Source of the DNA: Planctomycetota bacterium
Lineage (GTDB): Bacteria; Planctomycetota; UBA1135; GCA-002686595
Reading direction: 5' to 3'
NCBI GenBank assembly: GCA_009691855.1
Contig: SIAI01000003.1
Coordinates: 1-64,000, forward strand
DNA: 64,000 nucleotides
The stretch's first letter is position 1. Every line of letters starts with the position of its first letter. Below, piece by piece: positions 1 to 64,000 of this stretch. The notes beneath the pieces are model-generated. The model saw only the letters and a program-made list of their open reading frames with translations, had not been told where the DNA came from and did not search any database. A program made the position numbers and the translations under genes.

Positions 1-250
1 TCGCGTCGGGCCCGAGTGGCGCTGCGCCTTGGAAGGAGGACAGACCGAGAAGCAAGCTGGCGAGTGCGGGGAACATGAAAGAATCATGCGACCACTGGGG
101 GTGCGCTCGTGCTGAGCCGAAGGCGTAGAGGGGCGGGAACTGGAGCGCAGAGGCTTCGCGCAACGACCGGCCCGGACCCCGGAGCCGATCTCCGCGGCGA
201 GGCAGGAGCCCGCGCCTCGCGTTCGAGTTAGGGCCCGCGCAAGAACGACT
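1..250. other. Left-edge stretch with no recognised gene
   Basis: I see no supported coding region, tRNA or rRNA in these bases. The open frames that cross them have no family resemblance and run antisense to, or out of frame with, real genes further right. The stretch may be the tail or leader of something cut by the window edge. Confidence 0.5.
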
Positions 251-366
251 TGGTCGTTTCGCCGGCCATCCTCGCCGCTGGCTGCGTTGCGCCTCCTCGG
301 AAACCATGCAGGTTGTCTGCGTCGGCGCGCCTTGCCATCGACGACGATGGCTCGCCGAAACGACCA
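251..366. repeat. Long imperfect palindrome (about 55-bp arms) with an AACC-ATGCA-GGTT apex
   Basis: The outer arm TGGTCGTTTCG at 251-261 is perfectly complementary to 356-366. Pairing continues inward through GCCATC (265-270 with 346-351), TGGC (279-282 with 334-337) and GCGCC (289-293 with 324-328), and ends in the hairpin AACC (302-305), ATGCA, GGTT (311-314). All paired positions share one centre near 308, so this is a single symmetric structure rather than chance matches. It begins about 28 bp beyond the stop of the minus-strand AAA+ gene. It could be a dispersed palindromic repeat, a structured RNA or a very long terminator; I see no T-run. No second copy was found in this window. Confidence 0.65.
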
Positions 367-393
367 GCCTATTCTCGCGCGAGCCCTTGCGGC

Positions 394-1434
394 TCAGGCC
401 GCGTGCGCGATGCGTGGGCGGCCGCGGCGGATCGAGACCTCGATCCACTCGCTCTCCTCGGCCGCCAGCAGGGCCTCGGCCAGCGGGGCCTCGATCTCGC
501 GCCGGATGCAGTGCAGCACGCTGCGCGCGCCGCAATCGCGCTCGAGCGCGCGCGTCGAGGCCCAGCGCGCGACGGCCGAGCTGAAGCACACGCGTTTCTG
601 GCGCGCGCGCACGCGCAGGGCCAGGGCCAGCAGGGCCTGCTCGGCCACGGCTCCGAGCTCGCGCGCGGACAGCTCGCGGAACAACACGATCTCGTCCAGC
701 CGCGCCAGGAACTCGGGCGCGAAGGCCGCGCCCAGGGCGTGGCGTACGAGCGCGTGGCGCTCGTCCTCGGGCACCGCGCCGCGCGCGAAACCGAGGCGTT
801 CCTTGGCCGCGGCGAGCGCGCGCGTGCCGGCGTTGGAGGTCAAGATCACGAACGAGCGCCGGAAATCGAGGCGTACCCCGCGTCCATCGGTGAGCTGGCC
901 CTCGTCCAGCACCTGCAGCAGGAGCTCGTGCAGGTGCGGGTGCGCCTTCTCGACCTCGTCGAAGAGCACCACGGTCTCCGCCTCGCCCGCCAGGCGCCGC
1001 GCGAGCTGGCTGCCGTGCTCGTGGCCCACGTAGCCGGGCGGAGCGCCGAGCAGCTTGCTGGTCTCGTGCTTGCCGCCGAATTCGCTGCAGTCCACCCGCA
1101 CGAGGCGCCGCGGACCACCCAGCTCCTCGGCCAGGGCGCGCGCGAGCTCGGTCTTGCCGGTGCCGGTCGGCCCCACGAACAGCAGCGTCCCCAGCGGCCC
1201 GCGGGGGCTCGAGAGCCCGGCCGCCGCCCGGCGCAACGCGCGGACCACGCTCGCGACCGCCTCGGGTTGGCCCAGCACGCGCCGTCCGAGGCGGGCCTCG
1301 GCCTCGCGCGCCAGCCGCTTCAGTCGCGCCAGACGCAGGGCGGGTACGGAGGGCGAGGGCTCGCCGCTTCCTGCCCGTGCACGGCGGGCGGGGCGGAGCG
1401 GGGTCGGCTCGGAAGGACCTGGGTCGAGCGACAA
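394..1434 (-). CDS. AAA+ ATPase equivalent to the second (D2) domain of ClpB/ClpA
   Basis: The conserved part (about 312 residues, from 1332 leftwards) reads as a complete ClpB-type D2 module. It has Walker A GPTGTGKT, the substrate pore-loop GAPPGYVG, Walker B VVLFDEVEKA, the VLDEGQLTDGRG segment, sensor 1 ILTSNAGT, and FAPEFLARLDEIVLF, the counterpart of ClpB FRPEFLNRIDEIVVF. A C-terminal sensor-2 lid follows (GARSVLHCIRREIEAPLAEALL is close to the Clp pattern GAR..-.-I-REIENPLA). ClpB and ClpA normally carry an N-domain and a D1 ATPase in front, about 450-550 residues in total, and these are absent. There is no ATG; TTG at 1434 is the most plausible start and gives 346 aa, but the first ~30 residues are low-complexity and the true start could be nearer 1340. 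It is divergent from the kinase gene. It could be a stand-alone single-ring unfoldase or the remnant of a larger clp gene. Confidence 0.75.
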   Translation of the reverse strand: MSLDPGPSEPTPLRPARRARAGSGEPSPSVPALRLARLKRLAREAEARLGRRVLGQPEAVASVVRALRRAAAGLSSPRGPLGTLLFVGPTGTGKTELARALAEELGGPRRLVRVDCSEFGGKHETSKLLGAPPGYVGHEHGSQLARRLAGEAETVVLFDEVEKAHPHLHELLLQVLDEGQLTDGRGVRLDFRRSFVILTSNAGTRALAAAKERLGFARGAVPEDERHALVRHALGAAFAPEFLARLDEIVLFRELSARELGAVAEQALLALALRVRARQKRVCFSSAVARWASTRALERDCGARSVLHCIRREIEAPLAEALLAAEESEWIEVSIRRGRPRIAHAA

Positions 1435-1557
1435 GCGGTTGGAAAGCGCGCCGGAGGGGACGAAGAGGGGCGGGGGGAACGGCCGGTGGTTTCGGATCCC
1501 TGCGCGGCGATCTTGAAGTCGGCGCGGATTCCCGAGTCGAATGGCCGACCCGCGCTC

Positions 1558-2595
1558 ATGCAAGACGTCGAGTTCCTGGCTCTCCTGGTCCACCGCGGCC
1601 TGGTACCGCGCGCGGAGGCCGAGGGCCTGGCGCGCGCGCTGCAGGGCGGCGCGGCGCTCGACCGGCTGCTGGCGCAGCAGTTCGCCTGGAGCGAGGCCCA
1701 ACTCGCGAAGCTGCGCCGCACGCGCGCCGGCGAGATCCCTGAGATTCCGGGCTACGAGATCCTGGCCAAGGCCGGCACCGGCGGCACGGCCGAGGTGTTC
1801 CAGGCGCGCGAGCTGGCGACGCAACGCGTGCTGGCGCTCAAGGTGCTGAAGCCCGCGGCCGTGCAGCATGCGGCCACGCGCAAGAGCTTCATCGCCGAGG
1901 CGCGCCTGCTGGAACGCTTGCAGCATCCCGCGCTGGTGCGCTGCTTCGGCGTGGCACGCAGCGGCAACCTGTTCTTCTCGCGCCTGGAGTTCATCGACGG
2001 CACGACAGTGCTGGAACAGCTCGATCGCGAGCAGCGCTTCAGTGAGGAGGAGGCCCTGCGAATCGTGCTCGGCGCGGCCGAGGCGTTGCGCTACCTGGGC
2101 GAGCAGGGCGTGGTGCACCGCGACGTCAAGCCCGGCAACCTGATGCTCGCGAAGGACGGTCGCGTGGTGCTGATCGACCTCGGCTTCGCCGTGGCCGAGG
2201 CCACGCGCTGCGCCGAGGACGCGACCATCGGCACGGTCGCGTACCTCTCGCCCGAGCAGGCTTGCGGCGGGGCCGCGGCCGACATCCGCTCGGACATCTA
2301 CAGCCTGGGCATTTCGCTGTTCCACATCGTCGTCGGGCGCCTGCCGTTCCAGGGTTCCGACGACCGCGAGACGCTGCGCAAGCAGGTGATGGAGAGCCTG
2401 TCCTCGCGCGAACTCAAGGGCCGCGCCATCTCGCCGCACCTGCAGTACTTCATCGAGAAGATGGTCGCCAAGGACGCCGCGGCCCGCTATCAGACCTGGC
2501 CCGAGCTGCTCGACGACATCCGCGCCCAGCTGGCCGGACGCGACGACCTCGATTTCGAGCGCCCCACCCGTCCGCGGCGCGGCCGGCCGCGATGA
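1558..2595 (+). CDS. Serine/threonine protein kinase (Hanks type), cytoplasmic
   Basis: 345 aa from ATG 1558. Residues 1-60 form a short helical N-terminal region with no match I know. The kinase fold spans about 66-325: glycine-rich loop GTGGTA at 73-78, catalytic lysine K95 (LALKVL), HRDVKPGN with D189 at 187-194, and the magnesium-binding motif as DLG (207-209) instead of DFG. The activation segment ends in SPEQ (231-234), followed by SDIYSLG. All catalytic residues are present, so an active kinase is likely. It lacks the transmembrane segment and extracellular sensor common in planctomycete kinases. It precedes the TPR/peptidase gene by 67 bp and may be co-transcribed. Upstream in-frame GTG/TTG codons exist, but the ATG fits the domain start. 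Confidence 0.88.
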   Translation: MQDVEFLALLVHRGLVPRAEAEGLARALQGGAALDRLLAQQFAWSEAQLAKLRRTRAGEIPEIPGYEILAKAGTGGTAEVFQARELATQRVLALKVLKPAAVQHAATRKSFIAEARLLERLQHPALVRCFGVARSGNLFFSRLEFIDGTTVLEQLDREQRFSEEEALRIVLGAAEALRYLGEQGVVHRDVKPGNLMLAKDGRVVLIDLGFAVAEATRCAEDATIGTVAYLSPEQACGGAAADIRSDIYSLGISLFHIVVGRLPFQGSDDRETLRKQVMESLSSRELKGRAISPHLQYFIEKMVAKDAAARYQTWPELLDDIRAQLAGRDDLDFERPTRPRRGRPR

Positions 2596-2662
2596 GGTTT
2601 CGCGCGCGGCGCGCTCGTGCTGGAATAGGACCCACGCGCGCTCGTCCGCCAGCGCCCGCACC

Positions 2663-3862
2663 GTGAAGCGCCGCGTCCGACCCTGGCTGTGGCTCGCGCT
2701 CAGCCTGCCCTGCACCGGGCTGCTCCTGACCTGGGGCTTCTTTCGTCTGCGCCCGGCGCCGTCCCCGCAGGTGAGCCCCGTACCGGCGGTGCAACCGGCG
2801 CACGTGCCCGAACGGCGCTCGCTCCTGCCCCAGCCGCCGATGGCTTCACCACGCCCGCTCGAAGCCAAGGAGCCCGATCTGCATCAGCGCTGGGTCGAGC
2901 TCAACAACGAGGCCACCTCCGAGCTCGCCGCAGGCGAGCTCGAGGCGGCCGTCGAGAAGTTCGAGCGCTGTCTGGCGGCCGATCCGGGGAGTGCCGTGTT
3001 CGCCGGCAATCTGGCCGAGGCCCTGGTGCGCCTGGCCAAGGTAGAGCACGACCGGGGCGCGCTCGACGCGGCCATCGCGCACCTGGCGCGCGCGATCGAG
3101 CTCGGCAGCGCACGCGCGGATCACGTCGCGCTGGAGGACATCCTGGCGCGCTGGCGGCGCGAGCTCGAGCTCGTGCGCGAGGACTGGACCGAGGGCTCGG
3201 ATCGCTTCGAGCTGTCCTTCGACAAGGAGCGCAAGGACCTCCTGCACCACTCGCACGAGGTCCTGGAGCAGCTGGAGGAGAGCTACGAGTACCTGAAGGG
3301 TTGGTTCGGAACGGATCCGATGGCAGGCGGACCGCCGCTGCGCGTCGTGCTCTACGACCCGGAGCAGTTCGACCGTCTGACGGGCCTCGGCGACTGGGCC
3401 GGCGGCGTGTTCGACGGCGTGCTCCACATCTCCGTGCGCGACCTGACCAGCGGCGAGGGCTGGCGCGCCGTGCTGACGCACGAGCTCACCCACGCCTTCG
3501 TGCAGGCCGTGGCCGGCTCCGACGTGCCCGGCTGGCTGAACGAGGGTCTGGCGCAGCTCATGGAGAAGCGCGCGGGGCTGGTGGCGTCGATGGCTGCGCG
3601 CCTGCGCGGGCAGGAGCTCTACCCGCTCGAGCGTCTGGTCGGCAGCCTGGCCGGTTGGGACGACCCAGCGGCCATCGCGCGCGCCTACGCCGAGTCGCTG
3701 TGTTTCGTGGACTACCTGCGCGCGTCCTTCGGCGACGAGGCCCTGCGGCGGATGTTGGCAGGCTTGGCGCGCAATCAGACCCCCGCCGCCGCCTTCCTGG
3801 AATGGTCCACGGTGCCCCTGGAGGTCGCCTTTCAGGACTGGAAGGCCGCTCTCGAGCGCTGA
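2663..3862 (+). CDS. Membrane-anchored TPR protein with an HExxH (MA-clan) metallopeptidase domain
   Basis: 399 aa, GTG start. Residues 8-27 form an N-terminal anchor or uncleaved signal helix, followed by a proline-rich linker. Residues 75-150 hold two TPR-like helical pairs. The C-terminal half has the gluzincin signature THELTHAF (H273, E274, H277), with the likely third ligand E294 in WLNEG, 20 residues downstream as in the peptidase MA family. This predicts a zinc protease domain outside the cytoplasm, tethered to the inner membrane. The substrate is unknown. It is followed by two hairpins that look like terminators, so transcription from the kinase gene probably ends here. Confidence 0.82.
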   Translation: MKRRVRPWLWLALSLPCTGLLLTWGFFRLRPAPSPQVSPVPAVQPAHVPERRSLLPQPPMASPRPLEAKEPDLHQRWVELNNEATSELAAGELEAAVEKFERCLAADPGSAVFAGNLAEALVRLAKVEHDRGALDAAIAHLARAIELGSARADHVALEDILARWRRELELVREDWTEGSDRFELSFDKERKDLLHHSHEVLEQLEESYEYLKGWFGTDPMAGGPPLRVVLYDPEQFDRLTGLGDWAGGVFDGVLHISVRDLTSGEGWRAVLTHELTHAFVQAVAGSDVPGWLNEGLAQLMEKRAGLVASMAARLRGQELYPLERLVGSLAGWDDPAAIARAYAESLCFVDYLRASFGDEALRRMLAGLARNQTPAAAFLEWSTVPLEVAFQDWKAALER

Positions 3863-3875
3863 GCGCACAAAAAAA

Positions 3876-3903
3876 CAGGCGACTGCCGCGAAGCAGTCGC
3901 CTG
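3876..3903. terminator. Hairpin terminator, 11-bp perfect stem
   Basis: CAGGCGACTGC at 3876-3886 pairs perfectly with 3893-3903 around a six-base loop. A run of A precedes it (3869-3875), so it would act as an intrinsic terminator for minus-strand transcripts and as a stabilising 3' stem for the plus-strand peptidase mRNA. Confidence 0.7.
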
Positions 3904-3946
3904 CTCCATGCGCGAGAGAGTCGGACGCGCTTGGATCGCGGGCCCA

Positions 3947-3971
3947 GCCGACTGAGGCGGTCGGCGTTTTT
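3947..3971 (+). terminator. Intrinsic terminator after the peptidase gene
   Basis: GCCGAC (3947-3952) pairs with GTCGGC (3960-3965) and is followed after one G by five T (3967-3971). This is a standard plus-strand rho-independent terminator. Confidence 0.7.
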
Positions 3972-4159
3972 CTAAAGCCAGGAGAAGACCCGCGGGTCAG
4001 GAGAACATGATGTCGCGCTGCCGCAGCCGAGGCCGCGACCGGCGCCACACTCCTCTTGCTACATCGGGGCGAAAGGGCCGGCTCATGCCCGGTTTCTCGC
4101 AAGTTCGTTCGGCGTCGAGCTTTCTGAAACCGGGTGACTCCCAGTTCAGTCATCGGCCC

Positions 4160-4756
4160 ATGGATCTCTGGGCGGATTGGGTGGCCGAGTTGCTCGACCC
4201 TGCGGACCGCTTGGCGGCGCGCGAGCGTCTCCGCGCGCACGACCTGCTGGAGCTCTCGCGCCTGGACGCGCTGGAGCTCGAGGCCGAGTTCGGACTGACC
4301 CGCGCCTCTGCGCGCCGGTTGCATACGGCCTTCTCGCTGGGCCGCGCGGTAGGGCAGTCGCGCCGGCCCGTGCGGCCGGCGCTGCGCAGCCCGCGGGCAG
4401 TGTTCGAGCTCCTGGACCCCCTGGCCAGGGGCCTCGAACAGGAGACCTTTTGGAGCCTCACGCTCGACGGCAAGCAGCGCCTCCAGCGCCTCCAGCCGGT
4501 GAGCACGGGCACGCTCACCGCCTCGCTGGTCCATCCGCGCGAGGTCTTCCGCGGCGCGATCCGTCAGGCCGCGGCCGCGCTCATCGTGGCCCACAACCAC
4601 CCCTCGGGCGATCCGGAGCCGAGCGCGGAGGATCTGGCCGTCACCGAGCGCCTGCGCCAGGCCGGCGAGGTGCTCGGGATCCCGCTGCAGGATCATGTGA
4701 TCCTGGGCGAGGGCAGCTTCGTGTCGCTCCGTGAGCGCCTGCGCTTCAGTCGCTGA
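4160..4756 (+). CDS. radC: RadC-family JAB1/MPN metalloprotein
   Basis: 198 aa from ATG 4160. Residues 1-65 contain a helix-hairpin-helix-like segment (LTRASARRLHTAF), and residues 75-198 the JAMM domain with H145-x-H147-PSGDPEPS-x-x-D158 and the upstream glutamate in QETFWSL. RadC was named as a DNA-repair protein, but its role remains uncertain; the JAMM fold implies a zinc-dependent hydrolase. The length is slightly below the usual 220-230 aa. Earlier in-frame starts (4007, 4085) would add an unconserved arginine-rich leader, so I chose 4160. The end overlaps the convergent rsmE by 11 bp. Confidence 0.92.
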   Translation: MDLWADWVAELLDPADRLAARERLRAHDLLELSRLDALELEAEFGLTRASARRLHTAFSLGRAVGQSRRPVRPALRSPRAVFELLDPLARGLEQETFWSLTLDGKQRLQRLQPVSTGTLTASLVHPREVFRGAIRQAAAALIVAHNHPSGDPEPSAEDLAVTERLRQAGEVLGIPLQDHVILGEGSFVSLRERLRFSR

Positions 4757-5555
4757 AACTCGCCGAGGGCGGTCGGCCGTGGACCGCCGCCGCCACCGCC
4801 ATGGCGGCCTCCGCCGCGGTCTCGACGCGCAGGACGTGCGGTCCGAGCCAGGTGAAGCTGGCCCCGGCCTCCATCCAGGCGCGCCGTTCCTCGCCGCTCC
4901 ACCCGCCCTCCGGGCCGATGGCGATGCGGATGGGCTGGGCGCGCGTGCCCAGGGTGTCGGGGCCGGGCTGGAGCGAGCGCAACCACAGGTCGAAGGGCAG
5001 GCCGGCGCGCGGATCGAGCGCGCTCAGGGCGGGATTCGTGCGCGAGCGCAACAGCTCGTCGGTCGTCTGCGGGGGCTCGAACACCGGCAACCAGGCGCGT
5101 CCCGATTGCTTGCAAGCCTCGCGCGCCACGCGCGAGAGGCGCGCCGGCACCTCCTCCGGCACGTCCTCCGGACCCCGCTGCTGGGCGATCAGGGGCCGGA
5201 TAGCGGCCGCGCCGAGCTGCACCAGGCGATTGAGCATGTCCTCGACCCGCGTGCGGCGCGGCCAGGCGATGTCGAGCTCGAACCAGGGCAGGGGCGAGCC
5301 CGCCGCGCCCGGCTCCGGGACCTGCTCGGCCTCGCCGTCGAATTCCAGCGTGAGCGCGCGCTTCTCCACGCCGCGCACGCGCATCGGGAAGCGCCCGCCG
5401 CGGCCGTCCAGGCCGATGAGGGGCTCGCCCGCGCCCAGGCGCAGGACGCGGAGGGCGTGCTGCTCGTCCTCCCCACACAGGCGTGGTTCCCCGGATGCTT
5501 CCTCGGCCAGGAAGAAGGCCGGCGGACTGGGGAGCGAGCGCGATCCCTTGGGCAC
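4746..5555 (-). CDS. rsmE: 16S rRNA m3U1498 methyltransferase
   Basis: 269 aa, GTG start. The N-terminal PUA-like domain (HALRVLRLGAGEPL, residues 33-46) is followed by a SPOUT/trefoil-knot methyltransferase domain. Family motifs are REACKQSGR (145-153), IGPEGGWS (213-220) and LRVETA (242-247), which build the S-adenosylmethionine knot. It methylates N3 of U1498 in 16S rRNA. A TAGAAT sequence on the minus strand (5567-5562) lies only about seven bases before the GTG, so the mRNA could be leaderless. Confidence 0.95.
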   Translation of the reverse strand: MPKGSRSLPSPPAFFLAEEASGEPRLCGEDEQHALRVLRLGAGEPLIGLDGRGGRFPMRVRGVEKRALTLEFDGEAEQVPEPGAAGSPLPWFELDIAWPRRTRVEDMLNRLVQLGAAAIRPLIAQQRGPEDVPEEVPARLSRVAREACKQSGRAWLPVFEPPQTTDELLRSRTNPALSALDPRAGLPFDLWLRSLQPGPDTLGTRAQPIRIAIGPEGGWSGEERRAWMEAGASFTWLGPHVLRVETAAEAAMAVAAAVHGRPPSASFSD

Positions 5556-5593
5556 GCGGGCATTCTAGGGGCGAGGGCGTCCTCGGCGGTAAA

Positions 5594-5622
5594 TTGCACC
5601 GCCCCGCCGGCGCGCATAGGAT
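5594..5622 (+). promoter_or_regulatory. Sigma70-like promoter for the pseudopilin cluster
   Basis: TTGCAC at 5594-5599, a 17-bp spacer and TAGGAT at 5617-5622, about 120 bp upstream of the FHA gene start. It is the only good -35/-10 pair I see in front of the long plus-strand cluster. Confidence 0.5.
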
Positions 5623-5742
5623 CCGGCGCTCGAACGGCCCGAGCCCCCGAGGGGAGTGGGGCGTAACAAGGCCTCGTCCCAGCGCTATGGGGCCTCGGGC
5701 GCTCTCCGATCCCCTGCCACCCACGCCCGTCCCACCGACTCC

Positions 5743-7704
5743 ATGCAATCGCGGGAAACGCGCTTCGTTTTGCGCATCGAGTCGGGGGATCGTCAGGGCG
5801 AGCAGGTGCCGCTTGCCGCGGGCAAGCTGCAGGTCGGGCGCAAGCCCGAGTGCGGCCTGGTGCTGAAGGATGGCTCGGTCTCGGGTACCCATGCCGAGTT
5901 CGTGGTCGGCGCCGAGCGCGTCGAACTGGTCGATCTCGGCAGCACGAACGGCACGCGCGTGGGCGGTCAGAAGATCGAGCGCGCCGTCCTCAGCCACGGC
6001 GACACCCTGCTCTTCGGCAACATCCGCGTCTCGCTGCACGACGCGCAGTTCGCGGGCGATGCGCCGCCGGTGCTCGAGGGTCTGCCCGCCGACCTGCCGC
6101 CGGCCGAGTCGGGCGCCCTCGGCCACGTGAGCGCTGACATGGTCAAGCGCTCGGCCGCGCGCCCCTCGCGACGCCTGCCGCTGATCCTGGGGCTCCTCAT
6201 CGTGCTCAGCGGCGGGGGCGCCGCGTACCTGCGCTTCTTCCGCCCGAGCGAACAGGGCAGCGCGCGCGTGGTTGTTCCCGCGGTGCCCGGCAACCTCCTC
6301 GCGGACGGTTCCTTCGAGGAGGGCACGGGCGAGTGGACTTCGGCCGAGGCCGCGCCGGTCGGCTTCCTGCGCGAGCGCGGCTTCGCGAACTCGGGCAACT
6401 CGGGCCTGGGGGTGAAGCTCGAGGCGGACGGCTGGTCTCTGGTGCGCTCGGCTGAGATCCCGCTGCACGCGCGCCGCGCGATCGCCTGTGCGGCCAGCCT
6501 GCGCGTGGACGGTTCGGCCGTCGGCCGCCTGGGGCTCGAGCTCTCCAGCTCGACCACGCCGGCGCTGCCGCTCTTGGCCTGGACTCCGGCGCGCGGCGCC
6601 AGCTCGGGCTTCGAGGCGCTGGAGCTCGCGCTCGACGTTCCGACGGGCTACGACCGCGCGCGCCTGGTGATCGCTGGGCGCGGTCCGGGCTCGGTGGCCG
6701 TGGACGACGTGAGCGCGCTCGAGCGCGAGCCCGCTGGCGGCGCGGCGAAGTTCCAGGAGTACGAGCTCGCCGTGCTGGGTGGTTCGACCGCGGCCTTCGT
6801 GCGCAGCGGCACGATCCTGATCGGCAACCTGGACCTCTCCGCCTGGACGCGTGAAGGCCTGCAGGGCTGGCCCTCGGGCCAGCTCGCGGTCCAGGCCGGG
6901 GCGCGCGGGTTCGAGCTCTCCTTCCCTGGCGTTCCGCCCGAGGCGCGGCTGCACTTCAAAGCTCTGCGGCCGGATGCGCAGGCCACGGGCAACACGGGCT
7001 GGGTGGCGAGCACCGGTGCCGAGGGCTATGCGGCCCACAGCGGCGACTTCACGCGCTCGGGTGTCGAGAGCCTGCTGCTCGGCAGCGGCACCGAGCTGCT
7101 CCGTCTGGGCTTCCAGAAGCCGGTCGAGGTCAGTGCGGTCAGCGTCGAGGGCGCGGTGGCCTTCTCGATCGCGCTCGCGGGCCTGACGGGTTGCGAGCTT
7201 CAGCTCACCTTCGCCGAGGAACGCGCCGAGGCCGCGACCCTCGCCGGGCAGGCCGCCGACGCCGAGCGCCGCAAGGATCTGGGCGGCGCGCTGGCGGCCT
7301 GGGGGCAGCTCCTCGACCGTTTTCCCTACGAGCGCAAGCTGGTCGCGCAGGCCACCGAGACCCGCGCGCGGCTGGTGCAGGCCGGTCTCAACCAGGTCGA
7401 CGAGCTGCGCCGTGAGCTCGAGCGCGCGCGCTTCTTCCTGCTGCCGGAGCTGTTCGCGAACGGCCGGGCGAAGGCCCTCGAACTCGCTCAGCAGTACAAG
7501 GGCAGCGAGGTCGAGCTCGAGGCCCAGAAGACGGCCGAGCAGTGCCATGTGGCGCTCACCGAGCTCCGCGCGGGCGATCGCAGCGGCGACGACCGGCGCC
7601 TGAAGGGCGTGCTCGAGGCCCTGGATCCACAGACCAACCCGCGCCTCACCGAACACGTGCGCGACGCGCTCCAGGGTGCGACCCAGGGCGGGAAGGGCAA
7701 CTAG
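5743..7704 (+). CDS. FHA-domain membrane protein with a CBM4_9-like jelly-roll and helical tail
   Basis: 653 aa from ATG 5743. An N-terminal cytoplasmic FHA domain (about residues 8-100) has the phosphothreonine-binding motifs GR (32-33), SGTH (47-50) and STNGT (67-71). A membrane helix follows at 145-165. Outside the membrane, 184-330 starts with NLLADGSFEEG and ends in VDDVS, the pattern of carbohydrate-binding CBM4_9/jelly-roll modules. A second beta-rich part follows to about 490, then a helical, TPR-like C-terminus. The protein would couple a phosphorylation signal inside (a Ser/Thr kinase gene lies 3 kb upstream) to an envelope sensor or scaffold. It is 13 bp upstream of the GspL-like gene and is probably the first gene of the operon. 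An upstream GTG (5656) is possible but adds an unconserved leader. Confidence 0.8.
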   Translation: MQSRETRFVLRIESGDRQGEQVPLAAGKLQVGRKPECGLVLKDGSVSGTHAEFVVGAERVELVDLGSTNGTRVGGQKIERAVLSHGDTLLFGNIRVSLHDAQFAGDAPPVLEGLPADLPPAESGALGHVSADMVKRSAARPSRRLPLILGLLIVLSGGGAAYLRFFRPSEQGSARVVVPAVPGNLLADGSFEEGTGEWTSAEAAPVGFLRERGFANSGNSGLGVKLEADGWSLVRSAEIPLHARRAIACAASLRVDGSAVGRLGLELSSSTTPALPLLAWTPARGASSGFEALELALDVPTGYDRARLVIAGRGPGSVAVDDVSALEREPAGGAAKFQEYELAVLGGSTAAFVRSGTILIGNLDLSAWTREGLQGWPSGQLAVQAGARGFELSFPGVPPEARLHFKALRPDAQATGNTGWVASTGAEGYAAHSGDFTRSGVESLLLGSGTELLRLGFQKPVEVSAVSVEGAVAFSIALAGLTGCELQLTFAEERAEAATLAGQAADAERRKDLGGALAAWGQLLDRFPYERKLVAQATETRARLVQAGLNQVDELRRELERARFFLLPELFANGRAKALELAQQYKGSEVELEAQKTAEQCHVALTELRAGDRSGDDRRLKGVLEALDPQTNPRLTEHVRDALQGATQGGKGN

Positions 7705-7717
7705 CTAGGGGACCGCC

Positions 7718-9346
7718 ATGGCGAAGGGCAGCGGAGTCGACGTCGGGACGTCAGCGTCCAAGTGGATCGCGGGCGAGCTCAAGGGCTCGACCTTCGTCGT
7801 GCACTCCTTCGTGCTCGCCGACAACGAGGATGGCAGCCTCGGCGGCGGCTGGGCGGCGCTTTCCGGCGAGAAGCTCGGCGGGGTGCGCGTGGGCCTGAAC
7901 GGGCGCGACCTCAACGTGCGCTACACGCGCGTGCCGCGCTTGCCCGACTGGCAGCTGCGGCGTCTGATGCGCTTCGAGACCGACGAGATCGGCGGGCAGT
8001 CGGAGGCCGAGGTGGCCTCGGACTTCAACGTCTTGCCGGAGCTGCCCGAGATCGAAGGCGAGGACGTCGTGCTGCTGGCGCTGGCGCGCGAGACGCTGCT
8101 CGCGGAGCACCAGGACGGCCTCAAGCACGCCGGCGGAAAGCTCGAGGCCTTCACGCCCAACGCGCTCGGGCTCTACAACGCCTTCCTGCGCTACGGCGTG
8201 ATCGAGGAGGAGACCGTGCTCCTCGCCGACCTCGGCCACGAGAACCTGAACGTGGTCCTGGTGCGCGGCGCGGACCTGGTCTTCGCGCGCAACCTCTCGG
8301 GCGGCTCGCGTCTGTTCGACAAGGCCATCGCCGAGCGCTTCGGCATCGACGAGGCGCGCGCACGCGCCTACAAGATCGGCGAGGGCACGCTCGACACCGG
8401 CCGGCCGTTCAAGGACCCGAACCAGGAGAAGGCCGCGCGCGCGCTGGCCGGGCCGGCGGGCCAGATCCTGTCGCTGCTGCAGTCGGCGGTCGTGTTCGCC
8501 AAGAGCCAGGTCAAGATCTCCTCGCTCAAGCTCGACCGCGTGCTCCTGTGTGGCGGCGGCGCGCGCCTGGCGGGGCTGAGCGCGTATCTCTCGCGCGGCA
8601 TGAGCGTGCCGGTCGAGCTGTTCGACCCGTTCCGCGTGGTGGACCTCTCCAAGCTCGACCCCGAGAGCGCCGAGCGCCTCGAGGCGCACAAGCTCGAGGC
8701 CGTGACCGCGCTGGGCCTGGCCACTACGGCCGCCGACCCCGACGCCTACGGCATCGAGATCCTGCCGGCCAAGGTCAAGAAGAGCCGCCAGTTCCTGGGC
8801 GGCACGCTGTTCCTGATCGGCGCCGCGGCGCTGGCGGTCGCCTTCCTCGGGCTGCGCGCATGGCGCTACCAGAGCGACCTCTCGACGCTGGAGGTCGAGC
8901 GCGCGCGCCTCGAGCGCGAGTTCCAGAGGGTCGAGCGCACCAACCGCGAGACCAAGCGCCTGCTGGAGGAGAACGAGACCCTGGCGCAGCGCGCCAACGA
9001 GCTGTTCGCGCTGGCCGGCGCCGGCGAGCAGGTCGCGCGCCTGCTGGACACGCTCGAGCGCGATCTGCCGGCCGACTTCTGGATCGCGACCGTGTCGCTC
9101 GACTGGCAGTCCGATCCCGACCTGGGCGTGCAGCGCGGCGCCGAGCGCCCGATCGTGCGCGTGCGCGGCCAATCGCGCGAGGGCACGGACAGTCCGGCGC
9201 TCCTGTTCCAGGACTTCGTGGCCGCGCTCAAGAAGCGCATGCCCGAGGCGCGCACCAAGGAACGCATGGGCGAGAGCGACTTCACGATCGACCTGTGCAT
9301 GCTGGGCGAACCGGCCGCTGCGCCCGCCGCGGAAGGAGCTCGGTAG
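7718..9346 (+). CDS. GspL-like assembly ATPase-fold protein (PilM fused to PilN-like part)
   Basis: 542 aa. Residues 1-340 are a PilM/actin-like domain: phosphate-1 loop GVDVGTSASK (6-15), phosphate-2 ADLGHENL (170-177) and adenosine motif LCGGGARLAG (277-286). A single membrane helix (359-379) leads into a periplasmic coiled coil (about 385-430) and a small alpha/beta domain like PilN. This order (cytoplasmic actin-like part, helix, periplasmic part) is that of GspL in type II secretion, whereas type IV pili usually encode PilM and PilN separately. It should form the inner-membrane assembly platform with the next gene product, recruiting the assembly ATPase encoded elsewhere. Confidence 0.87.
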   Translation: MAKGSGVDVGTSASKWIAGELKGSTFVVHSFVLADNEDGSLGGGWAALSGEKLGGVRVGLNGRDLNVRYTRVPRLPDWQLRRLMRFETDEIGGQSEAEVASDFNVLPELPEIEGEDVVLLALARETLLAEHQDGLKHAGGKLEAFTPNALGLYNAFLRYGVIEEETVLLADLGHENLNVVLVRGADLVFARNLSGGSRLFDKAIAERFGIDEARARAYKIGEGTLDTGRPFKDPNQEKAARALAGPAGQILSLLQSAVVFAKSQVKISSLKLDRVLLCGGGARLAGLSAYLSRGMSVPVELFDPFRVVDLSKLDPESAERLEAHKLEAVTALGLATTAADPDAYGIEILPAKVKKSRQFLGGTLFLIGAAALAVAFLGLRAWRYQSDLSTLEVERARLEREFQRVERTNRETKRLLEENETLAQRANELFALAGAGEQVARLLDTLERDLPADFWIATVSLDWQSDPDLGVQRGAERPIVRVRGQSREGTDSPALLFQDFVAALKKRMPEARTKERMGESDFTIDLCMLGEPAAAPAAEGAR

Positions 9347-9348
9347 AG

Positions 9349-10131
9349 ATGAACCTCGACGCCTACTGGCAAGAGAACAAGCGCTTCGTGCTGACCGTGG
9401 GCGCGGGCGGGCTCCTGTTCCTGATCGGCTTCGCGGTCGAGAGCTCGCTCTTCCAGGGCCAGGTCAACGCCGCCACGCGCCAGATCACCTACTTCCAGAA
9501 CGAGCTGAAGAAGCAGCCCTTCGGGAGCGAGGACAAGAACGCGACCGAGGCCGAGAACACCGCCCTGCGCGCCGCCGCCGACCGCCTGGCCGAGGCCGCG
9601 GCCTTCCACGCGCGGCCGGAGTTCGTGCCCGATCCGGCCAAGGGCTCGGCCGCGAATCAATACCTGCGCGCGCTGACGCGCGTGCGCGAGGAGCTCCGGC
9701 AGCGCGCCAGCCGCGCCAGGGTGGACATCGACCCCAAGCTCGGCCAGCCCGAGCTCTCGCCCACGGCCGAGGGCGAGATCCTGCGCTACCTCGAGGCGTT
9801 GGATCTGGTGGAGAGCGTCGGCGACCTGGCCATCCGCGCGCGCGCCGCGCGCATCGACAAGATCCAGGTGCGCCTCGATCCCGGCCAGGGCACACGCGCC
9901 GGCGTCGGCCCGATCGAGCGCACGCGCGTGCAGATGACGATCACCGGCTCGTCGCTCTCGATCTCGCGCCTCCTGGCCTGGACGCAGCGGCCTCTGCCGG
10001 GCGGACGCGTGCTGCTGATCGACCAGCTGGAGAGCTCGATCGCCAAGGGCAAGAAGGACGAGGTGCGCCTCGACGTGACCTTCGTGATCGCGCGCCTCCG
10101 CGAGCTCGAACCGGCGCCGGACAAAGGCTGA
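9349..10131 (+). CDS. PilO/GspM-like inner-membrane platform protein
   Basis: 260 aa from ATG 9349, with a good ribosome site (GGAAGGAG, 9331-9338) about 10 bp upstream, inside the end of the preceding gene. It has a short cytoplasmic N-terminus, a membrane helix (13-31), a helical/coiled region to about 130 and an alpha/beta C-terminal domain. Size, topology and position directly after a GspL/PilMN protein match PilO/GspM. Sequence identity to named families is too weak for a firm symbol. Confidence 0.75.
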   Translation: MNLDAYWQENKRFVLTVGAGGLLFLIGFAVESSLFQGQVNAATRQITYFQNELKKQPFGSEDKNATEAENTALRAAADRLAEAAAFHARPEFVPDPAKGSAANQYLRALTRVREELRQRASRARVDIDPKLGQPELSPTAEGEILRYLEALDLVESVGDLAIRARAARIDKIQVRLDPGQGTRAGVGPIERTRVQMTITGSSLSISRLLAWTQRPLPGGRVLLIDQLESSIAKGKKDEVRLDVTFVIARLRELEPAPDKG

Positions 10132-10132
10132 G

Positions 10133-10166
10133 CCATGAAGCTGTGCCCATGAAGCTACGCCCATGA
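10133..10166 (+). repeat. 14-bp tandem repeat forming two 5-codon mini-ORFs before the TPR gene
   Basis: The unit CCATGAAGCTGTGC (10133-10146) repeats as CCATGAAGCTACGC (10147-10160) and again as CCATGAAACT at the true start. ATG 10135 reads M-K-L-C-P-stop and ATG 10149 reads M-K-L-R-P-stop. Each TGA overlaps the next ATG (ATGA at 10149 and 10163). The chain follows four bases after the stop of the PilO-like gene and hands translation to the TPR gene. Confidence 0.7.
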
Positions 10167-12892
10167 AACTCAGACAAGAACCGATCGTCTTCGTGCTCAC
10201 CGCCGTGATCCTCGGCGCGCTCGGCTCGCGTCTCCTGGGCGCCGGAGCCTCCGGCGTGCGCGGCGGCTCGCGCGCCGGCGACAAGGCCGAGCTGAAGCAC
10301 TTCCGCGCGCCCGATCCGGCCGTGGCCATGCCCAACGGCGCAGCGCCGCCGCTGGCGCGCGAGCTGTTCGCGCCGCCGCGCGACACCGCCGCGCTGCCGC
10401 CGCTCGAGCTGGTCGAGCCGCCGCGCGAGCGCCTGTCCGCGTTGCTGCCGCCGACCGAGCCGGGCCCGGCCGCGGCGGCCTACGGCAAGCTGCTGCGCCG
10501 GCCGCTCACCAGCGTGGACCTGCCCGACCTCTTCGCCCAGACCGACACCTCGGCCGAGGTCGCCGACGCGGACTTCCAGCAGATGGCGCCCAAGGCCGGC
10601 GCCAAGCACGCGCTCGTCCCCGGTGGACCCAAGCCCAGCGACAACCCGTTCGAGCTGCTCACGCCCGACGAGCGCAGCGCGCTGATCGCGGGCTGGAAGG
10701 GCCGCTACGACTGGATCCAGCGTCCGGGCGAGCTGAAGTTCGGGCGCATCGTCAACCCCGACCGCTATGGCTTGAGCGTCGATCCCGCGCGCGCCAACGA
10801 GGCGCTGCAGTTCGTCGAGCTCGATCCCGCCACCGGGCGCGAGAAGTTCGCCAACATCAGCGCGCCGCCGATCCAGGTCGAGCGCGCTTCCATCGGCGGC
10901 TTCGACTTCGCCGCCACGGTCACGAACGAGATCGAGGTCAAGGCGCGCAAGATCGGCGGCGAGCTGACGCGCGGCTCGTTCGAGGAGTCGCTGCTCCTGG
11001 CGCGCTACTGCATCTCGAAGCGTCTCGAGGCGCCGCGCGCGCTGGAGCTCGCCGAGGAGCTCTTCAAGAACGCCGCCAAGTACGACCCCAAGGATCCGTT
11101 GCCGCGCCTCGGCCTCGGACGCTGTCTCGAGGCCGAATTCCGCTTCGAGGACGCCTTCGGCGTGTACCAGCAGCTCGAGAAGGACTTCCAGCACCGCGAG
11201 GAGGTCCAGGTGGTTCTGGCCGAGCTCGAGGAGCGCTTCCTCATGCACGCGCAAGCCGAGAAGCGCCTGCGCGAGGCGCTGGCGATGAATTCGAGCTCGT
11301 GGATCAGCCGCTTCGGCCTCGGACGCTTTCTGGTCGGGCGCGGCAAGTACGCCGAGGCGGCCGAGCACCTGAAGCTCGCCAGCAACGCGGCGCCGAACGA
11401 GCCCGAACTCCTGCCGGTGCGCGTGGCGATCCGCACCACGCTGGGCGACGCGCACTTCGCGCTGGGCGAGCTCGCCGAGGCCGAGGCCGCGTACCGCTCG
11501 GCCACGCAGGCCGACCCGCACGCGCAGCGTGCGCTGGCTGGACACCTCGCGACGCAGGCGCTGGCCGGCAAGACGCCGAGCACGAGCGGGGCGGCCGGCG
11601 ACGACGCGGGCTTCGAGCTCCTGCTGGCGCGCGGCGTGGCCGCGCTGGCCGCCGGCCAGCACGAGGCCGCGCGCGATGCGCTCGAGCTCGCCGTCGCGGC
11701 CGATCCGCTGCGCGCGCACCAGGCGCTGTCGGCGCTGTCGGTGCTGGCCGAGGTCAGCGGCAACGCCGAGGAAGCGCTGCGCTTCGCCGACGAGGCGCTC
11801 AAGCGCGATCCGACCTATCCCTTCGCGCTGTTCCAGAAGGGGCGCCTGCTGGGCCTGGCCGACGACTACGAGGGCGCGCGCGCCGCGCTGCTCGCCGCGC
11901 TGGAGCAGGAACTCGACTTCGAGGACGCGCTGGTCGCGCTGGGCGACATGGCCTTCCGGCTGGGGCGCTTCGAGGACGCCGAGCGCTACCTCGAGCGCGC
12001 GGTCTCGATCGATCCGGCGCGCGGCGAGGTGCACGCGCTGCGCGGGCTCAACCTGCTGCGCCTGGACTCCGTCGCGGCCGCGCGCGCGTCCTTCGAGAAG
12101 GCGCTGGAGCGCAAGAAGGGCGACGCCACCGCGACCGCGGGGCTGGCCTGGTGCATCTACCTCGAGGGCGACGCGACCGAAGCCCTGGTGCGCCTGGCCG
12201 ACATCGACGAGCAGCGCCGCAAGGAGCCCGAGACCGATCCCTGGCGCGTGTGGTCCAAGGCGCAGATGAAGCGCCTGCAGGAGCACCTGCAGAAGGTCGA
12301 GTGGCGCGACACCTTCAATCGCAAGCGCCTGGCCAACAGCTGGGAGATGAACGAGTCCGACGGCGTGGTCACGAGCGTGAACGAGGGCGCGGCCGAGCTC
12401 TCGGGCGTGTTCACGAAGAGCGGCCAGGGCCGCATCTACAAGCCCTTCGACGGCGGCACGTTCGTGTCCTTCGAGGCGGACCTGTGGATCGACCCGACCA
12501 AGGCCAACGCCAACATCGGCATCTTCGCCGCGCGCGAGCGCGCCGGGCGCAGCGAGAGCGAGAAGATCGCCGAGGCCGCGGTCGGGCGTCACAAGGAGGG
12601 CAACGTGCAGCTGCGCTTCCAGCGCGCTGGCCAGTCGGCCGACGTGCGCGACATGCAGCAGCCCTTCCCGACCGGACGCTGGGTGCGCGTGAAGCTCGAG
12701 CGCCGCGGCGAGTCGGCCGAGTCCACCGTGACGCTGTTCCTGGATGGCATCCCGCTGATCGAGAACCAGGCCATGCCCACGCTCGGGCAGTCGAAGTCGC
12801 AGCTCTACGTGGGCCTGTTCGCCGAGGGCGACCCCGGCCGCGAGGTGCTGGTGCGCATGGACAACGTCTCGATCGTCACCAAGCTGCAATGA
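10163..12892 (+). CDS. Membrane-anchored TPR protein with a C-terminal concanavalin-like domain
   Basis: 909 aa. An N-terminal membrane helix (about residues 12-30) is followed by a proline/alanine-rich linker. A long array of TPR-type helical pairs (about 270-700) has typical motifs such as the EALRFADEALKRDPTYPFAL and DAERYLERAVSIDPARGEVH units. From about W714 to 905 there is a beta-sandwich of the LamG/DUF1080 type (DTFNRKRLANSWEM, TGRWVRVKLERR, TLFLDGIPLIEN, VRMDNVSIV). Topology places TPRs and lectin fold outside the inner membrane. In position it replaces the pilotin or PilP/GspC-like gene of other systems. It could be a periplasmic adaptor between platform and pseudopilus. The stop overlaps the pseudopilin start (ATGA). 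Confidence 0.8.
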   Translation: MKLRQEPIVFVLTAVILGALGSRLLGAGASGVRGGSRAGDKAELKHFRAPDPAVAMPNGAAPPLARELFAPPRDTAALPPLELVEPPRERLSALLPPTEPGPAAAAYGKLLRRPLTSVDLPDLFAQTDTSAEVADADFQQMAPKAGAKHALVPGGPKPSDNPFELLTPDERSALIAGWKGRYDWIQRPGELKFGRIVNPDRYGLSVDPARANEALQFVELDPATGREKFANISAPPIQVERASIGGFDFAATVTNEIEVKARKIGGELTRGSFEESLLLARYCISKRLEAPRALELAEELFKNAAKYDPKDPLPRLGLGRCLEAEFRFEDAFGVYQQLEKDFQHREEVQVVLAELEERFLMHAQAEKRLREALAMNSSSWISRFGLGRFLVGRGKYAEAAEHLKLASNAAPNEPELLPVRVAIRTTLGDAHFALGELAEAEAAYRSATQADPHAQRALAGHLATQALAGKTPSTSGAAGDDAGFELLLARGVAALAAGQHEAARDALELAVAADPLRAHQALSALSVLAEVSGNAEEALRFADEALKRDPTYPFALFQKGRLLGLADDYEGARAALLAALEQELDFEDALVALGDMAFRLGRFEDAERYLERAVSIDPARGEVHALRGLNLLRLDSVAAARASFEKALERKKGDATATAGLAWCIYLEGDATEALVRLADIDEQRRKEPETDPWRVWSKAQMKRLQEHLQKVEWRDTFNRKRLANSWEMNESDGVVTSVNEGAAELSGVFTKSGQGRIYKPFDGGTFVSFEADLWIDPTKANANIGIFAARERAGRSESEKIAEAAVGRHKEGNVQLRFQRAGQSADVRDMQQPFPTGRWVRVKLERRGESAESTVTLFLDGIPLIENQAMPTLGQSKSQLYVGLFAEGDPGREVLVRMDNVSIVTKLQ

Positions 12893-13539
12893 AGAGCGCT
12901 GTCACACGGAACGGCGCGCGCGCCGGCTTCACGCTGATCGAACTCCTGGCCGTGATGCTGATCATCGCCATCCTGGTGGCCGTGCTGGTGGCGCAGCTCG
13001 GCGATTCCACGCGCGCGGTCATGACCGAGAAGTGCCGCACCGACCTGCTCACGCTGCAGAGCGCGCTCAAGGCCTACGCCACCGACAACGGCAGCCCGCC
13101 GCCCAGCTCCTTCGCGCCCGCGCAGGAGGTCGGCAACGACGGCGTGAACGTGGGCATCGAGGCCCTGGTCGTGGCGCTGTTCTCCAAGAACTACAACGCC
13201 GGCGGCCTGCTGAACGAGCTGAGGGACAAGGTGATCAACACCGACAACGACCGCTCCACCAAGCAGCTCACGGACTTCGGTGGGCGCGAATTGTTCGAGA
13301 TCGCCGACCCCTGGGAGAACCCGATCGCGTACATCGAGCGCGCCGACTACGGCGTCACGAACCGCCGCTACCTGACGATCGAGAGCGCCAGCGGGCAGGA
13401 GATCGAGAGCATCCCGCTGGCCTTCAAGAACCCCACGACCGGCCAGTACTACGCCTCCAGCGAGTTCCAGCTCATCTCCGCCGGCGAGGACGGACGCTTC
13501 GGGACCGAAGACGACATCACGGCCTTCAAGCGCGAGTGA
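12889..13539 (+). CDS. gspG: Major pseudopilin, GspG-like
   Basis: 216 aa. Class III signal RNGARAG|FTLIE, with cleavage after G13 and the conserved E at mature position +5 (E18), runs into a single hydrophobic helix (FTLIELLAVMLIIAILVAVLV). The mature domain ends with DPWENP...LISAGEDGRFGTEDDI, the calcium-binding loop region of GspG (PWG.P-Y and S-G-D--GT-DDI). It forms the body of the pseudopilus. At 216 aa it is longer than typical GspG (about 145), with extra residues between helix and loop. Confidence 0.92.
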   Translation: MKSAVTRNGARAGFTLIELLAVMLIIAILVAVLVAQLGDSTRAVMTEKCRTDLLTLQSALKAYATDNGSPPPSSFAPAQEVGNDGVNVGIEALVVALFSKNYNAGGLLNELRDKVINTDNDRSTKQLTDFGGRELFEIADPWENPIAYIERADYGVTNRRYLTIESASGQEIESIPLAFKNPTTGQYYASSEFQLISAGEDGRFGTEDDITAFKRE

Positions 13540-13546
13540 GCATCCC

Positions 13547-14560
13547 ATGAACCCCAGCAGCAACGGCAAGCGCGCGGGCATGACGCTGCTCGAGCTGATG
13601 CTGGTGATGCTGCTGATGGCCTTGATCCTCGGCGGCGGCGTGAGCGTGTTCTCGTCGCTCGACCTCGGCAAGCGCCAGGCGGCGGGCCTGGTGCGCAACG
13701 TGCTGCGCAGCGCGCAGAACACGGCCATCGCCAGCGCCGGCCCGGCGCGCGTGCGCCTGGACAAGAAGGCCGGGCTGCTGTGGGCCGAGTCGCTGGCCAC
13801 GGTCGGCACCTATCGCTTCGAGAACCAGAGCGTCGAGGGCTTCGGCCCCGCGGGCGAGGCCTATCCCGAGGACTTCGACCCGCGCGGCTACACCGGCGCG
13901 TGCTTCCGCCCGGCGGGCAAGCTGAAGTCGAAGCTCGAGATCCCGATCCAGCGCGACGCGGGCTTCGACTTCACGCTGGGCTTCTCGCTCGAGTGCGTGA
14001 TCTTCCGCGAGAGCGAGGGCGGCGGGCGTGTGCTGTCCATCGGCGCCAACGAGACACCCACGGTCGCGCTCGACCTCAGCCCCAACGGCACCCTGCGCGG
14101 ACGCTTCCGCACGCGCGTCGGCGACGCGCTCTCGGACAAGCCGGGCGGCTCGGTGCTGGTGACCTCCGCGCCCGGCCTGGTGCCGGTCGGGCGCTGGATG
14201 CAGGTGCGCATGCGCTACGACCGCGCGCGCTTCGAGCTGCTGCTGGACGGCGTGCTGGTCGCCGCGCAGGAAGAAGAGCATTACGTGTGGAAGGTCGAGG
14301 CGCCGCTGGTGCTGTCCGACCCCGCGCTGCCCTTCCCCGGGCGCATCGACGAGCTGGTGATCGGCGCGCTGGTGGCGGGCGCGCCCGAGCGCCTGCCGCA
14401 GACGGTGCAGTTCAGCGCCGATTCGCCCGCGCTGGTGCAGTTCGCGGCCAGCGGCGGTCTGGATCGCGAGCTGCACGGCGAGGCGCCGCGCATCACGCTC
14501 GAGTTCGCCGACGGCGTGCGCGAGTCGATCCTCGTCGGCCTCTTCGGGACGGTGGAGTGA
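13547..14560 (+). CDS. gspH: GspH-type minor pseudopilin fused to a LamG/concanavalin-like domain
   Basis: 337 aa. Prepilin signal GKRAG|MTLLE (cut after G11, E16 at +5) is followed by a hydrophobic helix. Residues 139-268 form a LamG-like module: FDFTLGFSLECVIF, then PVGRWMQVRMRYD, FELLLDGVLVA and GRIDELVIG, the strand/His-less pattern of the concanavalin superfamily. The C-terminal strand region (QTVQFSADSPALVQF, ITLEFADGVRESI) resembles the GspH/FimT C-terminal beta motif, so the LamG domain looks inserted into a GspH fold. Usual GspH is about 160-190 aa. It starts 7 bp after gspG and its stop overlaps gspK. Confidence 0.82.
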   Translation: MNPSSNGKRAGMTLLELMLVMLLMALILGGGVSVFSSLDLGKRQAAGLVRNVLRSAQNTAIASAGPARVRLDKKAGLLWAESLATVGTYRFENQSVEGFGPAGEAYPEDFDPRGYTGACFRPAGKLKSKLEIPIQRDAGFDFTLGFSLECVIFRESEGGGRVLSIGANETPTVALDLSPNGTLRGRFRTRVGDALSDKPGGSVLVTSAPGLVPVGRWMQVRMRYDRARFELLLDGVLVAAQEEEHYVWKVEAPLVLSDPALPFPGRIDELVIGALVAGAPERLPQTVQFSADSPALVQFAASGGLDRELHGEAPRITLEFADGVRESILVGLFGTVE

Positions 14561-17500
14561 TGCACTCGCCTCTGCACGCCCGACGCGGCCTGGCGATGGT
14601 CGCCGTGCTGCTGGTGCTGGTGGCGCTGTTCGTGCTCAGCGCGCCCTTCCTGGTGACCGTGCGCAACGCCGACCAGGCTTCCGGCGAGGCCGCCGACCGC
14701 GCCACGCTGCGCATCACGCTCGACGCCGCGGCGCGCCACGCGGCGGTCAAGCTGGCCGCCTCGCACCCCTCCGTCGATCCGACGCCGTACTTCGACGACG
14801 CGAGCGAGCTCGCCGTGTCGAGCGTGTTCCCGCCCGACTTCCTGCCCACCAGCGATCCGCACCAGGCGCTGTGGGGCATCGCGGCCGAGGACCTGGCCGG
14901 GCGCATCGACCTCGCCAGCGCCTCGCCGCACGTGCTGGCCAATCTGATCGGCGGCACCGCGCGCCTGACGAGCGAGTGCAAGCAGAAGGACGGCGCGCTG
15001 GAGATCAGCGACGCCGGCGGCTTGCTGAACGATGGCGTGGTGTGCGTGGACAACGAGGTCATCGGCTACGCCGAGCTCGGGCCGACGAAGCTGGCCAAGC
15101 TCTCGCGCGGCCTCCTGGTCAAGCCCGGCGCGGACGACAAGCCCTCGAGCTGCGGTCCGACGCCGCCCACGAACCACGACATCGGCGCCTTCGTGATCGA
15201 TCAGCGCGCCTGGGCGCTGTGCGAGTGGCGCATCGCGTCGGAAAAGTTCCGCGAGTACCAGGGCATCGAGCAGGTGCGCGAGGCCAAGGACTTCGTGCTC
15301 GGCACGGAGTTCGGGCGCGAGGCGTTCCTGGCCCTCGAACGCACGACCACGCCCCACGGCCACGTGCGCGCCGGTGAGCGCTGGCAGCGCGCGGCGCGCG
15401 TGACCGGCGACAGCGAGGGCGAGCCGCAGTACGGCTGCTCGCTGCCGGTCGACGATCTGCGCTGGTTCAACCCGGGCACGACGGTGTGGATCACCGACGG
15501 CGACAACGACGAGCTGGCCATGGTGCGCGGCTCGGGCGGAGGCAAGCTGGTCCTGAGCGAGCCGCTGCAGCACCCGTTCAAGGCCTGGCGCACGATCGTG
15601 GCGCCGCTGGCGCGCACGCCGGTCAACGTGAACACGGCCTCGCCCGAGGTGCTCACGGCGCTGTGGACGAACCTGAAGCTGCGCGGCAAGACGGCGCGCA
15701 TCACCGGCGGCGAGGCGCAACAGCTGGTGGACCTGGCCATCGTCTCGCGGCCGTTCACGGGCTTCGAGGACTTCCTGCGGCGCCTGGTGCTGCCCGCCGG
15801 CGGCCTCGACGAGCTGCCCGCGGACGCGGAGGTGCGCCCGGCGGCGCTGGAAGAGCTGTCGCGCCAGTCCAAGCTCGACGCGCAGGGCGCCAAGCAACTG
15901 CAGGGCTTCATCGACGCCGACGACGCGCGCGCGCTGTACAAGTGCGCGCTCAACGCCAACGACGGCGAGCTCGAGTTCGCCACCATGCCGCTGTGCTTCA
16001 CCTCGCGCGACGTGTACGAGCTCGAGCTGCGCGCGGCGCTCGACGCGCCCAGCGGCATCGAGCGCGCCCACGGCGTGCGCGTGCTGGACGAGCTCATCGT
16101 GCCGCAGCGCGATCTCCTCAGCGTGTGGACGCGCCAGGAGGACTTCGACGAGGCTCCGCGCCTGGACCTCGCCGCGGCGGCGTGGATGACCGGCCCGAAT
16201 CCGACCTCGCGCCCGGACGCCCTGTTCGGCTCCGTGGCTTCGGCGCGCTGGCCGACGCGCGCGCGCGCGCAGCTCGGCCCGCACGACACCGCGCCCTCGA
16301 TCGATCCGCTGGCCGACGAACAGACCAAGGTCTACACCTTCGCCAAGCGCGCCGACGACGACGGCTGGGCGCAGCTCGCGCCCTACCGCGAGGACGCCGC
16401 CGCGCGCCGCGCGAGCTACGCACTGCACTTCGACGACGAATCGAAGTCGCTCGAGGGCCACTACCTGCCCGACGGCACGGCACCGCTGGAGCTCGAGAAG
16501 CTGGGCTGGAACGGTGCCGGAAAATTGATGAGCGGCATGGCCTTCTCGATGTGGATCCAGCCGCGCGAGCTGGCCGACGGCGCGGTCCTGCTGGACGTGG
16601 GCGGGCAGTTCAGCGACTCGGATCGCCTGACGCTGCTGTTCGAGAAGGGCGACCTCGTGCTGCGCGTGCTGGACGGCGCCGGCGATCACCCGCAGACGAC
16701 GTTCAAAGAGCGCGCCGAGATCCACTTCCCGCTCAGCGGCGAGGGCCCGGGGATGCCGCGCGAGACCTGGTCGCACGTCGAGATCACGGTCGACGGCACG
16801 CGCCCGGACCAGATGACGCTGCTCGTGGACGGCCGTCGCGCGCCGAAGACGTATGGCCTGACGCGTCTGGTCGGCGCGGTCACGGGCGAGAGCGACACGC
16901 TGCAAGTCGAGTCCACCGACGGCTTCCCCGACAAGTGCGTGCTGCGCATCGGCAACGAGTTGATCGAGGCCGAGAAGAAGGGCCCGAAGGCGTTCCGCGC
17001 GCGCTACCAGTCGACCGGCGAGAACGCCGGCTTCGGCGGGCGCATCGCGCGCGAGCTCTTCTCCGGCTCGCCCGAGCTCAACACGGGCATCTCCAAGGCG
17101 ATCGACCACCCGAGCGGCTCGACGGTGCAGCTCTATGGCTACAGCCTGCCGATCTTCTCCAACGTGCCCAATGTCGGCAGCACGCTGCGCGACGAGCTGC
17201 CGCTGTTCGCCGTGGCGCGCGTGGTGGGTACGGTCGTCAGCGGCTCGGAGAAGGTCGAGACGCAGATGGAGGCGATCACCTTCCAGGGCGACCTGTTCAG
17301 CTCGGGCAACGGCTTCGACACGAAGGGCGATGATCTCGAGGGCCTGCTCCTTGAGACCGTCGATCCGGGCCGCAGCGTCGAGGACACCATGGGCGCCTTC
17401 AGCAAGAGCGGCGGCTACGCGGCGATCCTGGGCGTGCCCTGGCAAGACGGCAACGGCCAGCCTGCCAAGGACATGAACGGCGCGCGCGTGGGCGGTGTCG

Positions 17501-19704
17501 AGGTCGTGCGCTACAGCGGCTACGAAGGCAAGACGCTGAAGCTCGTCGAGCGCGGCGGCGCAGGACTCAAGCGCATGCAGGGCGACGGGGTCAGCCCATT
17601 CGCTGCCGGTCGCGCTTCGTTCCTCCTGTATTACGACTACCCCGTCGGCTGGACCTCGGATGGCACCTGGGAGGCACTCAACACCCGGCTGCTCTTCCAG
17701 ACCTTCATCATCCCGATCTCCGTGCCGGTGCGCGCCGCGGGCGGCGTGACCGGCTTCGAGTCGCCCGCCGAGGGCTCGGCCTTCGCGCAGATCACGCACG
17801 GCGGCGGCGAGTCGGGCAAGACCGAGTGGGTGCGCTACGACGAGATCAGCAGCGAGGGCCACCTCGTGCGCGACGATTCGCTCGGGCTGCTGGAAGCGAA
17901 TGGAGCCGCACATCCCGGGATCGACCCGGGCCGCCCGCCGCCGCCCGTGCAAGGCGGGGGGGGAGGAGGCGGCGGCGGCTTCGCGCTGCGCAGCCTGTTG
18001 CCGAGCCTCGCTCCGCGCGCGCTCGCCACGCCTCCGCCGGCCATTCCCGCGCGCCAGCAGACCGGCGGCCAGTCGTTCTGGTTCCATGCCATAGGCGCCG
18101 AGGAGGACCAGGACTTCCCCGTCGCGCGCGCGATCAACTCGCAGTTCCAGTTCCGCGGCGTGCTGGGCACGTACCAGCACGAACACTCGGCCGGCACGAT
18201 GGTCCTGCCGGTCTTCCGCACCAGCAGCCTGGACGAGACGCAGGGCTACCCCGGGCGCTTCGACGCGGTCATGTTCATGTCCTCGTTCCCCAGCGAGCCG
18301 GGCTTTCCCGGCGTCGTCCAGCACGCGCATCGGCCGTACGAGTTCCTGGCCTACGACTGGCAAGAGGGCGGCGACATCAACACGCCCCAGGCCGTGGCGG
18401 CGGCCAGCAACCTCGGGCAGACCGGCTTCCAGATCTCGCTCACCCATGTGGCCCTCGACGCGCCGCTGGCCGTGCCCTTCGCCGCTGTGCCGATCGGCGA
18501 CGCCGAGCATCCGATCGATAGCCGCCTGCTGACGCGCATGGTGCTGTTCCCTTCGGGCGAGCTGCCGCGCCAGGTCGAGAACGGACAGCTGGGTGGCGAG
18601 GCGGCGAAGAACGGCAAGGGCGGCAAGGGCGCGGTGCCCTCGGCCGTCGTGGACGAGGCGCTCTTCTACCCGAACTTCGGCGTGCAGATCTCCGGCATGC
18701 CGGGTCAGTTCGTGCTGGCGCGCTCGTTCGGCGAGAGCGCAAAGGCTTTCGAGGCCCTGGATCGCGGCCCGGAGTTCGACACCGTGCGCACCACGTTGGG
18801 CGACATCGGCTACAAGCTCGACGCGCTCGCGACGATGCCCGAGCACGGTGGCCTGTTGCGCATCGGCGACGAGCTCCTGTGCTACGACTCCTACGACAAG
18901 GCGAAGTTCGTGTTCACGCTGCCGCCGGGCGGGCGCGGCCTGAGCGGCACCGAGGTCCAGCCGCACCGGCCGGGCGAGGGCATCACCTACGTCGGCGCGC
19001 TCCCGCTGGCGATCCTGGGCGCCAAGGTCGGCGCCGACGATGCGAGCCTGCCGCTGCTCGAGTTCCCGCCGGGCTTCCCGCAAGAGGGCACAGTGTGGAT
19101 CGACGGCGAGCTCGTGCACTACACGCGCGTGCAGCAGAGAGCGCTGGAGATGCCGCGCGCCTCGCGCGAGCCGGGCGAGATGGACGCGAAGGGCCCGGGC
19201 CTGTTCCGCGGCCGCTTCGGCACGCCGCGCGCCGACCACGACGCGGGCACGCCCGTGATCCTGTTCCCCTTCCGCTACTGGGATCGCTGGGCGGACCAGG
19301 CGGATGCGCCGGAGATGGCCTACTACCAGCTCAGCTGCGAGCAGCCCGACGCCTACTGGCGGCGCGCCTTCTGGAAGGTCGGCGACTCGGGCCAGAGCGG
19401 CCCGCAGCTCGCCGTGCTGCAGCGCACGAATCAGGCGACGCCCTGGGACGCGCGGCCCGAGGGCGACAACGGCCTGCGCCTCTTCTTCGACGGCAAGATC
19501 GAGGGCGAGGGCAATCCCATGGGTGCTTCGGGCGGCGGCGTGCAGACCGATCGCGTCGAGTGGCGCGTCTTCGTGCGCCACCTGCAGGGCTCGTTCGATG
19601 CCAACAAGGGCCTGAGTCACGGCTGGAAGACCTCGCCGCGCCTGGAGCTCTTCGGCGTCGACTACATGGGACCGGGGCGCACCTTGTCGCGGGTGGATCG
19701 ATGA
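14560..19704 (+). CDS. gspK: Giant GspK-like minor pseudopilin (1714 aa) with LamG domain and repeated beta motifs
   Basis: ATG 14560 overlaps the gspH stop. The N-terminus HARRG|LAMVAVLLVLVALFVL is a prepilin signal without E at +5, as in GspK. PVNVNTASPEVLTAL at about 354-368 is the SAM-like GspK hallmark, with a second helix set near FTGFEDFLRRL. Beyond about residue 560 it exceeds every ordinary GspK (about 330 aa). It has a LamG-like domain at about 645-770 (MSGMAFSMWIQP, TWSHVEITVDG, MTLLVDGRRAPK). A recurring motif G-[DN]-E-L-hydrophobic...RG..GT....H..G occurs near 161, 793, 1432 and 1510. A Pro/Gly linker (PPPPVQ then nine G) lies near 1128, and more beta-rich sequence follows to the end. 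It should cap the pseudopilus tip with I and J and is exposed for binding. Confidence 0.85.
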   Translation: MHSPLHARRGLAMVAVLLVLVALFVLSAPFLVTVRNADQASGEAADRATLRITLDAAARHAAVKLAASHPSVDPTPYFDDASELAVSSVFPPDFLPTSDPHQALWGIAAEDLAGRIDLASASPHVLANLIGGTARLTSECKQKDGALEISDAGGLLNDGVVCVDNEVIGYAELGPTKLAKLSRGLLVKPGADDKPSSCGPTPPTNHDIGAFVIDQRAWALCEWRIASEKFREYQGIEQVREAKDFVLGTEFGREAFLALERTTTPHGHVRAGERWQRAARVTGDSEGEPQYGCSLPVDDLRWFNPGTTVWITDGDNDELAMVRGSGGGKLVLSEPLQHPFKAWRTIVAPLARTPVNVNTASPEVLTALWTNLKLRGKTARITGGEAQQLVDLAIVSRPFTGFEDFLRRLVLPAGGLDELPADAEVRPAALEELSRQSKLDAQGAKQLQGFIDADDARALYKCALNANDGELEFATMPLCFTSRDVYELELRAALDAPSGIERAHGVRVLDELIVPQRDLLSVWTRQEDFDEAPRLDLAAAAWMTGPNPTSRPDALFGSVASARWPTRARAQLGPHDTAPSIDPLADEQTKVYTFAKRADDDGWAQLAPYREDAAARRASYALHFDDESKSLEGHYLPDGTAPLELEKLGWNGAGKLMSGMAFSMWIQPRELADGAVLLDVGGQFSDSDRLTLLFEKGDLVLRVLDGAGDHPQTTFKERAEIHFPLSGEGPGMPRETWSHVEITVDGTRPDQMTLLVDGRRAPKTYGLTRLVGAVTGESDTLQVESTDGFPDKCVLRIGNELIEAEKKGPKAFRARYQSTGENAGFGGRIARELFSGSPELNTGISKAIDHPSGSTVQLYGYSLPIFSNVPNVGSTLRDELPLFAVARVVGTVVSGSEKVETQMEAITFQGDLFSSGNGFDTKGDDLEGLLLETVDPGRSVEDTMGAFSKSGGYAAILGVPWQDGNGQPAKDMNGARVGGVEVVRYSGYEGKTLKLVERGGAGLKRMQGDGVSPFAAGRASFLLYYDYPVGWTSDGTWEALNTRLLFQTFIIPISVPVRAAGGVTGFESPAEGSAFAQITHGGGESGKTEWVRYDEISSEGHLVRDDSLGLLEANGAAHPGIDPGRPPPPVQGGGGGGGGGFALRSLLPSLAPRALATPPPAIPARQQTGGQSFWFHAIGAEEDQDFPVARAINSQFQFRGVLGTYQHEHSAGTMVLPVFRTSSLDETQGYPGRFDAVMFMSSFPSEPGFPGVVQHAHRPYEFLAYDWQEGGDINTPQAVAAASNLGQTGFQISLTHVALDAPLAVPFAAVPIGDAEHPIDSRLLTRMVLFPSGELPRQVENGQLGGEAAKNGKGGKGAVPSAVVDEALFYPNFGVQISGMPGQFVLARSFGESAKAFEALDRGPEFDTVRTTLGDIGYKLDALATMPEHGGLLRIGDELLCYDSYDKAKFVFTLPPGGRGLSGTEVQPHRPGEGITYVGALPLAILGAKVGADDASLPLLEFPPGFPQEGTVWIDGELVHYTRVQQRALEMPRASREPGEMDAKGPGLFRGRFGTPRADHDAGTPVILFPFRYWDRWADQADAPEMAYYQLSCEQPDAYWRRAFWKVGDSGQSGPQLAVLQRTNQATPWDARPEGDNGLRLFFDGKIEGEGNPMGASGGGVQTDRVEWRVFVRHLQGSFDANKGLSHGWKTSPRLELFGVDYMGPGRTLSRVDR

Positions 19705-20771
19705 GCGCCGTGCGTCGCGCCGGGTTCACGCTGGTCGAGCTGCTGCTCGCCACCGCGCTGTTCTCGATCCTGATCCTGGTGCTGCTGCGCCTGGTGGACA
19801 CCTCGATGACCATCTGGAGCCGCACCGATCAGAGCCGCGAGCTGGCCGAGATCGGCGGCACGGTGATGGACATGCTGGCCGGCGACCTGCACGCGCTCGA
19901 AAGCGGCGCGCGCGGCGATCTGCTGGCCGACTGGCGGCTCCACGACCTGGATCGCGATGGCGTCGAGGGCGCGCCCGCGCAGCGCCTGCGCATGGTGCGC
20001 ACGCTGGGCGCGGCCGGGCTGCAGCGCCTCGCCAAGGGCGCGCCGGGGATGGGCTTCGAGACCTTCGAGCGCGCTCTGGCCGAGGTCGGCTGGACCTGGC
20101 TGCCGAGCGTGAGCGCGAACCTCGAGGAGCGTCCGATCGGCACCCTGCTGCGCGGTGAACGCCTGGTGGGGGACAAGGACACGCTCTCCTTCTTCGATCC
20201 GAACTTCTTCGGCGCCAGCGGCAAGCCCGTGCCCGGCAGTCTGCTCGAGGTGACCAGCGGCGTCCTGTGGTTCGACGCGTGGTTCGCCAGCCAGACCTCG
20301 CTGGTGGGCGACGCCTGGACCCTGGGCGACGAGCTCGCGCACTGCGCCGCCAGCTGGGACGCGTGGGGCAAGCAGCGCCCGAACGACGAGCTCACCTTCT
20401 TCAACCGCGCCGCGGCCGGCATGCCGCAGGCGAAGGACGTCCCGCTCCTGCCGCGGCGCCTGCGCATCGAGCTCGAGTTCGAGCGCGTCAGCGACCTGCG
20501 CTTGCGCACGCGCCTGGCGGTCGCGGCGGGCGTGGAGGACTCGCAGTTCGACGTGCGCGACGGGCGCAAGCTACCCGGCGAAGGGCGTCACCTGTTGCTC
20601 GGCGACGAGTGGGTGCGCGTCACGGCCTTGAACGAGAACCGCGTCAGCGTCGCGCGCGGCCAGCGCGGCACGAAGGCCGCGGCGCATCCGGTCGAGACCC
20701 TGGTGCACCACGGCTGGCCGGTGGTGCGCGAGGTCCCGGTGGACGTGACGCGCGAGGACTGGGACCTGTGA
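19701..20771 (+). CDS. gspJ: GspJ-type minor pseudopilin
   Basis: 356 aa; ATG 19701 overlaps the gspK stop. Signal VRRAG|FTLVE with cleavage after G8 and E13 at +5, helix LLLATALFSILILVLLRLV. Length and place between K and I fit GspJ, although most GspJ proteins are about 200 aa. Near residue 296 it carries the motif HLLLGDEWVRV...VARGQRGTKAAAHP, which recurs several times in the neighbouring giant GspK. The two proteins would therefore share a beta module at the pseudopilus tip. Confidence 0.85.
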   Translation: MSAVRRAGFTLVELLLATALFSILILVLLRLVDTSMTIWSRTDQSRELAEIGGTVMDMLAGDLHALESGARGDLLADWRLHDLDRDGVEGAPAQRLRMVRTLGAAGLQRLAKGAPGMGFETFERALAEVGWTWLPSVSANLEERPIGTLLRGERLVGDKDTLSFFDPNFFGASGKPVPGSLLEVTSGVLWFDAWFASQTSLVGDAWTLGDELAHCAASWDAWGKQRPNDELTFFNRAAAGMPQAKDVPLLPRRLRIELEFERVSDLRLRTRLAVAAGVEDSQFDVRDGRKLPGEGRHLLLGDEWVRVTALNENRVSVARGQRGTKAAAHPVETLVHHGWPVVREVPVDVTREDWDL

Positions 20772-21250
20772 GGCCCTCGCGACCCAACGCGCGCGCCGGC
20801 TTCACGCTGGTCGAGGTCGTGCTGGCGATGTTCGTGCTGCTGATCGGCATGACCTCGATCCTGGGCATGCTGTCCTTCGGCGCGGCGCTCGCGCGCACCG
20901 CGGCGCTGCGCAACGGCGCGGCCGGCGCGATCGAGGCCATCGTGGCCGACCTCGAGGAGCGGCACTTTCCGCTCGAGCTCGACGAGCAGGGCGACGAGGT
21001 CGCCGGCGACCCGACCGACGTCGTGGACCGTCCCGTGCCCGGCTTCGCGGGCCTGAGCTACGGCACGCACTCCACGCCCAACCCCGAGAACCCGCTGGAG
21101 TACCGCGTGGACGTGGAGATGCGCTGGACCACCGGCGGCACCACGCGCACGAAGAGCTTCCGCACCCTGCTGCTGCGCGAGGTGCCCTTCGGCGAGCGCC
21201 TGCGTCAGCGCCTCGTCGAGCACAAGACGCCGCAGAAGAAGAAGGAATGA
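20768..21250 (+). CDS. gspI: GspI-type minor pseudopilin
   Basis: 160 aa from GTG 20768, overlapping the gspJ stop (GTGA). Signal PNARAG|FTLVE (cut after G11, E16 at +5) and helix VVLAMFVLLIGMTSILGML are typical of GspI/PilV. The C-terminal half (YRVDVEMRWTTGGTTRTKSFRTLLL) matches the GspI pattern of a strand ending in V.V.W..G...... It should nucleate the tip complex with J and K. The pseudopilin order G-H-K-J-I differs from the common G-H-I-J-K, and I and K are exchanged. Confidence 0.87.
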   Translation: MRPSRPNARAGFTLVEVVLAMFVLLIGMTSILGMLSFGAALARTAALRNGAAGAIEAIVADLEERHFPLELDEQGDEVAGDPTDVVDRPVPGFAGLSYGTHSTPNPENPLEYRVDVEMRWTTGGTTRTKSFRTLLLREVPFGERLRQRLVEHKTPQKKKE

Positions 21251-22818
21251 GCCCCATGAAGATCGCCCCGTACCTGGTCGTCTCGTTCTTCGCCGCGCTG
21301 GCGCTCGCCGAGCGACCCGCGGCCCAGGAAGCCGCCGCCGCCGCGCCCAGCACGATGCTGCGCCTGAAGAGCGGCGCGATCGCCTTCGGCTCGATCCTCG
21401 CGCACGACCCGGAGGGCATCCATTTCAGGCTGCTGGAGAACGGCGGCGAGGTGCCGCTGCCGTGGGGCGTGCTCGACCCGACCGAGGCCGAGGAGATGCG
21501 CCTGCGCTACGGCTACGTCGAGGCCGAGGCCGAGGAGCTCTTGATCGACGCCGACCGGCTGCAGCTCGCCGACGGCCGCGAGCTCGTCGGGCGCATCGTC
21601 AACCGCACCGACACGCACCTGTGGATCAAGCGCGCGGAGGCCACCGTGCCGATCGCCAAGAACGACGTGCGCGGCGCGATCACCAACGTGCAGGCGCCGG
21701 CGCTGGACATCTTCACCAAGGAGGAGCTGTACCAGGACAAGGCCTTCGAGCTGCAGGGCCGGCTCGGAGCCCAGGGCCGTCCGGGGGCCGCGGCGCACGA
21801 CGAGCTGGCGAAGTTCTCCGAGCGTCTGTTCGACTTCGCGCACGCGCTCGAGCACTACCAGCGCGCGGCCGAGCGCGACCCCGCCTACGACGCCACGCGC
21901 CTCGAGCAAGCCATCGCGCGCTGCAAGGAGAAGGCGGCCCTGCAGCAGCAGGTCGACCACCTGGCCGAGATCGACCTGCGCCGCGCGCAGAAGCGCTACG
22001 ACAAGGCGATCGAGCTCATGGGCCAGTTTCGCGCGCTGTATCCGAAGAGCCCGCTGCTCACGGACCTCGCCAAGCTGCAGGACCGCGTGGCCAAGTCGCA
22101 GGAGCGCGACCTGCGCGAGGCGATCATCAGCCGCTGGCATTTCTGGACCTTGCGCCTGGCGCGCGAGGCCGGGCGCAAGACGAACTTCGAGGAGGTCCAG
22201 GGCTACCTCGACGAGAAGATGGGCGAGGACATCGCGCAGAAGGTGCGCGCCGACGTGCTCACGATCGCGCCCAAGATCGAGGCCGACCAGGTGCGGCGCC
22301 TGTGGGGTGCGCGCAAGGGCGGCGACTACCACCTGGCGACCTACAGCCTGGGCACCTGGCTGCTGGGCGAGGGTGCGCGCGCCGAGCTCGACCAGACCAA
22401 GGAGAAGAAGGAAGCGGAGCCCGAGAAGGGCACCCAGTCGGAGGCGCGCAAGCGCCTGGAGGAGCGCATCAAGCGCTACATCGACAACCAGAAGCTCACG
22501 CGCCAGCAGGCGCAGCAGGACGACAAGAGCGAGGACCCGCAGGCCTTCTGGGAGGGCTGGAACTCGGCCGGCCGCGCGCAGTGGATCCTGGCCTACTACG
22601 CCGAGAAGGCGGGCGACTTCCGCGACCTGGTGGCGCGCTTCGAGAACTGCCGCGAGTGCGGCGGGACCGGCGCGCGGGACCTGCTCTTCGCCGGCAACGC
22701 GGGCAACGCCCAGAACGGCGCCAACGGCAAGGTGGGCGGCGGACAGGCCGGTGAGGTGCTCGTGCCCTGTCCGACCTGCCACACGATCGGCATCGTGCGC
22801 CGCGTGCGCTATCGTTAG
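21247..22818 (+). CDS. Exported TPR protein with a C-terminal CxxC..CxxC zinc-finger
   Basis: 523 aa; ATG 21247 overlaps the gspI stop, and a second ATG at 21256 is equally possible. A signal peptide (PYLVVSFFAALALA) ends near residue 25-30. Two SHD1/SH3-like beta segments follow (MLRLKSGAIAFGSIL; LQLADGRELVGRIVNRTDTHLWIK), then helical repeats with a DPAYDATRLEQA-type TPR and a Lys/Glu-rich helix. The C-terminus has CRECGGTG (about C468-C471) and CPTCHTIG (about C508-C511), two halves of a DnaJ-type zinc finger separated by a Gly/Asn-rich loop. No named family. It is translationally linked to the pseudopilin genes, so a role in this system is likely. Confidence 0.75.
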   Translation: MSPMKIAPYLVVSFFAALALAERPAAQEAAAAAPSTMLRLKSGAIAFGSILAHDPEGIHFRLLENGGEVPLPWGVLDPTEAEEMRLRYGYVEAEAEELLIDADRLQLADGRELVGRIVNRTDTHLWIKRAEATVPIAKNDVRGAITNVQAPALDIFTKEELYQDKAFELQGRLGAQGRPGAAAHDELAKFSERLFDFAHALEHYQRAAERDPAYDATRLEQAIARCKEKAALQQQVDHLAEIDLRRAQKRYDKAIELMGQFRALYPKSPLLTDLAKLQDRVAKSQERDLREAIISRWHFWTLRLAREAGRKTNFEEVQGYLDEKMGEDIAQKVRADVLTIAPKIEADQVRRLWGARKGGDYHLATYSLGTWLLGEGARAELDQTKEKKEAEPEKGTQSEARKRLEERIKRYIDNQKLTRQQAQQDDKSEDPQAFWEGWNSAGRAQWILAYYAEKAGDFRDLVARFENCRECGGTGARDLLFAGNAGNAQNGANGKVGGGQAGEVLVPCPTCHTIGIVRRVRYR

Positions 22819-22822
22819 CGCG

Positions 22823-23893
22823 ATGAAGCACTCGATCGCTGGCGCGCGCAGCGCGGGCGCGCTGGCGGCCGTCGGCTGGCTGGCTCTAGCTTGCGCGGCG
22901 CAGAAGGTCTCCAGTCCGCCCACGCCGCCGCCCTACGCGCCGCAGGTCAAGGCCAGCGCGTCTGCGGCGCTCGCTAGCGAGCCGCTCACGCCGCTCGCGG
23001 AGCCCGTGGCTGCGCTCGCCATGCCGCCACAGGAACCGGCGAAGAAGCCTGAGGCACAGCCCGAGGCGCTCGCGTCGAAGCCCGAGCTCAAGCGCGGACC
23101 GCTGGGCACGATCGCGGGGCAGCCGCTAGAGGCCGAGGAGCTGCTGCTCGAGCTGGGGGACGCCTCGCCGCGCGGCCTGTTCCTGGTGGTGGACAAGCTC
23201 GTCGCCGCGCACCTCGCGCTGGCCGAGGCCTCGCGCCTGGGGATGCGCCTCGACCAGAACGAGGTCGAGCAGCGCTACCTGGAGGCCAAGAAGCAGCTCG
23301 AGGACGAGGCCGCGCGCGGCAAGAAGCCGCGCGCGCTCGAAGAGTTCATCCGCCGCGAGCTGGGCTTCGAGCCCGGCGCGTACCTCGAGCGCGTGCGCCG
23401 CGGGGTCATCCGTCAGATGCTGGCCGAGCGCGCCGTGCGCGCCGGCTCGTTGGCGAGCGAGACGTTGGCTGTCCGCTTGATCGTCGTGCTGGGCGAGGAG
23501 CAGATGAAAGCTGTGCAGGCGGCTCTGGCCGCCGGGCGCGACTTCGGCGAAGTCGCGCGGGAGTTCAGCGTCGACGACTCCAAGGAAGTGGGCGGCCTGG
23601 TGCCCTTCGTGGTGCGTGAGGAGCGCTCGCCGCTGGCGGCGCTCGCCTTTCGCACGCCGGTGGGCGAGCTCGGCGGCCCCATGCCGATCTCCGACCACCA
23701 GTTCTTGCTGCGCGTGGAGGAAAAGCGCGCGCCGATCGAGGGCGATTGGGCGACGATCGAGGCCAAGGTGTTGGCCTCCCTGCGCGAGCACCCGGTCGAG
23801 ACCTCCGAGTTCGTGCACTGGAAGATCGAGACCCAGGCGCGCTATCCGATCGACCTGGGGCGCTTGTGGAGCCTGGTCGGCGCCGCGCGATGA
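22823..23893 (+). CDS. Lipoprotein with parvulin-type (SurA/PrsA-like) peptidyl-prolyl isomerase domain
   Basis: 356 aa from ATG 22823, four bases after the previous stop. Lipobox LALAC with C24, then a Pro/Ala-rich linker to about 90. Residues about 95-205 are SurA_N-like helices (ELLLELGDASPRGLFLVVDKLVAAHLALAEA). Residues 212-300 form the rotamase domain (ALAAGRDFGEVAREFSVDD, GGLVPFV, PLAALAFRTPVGELGGPM, FLLRVEEKRAP), where the usual GGDLG is GGLVP. It is likely a periplasmic or outer-membrane-tethered foldase that may help fold secreted substrates or pseudopilins. Function in this operon is inferred from position. Confidence 0.83.
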   Translation: MKHSIAGARSAGALAAVGWLALACAAQKVSSPPTPPPYAPQVKASASAALASEPLTPLAEPVAALAMPPQEPAKKPEAQPEALASKPELKRGPLGTIAGQPLEAEELLLELGDASPRGLFLVVDKLVAAHLALAEASRLGMRLDQNEVEQRYLEAKKQLEDEAARGKKPRALEEFIRRELGFEPGAYLERVRRGVIRQMLAERAVRAGSLASETLAVRLIVVLGEEQMKAVQAALAAGRDFGEVAREFSVDDSKEVGGLVPFVVREERSPLAALAFRTPVGELGGPMPISDHQFLLRVEEKRAPIEGDWATIEAKVLASLREHPVETSEFVHWKIETQARYPIDLGRLWSLVGAAR

Positions 23894-23942
23894 GGCCCGC
23901 GCTTGATCTCCCTTCACGGGTAGTCGATCCTCTGCGCCCGCA

Positions 23943-24584
23943 ATGGAGAGCGTCGTGAGCGAGCCCAGCGTGCCGGAAGCCTCCGGCGCGGTCCCTACAG
24001 TCACCGAGCCGGTGCCCGAGGCCGCGCCGGAGAAGGCCCGTCTCGGTCCGGGCGAGGCCAAGAACGACGAGCAGCTCACGCGCGAGCTGGCGGTGCTCCT
24101 GTTCGCGGCCAGCGAGCCGCTGTCGCCCGCGCGGCTGGTGGAGCTGCTCGAGCGTCCCGCGCCTGCGCGCGTTCCGGCGGCGCTCGAGCGCCTCGGTGCC
24201 CAGCTCGAGGCCGCGGGCCTGCCGGTCGTGCTGCGCAAGATCGCCGGGGCCTGGCGCCTGCTGTCCGATCCCGAGTTCTCGCACGTGGTGGGGCGTCTAC
24301 TGGCCGAGCCCAAGCCCGAGCGCATCAGCGCCGCCGCCCTGGAGACGCTGGCGATCATCGCCTACCGCCAGCCGGTCTCGAAGGCCGAGATCGAGGCCAT
24401 CCGCGGCGTGCAAGCCGGGCCCGTGCTGCGCAGCCTGGTGGATCGTGGCCTGGTGCGCATCAGCGGCCGAGCCGACTTGCCGGGCTCGCCGCTCCTGTAC
24501 GCCACCACCCAGTCCTTCCTGGAACGCTTCGGCCTCGCGGCGCTCAAGGAACTGCCGCGCGACGGCGAGCTGAACGAGGACTGA
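23943..24584 (+). CDS. scpB: Segregation and condensation protein B
   Basis: 213 aa. After an acidic, alanine-rich N-terminal tail (1-40) comes the double winged-helix ScpB fold: LTRELAVLLFAASEPLSPARL, ISAAALETLAIIAYRQPVSKAEIEAIRGV and LVRISGRADLPGSPLLYATT are all family-diagnostic. It joins SMC and ScpA in the condensin complex. scpA is not adjacent here. The last two bases before the stop and the stop itself coincide with the first bases of a dispersed repeat (24581), so the C-terminus may have been set by that element. Confidence 0.94.
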   Translation: MESVVSEPSVPEASGAVPTVTEPVPEAAPEKARLGPGEAKNDEQLTRELAVLLFAASEPLSPARLVELLERPAPARVPAALERLGAQLEAAGLPVVLRKIAGAWRLLSDPEFSHVVGRLLAEPKPERISAAALETLAIIAYRQPVSKAEIEAIRGVQAGPVLRSLVDRGLVRISGRADLPGSPLLYATTQSFLERFGLAALKELPRDGELNED

Positions 24585-24810
24585 TCTTCTACTCGCATGA
24601 GTCTTCGTCTGGCGCGAGCGTTTCGGCACCGGAAGAGCGAGATGCACCGCGGAGGACGCGGAGAGGCGCAGAGGAAGAGAGGAACTGAGGAAGTAAGGAC
24701 GGGGGCCTCCCGGGTCGAACCCTGTTCGCCTACTCCGCGTTCCCCCGCGTCTCCGCCGTGCGCTTTTCCTCCGTTTGGGTTGCGGGCAGGGCCCGCGCCG
24801 AGAGCGCGAG
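24581..24810. repeat. GCGGAGG-type palindromic repeat, copy A
   Basis: About 230 bp closely matching copy C at 60099-60318, starting at the same base (CTGATCTTCTACTCGC, which includes the scpB stop). The left half has CCGCGGAGGACGCGGAGAGG (24647-24666) and the right half CTCCGCGTTCCCCCGCGTCT (24733-24752), roughly complementary. The centre GGGGGCCTCCCGGG (24700-24713) is shared with copy B. No ORF or transposase lies inside, so it resembles a non-autonomous palindromic element. Confidence 0.8.
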
Positions 24811-24845
24811 CAAGAATCCCGCGCCGCTCCACGCCCGCGTGCCGG

Positions 24846-24875
24846 TTGCGCACCCCTCCGCGACACCCGTAGACT
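24846..24875 (+). promoter_or_regulatory. Possible promoter of the PpiD-like gene
   Basis: TTGCGC (24846-24851), an 18-bp spacer and TAGACT (24870-24875), about 50 bp before the ATG at 24927. The -35 is poor. The rest of the 24811-24926 gap shows nothing else. Confidence 0.35.
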
Positions 24876-24926
24876 CTGCCCTTTGCCCCCTGGCCCCGCC
24901 CCACTCTCGGGGCGGCGCGGAGGATC

Positions 24927-26894
24927 ATGTCCAACCAGCCGCCGAAATCGACCGCACACGTTCCCGCCTCCCCGGCTGGGAAGGGCCCCCACGCCGCGCA
25001 CGCCGAGCCGAAGCTGCACGACGAGGACGAACTGCACGTACCCCGGGGGGTCTCGCGCGGAGTCGGGCTCTTCCTGATCGGCTTGATGATCTTCCTGCTC
25101 ATCATCTGGCTCGTGCCGGGCGCGATGTTCGGGATCGCCGGCGGCGGCGAGTCGAAGAACCCGGTCGTGGTGCGCTTCCAGGTGCCCAGCGAGGGCGAGG
25201 TCGCCTGGAAGGCGAGCGAGATGCAGATGCGCGAGCGTGGGCTGAAGGACGGCCTGGACGTGCTCGCCTCGCTGGGGGACCGGTTCATCATCCAGCAGCT
25301 CGGCGTGGACATGCGCCAGACCGACCCCAAGGACCTGCAACGGGTCCTGGTTCTCGACCACCTCGCGCAGGCCGCGGGCGTGGAGATCACCAACACCGAC
25401 CTGGTCGAACACGTGAGTGGCGTGCTCTCCATGCAGGGCGCCAAGGAAGAGGACTCCAGCAACATCTTCAAGAGCGTCGTGCAGTCCCGCGGACTGGATC
25501 AAGGCGCGGTCGAAGACTCCATCCGGCGCGTGCTGCGCGTGTCGCGCTTCCAGCAGCTGATCGGCTACGCCGGCGCGGTACCGGACCCGAAGAAGATCGA
25601 AGAGCAGTGGCAGCGCGAGAACGTCGAGTTCGCCTTCGACTACGCCGCGCTCGCGGTCGAGAGCGTCAAGGAGGACGCGCGCAAAGAGTTGCCCGACGAG
25701 GCCGGGCTCGAGGCCTGGTTCAGCGCGCTCGACGAGGGCGAGAAGCAGGAGTTCAAGACGGCCGAGAAGCGCAAGGCCGAGGCGGCGCTGTTCCGCGACT
25801 CCGAGACCACGCCGTCCACCGAGCTCCTGAGCGCCTTCCCCGAGAAGCCCGCCGAGGGCGCGCAGCCGACCGAGCCCGAGCAGCTCGCCCACCAGTACTA
25901 CGAGAACGTCTTCTTCCGCCGCTTCGAGAAGACCGCGGTCGAGGGAGAGACCACGCCGAGCGGCTACTTCACCTTCGAGGAGGTCAAGGACGCCTGCGCG
26001 GCCGAGGCGCCCGTGTACTTCGCCATGATCCGCTGGCTGGAGGACCTGAACCAGCGGCGCGCGAACGCCGAGACGATCGACTTCGCGGCCGAGGCCCAGA
26101 AGTACGGCCTCGAGCACCAGGCCTTCCTCGAGCCGCTCGCGCGCGCGCAGTACGAGGCCGTGCCCGATATCGGCGACGCGGACGTGGCCAACGCGATCTT
26201 CGCCACCGTGGCCGATGGCTCGTTCTACGCCTCGCCGCTGCCGCTCTCGAAGGGCATCGTGGTCGTGCGCGTGAACGAGCGCAGCGAGCCCACCCTCCCG
26301 CCCTTCGCCGAGATCCGCGAGAAGGTGGCCGAGAAGTGGCTCGAGCCCAAGGCGCTCGAGCTGGCCCAGAAGCGCCTGAATATCCTGCGCGAAGGCCTCG
26401 AGCGCTTCGAGCCGCCGGCGCCCAAGGAAGGCGAGCCGCAGCCGCCCAAGGGCACGCTCCACTATCGCGCCAGCCCCGAGGCCTTCCGCAGCGCGCTCGA
26501 GGGCGCAGGCCTCAGCGTGGCCACGCGCGACTACCTCAACCGCACCGGTCCGGCGACCCTCGACCCCCAGTCCAAGGACGCCGACCACACGGTGCTCTTC
26601 TCTCAGGCCAACGCGCTGGGCCTGTACCGCCTCGAGTCCGACGAGGTCGCCGCGCCGGGCCTGAGCCCCGACAACGAGAAGGTCTACCTGGTGCGCCTGG
26701 TGGGCAAGCGCGACGTGCCGATCGAGAAGATGTCGCCCACGCAGTACAAGCGCTACAAGAGCAACGCGCGCCAGCAGGCCACCTTCGAGATCGTGCAGAA
26801 GCTCGACCTCGACTTCCTCAAGAAGAACTACGGCCTGTGGCTGTACTCCGAAGAGCAAGCGGCCAAGGCCGCGGCGGCGAAGACCGGCAGGTGA
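24927..26894 (+). CDS. Membrane-anchored PpiD/SurA-like chaperone-foldase
   Basis: 655 aa. A hydrophilic cytoplasmic N-terminus (1-45), one membrane helix (46-70) and a large periplasmic part follow the PpiD layout. Residues about 105-205 form the SurA_N/PpiD chaperone cradle (VLDHLAQAAGVEITNTDLVEHV, then FQQLIGYAG). The middle contains long Lys/Glu-rich helices. Around 390-480 a rotamase-like stretch (FAEIREKVAEKWLEPKALELAQ) is typical of the end of PpiD-type proteins, but a clear catalytic parvulin motif is not evident, so it may act only as a chaperone. It is monocistronic, bounded by a repeat upstream and a strong terminator downstream. Confidence 0.75.
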   Translation: MSNQPPKSTAHVPASPAGKGPHAAHAEPKLHDEDELHVPRGVSRGVGLFLIGLMIFLLIIWLVPGAMFGIAGGGESKNPVVVRFQVPSEGEVAWKASEMQMRERGLKDGLDVLASLGDRFIIQQLGVDMRQTDPKDLQRVLVLDHLAQAAGVEITNTDLVEHVSGVLSMQGAKEEDSSNIFKSVVQSRGLDQGAVEDSIRRVLRVSRFQQLIGYAGAVPDPKKIEEQWQRENVEFAFDYAALAVESVKEDARKELPDEAGLEAWFSALDEGEKQEFKTAEKRKAEAALFRDSETTPSTELLSAFPEKPAEGAQPTEPEQLAHQYYENVFFRRFEKTAVEGETTPSGYFTFEEVKDACAAEAPVYFAMIRWLEDLNQRRANAETIDFAAEAQKYGLEHQAFLEPLARAQYEAVPDIGDADVANAIFATVADGSFYASPLPLSKGIVVVRVNERSEPTLPPFAEIREKVAEKWLEPKALELAQKRLNILREGLERFEPPAPKEGEPQPPKGTLHYRASPEAFRSALEGAGLSVATRDYLNRTGPATLDPQSKDADHTVLFSQANALGLYRLESDEVAAPGLSPDNEKVYLVRLVGKRDVPIEKMSPTQYKRYKSNARQQATFEIVQKLDLDFLKKNYGLWLYSEEQAAKAAAAKTGR

Positions 26895-26900
26895 GCGTCT

Positions 26901-26939
26901 GAGAAAAGCGCTGCGCCGGGAGGGCGCAGTGCTTTTCTC
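26901..26939. terminator. Bidirectional terminator between convergent genes
   Basis: GAGAAAAGC (26901-26909) and CTGCGCC (26911-26917) pair with GGCGCAG (26923-26929) and GCTTTTCTC (26931-26939) with one G-T wobble, making a 17-bp stem. The A/T tracts inside the stem base give U-rich ends on both strands, suiting the convergent genes ending at 26894 and 26990. Confidence 0.85.
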
Positions 26940-26989
26940 GCGGGCGAAGTTCCCGGGGCGCGAGTCTCCTCGAGCCCGCCCGCCGCCCC

Positions 26990-27748
26990 CTACTGCGGCT
27001 TGCGCGCCAGGGCCAGGATGCTGTGGCCGGCCGGCCAGTCGAAGCGCCGCGAGAACGGCAGCTCGGCCGTGAAGACTCCCGCCAGCAGGCGGTGCAAGGC
27101 GCGCGGCAAGGGCACGGACAGGTTCGTGCGCTGCCGGTCGGGACTCTGGCGCAGCAGGCGCTCCTTGGCCTTCAGCAGCAGCACCGCCGGCAGGATCAGC
27201 GGGAACAGGAACACGTTCGTGTGCGTGTTGCGCTCGAGCGCGAATCCGGCGCCGGTCAGCACGCGGCGCAGCGTGCTGCGCGTGTAGCGCCGGTAGTGGC
27301 AGGCCACGCGGTCGTTGTTGGCGAACAGGAACGGGTAGGCCGGCACGCTGATCACCACGCGCCCGCCGGGTGCGAGCACGCGCGCGACTTCGCGCAGGGC
27401 GCGCGCGTCGTCGGGGATGTGTTCGAGCGCGTCGAACAGGCACACGAGGTCGAAGGCCCCGTCGCGGTAGGGCAAGGCGTAGCCGTTGGCCACGACCCCG
27501 CGCCCGAAGCCGCGCAGGGCGCAACGCAGGAGGCTGTTGCGATCGAGGTCGGTGGGGTAGACCTGCGCGCCGAGCTGCGCCAGACCATCGAGGAAGCCGC
27601 CCACGCCACAGCCGAGGTCCAGCGCCCGCGTGGGGGTGTGGCCCGCGAGCTCGTGGCGCAGCAAGCCCAGGTAGACCGCGCGTCGCCCGCGGAACCACCA
27701 GTGGTGCTCCTCGAGCTCGCGGAACTGGAGGTAGGCCGCGGCTTCCAT
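26990..27748 (-). CDS. Class I SAM-dependent methyltransferase
   Basis: 252 aa. Motif I LDLGCGVGGFLDGLA, motif II PTDLDRNS and motif III GAFDLVCLFDALEHIPDD give a standard Rossmann methyltransferase (Methyltransf_11/23 type). The post-motif ALREVARVLAPGGRVVISVPAYPFLF leads to a C-terminal hydrophobic helix (FLFPLILPAVLLLKAKERLL) that may associate with membrane. It precedes no other gene downstream. With the next two genes upstream it forms a small surface-glycan or lipid-modifying set; the substrate is unknown. Confidence 0.88.
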   Translation of the reverse strand: MEAAAYLQFRELEEHHWWFRGRRAVYLGLLRHELAGHTPTRALDLGCGVGGFLDGLAQLGAQVYPTDLDRNSLLRCALRGFGRGVVANGYALPYRDGAFDLVCLFDALEHIPDDARALREVARVLAPGGRVVISVPAYPFLFANNDRVACHYRRYTRSTLRRVLTGAGFALERNTHTNVFLFPLILPAVLLLKAKERLLRQSPDRQRTNLSVPLPRALHRLLAGVFTAELPFSRRFDWPAGHSILALARKPQ

Positions 27749-27761
27749 GGGGCCGACCGCG

Positions 27762-28691
27762 CTAGCCCGGCTCGGCGACGACGATCATCTCGTCCAGGAG
27801 GTTCACGTACACAGGCACGTGGGCCACGAGCTTGAGCGGCGACAGCAGCGCAGCGGCGAGCGGGTGCAGACGCGCGGCGCGCTCGGCCACGAAGCCCAGC
27901 GAGACGTACTTGCCGCCCAGCCAGGGCCGGTTCTCGAGCACGCGGAAGCCGGCCCGCGCCAGGGCGTCGCGTAGCGTGTCCTTGTGGAAGTGGTAGATGT
28001 GCTCGGCGTGTTTGTAGTGCTGCCAGCGCTTGCCCAGCACGCGCGCGGCGAGCGAGCGCACGTTCTGCGTCTCGATCAGGAACTTGCCGCCCGGCGCCAG
28101 CAGCTTCCTCACCTCGCGCGCCGCCGCGACCACGTCGGGGATGTGCTCGATCACGTCCCACATCGTGATCAGATCGAACGAGCCCGGCGCGAGCGGCACC
28201 TGGCCCAGCAGGCCGCCGTGCACGTTGGCGCGGCCGAGGCGCTCCTCGGCCTGCGGGCGGATCGCGTCCGAGGGCTCGAGGCCCGTGACCTGCCAGCCCT
28301 GCTCCTGCATCACCGCCAAGAAGTAGCCGGCGGCGCAGCCTACGTCGAGTACGCGTCCGGGGCGCGCGAAGTGCCGGCGCACGACCTTCAGACGGCGGCG
28401 ATAGGTCGCCAGGTACAGCGGCGCGTCGCGGCGGTAGTCGGTGTAGCCGCGGTCCTTGGCCGCGTTGGAGCTCCAGTAGCCTTCGTCGTAGACCTTCTCG
28501 ATCAGCGTCGCATCGGTCAGGCGGGGCGTGACGTAGGTCAGGTCGCAGCGCAGGCAGGTCACGACCGAGAACGGGCCATCCTGGAACTTCAGCACGCGCT
28601 CGCTGGAGCCGCACAGGCCGCAATCGACGGCCTGGAACGCGCGCGGATCGACATCCTTGCCGAGGCCCGGGATCTCGGAGGCGACGGCCAC
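27762..28691 (-). CDS. SAM-dependent methyltransferase with N-terminal zinc-ribbon (sugar/glycan type)
   Basis: 309 aa from GTG 28691. Residues near 20-45 hold CGLC...CLRC, a zinc ribbon typical of methyltransferases found in LPS, capsule and nucleotide-sugar clusters. Then DVGCAAGYFLAVMQ (motif I), FDLITMWDVIEHIPD (motif III) and the LLAPGGKFLIET post-motif. The pattern YDEGYWSSNAAKDRGYTDY before motif I is also characteristic of this family. It lies between the flavoprotein and the second methyltransferase with short gaps, suggesting one transcript. Confidence 0.88.
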   Translation of the reverse strand: MAVASEIPGLGKDVDPRAFQAVDCGLCGSSERVLKFQDGPFSVVTCLRCDLTYVTPRLTDATLIEKVYDEGYWSSNAAKDRGYTDYRRDAPLYLATYRRRLKVVRRHFARPGRVLDVGCAAGYFLAVMQEQGWQVTGLEPSDAIRPQAEERLGRANVHGGLLGQVPLAPGSFDLITMWDVIEHIPDVVAAAREVRKLLAPGGKFLIETQNVRSLAARVLGKRWQHYKHAEHIYHFHKDTLRDALARAGFRVLENRPWLGGKYVSLGFVAERAARLHPLAAALLSPLKLVAHVPVYVNLLDEMIVVAEPG

Positions 28692-28696
28692 GGCTC

Positions 28697-30097
28697 TCAG
28701 CCGAAGTACTCTTGGCCCGCCGCGACCTCGTCCGCGCGCTCGCCGGCGCCCTTGAGGACCGTCTTGGCGATCCGGCGGCCCATGGCGATCGAGTGGTCCA
28801 TGTTGTTGTAGCGGTACAGGCCCTGGCGCCCGGTCGTCTGGAAGTTGCGCACCTTCTTGGCCGCGCGCTTGAGCACCTCCAGGTTCTCCTTGTAAGTCAG
28901 GTCGTAGATCGGATACGCGTAGGGCAGCTTGGCCAGGTCGAGGCCGCGCGCCATGCTGGGCTTGATCAGGCCCAGCGTCTCGAGGTCGCGGATGGCGATC
29001 TTCGCGCCCTGCTCGAGGTCGAGCTTCCAGTGCTCGTCGCCCACGCGGCAGGTGATCTCGCAGCACACGACCGTCTTGTCCCCGGGCGCGGAGTCGTCGC
29101 TGAAGTTCTTGAACTCCGAGATGCGGTGGATGGTGAGGTGCTTCTCGGGCAGGTAGACCCAGTGGTCGGGCGAGACCGTGGGCTGATCGACCTCGAGGTA
29201 GACGAACACGATCGCCGAGTAGCGCAGCTTGGCGATCGCGGCGTGCACGTCGGCGTCGATCCCGGGGCGGAAGGCCTCGAGCACGCGCGGCAACGGGATG
29301 GTGTTGATCAGTTCATCGCACTCGACCACGTGCTCGCGGCCGTGCTTCTTGAACACCACGCGCTTGGCGACGTTGTCCTCGATCTCGATGCGCTCCACCG
29401 GCGCCTCGAGGTGGATCGTGCCGCCCATGGCCTCGATCTTCTCCGCGTACTTGCGACCCAGCTGGCCGATCCCGCCGTGGGCCGGGTACCAGAACTCGCT
29501 CACCAGGCTGCGCACCTCGCCGCCCTTCGGCGGCATGAGCGTCTTCTTCACCGTGTCCCACAGGTTCGCCTGGCTGATGCGCTGGCTGGCCCAGTCGGCG
29601 CTGATCTCCGTGCAGGGCATCTTCCAGGCTTTCGAGGTGTAGCTGCCGAAGAAGATCTCGTACAGCGTGCGCCCGAAGCGCTTCTTCACCCAGTTCTCGA
29701 AGTTGTCGTCGGGGATGTCGCGGAACCACTGGACCATGCGGATCCACAGGTAGTCCCAGCCGGCGCGCAGCAGCAAGCCCTTGGGCATGTTGGCGAGCAC
29801 GTTCTGCGCCTTGAGCGGGTAGTGGAAGAACTTGCCCTGCATGTAGATCCGCGACAGGCGCTCGCGGATCACCAGGTCGTTGTCGAGCACTTCGTAGAGG
29901 TGCTCGATGAGCTGCTTGTCGCGGCTGTGGAAGCGGTGCGGCCCGTGGTCGAGCCAGTAGGGCCCGGACTTCCAGCTGGTGGCCATGCCGCCCGGATAGT
30001 CCTCCTTTTCGATCACCGTCACGGCCACGCCGGCGCGGCGCAACTCGTACGCAGTGGCGAGTCCGGCGAGGCCGGCTCCGAGGACGACGACGTGCAT
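28697..30097 (-). CDS. FAD-dependent oxidoreductase of the UDP-galactopyranose mutase / protoporphyrinogen oxidase-like family
   Basis: 466 aa. The dinucleotide-binding motif VVVLGAGLAGLATAYELRRAG at the N-terminus and EKEDYPGG for the ribose-binding acid are followed by HRFHSRDKQLIEHLYEVL and FFGSYTSKAWKMPCTEIS, features of the NAD(P)-binding amine-oxidase-like proteins in polysaccharide clusters (UDP-galactopyranose mutase relatives). The C-terminal GLYRYNNMDHSIAMGRRIA is the second FAD contact, seen in this group as G-Y-----ND-S. It probably modifies an activated sugar. Neighbouring methyltransferases fit a glycan pathway. True UDP-galactopyranose mutase activity is unproven. Confidence 0.82.
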   Translation of the reverse strand: MHVVVLGAGLAGLATAYELRRAGVAVTVIEKEDYPGGMATSWKSGPYWLDHGPHRFHSRDKQLIEHLYEVLDNDLVIRERLSRIYMQGKFFHYPLKAQNVLANMPKGLLLRAGWDYLWIRMVQWFRDIPDDNFENWVKKRFGRTLYEIFFGSYTSKAWKMPCTEISADWASQRISQANLWDTVKKTLMPPKGGEVRSLVSEFWYPAHGGIGQLGRKYAEKIEAMGGTIHLEAPVERIEIEDNVAKRVVFKKHGREHVVECDELINTIPLPRVLEAFRPGIDADVHAAIAKLRYSAIVFVYLEVDQPTVSPDHWVYLPEKHLTIHRISEFKNFSDDSAPGDKTVVCCEITCRVGDEHWKLDLEQGAKIAIRDLETLGLIKPSMARGLDLAKLPYAYPIYDLTYKENLEVLKRAAKKVRNFQTTGRQGLYRYNNMDHSIAMGRRIAKTVLKGAGERADEVAAGQEYFG

Positions 30098-30378
30098 CGG
30101 GAGGAGGGGACAGGGGCGCTCGCCCGGAGAGGTCCGAATCTTCGGGCCGCGACGGGCGACGACTGAACGCGGGGGGGGCGTTCCCGTGGAGAAGGCCCAC
30201 GCATCCTAGCGCGTCGAAGGGGCGCCGGCACCCTCGACGATTCACTTGCCCAGCAGCCCAGTCCGCTGCTACGGGGGCGCAACTCCAGGTTCGTCGAACC
30301 CCTTCCGAGCCGAGACCGCGGGGCGCCGTCACTGCCGCGCCCCGAGGTTCGCCGCAGCGCTCTTCGTCGTGTGCTGGA
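30098..30378. other. Intergenic gap with a possible promoter for the flavoprotein gene
   Basis: 281 bp between two minus-strand genes. On the minus strand TAGGAT (30208-30203) resembles the -10 found at 5617-5622, but no good -35 is present. A run of eight G lies near 30172-30179. I see no ORF with family support. Confidence 0.35.
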
Positions 30379-32388
30379 CTAATCCGCCGGCCGGAAGGCC
30401 ACGCGGAAAACGCTTCCGCCGCCCTCGCGCTCCTCGACCGAGGACTGCGCCCCGCAGGTCTCGGCGTGCAGGCGCACCAGGTGCAAGCCGAGGCCCGTGC
30501 CGGTGGTGGTGCGCGTCTGCTCGCTGCCGATGCGGTAGAAGGCCTCGAAGATCTTCTCGCGCTCGGTCGGCGGCACGCCCGGCCCGCGGTCGCACACCTC
30601 CAGCAGCACGCGGCCATTGCTCCAGCGCGTGCGCACCAGGATCGGCTCGCCCTTGGCGGGGGCGTACTTGCGCGCGTTCTCGACCAGGTTCGAGAGGATC
30701 ATGCCCACGCCCTCGGCTGTCAGCCACACCTTGGGCAGCTTGGGCTCGAGCTGGAAGGCGAGGTCGGAGCGTTCGCCCTCGGGCGGCTCGAGGTCGTCCT
30801 TCTGCGCCAGCACGAGCTCGTTCAGATCGCCGGCCTCGGGCCGCGTGACGTTCTCCTTCAGGCGGCTCTTTTCCAGCACGCGCTCGACCAGGGTCGAGAG
30901 GCGCTGGGTCTCGCGCACGATGCGCCCGTAGTACTCGGGCTGCTTCTGCGCGTCGACCCAGCCGTCCTGCAGCATCTCGGCGTGCAGGCGGATGGTGGAG
31001 ATCGGCGTGCGCAGCTCGTGCGTCACCGCGGCCACGAAGTTCTGCATGCGGTGCGCCTGGTCGAGCTCACGGCGCACGCTGCGATACAGGAGGGTCATGC
31101 CGATCGCCAGCGTGAGCAGCAGCATCCCCCCGGTCGTCAGGAAGCGCTGGGACTGACGCGCGACGCGTTCCTCGAAGCGCTCGTCGTCGATCATGATCTC
31201 GAGGCGCCCGTAGTTCGCGTCCTCGGGGTAGTAGATCTCGAAGCCCAGCTCGGGCACGGGGCGGATCTCGGCGAAGCGCGAGCCGATGCTGTCGATCGGC
31301 AGGGCTTCGGGCGGCGTGCGCAGCTCCTCGTCCTGGTCCAGCACGGTCTGGGCGATGTCCCAGGGTAGGTCCTTGAACAGCCACTGCGGATCGAGCACGA
31401 AGCCCTGCTTCAGGCTCAGGCCGTGCTCGAGCGGCGCCAGGCACGGGGCGGACTGTTGCAGCAGCTCCGGATCCAAGGCGTTGCGCTTGAAGATGCGCCG
31501 CGAGGCGATCGCGACCGGGCGCTGCTCCGCGTCGCGATAGAAGCTCAGCTCGAAGTCCGAGACGCCCACCTCCAGCGACTTGTCGCGCAGCTTGGGCAGG
31601 CAGCGTCGCACGCACTCCGCGCACTCCGCGTCGCCCTTGCCCAGGCTCAGGGCCAGGTCGCGCAGGGGCACGAGCAGGGGCGCGCCCTCGAAGGCGCTGC
31701 TGCCCAGGCGCTGGGCCAGGCTCTCGGCCTGCTTGCGTGTGCGGAAGTTCCTGACCATGCCCTGCACCTGCGTGCGCTGCCGGTCGCGGTCGGGGATGCC
31801 CTGTCCAACGAAGGCGCGGATCTCGCCATCGGGGCCCTCGTCGCGGTTGAAGCTGAACCAGCCGAGCACGCCGGGGATGGCCGGGCTCGTCTCCAGCTGG
31901 GTCGGCAGCGGCACGAGGTCGTCGCCCAGCACTTCGGCCGAGATGAGCGCGGCGTACTGCGTGAACGGTCGCTTGCTCTCGTTCACGACCAGGTTCTCCA
32001 GGCGCTGGTTCATGCCCTCCACGATCTTGCGCGCATCGTCCAGGGCCTTCTCCGGGATCGCCTGGCGCTCGCGGTCGAAGTCCTTCTGCAGCTCGCTCCA
32101 GTAGAGCCAGCCGAAGATCAGGGTCGGCAGGACCAGCAGCGCTCCGTAGAGCAGCAGCGAGCGGCGAGTCGTCGTCTCCAGGCGCAGCACGGGGAACCAG
32201 TGTTCCTTCTTGTCGGCCGTGAGGCCAGGGAGCCTGCGCCGGAAGCGGGCGCCGAGCGCAAGCGCGGCGTGGAGCAGGCCCGCGCGCCGGGCCGCGCCAG
32301 AAACGAAGGGGGCGCGAGAGGACTCGCGCCCCGCAGGCTTCGAGCGCTGGCGAACGCCCCGTCGGGACGACGAGGCGGGCTCGCTCAC
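30379..32388 (-). CDS. Membrane sensor histidine kinase with large periplasmic sensor domain
   Basis: 669 aa from GTG 32388. A basic, low-complexity N-terminal tail (1-75), membrane helix 77-97, a periplasmic domain of about 320 residues, membrane helix 418-436, then the HisKA box AAVTHELRTPIST with phospho-acceptor H457. The ATPase domain has the N-box LSNLVENARKYA, G1 DRGPGVP and G2 TGTGLGLHLVRL. The sensor region contains a cysteine cluster C256-x2-C259-x3-C263, which suggests metal or redox sensing. It is translated from a start four bases beyond its partner regulator's stop. Confidence 0.92.
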   Translation of the reverse strand: MSEPASSSRRGVRQRSKPAGRESSRAPFVSGAARRAGLLHAALALGARFRRRLPGLTADKKEHWFPVLRLETTTRRSLLLYGALLVLPTLIFGWLYWSELQKDFDRERQAIPEKALDDARKIVEGMNQRLENLVVNESKRPFTQYAALISAEVLGDDLVPLPTQLETSPAIPGVLGWFSFNRDEGPDGEIRAFVGQGIPDRDRQRTQVQGMVRNFRTRKQAESLAQRLGSSAFEGAPLLVPLRDLALSLGKGDAECAECVRRCLPKLRDKSLEVGVSDFELSFYRDAEQRPVAIASRRIFKRNALDPELLQQSAPCLAPLEHGLSLKQGFVLDPQWLFKDLPWDIAQTVLDQDEELRTPPEALPIDSIGSRFAEIRPVPELGFEIYYPEDANYGRLEIMIDDERFEERVARQSQRFLTTGGMLLLTLAIGMTLLYRSVRRELDQAHRMQNFVAAVTHELRTPISTIRLHAEMLQDGWVDAQKQPEYYGRIVRETQRLSTLVERVLEKSRLKENVTRPEAGDLNELVLAQKDDLEPPEGERSDLAFQLEPKLPKVWLTAEGVGMILSNLVENARKYAPAKGEPILVRTRWSNGRVLLEVCDRGPGVPPTEREKIFEAFYRIGSEQTRTTTGTGLGLHLVRLHAETCGAQSSVEEREGGGSVFRVAFRPAD

Positions 32389-32392
32389 GCGC

Positions 32393-33082
32393 TCAGGCGT
32401 ACCAGCGATAGCCCTTGCCGCGCACCGTCTGGATCAGGGTGGGCTTGGCGGGCTCGGGCTCGACCTTGCGGCGCAGGCCGACGATGTGGATGTCGACCGT
32501 GCGCGTCTCGACGTTGGCGTTGCGGTAGTGCCACACGTCCAGCAGCAGGTCCTCGCGCGTCACCACGCGGTCGCGGTGGCGCACCAGGTACTCCAGGATG
32601 TCCCCCTCGCGCGGCGTCAGCGGCAGGATCTTGCCGTCGCGGTGCACCTCCAGTCGTGCCAGGTCGACCTGGATCCCGCCCGGCAGGGTGAGCTGCGGGG
32701 GCGGCGCGGAGTCCATCTCCTTGCGCCGGAACTGGGCGTGCACGCGCGCCACCAGCTCGCGCGGCGAGAAGGGCTTCGCCATGTAGTCATCGGCGCCCAT
32801 TTCGAAGCCGCGCACCACGTCGCTCTCGTCCGAGAGCGCGGTCAGGACGACCACCCGCACCTCGTGGCGGAGGGTGCGCAGCTCCTTGAGCACCTCCAGG
32901 CCACTCTTCCCGGGCAGCATCAGGTCGAGCACGATCAGGTCGAAGCGGCTCTTCTTGAAGGCTTCGAGTGCGGCGGCACCGTCGTGCGCCATTTCGGACT
33001 CGAAGCCGGCGTGCGTGAGCGCGTCGCGGATTCCGGAGGCGAGCGCCACCTCGTCCTCGACCACGAGAATTCGCTGGGTCAT
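32393..33082 (-). CDS. OmpR/PhoB-family response regulator
   Basis: 229 aa from ATG 33082, the start that begins at the receiver domain; an alternative at 33136 adds 18 unconserved residues. Receiver: acidic pair E9-D10, phospho-acceptor D53 (IVLDLMLPG), T81 and K103 (KPF). The winged-helix DNA-binding domain has LTPREGDILEYLVRHRDRVVTREDL, RTVDIHIVGLRRK and TVRGKGYRW. It forms an operon with the kinase just downstream and presumably controls envelope genes; targets are unknown. Confidence 0.94.
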   Translation of the reverse strand: MTQRILVVEDEVALASGIRDALTHAGFESEMAHDGAAALEAFKKSRFDLIVLDLMLPGKSGLEVLKELRTLRHEVRVVVLTALSDESDVVRGFEMGADDYMAKPFSPRELVARVHAQFRRKEMDSAPPPQLTLPGGIQVDLARLEVHRDGKILPLTPREGDILEYLVRHRDRVVTREDLLLDVWHYRNANVETRTVDIHIVGLRRKVEPEPAKPTLIQTVRGKGYRWYA

Positions 33083-33250
33083 CTTCGCGTTTCCCTGTTG
33101 GGTTGCCGGTACTACAGTCGCCGTTTGCAGTGTCATAGTCAGCGCGCCTTTCGTTGTTGCACGGTCATGACGGCTGCATTACGAGTCGGTCTTGACCCGA
33201 CTACGCGGCGGAAACTGAAACGGTACAGTCGCCGGTCGCTGGACTCCAGC
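33083..33250 (-). promoter_or_regulatory. Regulatory gap before the two-component operon, with an 11-bp direct repeat
   Basis: TACAGTCGCCG occurs at 33113-33123 and again at 33224-33234 in the same orientation. Between them AGTCGG (33184-33189) and CCGACT (33197-33202) form a small hairpin that could end the upstream glycosyltransferase transcript. The repeats may be regulator sites. No convincing -35/-10 pair is visible. Confidence 0.35.
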
Positions 33251-33955
33251 TCAGCGCCTGGGTCCGAGGCGCTTCACGAGAATCGCACGCAGCATGCGCA
33301 ACGCCGTGCGGACCACCGCCCAGGTCGAGCCGGTGTGCTTCGACTCGCCGCCCGAGCGCGCGAAGTAGCGCACCGGGACCTCGCGCACGCGCAGGCCGCG
33401 CTCGAAGGCCGCGCAGATCATCTGCGGCGAGAACTCGGGCCCTTCGGCGCACGCTCCGCCCTGCAGCGCGGCCCAGGCCGGCGCGGTGAAGGCGCGATAG
33501 GTGCAGCCCACGTCGCTGAGGGGGCAGGAGCTGCGCCACCACAGGGCCGCGAGCAGCCGTGCCATCGCGCGGTTGCCGAGCTCCAGCGCGCCGTGCAGCT
33601 CGTCGCTGCGCGAGCCCAGGGCCAGGTCACCCCCCTCGAGGGCCGCCAAGAGGCGCCCGAGATCGGCCGGAGCGAAGGTGCCGTCGGCCTCGACCAGGAC
33701 CACGATTCCGGCCCCGAGCTCGAGCGCGTGCTCGATCCCGGTGCGCAGCGCGGCCCCATAGCCGTGCCGCGCCTCGGGCACCACCCGGGCGCCTGCGGCG
33801 CGGGCCTTCGCGGCGGTCTCGTCGTGCGAGCCGTTGTCGATCACCAGCACGTGATCGACGGCAGGCAGGGCTCGGAAGCCGCCCACCACGGTGGCGATGC
33901 TGGCCTCCTCGTTCAGCGCCGGCACGACCACCGCCACGGACTGTCCCTTGTGCAT
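33251..33955 (-). CDS. GT2-family glycosyltransferase (dolichyl-phosphate-mannose synthase-like)
   Basis: 234 aa from ATG 33955. The GT-A fold starts with SVAVVVPALNEEASIATVV and VLVIDNGSHDET (UDP/GDP-sugar binding). ARHGYGAALRTGIEHA and VLVEADGTFAPADLGRLLAAL contain the metal-binding DxD equivalent E89-A90-D91. LALGSRS and CTYRAF follow the DPM1/GtrB pattern. There are no C-terminal membrane helices, so it is of the soluble type. It likely transfers a sugar to a lipid carrier for surface glycans, consistent with the adjacent O-antigen-ligase-like gene. Confidence 0.9.
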   Translation of the reverse strand: MHKGQSVAVVVPALNEEASIATVVGGFRALPAVDHVLVIDNGSHDETAAKARAAGARVVPEARHGYGAALRTGIEHALELGAGIVVLVEADGTFAPADLGRLLAALEGGDLALGSRSDELHGALELGNRAMARLLAALWWRSSCPLSDVGCTYRAFTAPAWAALQGGACAEGPEFSPQMICAAFERGLRVREVPVRYFARSGGESKHTGSTWAVVRTALRMLRAILVKRLGPRR

Positions 33956-33965
33956 CCGTCGAACC

Positions 33966-36134
33966 TCACTGCGGCGGCGCGAGGCCGAGGTCGAGCAAGG
34001 CGTCCTGGGCCCACACCGGCAGCACAGCCCAGGTCGCCGAATCGAGCGCCAGCGCGCGCGCGTGCGCCAGCGCGTCCTCGCGTCGGCCGGCGCGCACCTC
34101 GGCCGCGGCCAACTCCAGCGCGTAGGCCGGCGCGGGGCCACGCGCCATGCCGCGCGCGGCGTGGCTCTTTTCCGCCGCCTGACGGTAGTTGCGCAGGGCG
34201 AGCTCGAAGGTTCCGTGGGCGACGTGCTCGCGCGCCCACAGCAACTGCGCCAGGCATTCCGCGGCCGCGGCGAGGGGCCCGGGCTCGCGTGCGCGCGTGT
34301 GCAGCGCTTCCGGCGACAGGCGTTCCAGCTCCTGCTCGAACAGGAGCCGCGCGCCGCACTCCGGCCGCCCGAGCTCGAGTACCAGCTCCGTGCCCAGGCT
34401 CGCCGTCCAGTCGGGCGCCAGACAAGCGCTCAGGCGCAGGCGTTCGACGGCGGCCAAGCCGTCCTGGAGCTCGCCCTGCGTGCATTCAAGCCGCGCGAGG
34501 TCGCGCAGGAGACGCGGATGGGTGGGCGAGAGCGCCAGCGCGCGCGTGTAGCGCCGGCGCGCCTCGGCGAGCGCGCCGCGGGCCGCGCACAGGTCGGCCG
34601 TGCGCTCCCAGGCCTCGACCGCGTTCGGGCGCACGGCCAGCAGCCGTTCCCAGGCCGCCAGCGGGTCCTCGCCCGGGAGCAGATTGCGCGCGGCGAGCTC
34701 GCGCGCCGGAGCCGAGTCGGGCGCGGCGCCCAGCGCGATCGTCACCACGGCGCGTGCACGCGACGCTTCCGCGACGAGTTGCGCGGCGAGCGCGTCGTGG
34801 TCGCCGTCCTGCGTCTGGCTGAGCACGTCGATACGCTGCGCGCAATGGATGTACTCGGTGAGCGCCGCGCCGTGCACGATCAGCGCGGGCGCGAGGGGCA
34901 CGACCAGCAGTGCCGCGCAGGCGAACAGCCGGCCCGCGCGTCGCGCCGGGTCGGGGACGGTCAGGCTGCCGAACAGCGCCAGCGAGAGCGCGCTCGCGGC
35001 CGGGTTGGAGGAGAGCGGCGCATGCACGAAGGCGTTCACCAGCAGCGCCAGAGCGGCCAGCGCGGCAGGCAGGTGTTGTTCGTCGCGCAGCGCGCGCAGC
35101 GCCGCGCGCGCGGCCAGGACCAGCCCGCAGGCGAACAGCGCCCCGCCCACCAGGCCGAGCTCGCAGAAGCCCTGCAGCCAATCGTTGTGCGCGTGCTCGA
35201 CCTCGGTGTCGAGCTCGGAGCACACGCCGTGGCGTGAGAGCTCGATCTCGGTCGGATTGCGGTACGGCGGGAACGCCGCCTGGAACTGTCCCGGTCCGCT
35301 GCCGACCAGCGGGTGCTCGGCGATCATGCCCAGCGCCGCGCTCCACACCAGGCCGCGCACGCCCAGGCCCGTCAGGGAGTGCGAGGGCGCCTCGGGCGCG
35401 CCCTCCATGGCGGGGGCGTGGCCCTCGAGCGCCTGGCGCGCGGCCATGCCCACGAACGGCGCCAAGAGCGCCACCAGCGCCAGCACCAGGCGCGCGCCGC
35501 GCCCGCGCTCGGGACCCTTCCACGAGGCGAGCAGCAGGCCCGCGAGCAGCGTGTGCGAGCCGGTGATCACCGGCGCCGCCGCCACGTGCGTCAGGAACAG
35601 CGCCAGCGCGAGCGCACCCAGCCCGCGCTTCACGCCGGTGTCGCGCGCGATCCACGCGCTCGCGATCGCGGCACCGGGCAGCGCCGCCTGCGACAGCGAG
35701 CCGCTGTCGCCCAGCACGCCGGCCCAGCCGCCACCGCCCAGGCCCAGTGCGAGCGCGTAGCCGGTCCACGCACACGAGAGCGCCACCAACAGAGCCTCGA
35801 AGCTCGCTCGTCCGCGCGCGTCGAGCGCCGCGCCGCCCGCGAAGGCCAGCGGCATCACGGCCAGCAGCGCCAGCGCGCGGCGCGCCTCTAACGTGTCGCT
35901 GACGCCCGCCGTGCGCCACGAGACGAACGCCCACGCAGAAGCCAGGGCGAAGGGCCAGGCGCCGCCGCCGCTCGCGCCGCGCACGAGCAGGAGCAACGCC
36001 AGCGGCACGAGCGCGAGCACCGCGATCCCCGCGCCTGCAAGGTGCGGGAACGGATCGTCGCTCAACGGCGACAGCGGCGTGGCCAAGAGCAGCGCGGGCA
36101 GGGAAAGCAGCCAGGGCAGCGCGCGTGCGAGCAT
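33966..36134 (-). CDS. O-antigen ligase / Wzy-like multispanning protein with C-terminal TPR region
   Basis: 722 aa. About ten to twelve hydrophobic helices fill residues 1-430. The long periplasmic loop (about 285-320) has GSGPGQFQAAFPPYRNP and VEHAHNDWLQ, the conserved signature of the Wzy_C/O-antigen ligase superfamily, including its key histidines. From about 450 to the end are TPR-like helical repeats (AEARRRYTRALALSPTHPRLLRDLARLE). Such fusions are known in several phyla. It probably ligates or polymerises a glycan, or glycosylates proteins, at the outer face of the inner membrane. Confidence 0.86.
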   Translation of the reverse strand: MLARALPWLLSLPALLLATPLSPLSDDPFPHLAGAGIAVLALVPLALLLLVRGASGGGAWPFALASAWAFVSWRTAGVSDTLEARRALALLAVMPLAFAGGAALDARGRASFEALLVALSCAWTGYALALGLGGGGWAGVLGDSGSLSQAALPGAAIASAWIARDTGVKRGLGALALALFLTHVAAAPVITGSHTLLAGLLLASWKGPERGRGARLVLALVALLAPFVGMAARQALEGHAPAMEGAPEAPSHSLTGLGVRGLVWSAALGMIAEHPLVGSGPGQFQAAFPPYRNPTEIELSRHGVCSELDTEVEHAHNDWLQGFCELGLVGGALFACGLVLAARAALRALRDEQHLPAALAALALLVNAFVHAPLSSNPAASALSLALFGSLTVPDPARRAGRLFACAALLVVPLAPALIVHGAALTEYIHCAQRIDVLSQTQDGDHDALAAQLVAEASRARAVVTIALGAAPDSAPARELAARNLLPGEDPLAAWERLLAVRPNAVEAWERTADLCAARGALAEARRRYTRALALSPTHPRLLRDLARLECTQGELQDGLAAVERLRLSACLAPDWTASLGTELVLELGRPECGARLLFEQELERLSPEALHTRAREPGPLAAAAECLAQLLWAREHVAHGTFELALRNYRQAAEKSHAARGMARGPAPAYALELAAAEVRAGRREDALAHARALALDSATWAVLPVWAQDALLDLGLAPPQ

Positions 36135-36138
36135 GGCC

Positions 36139-37047
36139 TCAGCCAGCCAGGATGGCGTCCACGAAGGCTGCCGGTTCGAACAGCTCGAAGTCTTCCTTGC
36201 CCTCGCCCGTGCCCACGTAGCGCACCGGGATGGCGAGCTCGCGCTGGATGCGGAAGATCGCCCCCGCGCGCGCCGTGCCGTCGAGCTTGGCCACGATCAG
36301 GCCGCTGACCTTCACGGCCTCGGTGAACATGCGCGCCTGCTGCACCGCGTTCTGACCGTTGGTGGCGTCGAGCACCAGCCACACCTCGTGCGGCGCGCCT
36401 TCCATGCGCTTCGCGCACACGCGCTGGATCTTCTTGAGCTCGTCCATGAGCTGCTTGTGCACGTGCAAGCGTCCGGCGGTGTCCAGGATCACGAGCTCGT
36501 AGGCGAGCACGTCCGCGGCCTCGAGCGCCTCGAAGGCCACCGCGGCCGGGTCCGCGCCCTCCTCCTTGCGCACGATCTGCACCGCGCTGCGCTCGGCCCA
36601 GATCGCCAGCTGGTCGACGGCCGCGGCGCGATACGTGTCGCAGGCCCCGACCAGCACGGTGTGGCCCCGCGTGGCGAAGCGATGCGCGAGCTTGGCGATC
36701 GAGGTCGTCTTGCCGGAGCCGTTCACGCCCACCACCAGGATGACCGCGGGCTTGGTCGTCGGCGCGTATTCTCCCAGGGGAACGTGCAGGCGCTCGAGCA
36801 AGGAGCTCTTCAGGCTGGCGCGCACGTCGTCCTCGCCGCGCACCTCGCCGCGCGTGTGGCGCCGCTTCAGGTCCTCGATCAGCTCCAGCGCCAGCGGCCC
36901 GAGATCGGCGGAGTAGAGCAGCGCCTCGAGCTCGCCCAGCAGCGCGTCGTCCATCGCACGCCCGCCGCGGAACAGCCCGGTGATGCCGTCCGAGAGCGCC
37001 GTGCGCGTGCGCACCAGGCGCGTCTTGATGCGTTCGATGAGACCCAT
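36139..37047 (-). CDS. ftsY: Signal recognition particle receptor
   Basis: 302 aa: a short N-domain without the acidic A-domain of E. coli FtsY, then the NG GTPase core. G1 GVNGSGKTTSIAKLA, the insertion-box DTYRAAAVDQL, G3 DTAGRLHVHKQLMDELKK, G4 AKLDGTARAG and the closing YVGTGEGKEDFELF match FtsY, and the last distinguishes it from Ffh. It docks SRP-ribosome complexes at the membrane. It starts 7 bp after nusB and precedes the ligase-like gene by 4 bp. Confidence 0.96.
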   Translation of the reverse strand: MGLIERIKTRLVRTRTALSDGITGLFRGGRAMDDALLGELEALLYSADLGPLALELIEDLKRRHTRGEVRGEDDVRASLKSSLLERLHVPLGEYAPTTKPAVILVVGVNGSGKTTSIAKLAHRFATRGHTVLVGACDTYRAAAVDQLAIWAERSAVQIVRKEEGADPAAVAFEALEAADVLAYELVILDTAGRLHVHKQLMDELKKIQRVCAKRMEGAPHEVWLVLDATNGQNAVQQARMFTEAVKVSGLIVAKLDGTARAGAIFRIQRELAIPVRYVGTGEGKEDFELFEPAAFVDAILAG

Positions 37048-37054
37048 CGCGGGC

Positions 37055-37501
37055 TCAGCTCTCCGCCGGAGCGTCGTCCGGAGCCGCGGCCGCGCCTGCG
37101 CGCGCCTGATCCTTGATCTTGTCCAGGATGCCGTTGATGAACGCGCCCGAGTTCTGGGTCGAGAAGCGCTTGCCGAGCTCGATGGCCTCGTTGATCGCGA
37201 CCTTGGGCGGGATGTCCGGGCAGTGGAACAGCTCGTAGGCCGCCATGCGCAGCACGTTGCGGTCGATCACCGCCATGCGCGCGATCTCCCAGTTCTGCGC
37301 CACGCCGCGGATCACCTCGTCGAGCTGCGCGCGGTGCTCGGCCACGCCGTTCACGAGCTGCAGCGCGAAATCGCGCGCGGTCTTGTCCTCTTCCTCGGAG
37401 CGCAGGAAGGTCTGGACCTCTTCCAGCAGCTTCGGGCCGCGCAGGTCGAGCTGGTAGAGGAACTGCAGCGCCAGCTCGCGCGCTCGGGTGCGTTTCTTCA
37501 T
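37055..37501 (-). CDS. nusB: Transcription antitermination factor NusB
   Basis: 148 aa from ATG 37501, overlapping the ribH stop. The all-helical NusB fold is shown by [38 protein letters not shown] and [17 protein letters not shown]...[12 protein letters not shown], all family motifs. It binds boxA with NusE in rRNA antitermination. The ribH-nusB pairing is common in bacteria. A short Ala/Asp tail ends the protein. Confidence 0.96.
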
Positions 37502-38013
37502 CGGTGAGGCTCGGCAGCGACGGTGGCCAGGGCGGCGAGGGCTTCCAGCGCGGCGCGCGCGACTTCGCGGCCCTTGTCCAGGCCGCCCTCGGACTCGCGC
37601 CGCGCGCGGCGTTCGGCCTGGGCCAGGGTGGCGCAGGTGAGCACGCCGAACAGCACGGGCTTCCTTGCGTCCAGGGCCACGCGCATCAGGCCCTGCGCGC
37701 AGGCCTCGGAGATGTAGAGGTCGTGCTCGGTCTCGCCCTTCAGCACCAGGCCGAAGCACAGCACGGCGAGAACGTCGGCGCGCGCGGCCAGGCTCTGCGC
37801 GATCAGCGGCAGCTCGAAGGCGCCCGGCGCAGCGACGACCAGGACGCGCTCGGCCGACCAACCGGCCTCGGCCAGGGTGGCGAGCGCGGAGGCCTGCAGC
37901 GCGCCCGTGAGCTCCTCGTGGTAGCGCGAGACGACGCAGGCGATGCGACGTCCGTCGGAGACGGAGGCCGCTGGGCGCGCGGGCAAGGGCCGCTTCTCTC
38001 GGGCGCGGGACAT
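37498..38013 (-). CDS. ribH: 6,7-dimethyl-8-ribityllumazine synthase
   Basis: 171 aa from ATG 38013. It has a basic N-terminal extension (1-22), then [16 protein letters not shown], the substrate loop [12 protein letters not shown] and [19 protein letters not shown]. The latter holds the catalytic histidine in the G-x-T-x-H-x-x-Y pattern, and [15 protein letters not shown] precedes the C-terminal helix. It condenses 5-amino-6-ribitylaminouracil with 3,4-dihydroxybutanone 4-phosphate in riboflavin synthesis. No other rib gene lies here. Confidence 0.94.
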
Positions 38014-38084
38014 GGCTCTGGAAAGGATCAGGGGGAGACGCCGGGCATGGTAGCAGCCGCTTGCGCGGCGCACATCCTGCGCGT

Positions 38085-41000
38085 TCAGCCGGCCTGCGGC
38101 GTGGGCGCGCTCGGCTCCGGCTGCGCTGCGGGCGCCGGGCGCCGCAACCACCAGCCGAGGCGCGTCATCAGGCAAGCCCACAGGTCGTCGAGCAGGGTGT
38201 AGGCGAGCGGCACGACCCACAGCGTGAAGAACGTGGCCGAGGTCAGGCCGCCAGCCACGATCACGGCCAGCGAGCGGTAGTCCAGGCCGTCGCGCGGCGG
38301 CTCGGCGGTGATCATCGGCAAGAGCCCGACCACGGTGGTGAGCGCGGTCATCAACACCGGGCGCACGCGCTGGCGCGAGCCCTCCAGCACGGCCTGCAGG
38401 CGCTCGGGATACTCGCCGCGCAGCGTGCGGATGCGGTCGATCAGCACGATGCAGTGGTTGATGACCACGCCCGCCAGGATGATCATCCCGATCACGCCCA
38501 CCGGATCCATCGGCGTGCGCGTGAGGAACAGCGCCCAGAACGAGCCCAGCACCGCGAAGGGCACGGTGAACAGCACCGTGAAGGGCAGCAGCAGCGACTC
38601 GAAGAACATCGCCATCACCAGGAACACCAGCAGCAGCCCGAGCGCGAAGGCCTTCCACAGCGCGCTCATGTCCTCGTCCTGCTGCTGCAGCAACGAGTCG
38701 GTAGTGTCGATCGAATAGCCGCGCGGCAGCTGGAGCTCGCCCAGCGCGCGCAGGCCCGCGTCCGTGACCGCCAGGATCGCCAGTGGATCATCGACCTTGG
38801 CCTCCAGCGTGAAGCTGGTCTTGCCGTCCTTGCGGTAGATCGAGCGCGCGCCCTTGGCGAACGACAGCGAGCCGATCGAGGACAGCGGCACCTCGCCGCG
38901 CGTGCCGAACACGGCCAGGTCGCTGAGCGTCGGCAGGCCGGCGGTCTCGGCCCCGTCGAACTCGATGCGCAGCGGGATCTCGCGGCCCTCCTCCTGGAAG
39001 CGCGGCAGCGGGAAGCCGCCCAGCGCATAGGCGATCGAGTTCTCGACCGCGTTCGTGCTCACGCCCAGCTCCTGGGCGAGATCGCGATCCACCTGCACCT
39101 CGATCTGGTCGGGGGCCTCCTCCAGCGGGCTCGATACCTCGGACAGGCCTGGAACCTTCTCCAGTAGCGCCACGGCCTGCGCGCCGAGGTGCTCGAGCTC
39201 GCGCGAGTCGGGGCCGAGCAGCGTGAAGCTGGCCACGCTGCTGGTCTTCGAGTCCGAGTCGTTCTCGTCGTAGAAGCGCAGGCGATGCCCGGCCACGCGC
39301 GGCAGCTCGGCCTTGAGGCGCTTCTCCAGCACGTCGAAGTCCGCGCTCTGCTGCTGCTGGTCGAAGTGCAGGCCGAAGCGCCCGCCGTCCTCGTCGAAGC
39401 GGTGGCTCCAGTGCGCGAAGCCGTACTCGCTCTTGTGCGCGGTCAGGAACTCCTCGTACGCGCGCAGCTCCTGCTCGGCCTCGGCCAGCGTGAAGTGGCC
39501 CTGCAGGTTCACGCGGAAGCGCAGCTCGTCGCCCGAGGAGCTGTTGCCGAAGGCCGTCTCCTTCATCCCGCCGAGGGGCACGACGATGGTCAGGAAGGCG
39601 AGCGCCGTCAGGCCGCAGGCGGCCAGGCGGTGGTGCATGGTCCAGGCCAAGAGGCGCTGGTTGAGCTCGATGACCATGTCCACCAGCGAATCGCCGGCGG
39701 GCACGAACGCGCTCGGGGCCGCCACGCGTTGCGCCGGTCGCGCGCGCCAGCGCGGCAGCACGAACCACGCCAGCGCGGCCGCTCCCAGCGCCGCCGCGCC
39801 CACGCCCAGTGCGAACGGCAGGGCCTCGATCGTGAGGCCGAAGGGCTCGAGCGGTTGCGCGTCCGTCGCGCCGCGCAAGGCCCAGAAGATCAGCGTCCCC
39901 GCCCCGCCCAGCGCGCCCAGCGCCAGCGGCACGCGCAGCGGCGCGAGCGCCACGAGCACCCCACGATTGACGCGCGCGAGCGCCGCCAGCGCCCGGTGCG
40001 TGCACCAGCGCAGGCCGCCCAGCAGCAGCTTCACGCCCGTCAGCGGCAGGCGCAGCAGCGGTCCGCAGGCGTCGGTCCAGCGCGTGAGCCGGCGCGCGCG
40101 CTCGTTCGTGAGGCGCGTGACGATCACCGGCGTGAAGGCCAGCGCCAGCAAGAGACTGGCGAAGAGCGCGATCGAGTAGGGGATCACCAGGCTCTTCATG
40201 ATCAGACGCACGGCCGCCTGCTCGGTCAGGAAGATCAGCGGCAGGAACACGATCACGGTGGTGAGCGTGGCCAGCGTGACCGCCAGCGCGATCTCGGCCG
40301 TGCCCTCGGCCGCGGCCTCTTGCTCACCCGCGCCGGTGCGGCGCAGGCGCAGGATGTTTTCGACCACCACGACCGCGTTGTCGACCAGCATGCCGACCGC
40401 CAGCGTGATACCGGTCATGGTGAAGATGTTGAACGAGTTGCCGGCGAAGTACTCCCAGGCGATGGCGAGCAGCCCCGAGACCGGGATCGTCAGCGCCACG
40501 CACAGGGTCAGCCGCAGACGGCGCAGAAACACGAGCAGCACCACCACTGCCAGCGCCCCGCCCTCGAGCGCGGTCTTCTCCAGCTGCGCCAGGGCCGACT
40601 TGATCATGTCGCCCTGCATGAAGAAGGGCAGGAAGGCCACCTGGCCGGCGAGCGCGGGATCGTGCTCCAGCTCCTCCATCGCGGCGCGGAAGTGGTCGCT
40701 GGTCTCGACCACGTTCGACTGGCTGTCCTTGGTGGCCATGCCGAAGTAGGCGTAGCCGCCGTCGATGCGCGAGATCTGGTTCTGGACTTCCTTGACGCGC
40801 GCCACGCGGCCCACGTCCTTGATGCGCAGGCCGTTCGCCAAGGGGAACTCGGCGATCTGCTCGGGCGTGGTGAAGCGCATGTCCGAGCGCAGGATCAGCT
40901 CGCGCCCGCCGTCGTCGAGCTCGCCCAGCGGAGCCGCGAAGTTGTCGCTGGCCAGGCGCCGGATCAGCGTGCCGAGGTCGAGCCCGGCTGCGGCCACCTT

Positions 41001-41591
41001 GTCCTCGTCCAGCAGGATGCGGATCGAGTCCTCCTGCACGCCCCACACGTCCACCTTGCCCACGCCCGCGACGGCCTCGAGGCGCGGGATGATGACGCGC
41101 TCCATCAGCCGGTCGCGGCGCTCGGGGTCGCCCTCGAGCTTGATGCCGAAGAAGGTGATCGGCAGCGAGTCCGAGGACTCCGACCAGATGCCGGCGGTCT
41201 CGCAGGTCTTGGGCAGGCCGGGCCAGGCGCGCTCGACGCGGTCGCGCACCTCGGCCTTGGCCAGGTCCATGTCGGCCGAGCCGCTGAACGACAGGCGGAT
41301 GCGCACCACGTCGCGCTCCGACCAGCTGCGCATCTCTTCGATGCCGGAGAGCGTGCGCAGCTGCTCCTCGACCACGCGCGCGACCAGCTCTTCGTTCTCC
41401 TGCGCGCTCGAGCCCGGATTGGGGATCCACACGAACAGGCTCGGCTCGGAGAAGCCCGAGGGCATGAGCTGCAGCGGAATGCGCTGGTAGGCGATCAGGC
41501 TGATCACGATCAGCGTCACGAACAGCACCAAGAGCGCCACCGGGCGGCGCACCAGCGCGTGGAAGAAGCCGTACTCCTGGACGTGCTTCAT
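38085..41591 (-). CDS. RND efflux pump inner-membrane subunit 2 (HAE1/AcrB superfamily)
   Basis: 1168 aa from ATG 41591, which overlaps the previous stop (ATGA). It has the RND plan: TM1 at about 16-36, porter domain, TM2-6 with [14 protein letters not shown] in TM4 (proton-relay aspartate), a second porter domain, and TM8-12 with [18 protein letters not shown]. Between the two halves is an insert of roughly 130 residues with two extra hydrophobic helices ([40 protein letters not shown]) not found in AcrB. It is probably a drug, metal or lipid exporter working with the paired pump and adaptor. The outer-membrane channel gene is not here. Confidence 0.9.
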
Positions 41592-44500
41592 GCCGGGGCT
41601 CCGCGGCGCGCCGCGAAGCGGCCGATCAGGGCGTAGATCGAGGGGATCACAAGCAGCGTCAGCAGCGTCGCCGAGGACAGGCCGGCGATCACGGTGATGG
41701 CCATCGGCGCGCGCAGCTCGGCGCCCGCGCCCGAGCCCAGCTTGCCGATCACCGGCACCCAGCCCAGCCAGCCGGTCATGGGCAGCAGGCCCATCACGGA
41801 GGCCATGGTCGTCATCAGGATCGGGCGCAGGCGCGAGCGTCCGGCCTCGCGCACGGCCGCGAGCACCTCGACGCCCTGCGTGCGCAGCTGGTTGATGCGG
41901 TCGATCAGGACGATCGCGTTGTTGACCACGATGCCCTCCAGCAGGATCAGCCCCAGGAACACGACCACCGACAGTGGCATGGACAACAGATCGAGCACGA
42001 ACACCACGCCGACGATGCCCAGCGGCACGGTGACCATGATGATCAGCGGCTGCACCAGCGACTCGAACTGGCAGGCCATGACCACGTAGACGAGGAAGAT
42101 CGCCAGGTACAGCGCGAACTTCATGCTGTCCAGCGAGGCGTCCATCTCGCGCTTCTGCCCGCCCAACGAGACGGTCACTTCTTCGGGCACGGTCAGGCTC
42201 GCCAGGCGCTGCTCGATGCCGGCCGTGAGCCCGCCCATGTCGATGCCCGTGCTCGTGCCCGTGACCACCACCGCGCGCGTGTTGCCGATGCGGCGGATCT
42301 CGGCCGGACCCTGGAGCTCCTCGATCGAGGCCACGGTGCGCAGCGAGACCGGGTTCTCGGCGGACGGGTTGATCGGCAGCGCGGCCACGGCCTGCAGCGA
42401 GTTGAGCAGCGCCGGATCGCCCTGCACGCGGATGCCGATGCGCTCGTCGCCCTCGTGCAGGCGCGTGCTGACGTTGCCCAGCACCTGGTCGCGCACCAGG
42501 GTCGAGACCTGCGTCAGATCCAGGCCCAGCTCGAGCATCTTTTCGCGGTCGAAGGTCACCTGGGCCTCGAGGTTGCCAGGCTTGACCGAGCTGTGCACGT
42601 CGGCGAGGCCGGGCATGTCGCGCAGCGCCTCGACCACCTGCGCGGCCACGTCCTGCAGCTGAGCGAGGTCGTAGCCGCGGATCTCGACCGCCAGCGGCGA
42701 CTCCAGCGTGAACGGCGTCGGGCGCGTGAACTCCACCGTGCGCACGGCGGGGTGCGCATCGAGCAGCGCGCGCACGGCTTCCTCGGCCGCGTCTTCGCGG
42801 GCCGGAGCGTGCGCCGCGCTCTTCAGGCGCACCGTCAGGCGCGCGGTGTGCGGGCCCTCGATGTCGCGCGTGAGCGTGTCCTTCTCGACGCCCACGGTGA
42901 GCGCGGTGGTCTCGACGTCGGGCAGGTTGCGCACGGCGCGGTCGAGCTCGCTCAACACGCCATCCGTCGCGCGCAGCGGCGTGCCCTCGTTCAGGCGCAC
43001 GTGCGCGGTGAACTCGCCCTGGTGTACCTTGGGCAGGAGCTCGACGCCGAGGTGCGGGAAGCGCTGCGCCGCGCCCCACAAGAGACCCAGCGAGAACAGC
43101 AGCACGAGATACGGGTGCGAGAGCGCGGCGTCGAGGAAGCGCGGGTACACGCCCTCGACCACGCTCCAGGCGCGGCCGAACACGCGATCGACCGGCCAGG
43201 TCAGCCAGCGGCCGAGCTTGCCCACGCCGAAGAACAGCGCGCCCAGCGCGCGCACCAGGCCGCCCAGCAGCGCCAGCGCAGCGCGCCCGAGCACGAGCAG
43301 CACGCCGTGCGGAGCCTCCGCGCCGCGCAACGCCACGCCCACGCCCAGCCGCGGCGGCCGCTGCGGCGCCGCGCTCGTCTCGCGCCCGCGCAGGTGGGAG
43401 GTCATGAGCGGGATCAAGAGCAGCGCCATCAACAGCGAGATGAACTGGAAGCTGACCACCGTCAGCGCTTGGTCGCCGAAGATCTGCCCGGCGATGCCGG
43501 TCACGAACACGATCGGCGCGAACACCGCCACCGAGGTCAGGGTCGAGGCGATCATCGCGCCGGTGACCTCGGCCGTGCCGTGGATCGCGGCCGAGACGCG
43601 CTCCTCGCCCTGCTCGCGGCGGCTGCTGATCGACTCCAGGATCACGATCGCGTTGTCGAGCATCATCCCGGTGCCCAGCGCCAGGCCGCCCATCGACATG
43701 ATGTTGAGCGTCACGTCGCCCAGGAACATCGGCGCGAAGGCCACGATCAGCGAGACCGGGATCGAGATGCCGACGATCACCGTGCCCACCAGGTTGCGCA
43801 GGAACAGCCAGATCACCAGCACGGTGAGGAGCGAGCCCAGCACGGCCGAGCTCTGCACGTCCTCGACCGCGTCGCGGATGAACACGGACTGGTCGCTGAG
43901 CAGCTCCAGCTCGACCTCGCCGCGCAGCTCGTGCGCCAGGTAGCCGACCTCGGCGCGCTGGCCGACGGTGCGCGTGCCGGACTCCTGCTGCAGCTCGGCC
44001 GCGCGCGTCTGTTGCTCCTCCGTGCCGAAGATGCGCTCGCGCAGGAGCTCGGCCAGCTGCACGATGTTGGCGTCGGCCTCGCGGAACAGCGCGAGTTCGA
44101 CCGACTCCGCGCCGCCGATGCGGCTGACGACCTCGCGCTTCTCGTAGGAGCGCTCGACGTGCCCGAGGTCGCGCACGCGGATCACGCCCGCGCCGCGGCG
44201 CACGACGGGCATGTCCTCGATCTCGGCTACGTCCAGGAACTGGTTGACGGTGCGCACCAGGTACTCGTTCGAGCCCTCGGTCAGCGAACCGCCAGAGGCG
44301 TTGATGTTCTCCTGCGCCAGGCGCGCGGCGAGCTCGCCCGGGTCCACGTGCAGCGCGGCCATGCGCTCGGGATCGACGTGCACGCGGATCTCTTCCTTCA
44401 GGCCGCCGCGCACCTGGGCCACGGCCACGCCCTCGAGCGCCTCGAGCTCGCGCTTGATGCGGTTCTCGGCCAGCCAGCGCAGGTGGATGAGCCGCTCGTT

Positions 44501-45001
44501 GCGCTGCTGTTCGCTGAGCTCGTTGCTATCCTCTTTGGCGCGCACGCCGATGCGCAGGATCGGGTCCAGGTTGGGGTCGTAGCGTAGGATCAGCGGACGC
44601 TCCGCGCCCTCGGGCAGGTTCACGCCGCCCAAGCGCTCGCGCACGTCCTCGACCGCGAAGGTCATGGGCGTGCCCCAGTCGAACTCCAGCACCACGTCCG
44701 AGGTCCCGGCGCGGCTGATCGAGGTCGAGCGCACCAGGTCGTCGAGCGTGGACAGCGACTCCTGCAGCTTCTCGGAGATGCGCTGCTCGACGTCCTCGGG
44801 CGCGGCCCCGGCCCAGCTGGTGCGCACGGTCAGCGTCGGGTAGCTGACCTCCGGCAAGAGGTCGACCTTGAGCTTGGTGAACGAGACGCCGCCGAAGACC
44901 ACCAAGAGCAGCACGAACATCGACACGGCGACCGGGCGCCGCACGACTCCGGCCAGGGCGCGCGTCAGGGGCCCGTCGCGACGGGCTTCTTCGCCGGCCA
45001 C
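41588..45001 (-). CDS. RND efflux pump inner-membrane subunit 1
   Basis: 1137 aa from GTG 45001, which shares one base with the adaptor stop. TM1 VAVSMFVLLLVVFGGVSF is followed by PEVSYPTLTVRTSWAGAAPEDVE, the classic start of the first porter domain. TM4 has LALGTGMMLDNAIVILESI. A Pro/Arg-rich loop and hydrophobic helices (about 525-600) separate the halves, and GIVVNNAIVLIDRINQLR lies near TM10. It is clearly RND, but different enough from the next gene to suggest a heteromeric pump, as in MdtBC. Confidence 0.9.
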   Translation of the reverse strand: MAGEEARRDGPLTRALAGVVRRPVAVSMFVLLLVVFGGVSFTKLKVDLLPEVSYPTLTVRTSWAGAAPEDVEQRISEKLQESLSTLDDLVRSTSISRAGTSDVVLEFDWGTPMTFAVEDVRERLGGVNLPEGAERPLILRYDPNLDPILRIGVRAKEDSNELSEQQRNERLIHLRWLAENRIKRELEALEGVAVAQVRGGLKEEIRVHVDPERMAALHVDPGELAARLAQENINASGGSLTEGSNEYLVRTVNQFLDVAEIEDMPVVRRGAGVIRVRDLGHVERSYEKREVVSRIGGAESVELALFREADANIVQLAELLRERIFGTEEQQTRAAELQQESGTRTVGQRAEVGYLAHELRGEVELELLSDQSVFIRDAVEDVQSSAVLGSLLTVLVIWLFLRNLVGTVIVGISIPVSLIVAFAPMFLGDVTLNIMSMGGLALGTGMMLDNAIVILESISSRREQGEERVSAAIHGTAEVTGAMIASTLTSVAVFAPIVFVTGIAGQIFGDQALTVVSFQFISLLMALLLIPLMTSHLRGRETSAAPQRPPRLGVGVALRGAEAPHGVLLVLGRAALALLGGLVRALGALFFGVGKLGRWLTWPVDRVFGRAWSVVEGVYPRFLDAALSHPYLVLLFSLGLLWGAAQRFPHLGVELLPKVHQGEFTAHVRLNEGTPLRATDGVLSELDRAVRNLPDVETTALTVGVEKDTLTRDIEGPHTARLTVRLKSAAHAPAREDAAEEAVRALLDAHPAVRTVEFTRPTPFTLESPLAVEIRGYDLAQLQDVAAQVVEALRDMPGLADVHSSVKPGNLEAQVTFDREKMLELGLDLTQVSTLVRDQVLGNVSTRLHEGDERIGIRVQGDPALLNSLQAVAALPINPSAENPVSLRTVASIEELQGPAEIRRIGNTRAVVVTGTSTGIDMGGLTAGIEQRLASLTVPEEVTVSLGGQKREMDASLDSMKFALYLAIFLVYVVMACQFESLVQPLIIMVTVPLGIVGVVFVLDLLSMPLSVVVFLGLILLEGIVVNNAIVLIDRINQLRTQGVEVLAAVREAGRSRLRPILMTTMASVMGLLPMTGWLGWVPVIGKLGSGAGAELRAPMAITVIAGLSSATLLTLLVIPSIYALIGRFAARRGAPA

Positions 45002-46383
45002 TACTTGGCCTCCGCCACGCCCTCGCCGCTGTCTTGTGCGTCGCCGGCGAGCGGGCGCTCCTCGTCCACCGCCACCGTGTCGCCCTCGCTCACGTCGCGA
45101 CCGCCGACCACGATCACCGCGTCGCCCACGGCGAGCCGCTGGCCCGTGCGCGGCACGACCTCGATCCACTCGCCGTCGGCGAAGCCCTCGCTGACCTCCA
45201 CGCGGCGCACGCTGGCGCGCTTGGGTTCGCTCGGATCCCGCTCGGTGGCCAGCAGGTAACGGCGCTCGCCCTCGCGCTCCAGCGCGCGCTTGGGCACCAC
45301 CAGGGCTTCCGGGTGGCGCTCGGTGACGATACGCAGGCGCACGAGCATGCCCGGCAGCAGGCGCACGCGGCCGCCCTCCTGGACGCACTCCAGGCGCCCG
45401 GTGACGCGGAACTGGCCCGACAGGGGGTCGATGGTCGGGCTGACGCGCTCGATCCAGCCGGCGAAGGTGCGCCCGGGGTAGGCGTCGGCCGTGGCGTGGA
45501 TCTCCAGGCGCCCGTCGGCGCCGGCCGAGCCGACGCGCGCGAACAGTTCGAGCTCTTCCTGCGGTCGTTGGAACACGCAGCGCAAGAGCGACACGTCGCT
45601 GAGCACGAAGGCCATCGTCCCGGCTCCGACCGAATCGCCGACCTTGATCGCGCGCTGCGCGACCACGCCCGCGAAGGGCGCCGTGATCTTGGTATAGGAG
45701 AGCGTCACGCGCGCGCGCTCGTGGGTGATCTTGGCGCGCTGCAGGGCCGTCTCGCCCGCCGCCAGCTCGAGCTTGGCGCGCTCGGCCGCGAGCCCGGCGT
45801 CGGTGCGGTCCGCGTCGGCGTTGTCGCTGGCCAGCTTGGAGGCCTCGAGCGCGCTCTGCGACAGGGCGCTGGCGACCTTCTCGCCCGCGAACAGCTTCAG
45901 GTTGCGCTCGTAGTCGCGCTGGGCCTGGTCGTAGGCGAGCTGCGTGCGCCGGACGCGCGCCTCGCGCTCGCGCACCGCCAGGCGCAGCGTGTCGAGCGCG
46001 TTCTGGGCCTCGTTCTGCGCCACCTCGGCGTCCTTGGCGGCCAGGACCACGTCGGTGTCGTCCAGCGTGGCCAGCACCGCGCCCAGCTCGACCACGTCGC
46101 CCTCCTCGGCGCCCAGGCTCTGCACCACGCCGCCGACGCGCGGCATCAGCGCGATCTCGCGCTCGGAGTCGAGCTTGGAGGTCGTCTCCAGCACGCGCGC
46201 CATCTCGCGCACGACCACCGGCGCCACGCGCACCGAGGCGAGCTCGCGCTTCTGCAGGCCGCCCTCGGCCGCCTTGCGGCCATCCCCGGAGCCACCCGAG
46301 CCGCAGGCGGCGAGCAGGGACAGGGCCAGCAACAGGGACAGCGCAGCGGACAGGAGACTTCGGGGCCGGATCAGGGCGGTCAC
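45001..46383 (-). CDS. RND periplasmic adaptor (membrane fusion) lipoprotein
   Basis: 460 aa from GTG 46383. Lipobox LLAAC with C27. The biotinyl-lipoyl half (IALMPRVGGVVQSLGAEEGDVVELGAVLATLDD) is followed by a long alpha-hairpin (about 110-215) and the second lipoyl half KITAPFAGVVAQRAIKVGDSV. The beta-barrel and membrane-proximal domains run to the end. It bridges the two RND pumps to an outer-membrane channel encoded elsewhere. The upstream 210-bp gap is shared with moeA (divergent). TAGAAT on the minus strand (46458-46453) is a possible -10. Confidence 0.93.
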   Translation of the reverse strand: MTALIRPRSLLSAALSLLLALSLLAACGSGGSGDGRKAAEGGLQKRELASVRVAPVVVREMARVLETTSKLDSEREIALMPRVGGVVQSLGAEEGDVVELGAVLATLDDTDVVLAAKDAEVAQNEAQNALDTLRLAVREREARVRRTQLAYDQAQRDYERNLKLFAGEKVASALSQSALEASKLASDNADADRTDAGLAAERAKLELAAGETALQRAKITHERARVTLSYTKITAPFAGVVAQRAIKVGDSVGAGTMAFVLSDVSLLRCVFQRPQEELELFARVGSAGADGRLEIHATADAYPGRTFAGWIERVSPTIDPLSGQFRVTGRLECVQEGGRVRLLPGMLVRLRIVTERHPEALVVPKRALEREGERRYLLATERDPSEPKRASVRRVEVSEGFADGEWIEVVPRTGQRLAVGDAVIVVGGRDVSEGDTVAVDEERPLAGDAQDSGEGVAEAK

Positions 46384-46594
46384 GTGGGCAGGGGGCCGAG
46401 GGACGAGGGCGGCCCAATTCGCCGGGGCGGGCGGCCTATTCGAGAAGCACTGATTCTAGTGGGGGAGTCCGCCGCGGCCGGCGCGCTGGAAGACTTTCTC
46501 CCGTTCCAGGCGTGTGTACTCGGACGGGTCGCCGGGCGTTTCCGCGCGCGCGGGTGGGTGGGAGAGGTACCCGGGCATGGCTAGACTGCGCCGG

Positions 46595-47803
46595 ATGCTG
46601 ACCCCGAGCGAAGCGCTCGCCCGCATCCTCGAGCGCATCCCCGCTCCGTCGCGCGTCGAGTCCGTGCCGCTCGGCGCGGCTCGCGGGCGCTGTCTGGCCG
46701 CGCAGGCGCTGTCCGACGTGGACCTGCCGCCCTTCGAGAAGAGCATGATGGACGGCTTCGCGCTGGCCGGCGCGGGGCTCACGGCCGGCGGACGCCTGCG
46801 CGTGGTCGGCGAATCGCGCGCGGGGGCGCCCTTCGCTGGCACGGTCGCGCCCGGCACCTGCGTCGAGATCTTCACCGGCGCCGAGCTGCCGAGCGGCTGC
46901 GACGCGGTCGAGATGGTCGAGAACGTGCCCCGCGACGGCGAATGGGCGCTGTTCCCCAAGCCCGTGAAGCCCGGCCAGCACGTCGGCCATCAGGGCGAGA
47001 TCCTGCGCAGCGGACAGGTCGTGTACGAGCCGCGCCGGCGCCTGTCGCCCGCCGACCTCTCCGTTTTGGCCTCGATCGGCGGCGATCCGGTGCCGGTCTT
47101 CGCGCGTCCGCGGGTTTCGATCCTGACCACCGGGGACGAGCTCGTCACGCCGCGCGAGACCCCTGGCCGCGCTCAGATCCGCGAGGGCAACACCTTCTTC
47201 CTGCGTGCGGCCTGCGAGGCGTTGGGTTGCTTCGTGGTGCGCTCGGGCATCGTGCCCGACGAGCCCGCGCGGCTCGAGCGCGCCTTCGGCGAGGCGCTCG
47301 ACGACTCGGACGTCGTGCTGACGACCGGCGGCGTGTCGGTGGGCAAGTACGACCTCGTCGGCGCGGCCTTCGAGCGCCTCGGCGTCGAGCCGCTCCTGCA
47401 CAAGGTCGCGGTCAAGCCCGGCAAGCCGATCTGGTTCGGCCAGCGCGGTTCGACGCCGGTCTTCGGCCTGCCCGGCAACCCGGTCTCGACGCTGCTGGGC
47501 TTCGAGGTCTTCGTGCGCGCCGCGCTGGTGCGCCTGTGCGGCGACGATCCGGCGCTGGAAGCCGAGCGCCTGGGGCGCGCGCGCTGGACTGGGCGAACCG
47601 AGCAGGGCGGCGATCGTCAGAACAACCTGCCGGCGCGGGTGGTGCGCACGCGGGACGGCGGACTCGAGCTCGCGCCGCTGCCGTTCCGCGGCTCGGCCGA
47701 CATCGTTGCCGCGGCCCAGGCCGACGCGCTGGCGATCGTGCCCGTGGGGCGCGACGTGGCGAGCGGCGAGCTCGTCGACTACCGGCCGCTCGACAAGGGT
47801 TGA
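46595..47803 (+). CDS. moeA: Molybdopterin molybdotransferase
   Basis: 402 aa from ATG 46595, which gives the usual MoeA beginning (MLTPSEALARIL). ATG 46577 or GTG 46514 would add residues, but TAGACT at 46582-46587 looks like a -10 lying between them and favours the later start. Key motifs: DLPPFEKSMMDGFAL, GSCDAVEMVE-like SGCDAVEMVENV, TTGDELVTP, TTGGVSVGKYD and LPGNPVSTLLGFEVFV. It inserts molybdate into adenylated molybdopterin. No other cofactor genes are adjacent. Confidence 0.94.
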   Translation: MLTPSEALARILERIPAPSRVESVPLGAARGRCLAAQALSDVDLPPFEKSMMDGFALAGAGLTAGGRLRVVGESRAGAPFAGTVAPGTCVEIFTGAELPSGCDAVEMVENVPRDGEWALFPKPVKPGQHVGHQGEILRSGQVVYEPRRRLSPADLSVLASIGGDPVPVFARPRVSILTTGDELVTPRETPGRAQIREGNTFFLRAACEALGCFVVRSGIVPDEPARLERAFGEALDDSDVVLTTGGVSVGKYDLVGAAFERLGVEPLLHKVAVKPGKPIWFGQRGSTPVFGLPGNPVSTLLGFEVFVRAALVRLCGDDPALEAERLGRARWTGRTEQGGDRQNNLPARVVRTRDGGLELAPLPFRGSADIVAAAQADALAIVPVGRDVASGELVDYRPLDKG

Positions 47804-47805
47804 CG

Positions 47806-49482
47806 TTGGAGAGCCTGTCGCTTCGGACGCGCTTCGTCGGCGTGGTGGGCGCGGCTGCGCTGGCGTTCCTGGGCAGTCCGGGCGTGCTGAGCGGCGACGG
47901 TTCCCTCGCGCTGGCCGTGCTGTCGGTCGCGCTGTGGGCCTGGACGGCGCTCCATCCGCTCGGAAACCGGCCGAAGGCGGCGCTGTTCCTCGAGTGGTTC
48001 GGCGGCGCGCTCACCGGCGGGCTGATGATGTGGTGGGTGGTGTACGTCGTCCTCGGCGGCGTGCTGTACATCGGCGCGGGCTTTGGTGTGTACTTCGTCG
48101 TGCAGGGCGCGCTGCTGCGGCGGCTCGCGCGACGCCTGCCGTTGTCGCTGGCCGTCGGTCTCGTGTGGACGGGCGTCGAGCTCGTGCGCGCGCTGGTGCC
48201 GCCGCCCTTCGGCCTGGGCTGGTTCCGGCTCGGCTTCTACACGCACGCGCATCTGTGGCTGTCGGGGAGCGCGCGCGTCATCGGCCTCGAGGGGCTGACG
48301 TTCGTCGTCGCGGCGCTGGGTGGGGGAGTCGCGGGCTGCGTGCTCGCGCGGCGCGTGCAGCGCGGGAACGCGCTCGCGGCGTTCGTTCCGGTGCTGGCCG
48401 CGGCGGGGCTCGCCGTGCTCGTGCCGGCGCCGAGCACGGTGGACGGGCCGCGGGTCCTGCTCGTCCAGCCGGGCTTCGACCAGGCGCGCAAGCAGTTCGA
48501 CGATCCGGAGAAGAACTTCGCCGCCTCGCGCGAGCTCACGCGCCAGGCCGCGGCGGCGGCCGGAGCGGTGGACCTGACCTGCTGGGGCGAGTCGATGCTC
48601 TACCTGGAGCTCTACACCCAGGCGGCCGAGGCCGCGATCCGCGGCGGCACCGCCCAGGCCCCGCCCTGGAGCGAGCCGATCGACCGACGCCGGCTCGACT
48701 TCTTCGCCCGGAAGGAAGACGACTGGGTGCGGGGCCAGCTCCTCGGCCAACGGGGCGCACTCTCCCCGGGCAGTGCGCTGGCGGTCGGCGCGGAATTCTT
48801 CGACCCGCTCGAGGGCCTGGTGCGGCGGCGCGTCGCGCTGGTGGTCTACGACGCCGCCGGGCAGCGCTCCGCCCCCGCCTTCAAGCAGTTATTGGTGCCG
48901 CTGGGGGAGACCTTCTTTGGGATGGAGCGCTACCAGTGGGTGCGCGATCTCGCGCTCTCGGCCGCCGGGTACGTCCCCGACCTGGTGCCGGGCTCGGAGA
49001 CTGGCGTGCTGGAGCTCCACGCCCGCGACGGACAGACCTACCGCCTCTCGGGCACGGTGTGCTTCGACAACGCCCACCCCTGGCCCTACGTCCAGGCCGC
49101 GCAGGGGCCGCTCGACTTCCACCTCGTGGCCAGCAACGAGGCCTGGTATCGCACCAGCTGCGAGATGGACCAGATGCTGGCCTTTTCGCGGATCATGGCC
49201 CTGATGACCGGGCGGGCCTTCGTGCGCGCCACCAATTCGGGGGTCAGCGCGGTGTTGGGGCCCGACGGACGCGAGCTCGGCCGGGTGCGCGACGCGGCCG
49301 GCCGCGACCGGGCCGTCGCCGGGTTCGGGGCCTGGAACGTGCCTGTGCCGCCGTCCCGGGACGCGCCGCCGATGCCCTACGTCGGCTGGAGCCGGGTCGA
49401 GGAGATCCTGTGGCTCCTGGCGCTCGCTCTGGGCGCGCTCTTCGCCGGTCGCGCGAGTAACCGCGAGCCCCTCGCCGGTTAG
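47806..49482 (+). CDS. lnt: Apolipoprotein N-acyltransferase
   Basis: 558 aa from TTG 47806, with AAGGG at 47795-47799 as ribosome site; TTG 47800 is an alternative. The N-terminal part has about six membrane helices with PPFGLGWFRLGFYTH (family signature). The C-terminal nitrilase-fold domain has all three catalytic residues: Glu in CWGESMLY, Lys in FKQLLVPLGETFFG and Cys in GTVCFDNAHPW. It N-acylates the lipobox cysteine of diacylglyceryl lipoproteins, several of which are encoded in this window. A single helix ends the protein. Confidence 0.92.
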   Translation: MESLSLRTRFVGVVGAAALAFLGSPGVLSGDGSLALAVLSVALWAWTALHPLGNRPKAALFLEWFGGALTGGLMMWWVVYVVLGGVLYIGAGFGVYFVVQGALLRRLARRLPLSLAVGLVWTGVELVRALVPPPFGLGWFRLGFYTHAHLWLSGSARVIGLEGLTFVVAALGGGVAGCVLARRVQRGNALAAFVPVLAAAGLAVLVPAPSTVDGPRVLLVQPGFDQARKQFDDPEKNFAASRELTRQAAAAAGAVDLTCWGESMLYLELYTQAAEAAIRGGTAQAPPWSEPIDRRRLDFFARKEDDWVRGQLLGQRGALSPGSALAVGAEFFDPLEGLVRRRVALVVYDAAGQRSAPAFKQLLVPLGETFFGMERYQWVRDLALSAAGYVPDLVPGSETGVLELHARDGQTYRLSGTVCFDNAHPWPYVQAAQGPLDFHLVASNEAWYRTSCEMDQMLAFSRIMALMTGRAFVRATNSGVSAVLGPDGRELGRVRDAAGRDRAVAGFGAWNVPVPPSRDAPPMPYVGWSRVEEILWLLALALGALFAGRASNREPLAG

Positions 49483-49500
49483 AGAGGGCCGCCGCGGTGC

Positions 49501-49529
49501 TTGACCGCTTTCGGGGGTGCCCATAGAGT
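49501..49529 (+). promoter_or_regulatory. Sigma70-like promoter for the coiled-coil gene
   Basis: TTGACC at 49501-49506, a 17-bp spacer and TAGAGT at 49524-49529, about 87 bp before the ATG at 49616 and just after the lnt stop. Confidence 0.6.
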
Positions 49530-49615
49530 CTTGGCCCCCGCCCCCGGAGGCGGTGTACAGCCACACGCCGGTCCTTCGAACGACTGGACACCCCCTGCCC
49601 TCGAGCTCGATCTTC

Positions 49616-50461
49616 ATGAGCCCCATCGGACGGATCTTCATTGTCCTGAACCTGGTCCTCTCGGCCGCTTTCCTCGGCTGGGCGGCGAACGCCCTGAGCA
49701 CGACCGAGAATCTCGCTGGCGAACTCGCCAAGGTGAAGAAGGCGCACACGGACGCCGTGGCCGCCAAGGACGCCGAACTCGGCACGCTGACGACCGCCAA
49801 GGACGGCGCGATCGAGCAGCAACGCCAGATGCGCGAAGCGCGCGATTCGATCCAGGCCGAGGCCGAGCGCCTCAAGACCCAGATCGACGAGCTCAAGCGC
49901 AGCGGCGACAAGATGCAGGGCGAGCTGACGAAGATCGCCAGCACGCTGGGCGACTACAACAGCACGATCAAGCAGCTCGACGAGCAGAAGACCGCGGCGC
50001 TCGAGAAGCGCGCCCAGGCCGAGCGCGCGCGCGACGCCGCGCTGAGCGAGAAGCAGGCCGCCGAGCTCGCCCAAAGTGCGGCGGACGAGGCCACCAAGAA
50101 CGCCAATCTGAAGATCGGCGACCTCGAGGGCGAGAAGCTGGCGCTCACCGAGAAGGTCTCGTCGCTCGAGGTGCGGGTGGCGATGGTCTATGCGAGGACC
50201 GGCATCCGGGCCGACGAGTTCGAGGCTCAGAAGCCGATCGACGCCCTGGTCCTCAGCGTGGACAAGGGCCTCAAGCTCGTGATCCTGAACAAGGGCAAGA
50301 AGGACGAGGTCAAGCAGGGCTACGTCTTCAGCATCTACCGCGGCTCGCAGTTCAAGGGCCAGGTCCAGGTCTCGGACGTGCAGGACGGCATGTGCTCTGG
50401 CCAGATCATCAGCGAGAAGAGCGCGATCACCTCGGGTGACTCGGCCACCACAACCCTCTAG
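49616..50461 (+). CDS. Membrane-anchored coiled-coil protein, unknown function
   Basis: 281 aa from ATG 49616. Residues 1-25 (SPIGRIFIVLNLVLSAAFLGWAA) form a membrane anchor. Residues about 30-185 form one long coiled coil rich in Glu, Lys and Ala. A compact C-terminal beta domain follows (PIDALVLSVDKGLKLVILN, VKQGYVFSIYRGSQFKGQVQV, GMCSGQIISEK). The anchor opening looks like that of hypothetical proteins I associate with planctomycetes (from memory). It sits upstream of mreB with a small membrane protein gene between, suggesting a link to cell shape, but that is inference. Confidence 0.8.
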   Translation: MSPIGRIFIVLNLVLSAAFLGWAANALSTTENLAGELAKVKKAHTDAVAAKDAELGTLTTAKDGAIEQQRQMREARDSIQAEAERLKTQIDELKRSGDKMQGELTKIASTLGDYNSTIKQLDEQKTAALEKRAQAERARDAALSEKQAAELAQSAADEATKNANLKIGDLEGEKLALTEKVSSLEVRVAMVYARTGIRADEFEAQKPIDALVLSVDKGLKLVILNKGKKDEVKQGYVFSIYRGSQFKGQVQVSDVQDGMCSGQIISEKSAITSGDSATTTL

Positions 50462-50487
50462 GCCGTCAGCCAGAAGCGAGATCTCCC

Positions 50488-50718
50488 ATGGCCAAGAGCA
50501 CTCCCCGAGGCGGCGCCCGCGGCGGTCAACCCGCGCGCGCGGTCGCGAAGTCCAAGAAGCCGGCGGCGGCCGAGGTCGAAGTCGCCGAGGACACCCCCGG
50601 CATGGGCATCGACGCGGGCCTGGCGGTGTTCACCACCGTGGCCCTCCTCGCCGCGCTCGTGCTGATGGACATGCTGCACGGACACCTGAATCAGTCGGGT
50701 TTCCTGTTCAAGGATTAG
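50488..50718 (+). CDS. Small single-helix membrane protein, unknown function
   Basis: 76 aa starting 26 bp after the coiled-coil gene. A basic, Ala/Lys-rich cytoplasmic tail (1-35) precedes one hydrophobic helix (IDAGLAVFTTVALLAALVLMDML) and a short exit. The composition, position and lack of a competing frame support it as a real gene. It is probably co-transcribed with its upstream neighbour. No known family. Confidence 0.65.
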   Translation: MAKSTPRGGARGGQPARAVAKSKKPAAAEVEVAEDTPGMGIDAGLAVFTTVALLAALVLMDMLHGHLNQSGFLFKD

Positions 50719-50736
50719 CGCGCGCGAGCGCATCCA

Positions 50737-50774
50737 CGAAGCCCGTTCGAGCGTGCGCGCTTGAACGGGCTTCG
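50737..50774. promoter_or_regulatory. Inverted repeat overlapping the -35 of the mreB promoter
   Basis: CGAAGCCCGTTC (50737-50748) is perfectly complementary to 50763-50774, with an additional AGCG/CGCT inner stem. The right arm covers most of the TTGAAC -35 box. No T-run follows, so an operator role is as likely as a terminator for the small membrane protein transcript. Confidence 0.6.
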
Positions 50775-50788
50775 CTCGTAGTTACACT
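50761..50788 (+). promoter_or_regulatory. Sigma70-like promoter of mreB
   Basis: TTGAAC (50761-50766), 16-bp spacer, TACACT (50783-50788), followed by GCGCG. The same -10, downstream bases and spacing are seen before the microcompartment operon (62855-62882). Confidence 0.65.
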
Positions 50789-50907
50789 GCGCGAGCGGGG
50801 GAGCTTTGCCGCTTGTTCCCGCGCTGCTGCTGCCGGCTCGCGCGTCGAGTCCGTGCGCGCTGCACCTTGCGGCCCCCTCTGTGAGCCCTCCCCGTCGCGC
50901 GCTGTCC

Positions 50908-51972
50908 ATGGCCTCGTTCCTCAAGCCCCTGGAGTGGGTCCTCGGCAACTTCTCCGTCGACATGGGCATCGACCTCGGCACCGCCAACACGCTGGTGTGC
51001 GTGCGCGGCCGCGGGATCATCCTCAATGAGCCCAGCGTGGTGGCCGTCAAGAAGGGCACCAACGAGGTGCTGCTCGACGGCATGGCGGTCGGCAACGCCG
51101 CCAAGGCCATGCTCGGCAAGACGCCCGGCTCGATCGAGGCCATCCGGCCGCTGCGCCACGGCGTGATCGCCGACTTCGAGGTGACGGAGAAGATGCTCCG
51201 CTACTTCATCTCCAAGGTGCACGAGGGGAAAACCTGGGTGAAGCCGCAGGTCGTGATCTCGGTGCCCACCGGCATCACCGACGTCGAGCGTCGCGCGGTC
51301 GTGCACTCGGCCGAGCGCGCCGGCGCGCGACGCGTGTTCCTGATCGACGAGCCCATGGCGGCCGGCATCGGCATTGACCTGCCCGTGACCGAGGCCAAGG
51401 GCTCGCTCATCGTCGACATCGGCGGCGGCACCAGCGAGATCGCGGTCCTGGCCCTGGCCGGCTCGGTGGTCGCCACCTCGCTGCGCGTGGCCGGCGACGA
51501 CTTCGACGAGGCCATCGTCAGCCACATGCGCCGCTTCCACAACCTGCTGATCGGCGAGCAGACCGCCGAGCGCATCAAGATCACGATCGGCTCGGCCTGG
51601 CCCATGGAGCAGGAGCTGTCCATGGACGTGAAGGGCCGCGACACGGTCACCGGCCTGCCCGCGCGAGCCAGCGTCACCTCGATCGAGATCCGCGAGGCCC
51701 TCAGCGGCCCCGTGCGCAAGATCTGCGAGGCCATCCGCCAGGTGCTCGAGGAGACCCCGCCCGAGATCTCCGCCGACCTGGTGGACTCCGGCTGCACGAT
51801 CGTGGGCGGCGGCGCGCTCCTGCACGGCATCGCCAAGGCCATCTCCGACTTCCTCGGCATCCCCGCGCGCATCGACTCCGACCCGCTGACCGCCGTGGCG
51901 CGCGGCACGGGCGTGTTCCTCGAGAAGCTCGACGTGTTCTCGAAGGTGCTCTCGAGCGACGACGACGGGTAG
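50908..51972 (+). CDS. mreB: Rod-shape-determining actin homologue MreB
   Basis: 354 aa from ATG 50908. Phosphate-1 MGIDLGTANTLVCVRGRGI, the IRPLRHGVIADFEVTEKMLRYF region, VPTGITDVERRAVVHSAERAGARRV, EPMAAGIGIDLPV, phosphate-2 LIVDIGGGTSEIAV and adenosine motif IVGGGALLHGI are all canonical. It polymerises under the inner membrane and directs the elongation machinery encoded just downstream. The 5' untranslated region is about 115 bp if the promoter at 50761 is used. Confidence 0.98.
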   Translation: MASFLKPLEWVLGNFSVDMGIDLGTANTLVCVRGRGIILNEPSVVAVKKGTNEVLLDGMAVGNAAKAMLGKTPGSIEAIRPLRHGVIADFEVTEKMLRYFISKVHEGKTWVKPQVVISVPTGITDVERRAVVHSAERAGARRVFLIDEPMAAGIGIDLPVTEAKGSLIVDIGGGTSEIAVLALAGSVVATSLRVAGDDFDEAIVSHMRRFHNLLIGEQTAERIKITIGSAWPMEQELSMDVKGRDTVTGLPARASVTSIEIREALSGPVRKICEAIRQVLEETPPEISADLVDSGCTIVGGGALLHGIAKAISDFLGIPARIDSDPLTAVARGTGVFLEKLDVFSKVLSSDDDG

Positions 51973-51989
51973 AGGTCGAGAGAGCCGGA

Positions 51990-52164
51990 GAAACGCGGAG
52001 GCGCGGAGGGGGACGCGGAGGCGCGGAGGAAGAGGGAGCAGGAGAGGAGGGGGCCTCCGGGGCTTCAAGTCCTCGGGGACTCGGAACCCCGGAGGCCCAT
52101 TTCCTCTCCTCCTTTCTTCTTCTTCCTTCGCGCCTCCGCGTCCCCCTCCGCGCCTCCGCGTTTC
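51990..52164. repeat. GCGGAGG-type palindromic repeat, copy B, 36-bp perfect arms
   Basis: Bases 51990-52025 are perfectly complementary to 52129-52164 (36 bp). Each arm contains two ACGCGGAGGCGCGGAGG-like units. An inner stem GGGCCTCCGGGG (52051-52062) pairs with 52087-52098 around the loop centred near 52075. It lies between mreB and mreC, inside what is usually an uninterrupted operon. The GGGGGCCTCC centre is shared with copy A. Confidence 0.9.
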
Positions 52165-52237
52165 GCTGTTCTCCCTCCGCTCTCCCTCCGCAGAGTGTTT
52201 TCTGCGCCGTGCCCAAAGGCTCCAATGAGCGCGCATC

Positions 52238-53659
52238 ATGACGCGCACTCGAACCTCCTCGGCCTGGCTGATCCTGTGGGGCGGGCTCCTGTTCTTGAGC
52301 TTTCGGCCCGTACCCGCGGCCGAGCGCGTGCTGGAGTTCGTGCTCGCCCCGCTGCGCGGCGCGGCAGCGCTGGGCGCGCCCTTCGGCTGGTTGCGCGCGA
52401 AGCGCGTCCAAGCCGCCGAGCACGAGCTGGCCGGCGCGGCTCGGGCCGAGGCGGCCGAGGGTAGCGAACTGCTGGCGCGCCTTGCCTCGCGCGCGCTGCC
52501 GGCGGATGCGGCGCTGCGCACCGGTCGGCACTACTTGACGGCCGAGGTCGTCTCGCGCAGCGCCAGGGATGAGTGCTGGCTCGCGCTGCGCGAGGTACAC
52601 GGCGTCGTACACGGCGCGCCGGTCGTGTGCGGCGACGCCTACCTCGGGCGCGTGGTCGAGGTCGTGCCCGGGCCGCCGGCCCGCGCGCGCGTGCAGCTCG
52701 TCACCGCGGCCGAATTCCGCGTCGGGGCCGTGGTGCAGAGCAGCGAACCCGGCGCCGAGCCGGTGTTCCTCACCGTGGGCGGGATCCGCGTGCCGCGCGC
52801 GGGCGAGCGCCGCAGTCTGCGCCTGGCCGCGCACCAACCTTCGTCCAGCGCGATCGAGAGCGGCCTGGTGCGCGTGCACGAGCTGTTCGCCGACGCCGAG
52901 GCCACCTCGCGTCTGGCCGAGGGCTTTCGATTGGGCGAGCTGCGCAAGGACGACGAGCACTCGAGCTGGTGGGTCGAGCCCGAGCTCGACTTCCTCGACG
53001 GCCTGTTCCAGGTGGCCATCGTCAGCGCCGAGGCCGAGGGCGGCGCGCCCGCGCTCCTGCCGGCGCTGCAGGACGGCAACTGGCTGGCGACCACCGCGCT
53101 CACCGGCGGCGATCCCTCGCCCTGGCGCAGCACGCTGAAGGTCGCGCTCGGCCGCGCCGACGGCCTGCGCGAGGGCGCGGCCGTGACCGGCGTCGGCGCG
53201 CGTCTCGTCGGGCGCGTGTGCCGCGTGGGCCTCGCGACCTCGGACGTCGCGCTGCTCGCCGATCCGGGGCAGAGCTTCCCCGTGCTCGCGCGCCTGGCGG
53301 GCGAGTCCGAGCCGGCGGTGCTCGGGCGCGTGCTCGTGCTCGGGCGCGGCGCCGAGGGCACGCTGCGCCTGCGCTGGTTCGTGCGCGTGCCGTTGGCGGT
53401 GTCGGCCGAGGGCGAGGACGTGGTCAAGGGAGACGGCGTTCTCGGGGGAGACGGCGTTCTCCGGGGAGACACCGAGATCGAGGCGCGCCTCTTCACCGGC
53501 TCGGGCGATCCAGGACTGCCCGGCGGTCTGTTCCTCGGTTCGGCGCGCCTGCCGCGCGCTGCGCGCGCGGGCGAGGAGCGCGAATTCGAGTTGCGACCCG
53601 GCCTTGAGGCGGGCGACGTGCGCACGCTGTTCGTGCGTCGCGAGGCGGGCGAGCCGTGA
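52238..53659 (+). CDS. mreC: Divergent MreC, rod-shape periplasmic scaffold
   Basis: 473 aa from ATG 52238. One N-terminal membrane helix (SAWLILWGGLLFLSFRPV) is followed by a helical/coiled segment (about 50-85) and a beta-rich region. VVCGDAYLGRVVEVVPGPPARARVQLVTAAEFRVGAVVQSS is recognisable as the first MreC beta barrel. Sequence is weakly conserved and longer than typical (about 280-370), with an in-frame 18-bp tandem repeat near residue 400. The assignment rests on this motif plus position between mreB and mreD. Confidence 0.8.
   Translation: MTRTRTSSAWLILWGGLLFLSFRPVPAAERVLEFVLAPLRGAAALGAPFGWLRAKRVQAAEHELAGAARAEAAEGSELLARLASRALPADAALRTGRHYLTAEVVSRSARDECWLALREVHGVVHGAPVVCGDAYLGRVVEVVPGPPARARVQLVTAAEFRVGAVVQSSEPGAEPVFLTVGGIRVPRAGERRSLRLAAHQPSSSAIESGLVRVHELFADAEATSRLAEGFRLGELRKDDEHSSWWVEPELDFLDGLFQVAIVSAEAEGGAPALLPALQDGNWLATTALTGGDPSPWRSTLKVALGRADGLREGAAVTGVGARLVGRVCRVGLATSDVALLADPGQSFPVLARLAGESEPAVLGRVLVLGRGAEGTLRLRWFVRVPLAVSAEGEDVVKGDGVLGGDGVLRGDTEIEARLFTGSGDPGLPGGLFLGSARLPRAARAGEEREFELRPGLEAGDVRTLFVRREAGEP
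53430..53470 (+). repeat. 18-bp tandem repeat inside mreC
   Basis: The unit GAGACGGCGTTCTCGGGG (53430-53447) repeats with one change at 53448-53465, and the next five bases start a third unit. In frame it encodes GDGVLG, GDGVLR, GDT. Copy number may vary between strains. Confidence 0.8.
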
Positions 53660-54171
53660 AGCGCGCGCCGTTCTTCTCTTGGGCGCTGTTCGCGCTCTAC
53701 GCGCTGTGGTTTTCGGCGCTGCAGGGCGCGCTCGCCGCGCACGGCCCGTTGCCTGCGTGGACGCCCGATCTGGGTCTGGTGCTGCTCTTCGCCTGGGCCG
53801 CGCGGCTGCGCGAGCGCGCGCCCTTGGCCGCCCTGACCGTGGCCCTGGCGCGGGCCACGTTCTCGGCCGATCCGCCGGCGGCGGTCGCCGCGGGCGTGCT
53901 GGGCGCGCTGGGCCTGTTCGCCGTGCTGCGCAGCGGGCTGGAGGTCGATCGCGCGCTGCCGCGCGCGTTCCTGTGCGGCCTCGGCGCCTTCGGCCTCGGC
54001 GGCGTGCTGCTCCTGGCGCGCGAGGTCGCGCTCGCCGACCAGGCGAGCGGGGCCGGGCTGGAGGGCGTGCGGCTGTGGCCCATGGCGCTCGCCACCGCGC
54101 TCGCGTGTCTCGTCAGCGCGCCGCTGTGTCAGCGGTTGCCGGGGCTTGCTCCGCTGCGGAGACGCGCGTGA
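53656..54171 (+). CDS. mreD: MreD-like rod-shape membrane protein
   Basis: 171 aa from GTG 53656, overlapping the mreC stop (GTGA). Four to five hydrophobic helices fill the protein (FFSWALFALYALWFSALQGAL; PDLGLVLLFAWAA; AAVAAGVLGALGLFAVL; AFLCGLGAFGLGGVLLLA; LWPMALATALACLVSA). The TPDLGLVLLFAWAARLRE stretch fits the MreD pattern PDL-LL---W. Position between mreC and the PBP2 gene supports the call, since sequence alone is weak. Confidence 0.82.
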   Translation: MKRAPFFSWALFALYALWFSALQGALAAHGPLPAWTPDLGLVLLFAWAARLRERAPLAALTVALARATFSADPPAAVAAGVLGALGLFAVLRSGLEVDRALPRAFLCGLGAFGLGGVLLLAREVALADQASGAGLEGVRLWPMALATALACLVSAPLCQRLPGLAPLRRRA

Positions 54172-57100
54172 GCCGCGCGCGTCTGCGTTCGCTGCTGGGC
54201 TTGCTCGCGCTGCTCGCCTTGGTGCTGGTCGCGCGCCTGTTCCAGGTGCAGGTGAAGGAGCACACGCTGTGGGCGCGCGAGGCCGCGCGTCTGGTCACCA
54301 AGGGCAAGGAGAAGCCCTACCACCGCGGGCGCATCCTCGATGCTCAGGGAATCGTGCTGGCGCAGGACGAGGAGCGGCGCTCGGTGGCGCTGAACTACCG
54401 CCGGTTCCGGCGCGAGCATCCGCTGGGCGAGGTCGCGCACGCGCGTTCTCTGCTCGAGGGCCGGCCGATCCCGCTGAGCGAGGCGCGCGCGCAACTCGTG
54501 CCGTGGGCGCGCGAGCTGCTGGCGCTGGGCCCGCGCGAGCTGCGCGCCTTCGCCCGCGATCCACGCGCCGGCGACGGCCGCGTCCAGAGCCGGCGCGCGG
54601 CCGACCTGCTCTTCTACCTGCAGATGTTGCTGCACCTCGAGCGCCACGAGGAGCGCGAGCACTGGAAGGCGTTGCTGGAGCTCGCGCGCGAGGAGAACGA
54701 GACGCGCTCGTTCCTCGAGCTCGCCGCCGCCGTGCGCCGCGGAGCGACGCCCGCCGACGTGCAGGCGGAGTGGAGCGAGGTCGAGGCGCAGCTCGCGCGT
54801 TCGCTCGAGCGCCTGGAGGTGCTGGCGCGCTGGATCCAGCCGCCGGCGGGCGAGCACGTGGAGGGCGTCGTGCGTGCCGCGCCGCTGGATTGGCTGGTCG
54901 ACGAGCTCGAGCGCGTGCGCGTCTCGGTCGAGGACGCCACCGCGGCCAAGCTCTTCGCCGAGGCCACCGGCTTCGCGCCCGGCCGCCTCGCGCCCGACAC
55001 CCTGCTGGAGTGCTTCGACCACGGTTGGATCCTCGCCTTGCTCGGCTGGGACCGACCGCGGCTCGAGCGCTGGGCCGCGACGGTGAGCGCGGGCTGGAAG
55101 CAGAAGTGGCGCGACGAGCTGTGTCTGCCGCAGCTCTTCGCCGACCTGCTACAGGACCGCGCGCGCAAGCCGGCGCCCTCCGACTTCCTGGACCGCCTGG
55201 CGGTCGTGTACGAACCCGAGGGCGCGCTGGACCTGGCCCTCGACGAGGGCCCGCGGCCGTGGCGCGAGCTCGATCGGCTGGCCGTGTTCGACGGGCTCGA
55301 CGAGTTGTTCGCGGCCGACGTTTCGGCCGCGGCCGTGGCGCTCGGACGAACGGCGTTGCCGCTGCAGCTCGACGAGCTGCGCGCCGATCCCGATCCCGAG
55401 CGCCTGCTGCCCGAGGGCGCGGGCCCGGACTCGTTCCGCGCGCGCCTGGCGCGCTGCTTCGAGGCGCGCAGCTCGGGCGAGGTGGCCACGCTGGGCGAGC
55501 TCGCCGCCCTGCAGCTCGAGCTGTGGGACCTGCGCTTCCAGGAGACGCTGCGCGCCGCGCTGGACGAGACGCGCCGCGCGGCGACGCGCGAGGAACTCGG
55601 GTCAGAGGGCGGGCTGTTGCTCGCCGTCGATGCGCGCGAGCGCGCCGCCGAGCGCGCCGAGTACTTCCTCAAGGACTTCGGCTCGCGCCTCGAGCCGCTG
55701 GCCGAGGACGAGCTCAGCTACGACGTCGTGTACCTGCTGACGCGTTACGAGAGCGACTTCCCCGGCTTCCAGGTGCGTGAGAGCGAGGCGCGCGCGCGCG
55801 TGGAGCTCGCCAAGAGCGACGACAAGCTGCCGGCCGAGCGCCTGCTCGGGCGCGTGTCCGCGCCCACCCTCGACGATCGCCTGCGCCAGCGCCGCGAACG
55901 CAGCGAGCTGCGCCGCTTGAAGGAGCACCACGGCCGCGGCGAGGACGAGGAGGAGGAGCTCTTGCGCCTGGTCGGCGCGCTGCGCCTGCCCAGCCAGGTA
56001 CGCGGCGTGGAGGGTCTCGAGGCCTTCCTCGACCCCGAGCTCACGGGCAAGAACGGCTACGAGGAGACGCGCGGCGCCGACGTCGTCTACGGCGCCGAGA
56101 GCAACCTGGTCGCGGCGAAGGATCCGGTCGATGGGCGCGACGTGCGGCTCACGCTGTACAGCGGGATCCAGGCCGATGCGCAGCGCTGCCTGCGCAGCCC
56201 GTCGCGCGAGCACGAGGACCCCGCGTGGGCCAGCGCGCCGGTGGGCGCGATCGTGGTCCTCGCCATGGACGGCTCGGTGCTGGCCGCAGCCTCGGAACCG
56301 GACGACGAGTCGCAGCTGGAGCCGGGCGCGCAGCCCGAGCGCTACGTGCTGGCCGAGCGCACGCTGACCAAGCGCACCTTCCAGCCGCCGGGCTCGGTGT
56401 TCAAGGTCTTCGTGGCGCTGTGGGCGCTCGAGCACGGCCTCGATCCGGCGCGCACCGTGACCTGTGCGCCCATCGAGCGCGGCGGCGCGGGCTACAAGGA
56501 CCTGCGCTGCCACAGCACGACCGGGCACGGCGAGGTGAACCTGCACGCGGCCCTGGTGCAGTCCTGCAACGCGTACTTCGCCTGGCTGGGCGAGACGCTC
56601 TCGACCGAGGACTTCCGCGCGCTGTGCGCCGAGTTCGGCTTCGGCCAGCCGACCGGCGTGCGCGACCTGCCGCTGGACGATGGCGAGGCGCGCACCGGGC
56701 TGCGCGAAGACCTCGCCGGCCTCAGCCTGCCCACGGACGGTTCGGAGCTCGCCGAGAGGCTGCGCCGTCGCGTGGCCAACGGCCTCACGGGCATCGAGGT
56801 CACGCCGATGCAGATCGCGCGCGGCTTCCTGGAACTCGCCACGGGTGAGAAGCACGAGCTGCGCCTGGTGCAGAGCGTCGGCGCGCACGAGCTCGCGCCG
56901 CATCCCGGCGCGCCGCTGCCGTTCAGCGCGCGCAATCTGGAGCTGGTGCGCGCGGCGATGCGCGGTGTGGCCGAGGAGGGCAGAGGAACCGCGCACGAGG
57001 CGCTCAGCCGCGCGGACCTCGGTTTCTCGGTAGCGGTGAAGACCGGCAGCGCCGACCTGGTGGGCCCCAAGGAGGGGTCGACGAAGGTGCGCAAGCACGC

Positions 57101-57290
57101 CTGGGTCGCGGGCTGGGCGCCAGCCGAGGATCCCAAGCTCGTGTTCGTGGTCTTCGAGCACGACACGGGCGCGACCTCGTCCCACGGCGCGGTGTACCTG
57201 ACGCGCGATCTTCTGCGCCAACCCCAGGTGCTGATCTACCTGGCCGAGCAGGGCGTGGACGTCTCCGGCGTGCCGGCGAGGGAGCACTGA
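54168..57290 (+). CDS. mrdA: Penicillin-binding protein 2 (class B transpeptidase) with very large N-terminal insertion
   Basis: 1040 aa from GTG 54168, overlapping the mreD stop. Membrane helix RLRSLLGLLALLALVLVARLFQVQV at about 5-29, then the pedestal start RGRILDAQGIVLAQDEERRSVALN. The transpeptidase domain has the nucleophile SVFK (S743, K746), SCN (799-801) and KTGS (958-961), so it should crosslink peptidoglycan. E. coli PBP2 is 633 aa. Here some 400 extra, mostly helical, charged residues lie between the pedestal start and the catalytic domain (about 80-640). The ending is normal. It partners RodA, encoded next. Confidence 0.93.
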   Translation: MSRARLRSLLGLLALLALVLVARLFQVQVKEHTLWAREAARLVTKGKEKPYHRGRILDAQGIVLAQDEERRSVALNYRRFRREHPLGEVAHARSLLEGRPIPLSEARAQLVPWARELLALGPRELRAFARDPRAGDGRVQSRRAADLLFYLQMLLHLERHEEREHWKALLELAREENETRSFLELAAAVRRGATPADVQAEWSEVEAQLARSLERLEVLARWIQPPAGEHVEGVVRAAPLDWLVDELERVRVSVEDATAAKLFAEATGFAPGRLAPDTLLECFDHGWILALLGWDRPRLERWAATVSAGWKQKWRDELCLPQLFADLLQDRARKPAPSDFLDRLAVVYEPEGALDLALDEGPRPWRELDRLAVFDGLDELFAADVSAAAVALGRTALPLQLDELRADPDPERLLPEGAGPDSFRARLARCFEARSSGEVATLGELAALQLELWDLRFQETLRAALDETRRAATREELGSEGGLLLAVDARERAAERAEYFLKDFGSRLEPLAEDELSYDVVYLLTRYESDFPGFQVRESEARARVELAKSDDKLPAERLLGRVSAPTLDDRLRQRRERSELRRLKEHHGRGEDEEEELLRLVGALRLPSQVRGVEGLEAFLDPELTGKNGYEETRGADVVYGAESNLVAAKDPVDGRDVRLTLYSGIQADAQRCLRSPSREHEDPAWASAPVGAIVVLAMDGSVLAAASEPDDESQLEPGAQPERYVLAERTLTKRTFQPPGSVFKVFVALWALEHGLDPARTVTCAPIERGGAGYKDLRCHSTTGHGEVNLHAALVQSCNAYFAWLGETLSTEDFRALCAEFGFGQPTGVRDLPLDDGEARTGLREDLAGLSLPTDGSELAERLRRRVANGLTGIEVTPMQIARGFLELATGEKHELRLVQSVGAHELAPHPGAPLPFSARNLELVRAAMRGVAEEGRGTAHEALSRADLGFSVAVKTGSADLVGPKEGSTKVRKHAWVAGWAPAEDPKLVFVVFEHDTGATSSHGAVYLTRDLLRQPQVLIYLAEQGVDVSGVPAREH

Positions 57291-58492
57291 TGAAGCCCTG
57301 GAGCATCAAGGGCACGCGCCCGCTCTCCGGCTGGCGCTCGGCGCTGAGCCTGCGCATCCCCTGGTGGCGCATCGACTGGCCGATCCTCTTCCTCGGCCTC
57401 GGCTTCCTTGCGCTGGGCCTGCTGTTCGTCGAGCACATGGCGCAGGCCGACGAGGTCTTCGGACGCAGCCACCGCATCTACTCCGGTACGCAACTACAGA
57501 AGACGCTGGTGGTGGCGCCGTTCCTGGCGCTCGGCCTCTTGGTGCGGCCGCGCTGGCTGCGGCGCAACGCGTTCACGCTGTACAGCCTCACCATCGCGCT
57601 CTTGTGTCTGGTGCCGCTGCTGGGCGAGGAGCGCAACGGCGCCAAGAGCTGGATCCCGATCCCGGGCGGCTTCGACCTGCAGCCCTCGGAGCTGGTCAAG
57701 CTGGGCGTGATCGTGGCCCTGGCACGCGCGCTGTACCGCACCCGGCTCACGCGCTGGAAGGAGTGGCGCACGCCGACGCTGATCGCGCTCGTGCCCATCG
57801 CGCTGGTGGCGCTGCAGCCCGATCTGGGCACGGCCATGACGCTGGTGCCGGTGACGCTGGGGCTCTTCTGGCTGGCGGGGGCGCGCACGCGCGTGCTGCT
57901 CGGGCTCTTGCTCGGCGGCGCGCTGGTGGCCGGCCTCGCCTGGCAGTTCGAGTGGGTCCACGGCTACCAGAAGAAGCGCATCGACACGTGGGCCGAGAGC
58001 TTCGACAACGATGCGCTGATCGCGGGCCGCACCGGAGCCGCGTTCCAGGTCTACCAGGCGCGCGTCGCGATCGGCAACGGCGGGGCCCTCGGCACCGGCC
58101 TCGGCCGCGGCGTGGCCAACGAGGCGGGCAACCTGCCCGAGCGCAGCACCGACACCATCTTCGCCGTGATCGCCGAGGAGGGCGGCTTCGTCGGCGCGAC
58201 CGCGCTGGTGGGGGCGTATCTGTTGTTCGCCGGGCTGCTGCTGGTGGCGGCGGGCAGGACGCGGGAGCGCTTCTCGCGGCTGGTGATCGCCGGGACCGGC
58301 CTCTACTTCGCGGCGCACTTCGCGATCAACGCGGGCGTGAACCTGGGGCTGATCCCGATGACGGGCTTGACGCTGCCGCTGGTGTCCACGGGCGGGTCGT
58401 CGTTGCTGGTCAGCCTGGCGCTGCTGGGGCTGGCGCTGGGCATGTCGGCGCGCGCGGAGCCGACGCTGGATTCGGACTCGTTCAACGGGTGA
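57290..58492 (+). CDS. rodA: RodA, SEDS-family peptidoglycan glycosyltransferase
   Basis: 400 aa; ATG 57290 overlaps the PBP2 stop. About ten membrane helices with SEDS signatures: GAKSWIPIPGGFDLQPSELVKLGVIVALA, LVALQPDLGTAMTLVPVTLGLFWLAG (catalytic-site aspartate region), NGGALGTGLGRG and LPERSTDTIFAVIAEEGGFVGA. GVNLGLIPMTGLTLPLVSTGGSSL closes it. It polymerises lipid II with PBP2 during elongation. Confidence 0.97.
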   Translation: MKPWSIKGTRPLSGWRSALSLRIPWWRIDWPILFLGLGFLALGLLFVEHMAQADEVFGRSHRIYSGTQLQKTLVVAPFLALGLLVRPRWLRRNAFTLYSLTIALLCLVPLLGEERNGAKSWIPIPGGFDLQPSELVKLGVIVALARALYRTRLTRWKEWRTPTLIALVPIALVALQPDLGTAMTLVPVTLGLFWLAGARTRVLLGLLLGGALVAGLAWQFEWVHGYQKKRIDTWAESFDNDALIAGRTGAAFQVYQARVAIGNGGALGTGLGRGVANEAGNLPERSTDTIFAVIAEEGGFVGATALVGAYLLFAGLLLVAAGRTRERFSRLVIAGTGLYFAAHFAINAGVNLGLIPMTGLTLPLVSTGGSSLLVSLALLGLALGMSARAEPTLDSDSFNG

Positions 58493-60102
58493 AGTCAGCC
58501 GTGCCTTTCGCCGCGCCCATGCCCACTTCCGACTCCGCCGCGAGCACGTTACCGCGCGCGCGCCTGCTGGCGCTCCTCGCGGCGCTCGCTCTGGCCACGC
58601 TTTTCGCCTGGAATGTCTGGCGCACCTGGTTCCAGAGCGACGACGCGTTCATCTCCTTCCGTTACGCGCGGCACCTCGCCGACGGCCTCGGGCCGGTGTG
58701 GAACGCCGGCGAGCGCGTCGAGGGCTACACGAACTTCGCCTGGGTCGTGTTCATGGCCGCGGGCATGCGCCTCGGCCTCGAGCCCGAGGTGTTCTCGAAC
58801 GTGCTCGGCGTCGCCAGTGGCGCGCTGCTGCTGGTCGTGCTGTTGCGCTTCGCCGCGCGCACGCGTTCCAGCCGTTCGCCCTGGCCCTGGTTGCTGATCC
58901 TCGTGCTGGCCACGAGTCGTAGCTTCGCCGCGTGGTGCACGGGCGGACTGGAGACGATGTTCTTCGCGTTGCTCGTGTTCCTGGGCTTCGCGCGCCTCTT
59001 GCAGCGCGAGCCCACGCGCGAGCGCGATGCTTTGCTGAGCGCGCTGTGCTTCGCCGCCGCGGCCCTGACGCGTCCCGAGGGCGTGCTGTTCGCCACGCTG
59101 GCCGGCGTGCTGCTCGCCGTCGAGGTGCTCCAGCGCCGTCGCACGCCGCGCGCGCTGCTCACCTACGCGGCTCCGCTCGTGCTCGTGATCGGCGCGCACC
59201 TCCTGTGGCGTCACGCCTACTACGGCGCCTGGCTGCCGAACACCTTCTACGCCAAGGTCGGCGGCCTGTGGCTCGAACAGGGCTGGCGCTACCTCACGTA
59301 CTTCCACGACCTGTACCGCATCGGCTTCTTCCTGCCGCTGTTGGTGTTGGCCTGCCTCGGCCCGCAGCGACGTACCGCGCTGTCGCTGCTCTTCGTGTTG
59401 CTCGGCTACGGCGCCTACGTCGTGGCCGTGGGCGGCGATCTCTTCGAGCTGCGCTTCTGCGTGCATGTCTTCGCGCTGTTCTACTGGCTGCTGATCGAAG
59501 GGCTGGCCGTGCTGGCCGCGTGGGCGTTGCCCGGGCGGCTGCTGGCCGCGGCCGCAACCCTGGCGCTGCTCGTCACCACGCAGCTCGGCTTCGAGCGCGT
59601 ACCCGGCGGGCACTACGGCTTGCAGTCCGTGGTCGGCATCACCGAGTACACGAAGAAGCGTCAGGAGGAGGGCCGCACGCTGCGCACGTGCATCGAGCGC
59701 GGCGTGCTGCCGCGCGAGCTGGTGCTGGGCCTGGGCGGCGCCGGGGCGCTGCCGTACTACACCGGCTGGGAGACCGTCGATCGCCGCGGGCTGAACGACG
59801 CCATGATCGCGCGCCTGCCGCTGGCCCAGCGCGGCTTCGTCGGCCACGAGCACGACGCGCCCTACGAGTACCTCGTCGAGCGGCGCGTGGCGGTGTTCGA
59901 CTACTTCAACCAGCTGCTGGTCAAGCGCGCGGGCCTGCGGCAGCTGAAGGGGCCCTACACCCACGATGGGCACACGCTCGAGATGCGCGCGCTGGCGCTG
60001 CCGGGCGATGAGCGCGCGCTGGTGTTCGCGACCTTCGTGAGCGACGCGGAGCTCGCGCGGCTGTTCCCCGGGGTCGAGCTGCTGCGTCTGGGTGGGGGCT
60101 GA
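58489..60102 (+). CDS. Multispanning lipid-linked-sugar glycosyltransferase (GT-C fold, AftB/ZomB-like)
   Basis: 537 aa from GTG 58489 (overlap with the rodA stop); ATG 58519 is an alternative. The first periplasmic loop after TM1 contains WFQSDDAFISFRYARHLADG and ERVEGYTNFAWV, the acidic-pair motif of GT-C polyprenyl-phosphate-sugar transferases such as AftB. Eight to ten helices follow, with RPEGVLFA and YYGAWLPNTFYAKVGG motifs. The C-terminal soluble part is periplasmic. It probably adds a sugar to an envelope glycan. The TGA stop lies in the first four bases of repeat copy C. Confidence 0.82.
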   Translation: MKSAVPFAAPMPTSDSAASTLPRARLLALLAALALATLFAWNVWRTWFQSDDAFISFRYARHLADGLGPVWNAGERVEGYTNFAWVVFMAAGMRLGLEPEVFSNVLGVASGALLLVVLLRFAARTRSSRSPWPWLLILVLATSRSFAAWCTGGLETMFFALLVFLGFARLLQREPTRERDALLSALCFAAAALTRPEGVLFATLAGVLLAVEVLQRRRTPRALLTYAAPLVLVIGAHLLWRHAYYGAWLPNTFYAKVGGLWLEQGWRYLTYFHDLYRIGFFLPLLVLACLGPQRRTALSLLFVLLGYGAYVVAVGGDLFELRFCVHVFALFYWLLIEGLAVLAAWALPGRLLAAAATLALLVTTQLGFERVPGGHYGLQSVVGITEYTKKRQEEGRTLRTCIERGVLPRELVLGLGGAGALPYYTGWETVDRRGLNDAMIARLPLAQRGFVGHEHDAPYEYLVERRVAVFDYFNQLLVKRAGLRQLKGPYTHDGHTLEMRALALPGDERALVFATFVSDAELARLFPGVELLRLGGG

Positions 60103-60318
60103 TCTTCTACTCGCGGAAGTCCTCGTCTGGCGCGAGCAGTTCAGCACCGCAAGAACAAGGCACACCGCGGAGGCGCGCAGGACGCGGAGAGGCGCGCAGG
60201 AAGAAGGACTGGAGCCGCCCGGATTTCATCCTGTTTGCCCGCTCCGCGTTCCCCCGCGTCTCCGCGCTGCGCTTTTCCTCCGCTTGGGTTGCGGGCACCG
60301 ACCGCGCTGAGCACGAGC
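60099..60318. repeat. GCGGAGG-type palindromic repeat, copy C
   Basis: Aligned base for base with copy A over about 220 bp, both starting CTGATCTTCTACTCGC and ending near a CGAGC. Shared blocks include CGTCTGGCGCGAGC, GACGCGGAGAGGCGC, CTCCGCGTTCCCCCGCGTCT and TGCGCTTTTCCTCCG. The upstream gene's stop codon is at 60100-60102, inside the element. Nothing else is visible in the 60319-60342 gap. Confidence 0.82.
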
Positions 60319-60342
60319 GGGTAGCATGAGCCACTCGAGACC

Positions 60343-61809
60343 ATGAACGCCGCGCGGATCCTGCTCCTCGGCCTCGTCGCGCTCGCCGCGGGTGCGTGCG
60401 GGAAGACGGGCTCACGTTCGGGAGCGCCGCGCCCGAACGTGATCCTGATCACGCTCGACACGACGCGCGCCGACTACCTCTCGTGCTACGACCCCGCGCG
60501 TGGCAAGACGCCCAACCTGGATGCGCTGGCGGCCGCGGGCACGCGCTTCGACCTGGCGCTCAGCACGGCCGCGGTCACGCCCGTCGCGCACGCCTCGATC
60601 CTCACCGGGCTCTACAACCACGAGCACGGCCTGCGCGTGATCTTCGCCGAGGGCGGCTACCGCTTGCCGGCGGCGGCGCACACCCTGGCCACGGTGCTCG
60701 CCGCGCAGGGCTACCACACGCTGGCGGTGCACAGCGCCTTCCCCGTGTCGCGCTTCTTCGGTTTCGAGCGCGGCTTCGAGGTGTTCGAGGATCTGCAGAC
60801 CGAGCTCGCCGAGCAGCAGGGCGAGTTCAAATGGGACGTGCTCTCCTTCCAGCGCCGCGCGGACGAGACCACCACGCTGGTCGAGGGAGTGCTCGGCCCC
60901 GAGCCGTTCTTCCTGTGGGTGCACTACTGGGACCCGCACGACCTGGCCAAGCTGCCGCCGGGGCTGACGCCGAAGGACGCGCGCAAGGCGAGCACCGCCG
61001 CGGGCGTGCAGCCGTTCTACGCCGAGGAGGTCAGCTACGTCGACCAGCAGATCGGACGCCTGTTCGACGCGCTGCGCGCGCGTGGCCTGTACGACGACGC
61101 GCTGATCGTGGTCGTGGCCGACCACGGTCAGGGCTTGATGGACCACGGCTGGGCCGCCCATCGTCTGCTGTATCAAGAGGAGATCCGCGTGCCGCTGCTG
61201 GTGCGCGCGCCGGGCGTGCGCTCGACGCCGGTGGTGCCCGAGCTGGTCAGGACGGTCGACATCTACCCGACCGTGCTCGACTACCTCGGGCTCACTCCGC
61301 CGCAAGCGGTCTCGGGGCGCTCGCTGCGCGCGCTGATGGAGGGCGCGCCCGACGAGCCGCGCGTGGCCTTCGCCGACCAGATCAACGGCTACGACTGGAA
61401 CGCCGGCATGGTGCGCGAGCGGCCGCTGGACGACTTCCTGTACGCCACCATCGAGCGCGACTGGAAGCTGATCTATCGCCCGCGGCATGCCGAGCAGAGC
61501 GAGCTCTACCAGCTCAGCGTGGACCCGCACGAGCAACACGATCTCTTCGCCAGCCGCCCCGAGGAAGCCCAGCGCCTGCTCGAGCGTCTGGCGCGGGAGG
61601 CGCCGTGGGTCAGCGAGCCCTTCGCGCCGCTGCACGCGGGCGCGGACGCGGGCGAGGTGCAGCGCGCGCTGAACGACCTCGGCTACAGCGGCACCGAGCC
61701 GGTGGCGACGGAGTGGGCCTGGACGTGCCCACGGCACCGCACGGAGCGTTGGAGCGAGCGCAAGACCTGCCCGCAGTGTGGCACCGCGCCGCTCTTGATC
61801 GGACGCTGA
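60343..61809 (+). CDS. Sulfatase-like lipoprotein (alkaline phosphatase superfamily) with Thr nucleophile and C-terminal zinc ribbon
   Basis: 488 aa. Lipobox LAAGAC with C19. Metal site VILITLDTTRADYLSCY (D39), the nucleophile region AVTPVAHASILTG, and the second metal motif VVVADHGQGLMDHGW. The position of the sulfatase formylglycine Cys/Ser (C-x-P-x-R) is T79 with H83 in place of Arg. This is the pattern of the Thr-dependent phosphatase/transferase branch, so sulfatase maturation would not apply. The last 40 residues add CPRH...CPQCG, a rubredoxin-like zinc ribbon unusual for an exported enzyme. It acts outside the cytoplasm; the substrate is unknown. Confidence 0.85.
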   Translation: MNAARILLLGLVALAAGACGKTGSRSGAPRPNVILITLDTTRADYLSCYDPARGKTPNLDALAAAGTRFDLALSTAAVTPVAHASILTGLYNHEHGLRVIFAEGGYRLPAAAHTLATVLAAQGYHTLAVHSAFPVSRFFGFERGFEVFEDLQTELAEQQGEFKWDVLSFQRRADETTTLVEGVLGPEPFFLWVHYWDPHDLAKLPPGLTPKDARKASTAAGVQPFYAEEVSYVDQQIGRLFDALRARGLYDDALIVVVADHGQGLMDHGWAAHRLLYQEEIRVPLLVRAPGVRSTPVVPELVRTVDIYPTVLDYLGLTPPQAVSGRSLRALMEGAPDEPRVAFADQINGYDWNAGMVRERPLDDFLYATIERDWKLIYRPRHAEQSELYQLSVDPHEQHDLFASRPEEAQRLLERLAREAPWVSEPFAPLHAGADAGEVQRALNDLGYSGTEPVATEWAWTCPRHRTERWSERKTCPQCGTAPLLIGR

Positions 61810-61821
61810 CCGGCTCGCCGC

Positions 61822-62238
61822 TCAAGGGGCGGCGAACAGCTCCACGCCCGCCTTCACGGCCGCCTTGCGCAGCGCGGCGTCATGCGTGGCGAGCGGGAGC
61901 GATTCGCGCTGCGCGAGCTCGAGGTACGCGGCGTCGTAGGCGCTCAGCCCCGAGCTCTCGCCCGCGGCGAGCCAGCGGCGTACGCCGGAGTGGGGCGCGA
62001 CGGCGGGGGACTCGAGCGGCACGCTCTCGAGCAGCGCCAGTGCCTTGGGCAGGTCGGCCGCCTTCAGGCGCTTCTTGCGCACGGCCGTGAGCAGTCCGTT
62101 GGCGACCTCAGCCGGCCAGATCGCCGGCACGCGCCCGCCCTCGGCGCACACCTGGGCCAGGACCGAGGCGCCGTAGTCGCTGCGCTCGAGCTCGAGCACC
62201 CAGTCGAGCGCTACCGAGGCATCGACGACGACGCTCAT
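61822..62238 (-). CDS. PIN-domain ribonuclease toxin (VapC family)
   Basis: 138 aa. Acidic active-site residues D6 (VVVDASVALDW), E44 (PAEVANGLL), D102 (YDAAYLELA) and D120 (LATHDAALRKAA) match VapC. It starts on an ATG that overlaps the antitoxin stop (ATGA), so the two are translationally coupled. It would cleave tRNA or rRNA when free of antitoxin. The end is 12 bp from the convergent lipoprotein gene. Confidence 0.92.
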   Translation of the reverse strand: MSVVVDASVALDWVLELERSDYGASVLAQVCAEGGRVPAIWPAEVANGLLTAVRKKRLKAADLPKALALLESVPLESPAVAPHSGVRRWLAAGESSGLSAYDAAYLELAQRESLPLATHDAALRKAAVKAGVELFAAP

Positions 62239-62510
62239 CGCTTGCGCCCCTCGTCGATCAACTCGCGCGCGCCGATTCCGTCCATGGGGTGAGCGGCGCG
62301 GAACTTCCGGAAGGCGTCGAGCAGCGCGCCCGAGTCTTCGTGAGCGCGCCGGACGGGCACGAGGCGCGCGATGGCGACGCCGCGGCGTGTGATCAGGAAG
62401 CTCTGGCCGTGATCCTCGACCTCGCTCAAGAGCTCGCCGAAGCGTGTCTTGGCCTCGAAGGCTCCGATCTCCTTGCCTCGGGCGTCGTCGTTCTGGGGTC
62501 TGGGTTTCAT
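62235..62510 (-). CDS. Phd/YefM-family antitoxin
   Basis: 91 aa from ATG 62510. The N-terminal Phd fold is clear (IGAFEAKTRFGELLSEVEDHGQSFLITRRGVAIARLVPV), and the C-terminal tail (about 58-91) would wrap the toxin. It pairs with the PIN toxin downstream and probably represses its own promoter through the inverted repeat at 62535-62554. Confidence 0.92.
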   Translation of the reverse strand: MKPRPQNDDARGKEIGAFEAKTRFGELLSEVEDHGQSFLITRRGVAIARLVPVRRAHEDSGALLDAFRKFRAAHPMDGIGARELIDEGRKR

Positions 62511-62534
62511 GGTCGGCCTGCCTGGGTCTGAATC

Positions 62535-62554
62535 GACTGGTCTATCAACCAGTC
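62535..62554 (-). promoter_or_regulatory. Likely antitoxin operator (7-bp perfect inverted repeat)
   Basis: GACTGGT (62535-62541) and ACCAGTC (62548-62554) with a 6-bp spacer, 25 bp upstream of the antitoxin ATG. The minus strand reads TTGATAGACC across the centre, so it may overlap the promoter. Confidence 0.55.
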
Positions 62555-62854
62555 TGAAGCCGGACGGGCGGCCGTGCAAGGCCTTTTTCGGGTTGGAGTG
62601 GGCACGCGGCGGTTCGGGACTCGGGGCGGAAGGAGGGTGGGTTGAAGTCTGGCGGTCCATGGGGTTCTCCAGGGCCTGGACCGTCGAGGGGCACGCGGGT
62701 GTCGCGCGAAGTCCGCGAATCTCGGGCGCGGCGTGCTTCGCCGCGACGGCGCGAGCGCGATTGGGCTCGCGGAGAAGTTCTCCACAAGGGCGGCCAAGCG
62801 TCCTGCAACTGCACGCCTTCGGCGGATGCTCTTCCGTTCGCAGCGACGAGCGGG
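62555..62854. other. Intergenic region between toxin-antitoxin pair and microcompartment operon
   Basis: Frames are open here on both strands because of GC content, but none shows a domain, a good ribosome site or normal codon pattern, so I call no gene. The stretch may hold regulatory sites for the microcompartment operon. A GCGCGAGC / GCTCGCGG pairing near 62748-62773 could form a small hairpin. Confidence 0.4.
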
Positions 62855-62882
62855 TTGGAGTCTCGTCCGCCGCCGCTACACT
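62855..62882 (+). promoter_or_regulatory. Sigma70-like promoter of the microcompartment operon
   Basis: TTGGAG (62855-62860), 16-bp spacer, TACACT (62877-62882) followed by GCGCG, the same layout as the mreB promoter. The start codon is 45 bp downstream of the -10, with GGAGG (62916-62920) as a strong ribosome site. Confidence 0.6.
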
Positions 62883-62927
62883 GCGCGCCTTCGCACCCCC
62901 CCTGACGACCCTGCCGGAGGAACATCG

Positions 62928-63230
<303 letters not shown>

Positions 63231-63244
63231 CCGCTGACGTCTCG

Positions 63245-64000
63245 TGGCCGAAGTCGATCCGGACCTGCGCGCGTTGCAGGACGTGCGCGATTGCGTCGAG
63301 CGCGCCAGCCGTGCCCAGGCGCAGTTCGCGCACGCCTCCGCGGCCGAGGTGGACAAGGTCTGCGCGGCCATGGCCAAGGCCGGCGCGGCGAACGCCTACG
63401 CGCTGGCCAAGCTCGCGGTCGAGGAGACCGGCATCGGCCGCGTGCACTACAAGATCCTCAAGAACCTGCTGGGTTCGGAGGGCGCCTGGGCCTCGATCCA
63501 GCACGAGAAGACGGTCGGGATCGTGGCGCGCGACGAGCAGCGCGGCGTGGTCGAGATCGCCACGCCCGTCGGCGTCATCGCCGGCATCGTGCCGACCACC
63601 AACCCGACCTCGACCGCGCTCTTCAAGGCGCTGATCGCGGTCAAGGGCCGCAACGCGATCGTCATCAGCCCGCACCCGCGCGCGCGCCGCTGCATCGGCG
63701 AGTCGGCCGAGGTCCTGCGGCGCGCGATCGAACGTGCGGGCGGGCCGCCCGACCTGGTGCAGTCGCTCGCCAACCCGACGATCGAGTCGACCGGCGCGCT
63801 GATGAGGCACGCCAAGATCTCGATGATCCTCGCCACGGGCGGCTCGGGCCTGGTCAACGCGGCCTACAGCTCGGGCAAGCCGGCCTACGGCGTCGGGCCG
63901 GGCAACGTGCCGTGCTACGTGGATCGCTCGGCCGACCTCGAGCAGGCGGCGCGCTGGATCGTCGAGAGCCAGAGCTTCGACAACGGGACGCTGTGCTGCT
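63245..64000 (+). CDS. CoA-acylating aldehyde dehydrogenase of a microcompartment (partial, runs off the window)
   Basis: GTG 63245 starts 14 bp after the shell gene; 252 codons are visible with no stop. The N-terminal helix rich in Ala (DVRDCVERASRAQAQFAHASAAEVDKVCAAM) and ETGIGRVHYKILKN, GVVEIATPVGVIAGIVPTTNPTSTALFKALIAVKGRNAIVISPHPRA, MILATGGSGLVNAAYSSGKPAYGVGPGNVP and SFDNGTLC match the PduP/EutE acylating family. The catalytic Cys is the one in the last motif. It converts an aldehyde (propionaldehyde, lactaldehyde-derived or acetaldehyde) to acyl-CoA inside the shell. Substrate specificity cannot be read here. Confidence 0.93.

What the first reader, a model, noticed from the sequence alone, without database searches (positions are those of the whole stretch)
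5743..22818. A pseudopilus operon decorated with lectin-like folds at four points
Seen: the FHA protein has a CBM4_9-like module, the TPR protein a concanavalin-like C-terminus, the GspH-type pseudopilin a LamG-like insert, and the 1714-aa GspK-type pseudopilin another LamG-like region. Known: the core genes (GspL-like, GspM-like, G, H, I, J, K) build a type II secretion pseudopilus. Inference: this is a specialised secretion or adhesion machine whose periplasmic scaffold and tip bind glycans, possibly for handling large polysaccharides. The absence of secretin, ATPase, GspF and peptidase genes suggests a second locus provides the motor. I know of no described system with this set of fusions.
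Basis: partly seen in the sequence, partly recalled or inferred. Interest (0 to 1): 0.8.

Follow-up and report, generated by a model that had tools for sequence, protein, structure and literature searches.

The report
Planctomycete secretion pseudopilus with lectin-like modules
A conserved ten-gene operon found across many lineages of the phylum Planctomycetota encodes half of a type II protein secretion machine whose pilus-like piston and scaffold carry built-in lectin-shaped domains, including a tip protein five times the usual size; the rest of the machine sits at a second locus, and what the extra domains grip is unknown.

Summary
Window 5743-22818 is one operon: FHA protein, GspL (PilM-type), GspM, TPR protein, GspG, GspH, giant GspK (1714 aa), GspJ, GspI and a TPR/zinc-ribbon protein. 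All four lectin-like folds check out: a CBM16-type sandwich in the FHA protein (AlphaFold/Foldseek), a ConA-like PF06439 domain on the TPR protein, a LamG inserted into the GspH pilin fold, and a more divergent LamG in GspK. Gene order and folds are kept across the whole class (giant GspK in 53 of 53 good genomes) and in 17 of 20 sampled loci outside it. The missing motor is at a second locus, gspD-E-F plus four pseudopilins but no K, L or M. Best reading: a type II secretion system split over two loci with an enlarged, module-bearing pseudopilus tip. Also found: an unreported ~60-residue repeat, five copies in GspK and one in GspJ, resembling a phage/GTA tail-protein domain. LamG-bearing pilins are already known (PilC of Streptococcus sanguinis), so this is a new variant of a known kind; I found no description of the combination.

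The parts
5743..7704 (+). FHA protein: cytoplasmic FHA domain (res 8-100), transmembrane helix (145-165), CBM16-like beta-sandwich (185-345), second beta domain (345-487), helical solenoid (491-647)
   Evidence: Pfam FHA 6e-16; AlphaFold pLDDT 86; Foldseek PDB
6295..6777 (+). CBM16/CBM4_9-like jelly roll of the FHA protein (res 185-345)
   Evidence: Foldseek to 2zew/2zey/3oea, target TM about 0.8; no Pfam hit
7718..9346 (+). GspL-type protein: PilM actin-like domain, transmembrane helix, periplasmic part
   Evidence: PilM_2 5.7e-16; Amuc_1101 family 4.8e-37, below cut-off
9349..10131 (+). GspM-like protein
   Evidence: position and topology; no family hit; conserved in synteny
10163..12892 (+). 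Membrane-anchored TPR protein with ConA-like C-terminal domain
   Evidence: TPR 6.9e-30
12275..12889 (+). ConA-like domain (PF06439) at the TPR protein C-terminus
   Evidence: 29.6 bits, cut-off 26.8
12889..13539 (+). GspG major pseudopilin, long form (216 aa), with an acidic GEDGRFGTEDD C-terminus
   Evidence: N_methyl, T2SSG 1.4e-5; TIGR01710 1.4e-11, below cut-off
13547..14560 (+). GspH pseudopilin with LamG inserted into the pilin fold
   Evidence: N-terminus matches classical GspH P 7e-14, C-terminus collinear P 5e-4
14012..14362 (+). LamG insert of GspH (res 156-272)
   Evidence: Laminin_G_3; PDB profile hits
14560..19704 (+). Giant GspK (1714 aa), predicted pseudopilus tip; leader lacks Glu5 as in GspK
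   Evidence: NF037980 in 17 of 19 homologues, best 6.6e-11; T2SSK in 10 of 19
16417..16899 (+). LamG-like region of GspK (res 620-780), divergent
14992..15225 (+). RG/GT repeat copy 1 in GspK (res 145-222)
   Evidence: hhalign P 2e-12 to copies 2 and 5
16897..17157 (+). RG/GT repeat copy 2 in GspK (res 780-866)
   Evidence: hhalign P 1.3e-13 to copy 5
18148..18225 (+). RG/GT repeat copy 3 in GspK, partial (res 1197-1222)
   Evidence: hhalign P 3e-7 to copy 5
18823..19005 (+). RG/GT repeat copy 4 in GspK (res 1422-1482)
   Evidence: hhalign P 2.4e-8 to copy 5
19057..19275 (+). RG/GT repeat copy 5 in GspK (res 1500-1572)
   Evidence: Rcc01698_C in 2 of 19 homologues, best 1.1e-6, position not shown
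19701..20771 (+). GspJ minor pseudopilin
   Evidence: N_methyl 8.8e-6
20553..20750 (+). RG/GT repeat copy in GspJ (res 285-350)
   Evidence: hhalign P 1.3e-7 and 1.9e-6 to GspK copies 4 and 5
20768..21250 (+). GspI minor pseudopilin (GTG start)
   Evidence: N_methyl 3.2e-5; XpsI model 9.3e-6, below cut-off
21247..22818 (+). Signal-peptide TPR protein with C-terminal zinc-ribbon-like CRECGGTG...CPTCH
   Evidence: sequence; TPR 2e-4; kept in the operon

Best explanation
The operon encodes the assembly-platform and pseudopilus half of a type II secretion system of Planctomycetota, split over two loci. The other locus supplies the outer-membrane secretin GspD, the motor ATPase GspE, the platform protein GspF and a classical G-H-I-J set, but no K, L or M. 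This operon supplies GspL, GspM and the genome's only detectable GspK, plus its own G, H, I and J. GspE, anchored by GspL, would polymerise the pseudopilus under a GspI-J-K tip and push substrates through GspD (mechanism known from other T2SS, inferred here). GspK carries about 1150 extra residues, including a LamG fold and repeat modules, and GspH carries a LamG inserted into its pilin fold, so the tip is unusually large. Two membrane-anchored proteins (FHA-CBM16-solenoid and TPR-ConA) add similar sandwich domains on the periplasmic side, and the FHA domain could couple assembly to Ser/Thr phosphorylation. Most likely the sandwich domains are protein- or substrate-gripping modules that help build the tip, select cargo and plug or open the channel. 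Shown: gene content, folds, conservation and the complementary second locus. Inferred: physical assembly into one machine, and the roles of the domains.
For: Synteny: in 20 loci from the order and in 61 contigs from a named genome collection, nearly all Planctomycetota, the detected genes keep one order, up to contig ends. Giant GspK is in 145 of 151 class genomes and 53 of 53 good ones. Seventeen of 20 loci outside the class have the same operon. Complementarity: the own genome has one GspK-family match. Its PilM-type proteins are this one, that of the separate T4P pilMNOQ cluster on C51, and one weak match. gspE-F-G-H-I-J on contig C62 is followed directly by serS, with no K. In 12 class genomes D-E-F is together, followed by four pseudopilins in 11; the secretin family was confirmed for two. 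The GspF orthologue is present 16 of 16 times. Folds. Insertion of LamG into the GspH pilin.
Against: The window G, H, I and J duplicate those of the other locus, so two distinct pseudopili sharing one motor are also possible on gene content. Fit of a roughly 180-kDa GspK inside a GspD channel is not tested. The own-genome gspD is off the end of contig C62, and the genome has other secretins. Three loci outside the class have GspK without operon neighbours (L202, L203, L209). GspC and the prepilin peptidase were not searched for.
Confidence: 0.6

Rival explanations
1. Two machines sharing one motor: the D-E-F-G-H-I-J locus runs an ordinary T2SS, and the window operon builds a second, specialised pseudopilus with its own G-H-I-J-K on the same GspE/F/D.
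For: Complete duplication of G, H, I and J. The window GspG is longer and only weakly T2SSG-like, whereas C62 GspG is classical. L and M are encoded with the decorated set.
Against: The D-E-F locus has no K, L or M of its own, and the genome has only one detectable GspK, so an independent ordinary T2SS would lack required parts.
Confidence: 0.25
2. A surface fibre for polysaccharide capture: the pseudopilus extends as a pilus and its lectin tip binds extracellular glycans for uptake, as suggested for the dextran-binding fibres of Planctomycetes.
For: Dextran binds pili-like fibres arising from crateriform pits in Planctopirus and Gemmata (PMC5394234). A ConA-like lectin pilin is a proven glycan binder (PMC9934059). 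Sandwich folds of carbohydrate-binding type are present.
Against: FHA and TPR proteins are inner-membrane anchored, so half of the sandwiches cannot be on a surface fibre. Many highly complete phylum genomes lack the giant GspK or match only weakly, and the organisms in which fibres were seen were not identified among carriers. No binding data exist.
Confidence: 0.12
3. Unrelated domain shuffling: LamG-type domains are common, and four in one operon have no joint meaning.
For: Planctomycetota carry LamG domains elsewhere; the own genome has seven Laminin_G_3 stretches at E<=1e-3.
Against: The same domains at the same points are kept over the class and, for the three ConA-like ones, in 15 of 17 operons outside it. 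Seven stretches in 4.28 Mb is not a high base rate.
Confidence: 0.03

Closest known systems
Type II secretion system (Gsp/Xcp/Pul)
   Same: GspG, H, I, J, K pseudopilins, GspL- and GspM-type platform proteins; gspD-E-F at a second locus
   Different: Split over two loci; GspL is PilM-type; GspK is 1714 aa (NCBIfam model 307 positions) with LamG and repeats; LamG inside GspH; extra FHA, TPR-ConA and zinc-ribbon proteins; duplicated G, H, I, J
Modular pilins, e.g. PilC of Streptococcus sanguinis type 4 pili (PMC9934059; survey in PMC8179133)
   Same: A ConA-like module joined to a pilin, predicted at the filament tip; pilins with PF13385 are listed in the survey
   Different: There the module follows a short pilin part in a surface pilus; here LamG lies between two halves of a GspH pilin fold and in a giant GspK, in a T2SS-type operon with similar domains in two non-pilin partners
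Verru_Chthon cassette proteins A-D (TIGR02596, TIGR02598-TIGR02600)
   Same: Weak matches of GspJ, GspI, GspG and GspH to cassette C, B and D models and of 2 of 19 GspK homologues to cassette A (E 0.027)
   Different: All far below curated cut-offs; no paper found
Akkermansia Amuc_1098-1102 pili-like cluster (PMC5332112)
   Same: PilM-type protein related to Amuc_1101 (E 4.8e-37), in the same superphylum
   Different: Far below the family cut-off (128 vs 650 bits); that cluster has a secretin and no LamG pseudopilins that I know of
Rcc01698_C (C-terminal domain of a gene transfer agent tail protein)
   Same: Matches 2 of 19 GspK homologues (best 1.1e-6) and weakly one outside the class; Foldseek hits among viral models include phage structural and baseplate proteins
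   Different: Only a small repeated module is shared, not the whole protein

Membership tests
Type II secretion system | Major pseudopilin GspG with class III leader | tested here: met
   N_methyl and T2SSG above gathering cut-offs; TIGR01710 below its cut-off
Type II secretion system | Minor pseudopilins H, I, J | tested here: met
   Leaders and gene order; GspH N-terminus matches classical GspH P 7e-14; I and J by leader and position only
Type II secretion system | GspK: leader without Glu5 and T2SSK domain | tested here: met
   Leader RRGLAMVAVLLV; T2SSK 26.7 bits with neighbours, cut-off 24.2; NF037980 in 17 of 19, window protein below cut-off
Type II secretion system | GspL and GspM platform proteins | tested here: inconclusive
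   PilM_2 plus transmembrane helix fits GspL; GspM has no family hit, assigned by position
Type II secretion system | GspD, GspE, GspF in the same genome | tested here: met
   Own genome and C62; joint locus in 12 class genomes
Type II secretion system | GspC and prepilin peptidase | not tested
   No search run for either
Type II secretion system | Secretes folded proteins through GspD | not testable with these tools
   Needs experiment
Modular lectin pilin (PilC-like) | ConA-superfamily domain joined to a pilin | tested here: met
   GspH: 15 of 19 homologues, PDB hits, insertion
Modular lectin pilin (PilC-like) | Demonstrated glycan binding | not testable with these tools
   Aromatic positions conserved in the domains were listed but not assigned to a binding site
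Carbohydrate-binding module family 16 | Fold | tested here: met
   Target TM about 0.80 to 2zew/3oea
Carbohydrate-binding module family 16 | Ligand-binding residues | tested here: inconclusive
   Trp198 and Trp280 are 93-97% aromatic in 30 homologues; equivalence to binding residues not established
3-keto-disaccharide hydrolase (PF06439) | Family membership of the TPR C-terminal domain | tested here: inconclusive
   Above cut-off for the window protein, but only 7 of 29 homologues match at E 0.05; catalysis not tested
Verru_Chthon cassette A | Curated score | tested here: not met
   2 of 19, E 0.027

The most novel reading that the evidence does not exclude
The giant GspK extension is a new kind of pseudopilus tip: a compact piston head or plug of about 1000 residues, built from repeats related to phage-tail modules and from lectin sandwiches, defining a Planctomycetota-specific class of T2SS that handles very large or glycosylated cargo across the unusually wide planctomycete periplasm.
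Probability: 0.2. Interest if true: 0.85.

Novelty: new variant of a known kind. Interest (0 to 1): 0.6.

Why it matters
Planctomycetota degrade and take up large polymers by means that are still poorly explained, and their secretion machines are little studied. This operon is near-universal in one whole class and common across the phylum, so it is probably a major envelope machine. It gives a defined set of parts for testing how these bacteria move large molecules, and its GspK shows how far a pseudopilus tip can grow. A phage-tail-like repeat in a pseudopilus tip also hints at parts shared between two kinds of envelope-crossing machine.

Tried and rejected
A GspK alignment over all families was too divergent for the pattern search, so a family-level one was used. 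Pfam on the FHA protein and its homologues found no CBM; only the structure showed it. PDB sequence profiles gave nothing for the TPR ConA domain and nothing convincing for the FHA sandwich. The idea that the GspK C-terminus is a GspJ-like pilin sheet was tested by hhalign and not supported. A proposed repeat copy near GspK residue 1075 was not supported. A link to the upstream Ser/Thr kinase was checked: found upstream in only three of ten loci, so not counted as part. Crateriform pits as the location of this machine were considered and not adopted, for lack of evidence.
Full report
What is there. The window lies in a 71% G+C draft genome of 4.28 Mb. Named contigs with the same operon are almost all Planctomycetota, among them strain Pla86 (CP036296, L106) and UBA1135 (L141). 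Ten genes on the + strand, 5743-22818, run almost without gaps and often overlap: FHA protein, PilM-type GspL, GspM, TPR protein, GspG, GspH, GspK, GspJ, GspI and a TPR/zinc-ribbon protein. Pfam and NCBIfam support FHA, PilM, TPR, the prepilin leaders, GspG and GspK. Many scores are below curated cut-offs, so several assignments rest on order and conservation as well.

The four lectin-like folds. The FHA protein modelled at pLDDT 86: FHA, membrane helix, a beta-sandwich at residues 185-345, a second beta domain, a helical solenoid. Foldseek matches the sandwich to carbohydrate-binding module family 16 (target TM about 0.8) and CBM61, although Pfam finds no CBM in any of 18 homologues. The TPR protein's last 205 residues match PF06439, a ConA-like family, above the cut-off when scanned alone. 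GspH has Laminin_G_3 in 15 of 19 homologues, and its profile finds laminin, pappalysin and neurexin structures. In GspK a LamG at about 620-780 is weaker: 6 of 19 homologues in Pfam, Foldseek E of 0.002 or more with target TM below 0.5, although the domain-sized hits are sandwiches of this kind (CBM40, laminin LG, agrin, and the jelly-roll part of clostridial receptor-binding domains). The LamG regions of GspK, GspH and the TPR protein recognise each other in profile comparison (P 2.6e-5, 2e-5, 3.2e-4).

GspK 560-1714 was predicted with pLDDT 85 and pTM 0.83, so it is one well-defined assembly. No PDB structure matches it below E 0.001. GspK contains a repeated module with the pattern IGxExxxY ... 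RGxxGTxxxxHxxGxxV. Profile-profile comparison links copies at residues 145-222, 780-866, 1422-1482 and 1500-1572, a partial copy near 1200, and one copy in GspJ (285-350), with P from 1e-6 to 1e-13 for the better pairs, while a control segment of the GspK core matches none. Two homologues match Pfam Rcc01698_C, from a gene transfer agent tail protein, and the viral structure library gives phage structural and baseplate proteins, by local matches only.

Conservation. In 20 loci from several families of the order the detected genes are always in the same order; the few misses are at contig ends or below the BLAST threshold. The same is true of the named contigs. Giant GspK is found in 145 of 151 class genomes and all 53 of good quality. 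In the phylum, 183 of 244 genomes match, with E below 1e-40 in 37 family-level lineages outside the class by my count of the table; others match weakly or not at all. Of 20 loci drawn outside the class, 17 have the operon, 15 of them with all three ConA-like domains detected; three have GspK without the neighbours. In one family with weak matches (L229-L231) PilM, TPR and GspG are in order but no ConA or LamG is detected, so undecorated relatives exist at the edge of the distribution.

The rest of the machine. The window has no D, E or F; these lie elsewhere in the genome. Contig C62 carries gspE, gspF and classical G, H, I, J followed by serS, and its beginning is only 243 bases before gspE. 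In 12 class genomes the orthologous locus has gspD directly before gspE and, in 11, four pseudopilins after gspF; the GspF orthologue is present in 16 of 16 genomes. The own genome has a single GspK-family match, the one in the window, and apart from the type IV pilus PilM and one weak match no other PilM-type GspL. The two loci are therefore complementary: one has D, E, F, the other L, M, K, and both have G, H, I, J.

Mechanism. Best supported: one T2SS split over two loci, with an enlarged tip and platform (0.6). The main rival is two pseudopili sharing a motor (0.25). The pushing mechanism is taken from known T2SS and is inference here. Whether the sandwiches bind glycans, cargo or each other is open. 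Because two of the four are in inner-membrane-anchored proteins and the set is kept in very different genomes, I favour a role in assembly, cargo recognition or channel gating over capture of one external polysaccharide.

Comparison with the literature. Modular pilins with PF13385 modules are known and widespread (PMC8179133), and S. sanguinis PilC is a glycan-binding ConA-like example (PMC9934059). Dextran-binding pili-like fibres of Planctomycetes are reported (PMC5394234), but nothing here connects them to this operon. Searches for planctomycete pseudopilins, pseudopilin plus LamG, and planctomycete GspK found no description of this system, within the limits of an open-licence library. Hence a new variant of a known kind.

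Limits. Genome handles outside the named contigs are anonymous, so lineages lacking the system could not be named. The genome is a draft, 91% complete. Structure prediction was limited to two jobs, so GspH and the TPR domain rest on sequence profiles.

Noticed in passing
window 14992-19275 and 20553-20750: A repeat module shared by GspK (five copies) and GspJ (one), related to a gene-transfer-agent/phage tail domain
   Followed up: partly
window 1500-2595: Ser/Thr kinase-like protein ending at 2595, upstream of the FHA operon; found upstream in three of ten relatives checked, so a kinase-FHA coupling is possible but not universal
   Followed up: partly
window 2663-4756: A peptidase-like TPR protein (399 aa, HELTH motif) and RadC lie upstream and, with scpB downstream, keep their place beside the operon in many relatives
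   Followed up: partly
window 21247-22818: 523-aa secreted TPR protein with a C-terminal DnaJ-like zinc-ribbon motif, kept as the last operon gene; role unknown
   Followed up: no
window 22818-26894: Two PpiC/SurA-type chaperone-like proteins with scpB between them directly downstream of the operon
   Followed up: no
L202, L203, L209: Giant LamG-bearing GspK without the operon neighbours within 10 kb, in lineages outside the class
   Followed up: no
L229, L230, L231: A reduced cluster PilM - TPR protein - GspG without detectable LamG/ConA domains in one family of the phylum, possibly an undecorated relative
   Followed up: partly
L025 6354-8939 and 12141-14777: Two large lipoprotein-like secretins with a 946-aa ORF between them, not part of the D-E-F locus; partner system unknown
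   Followed up: no
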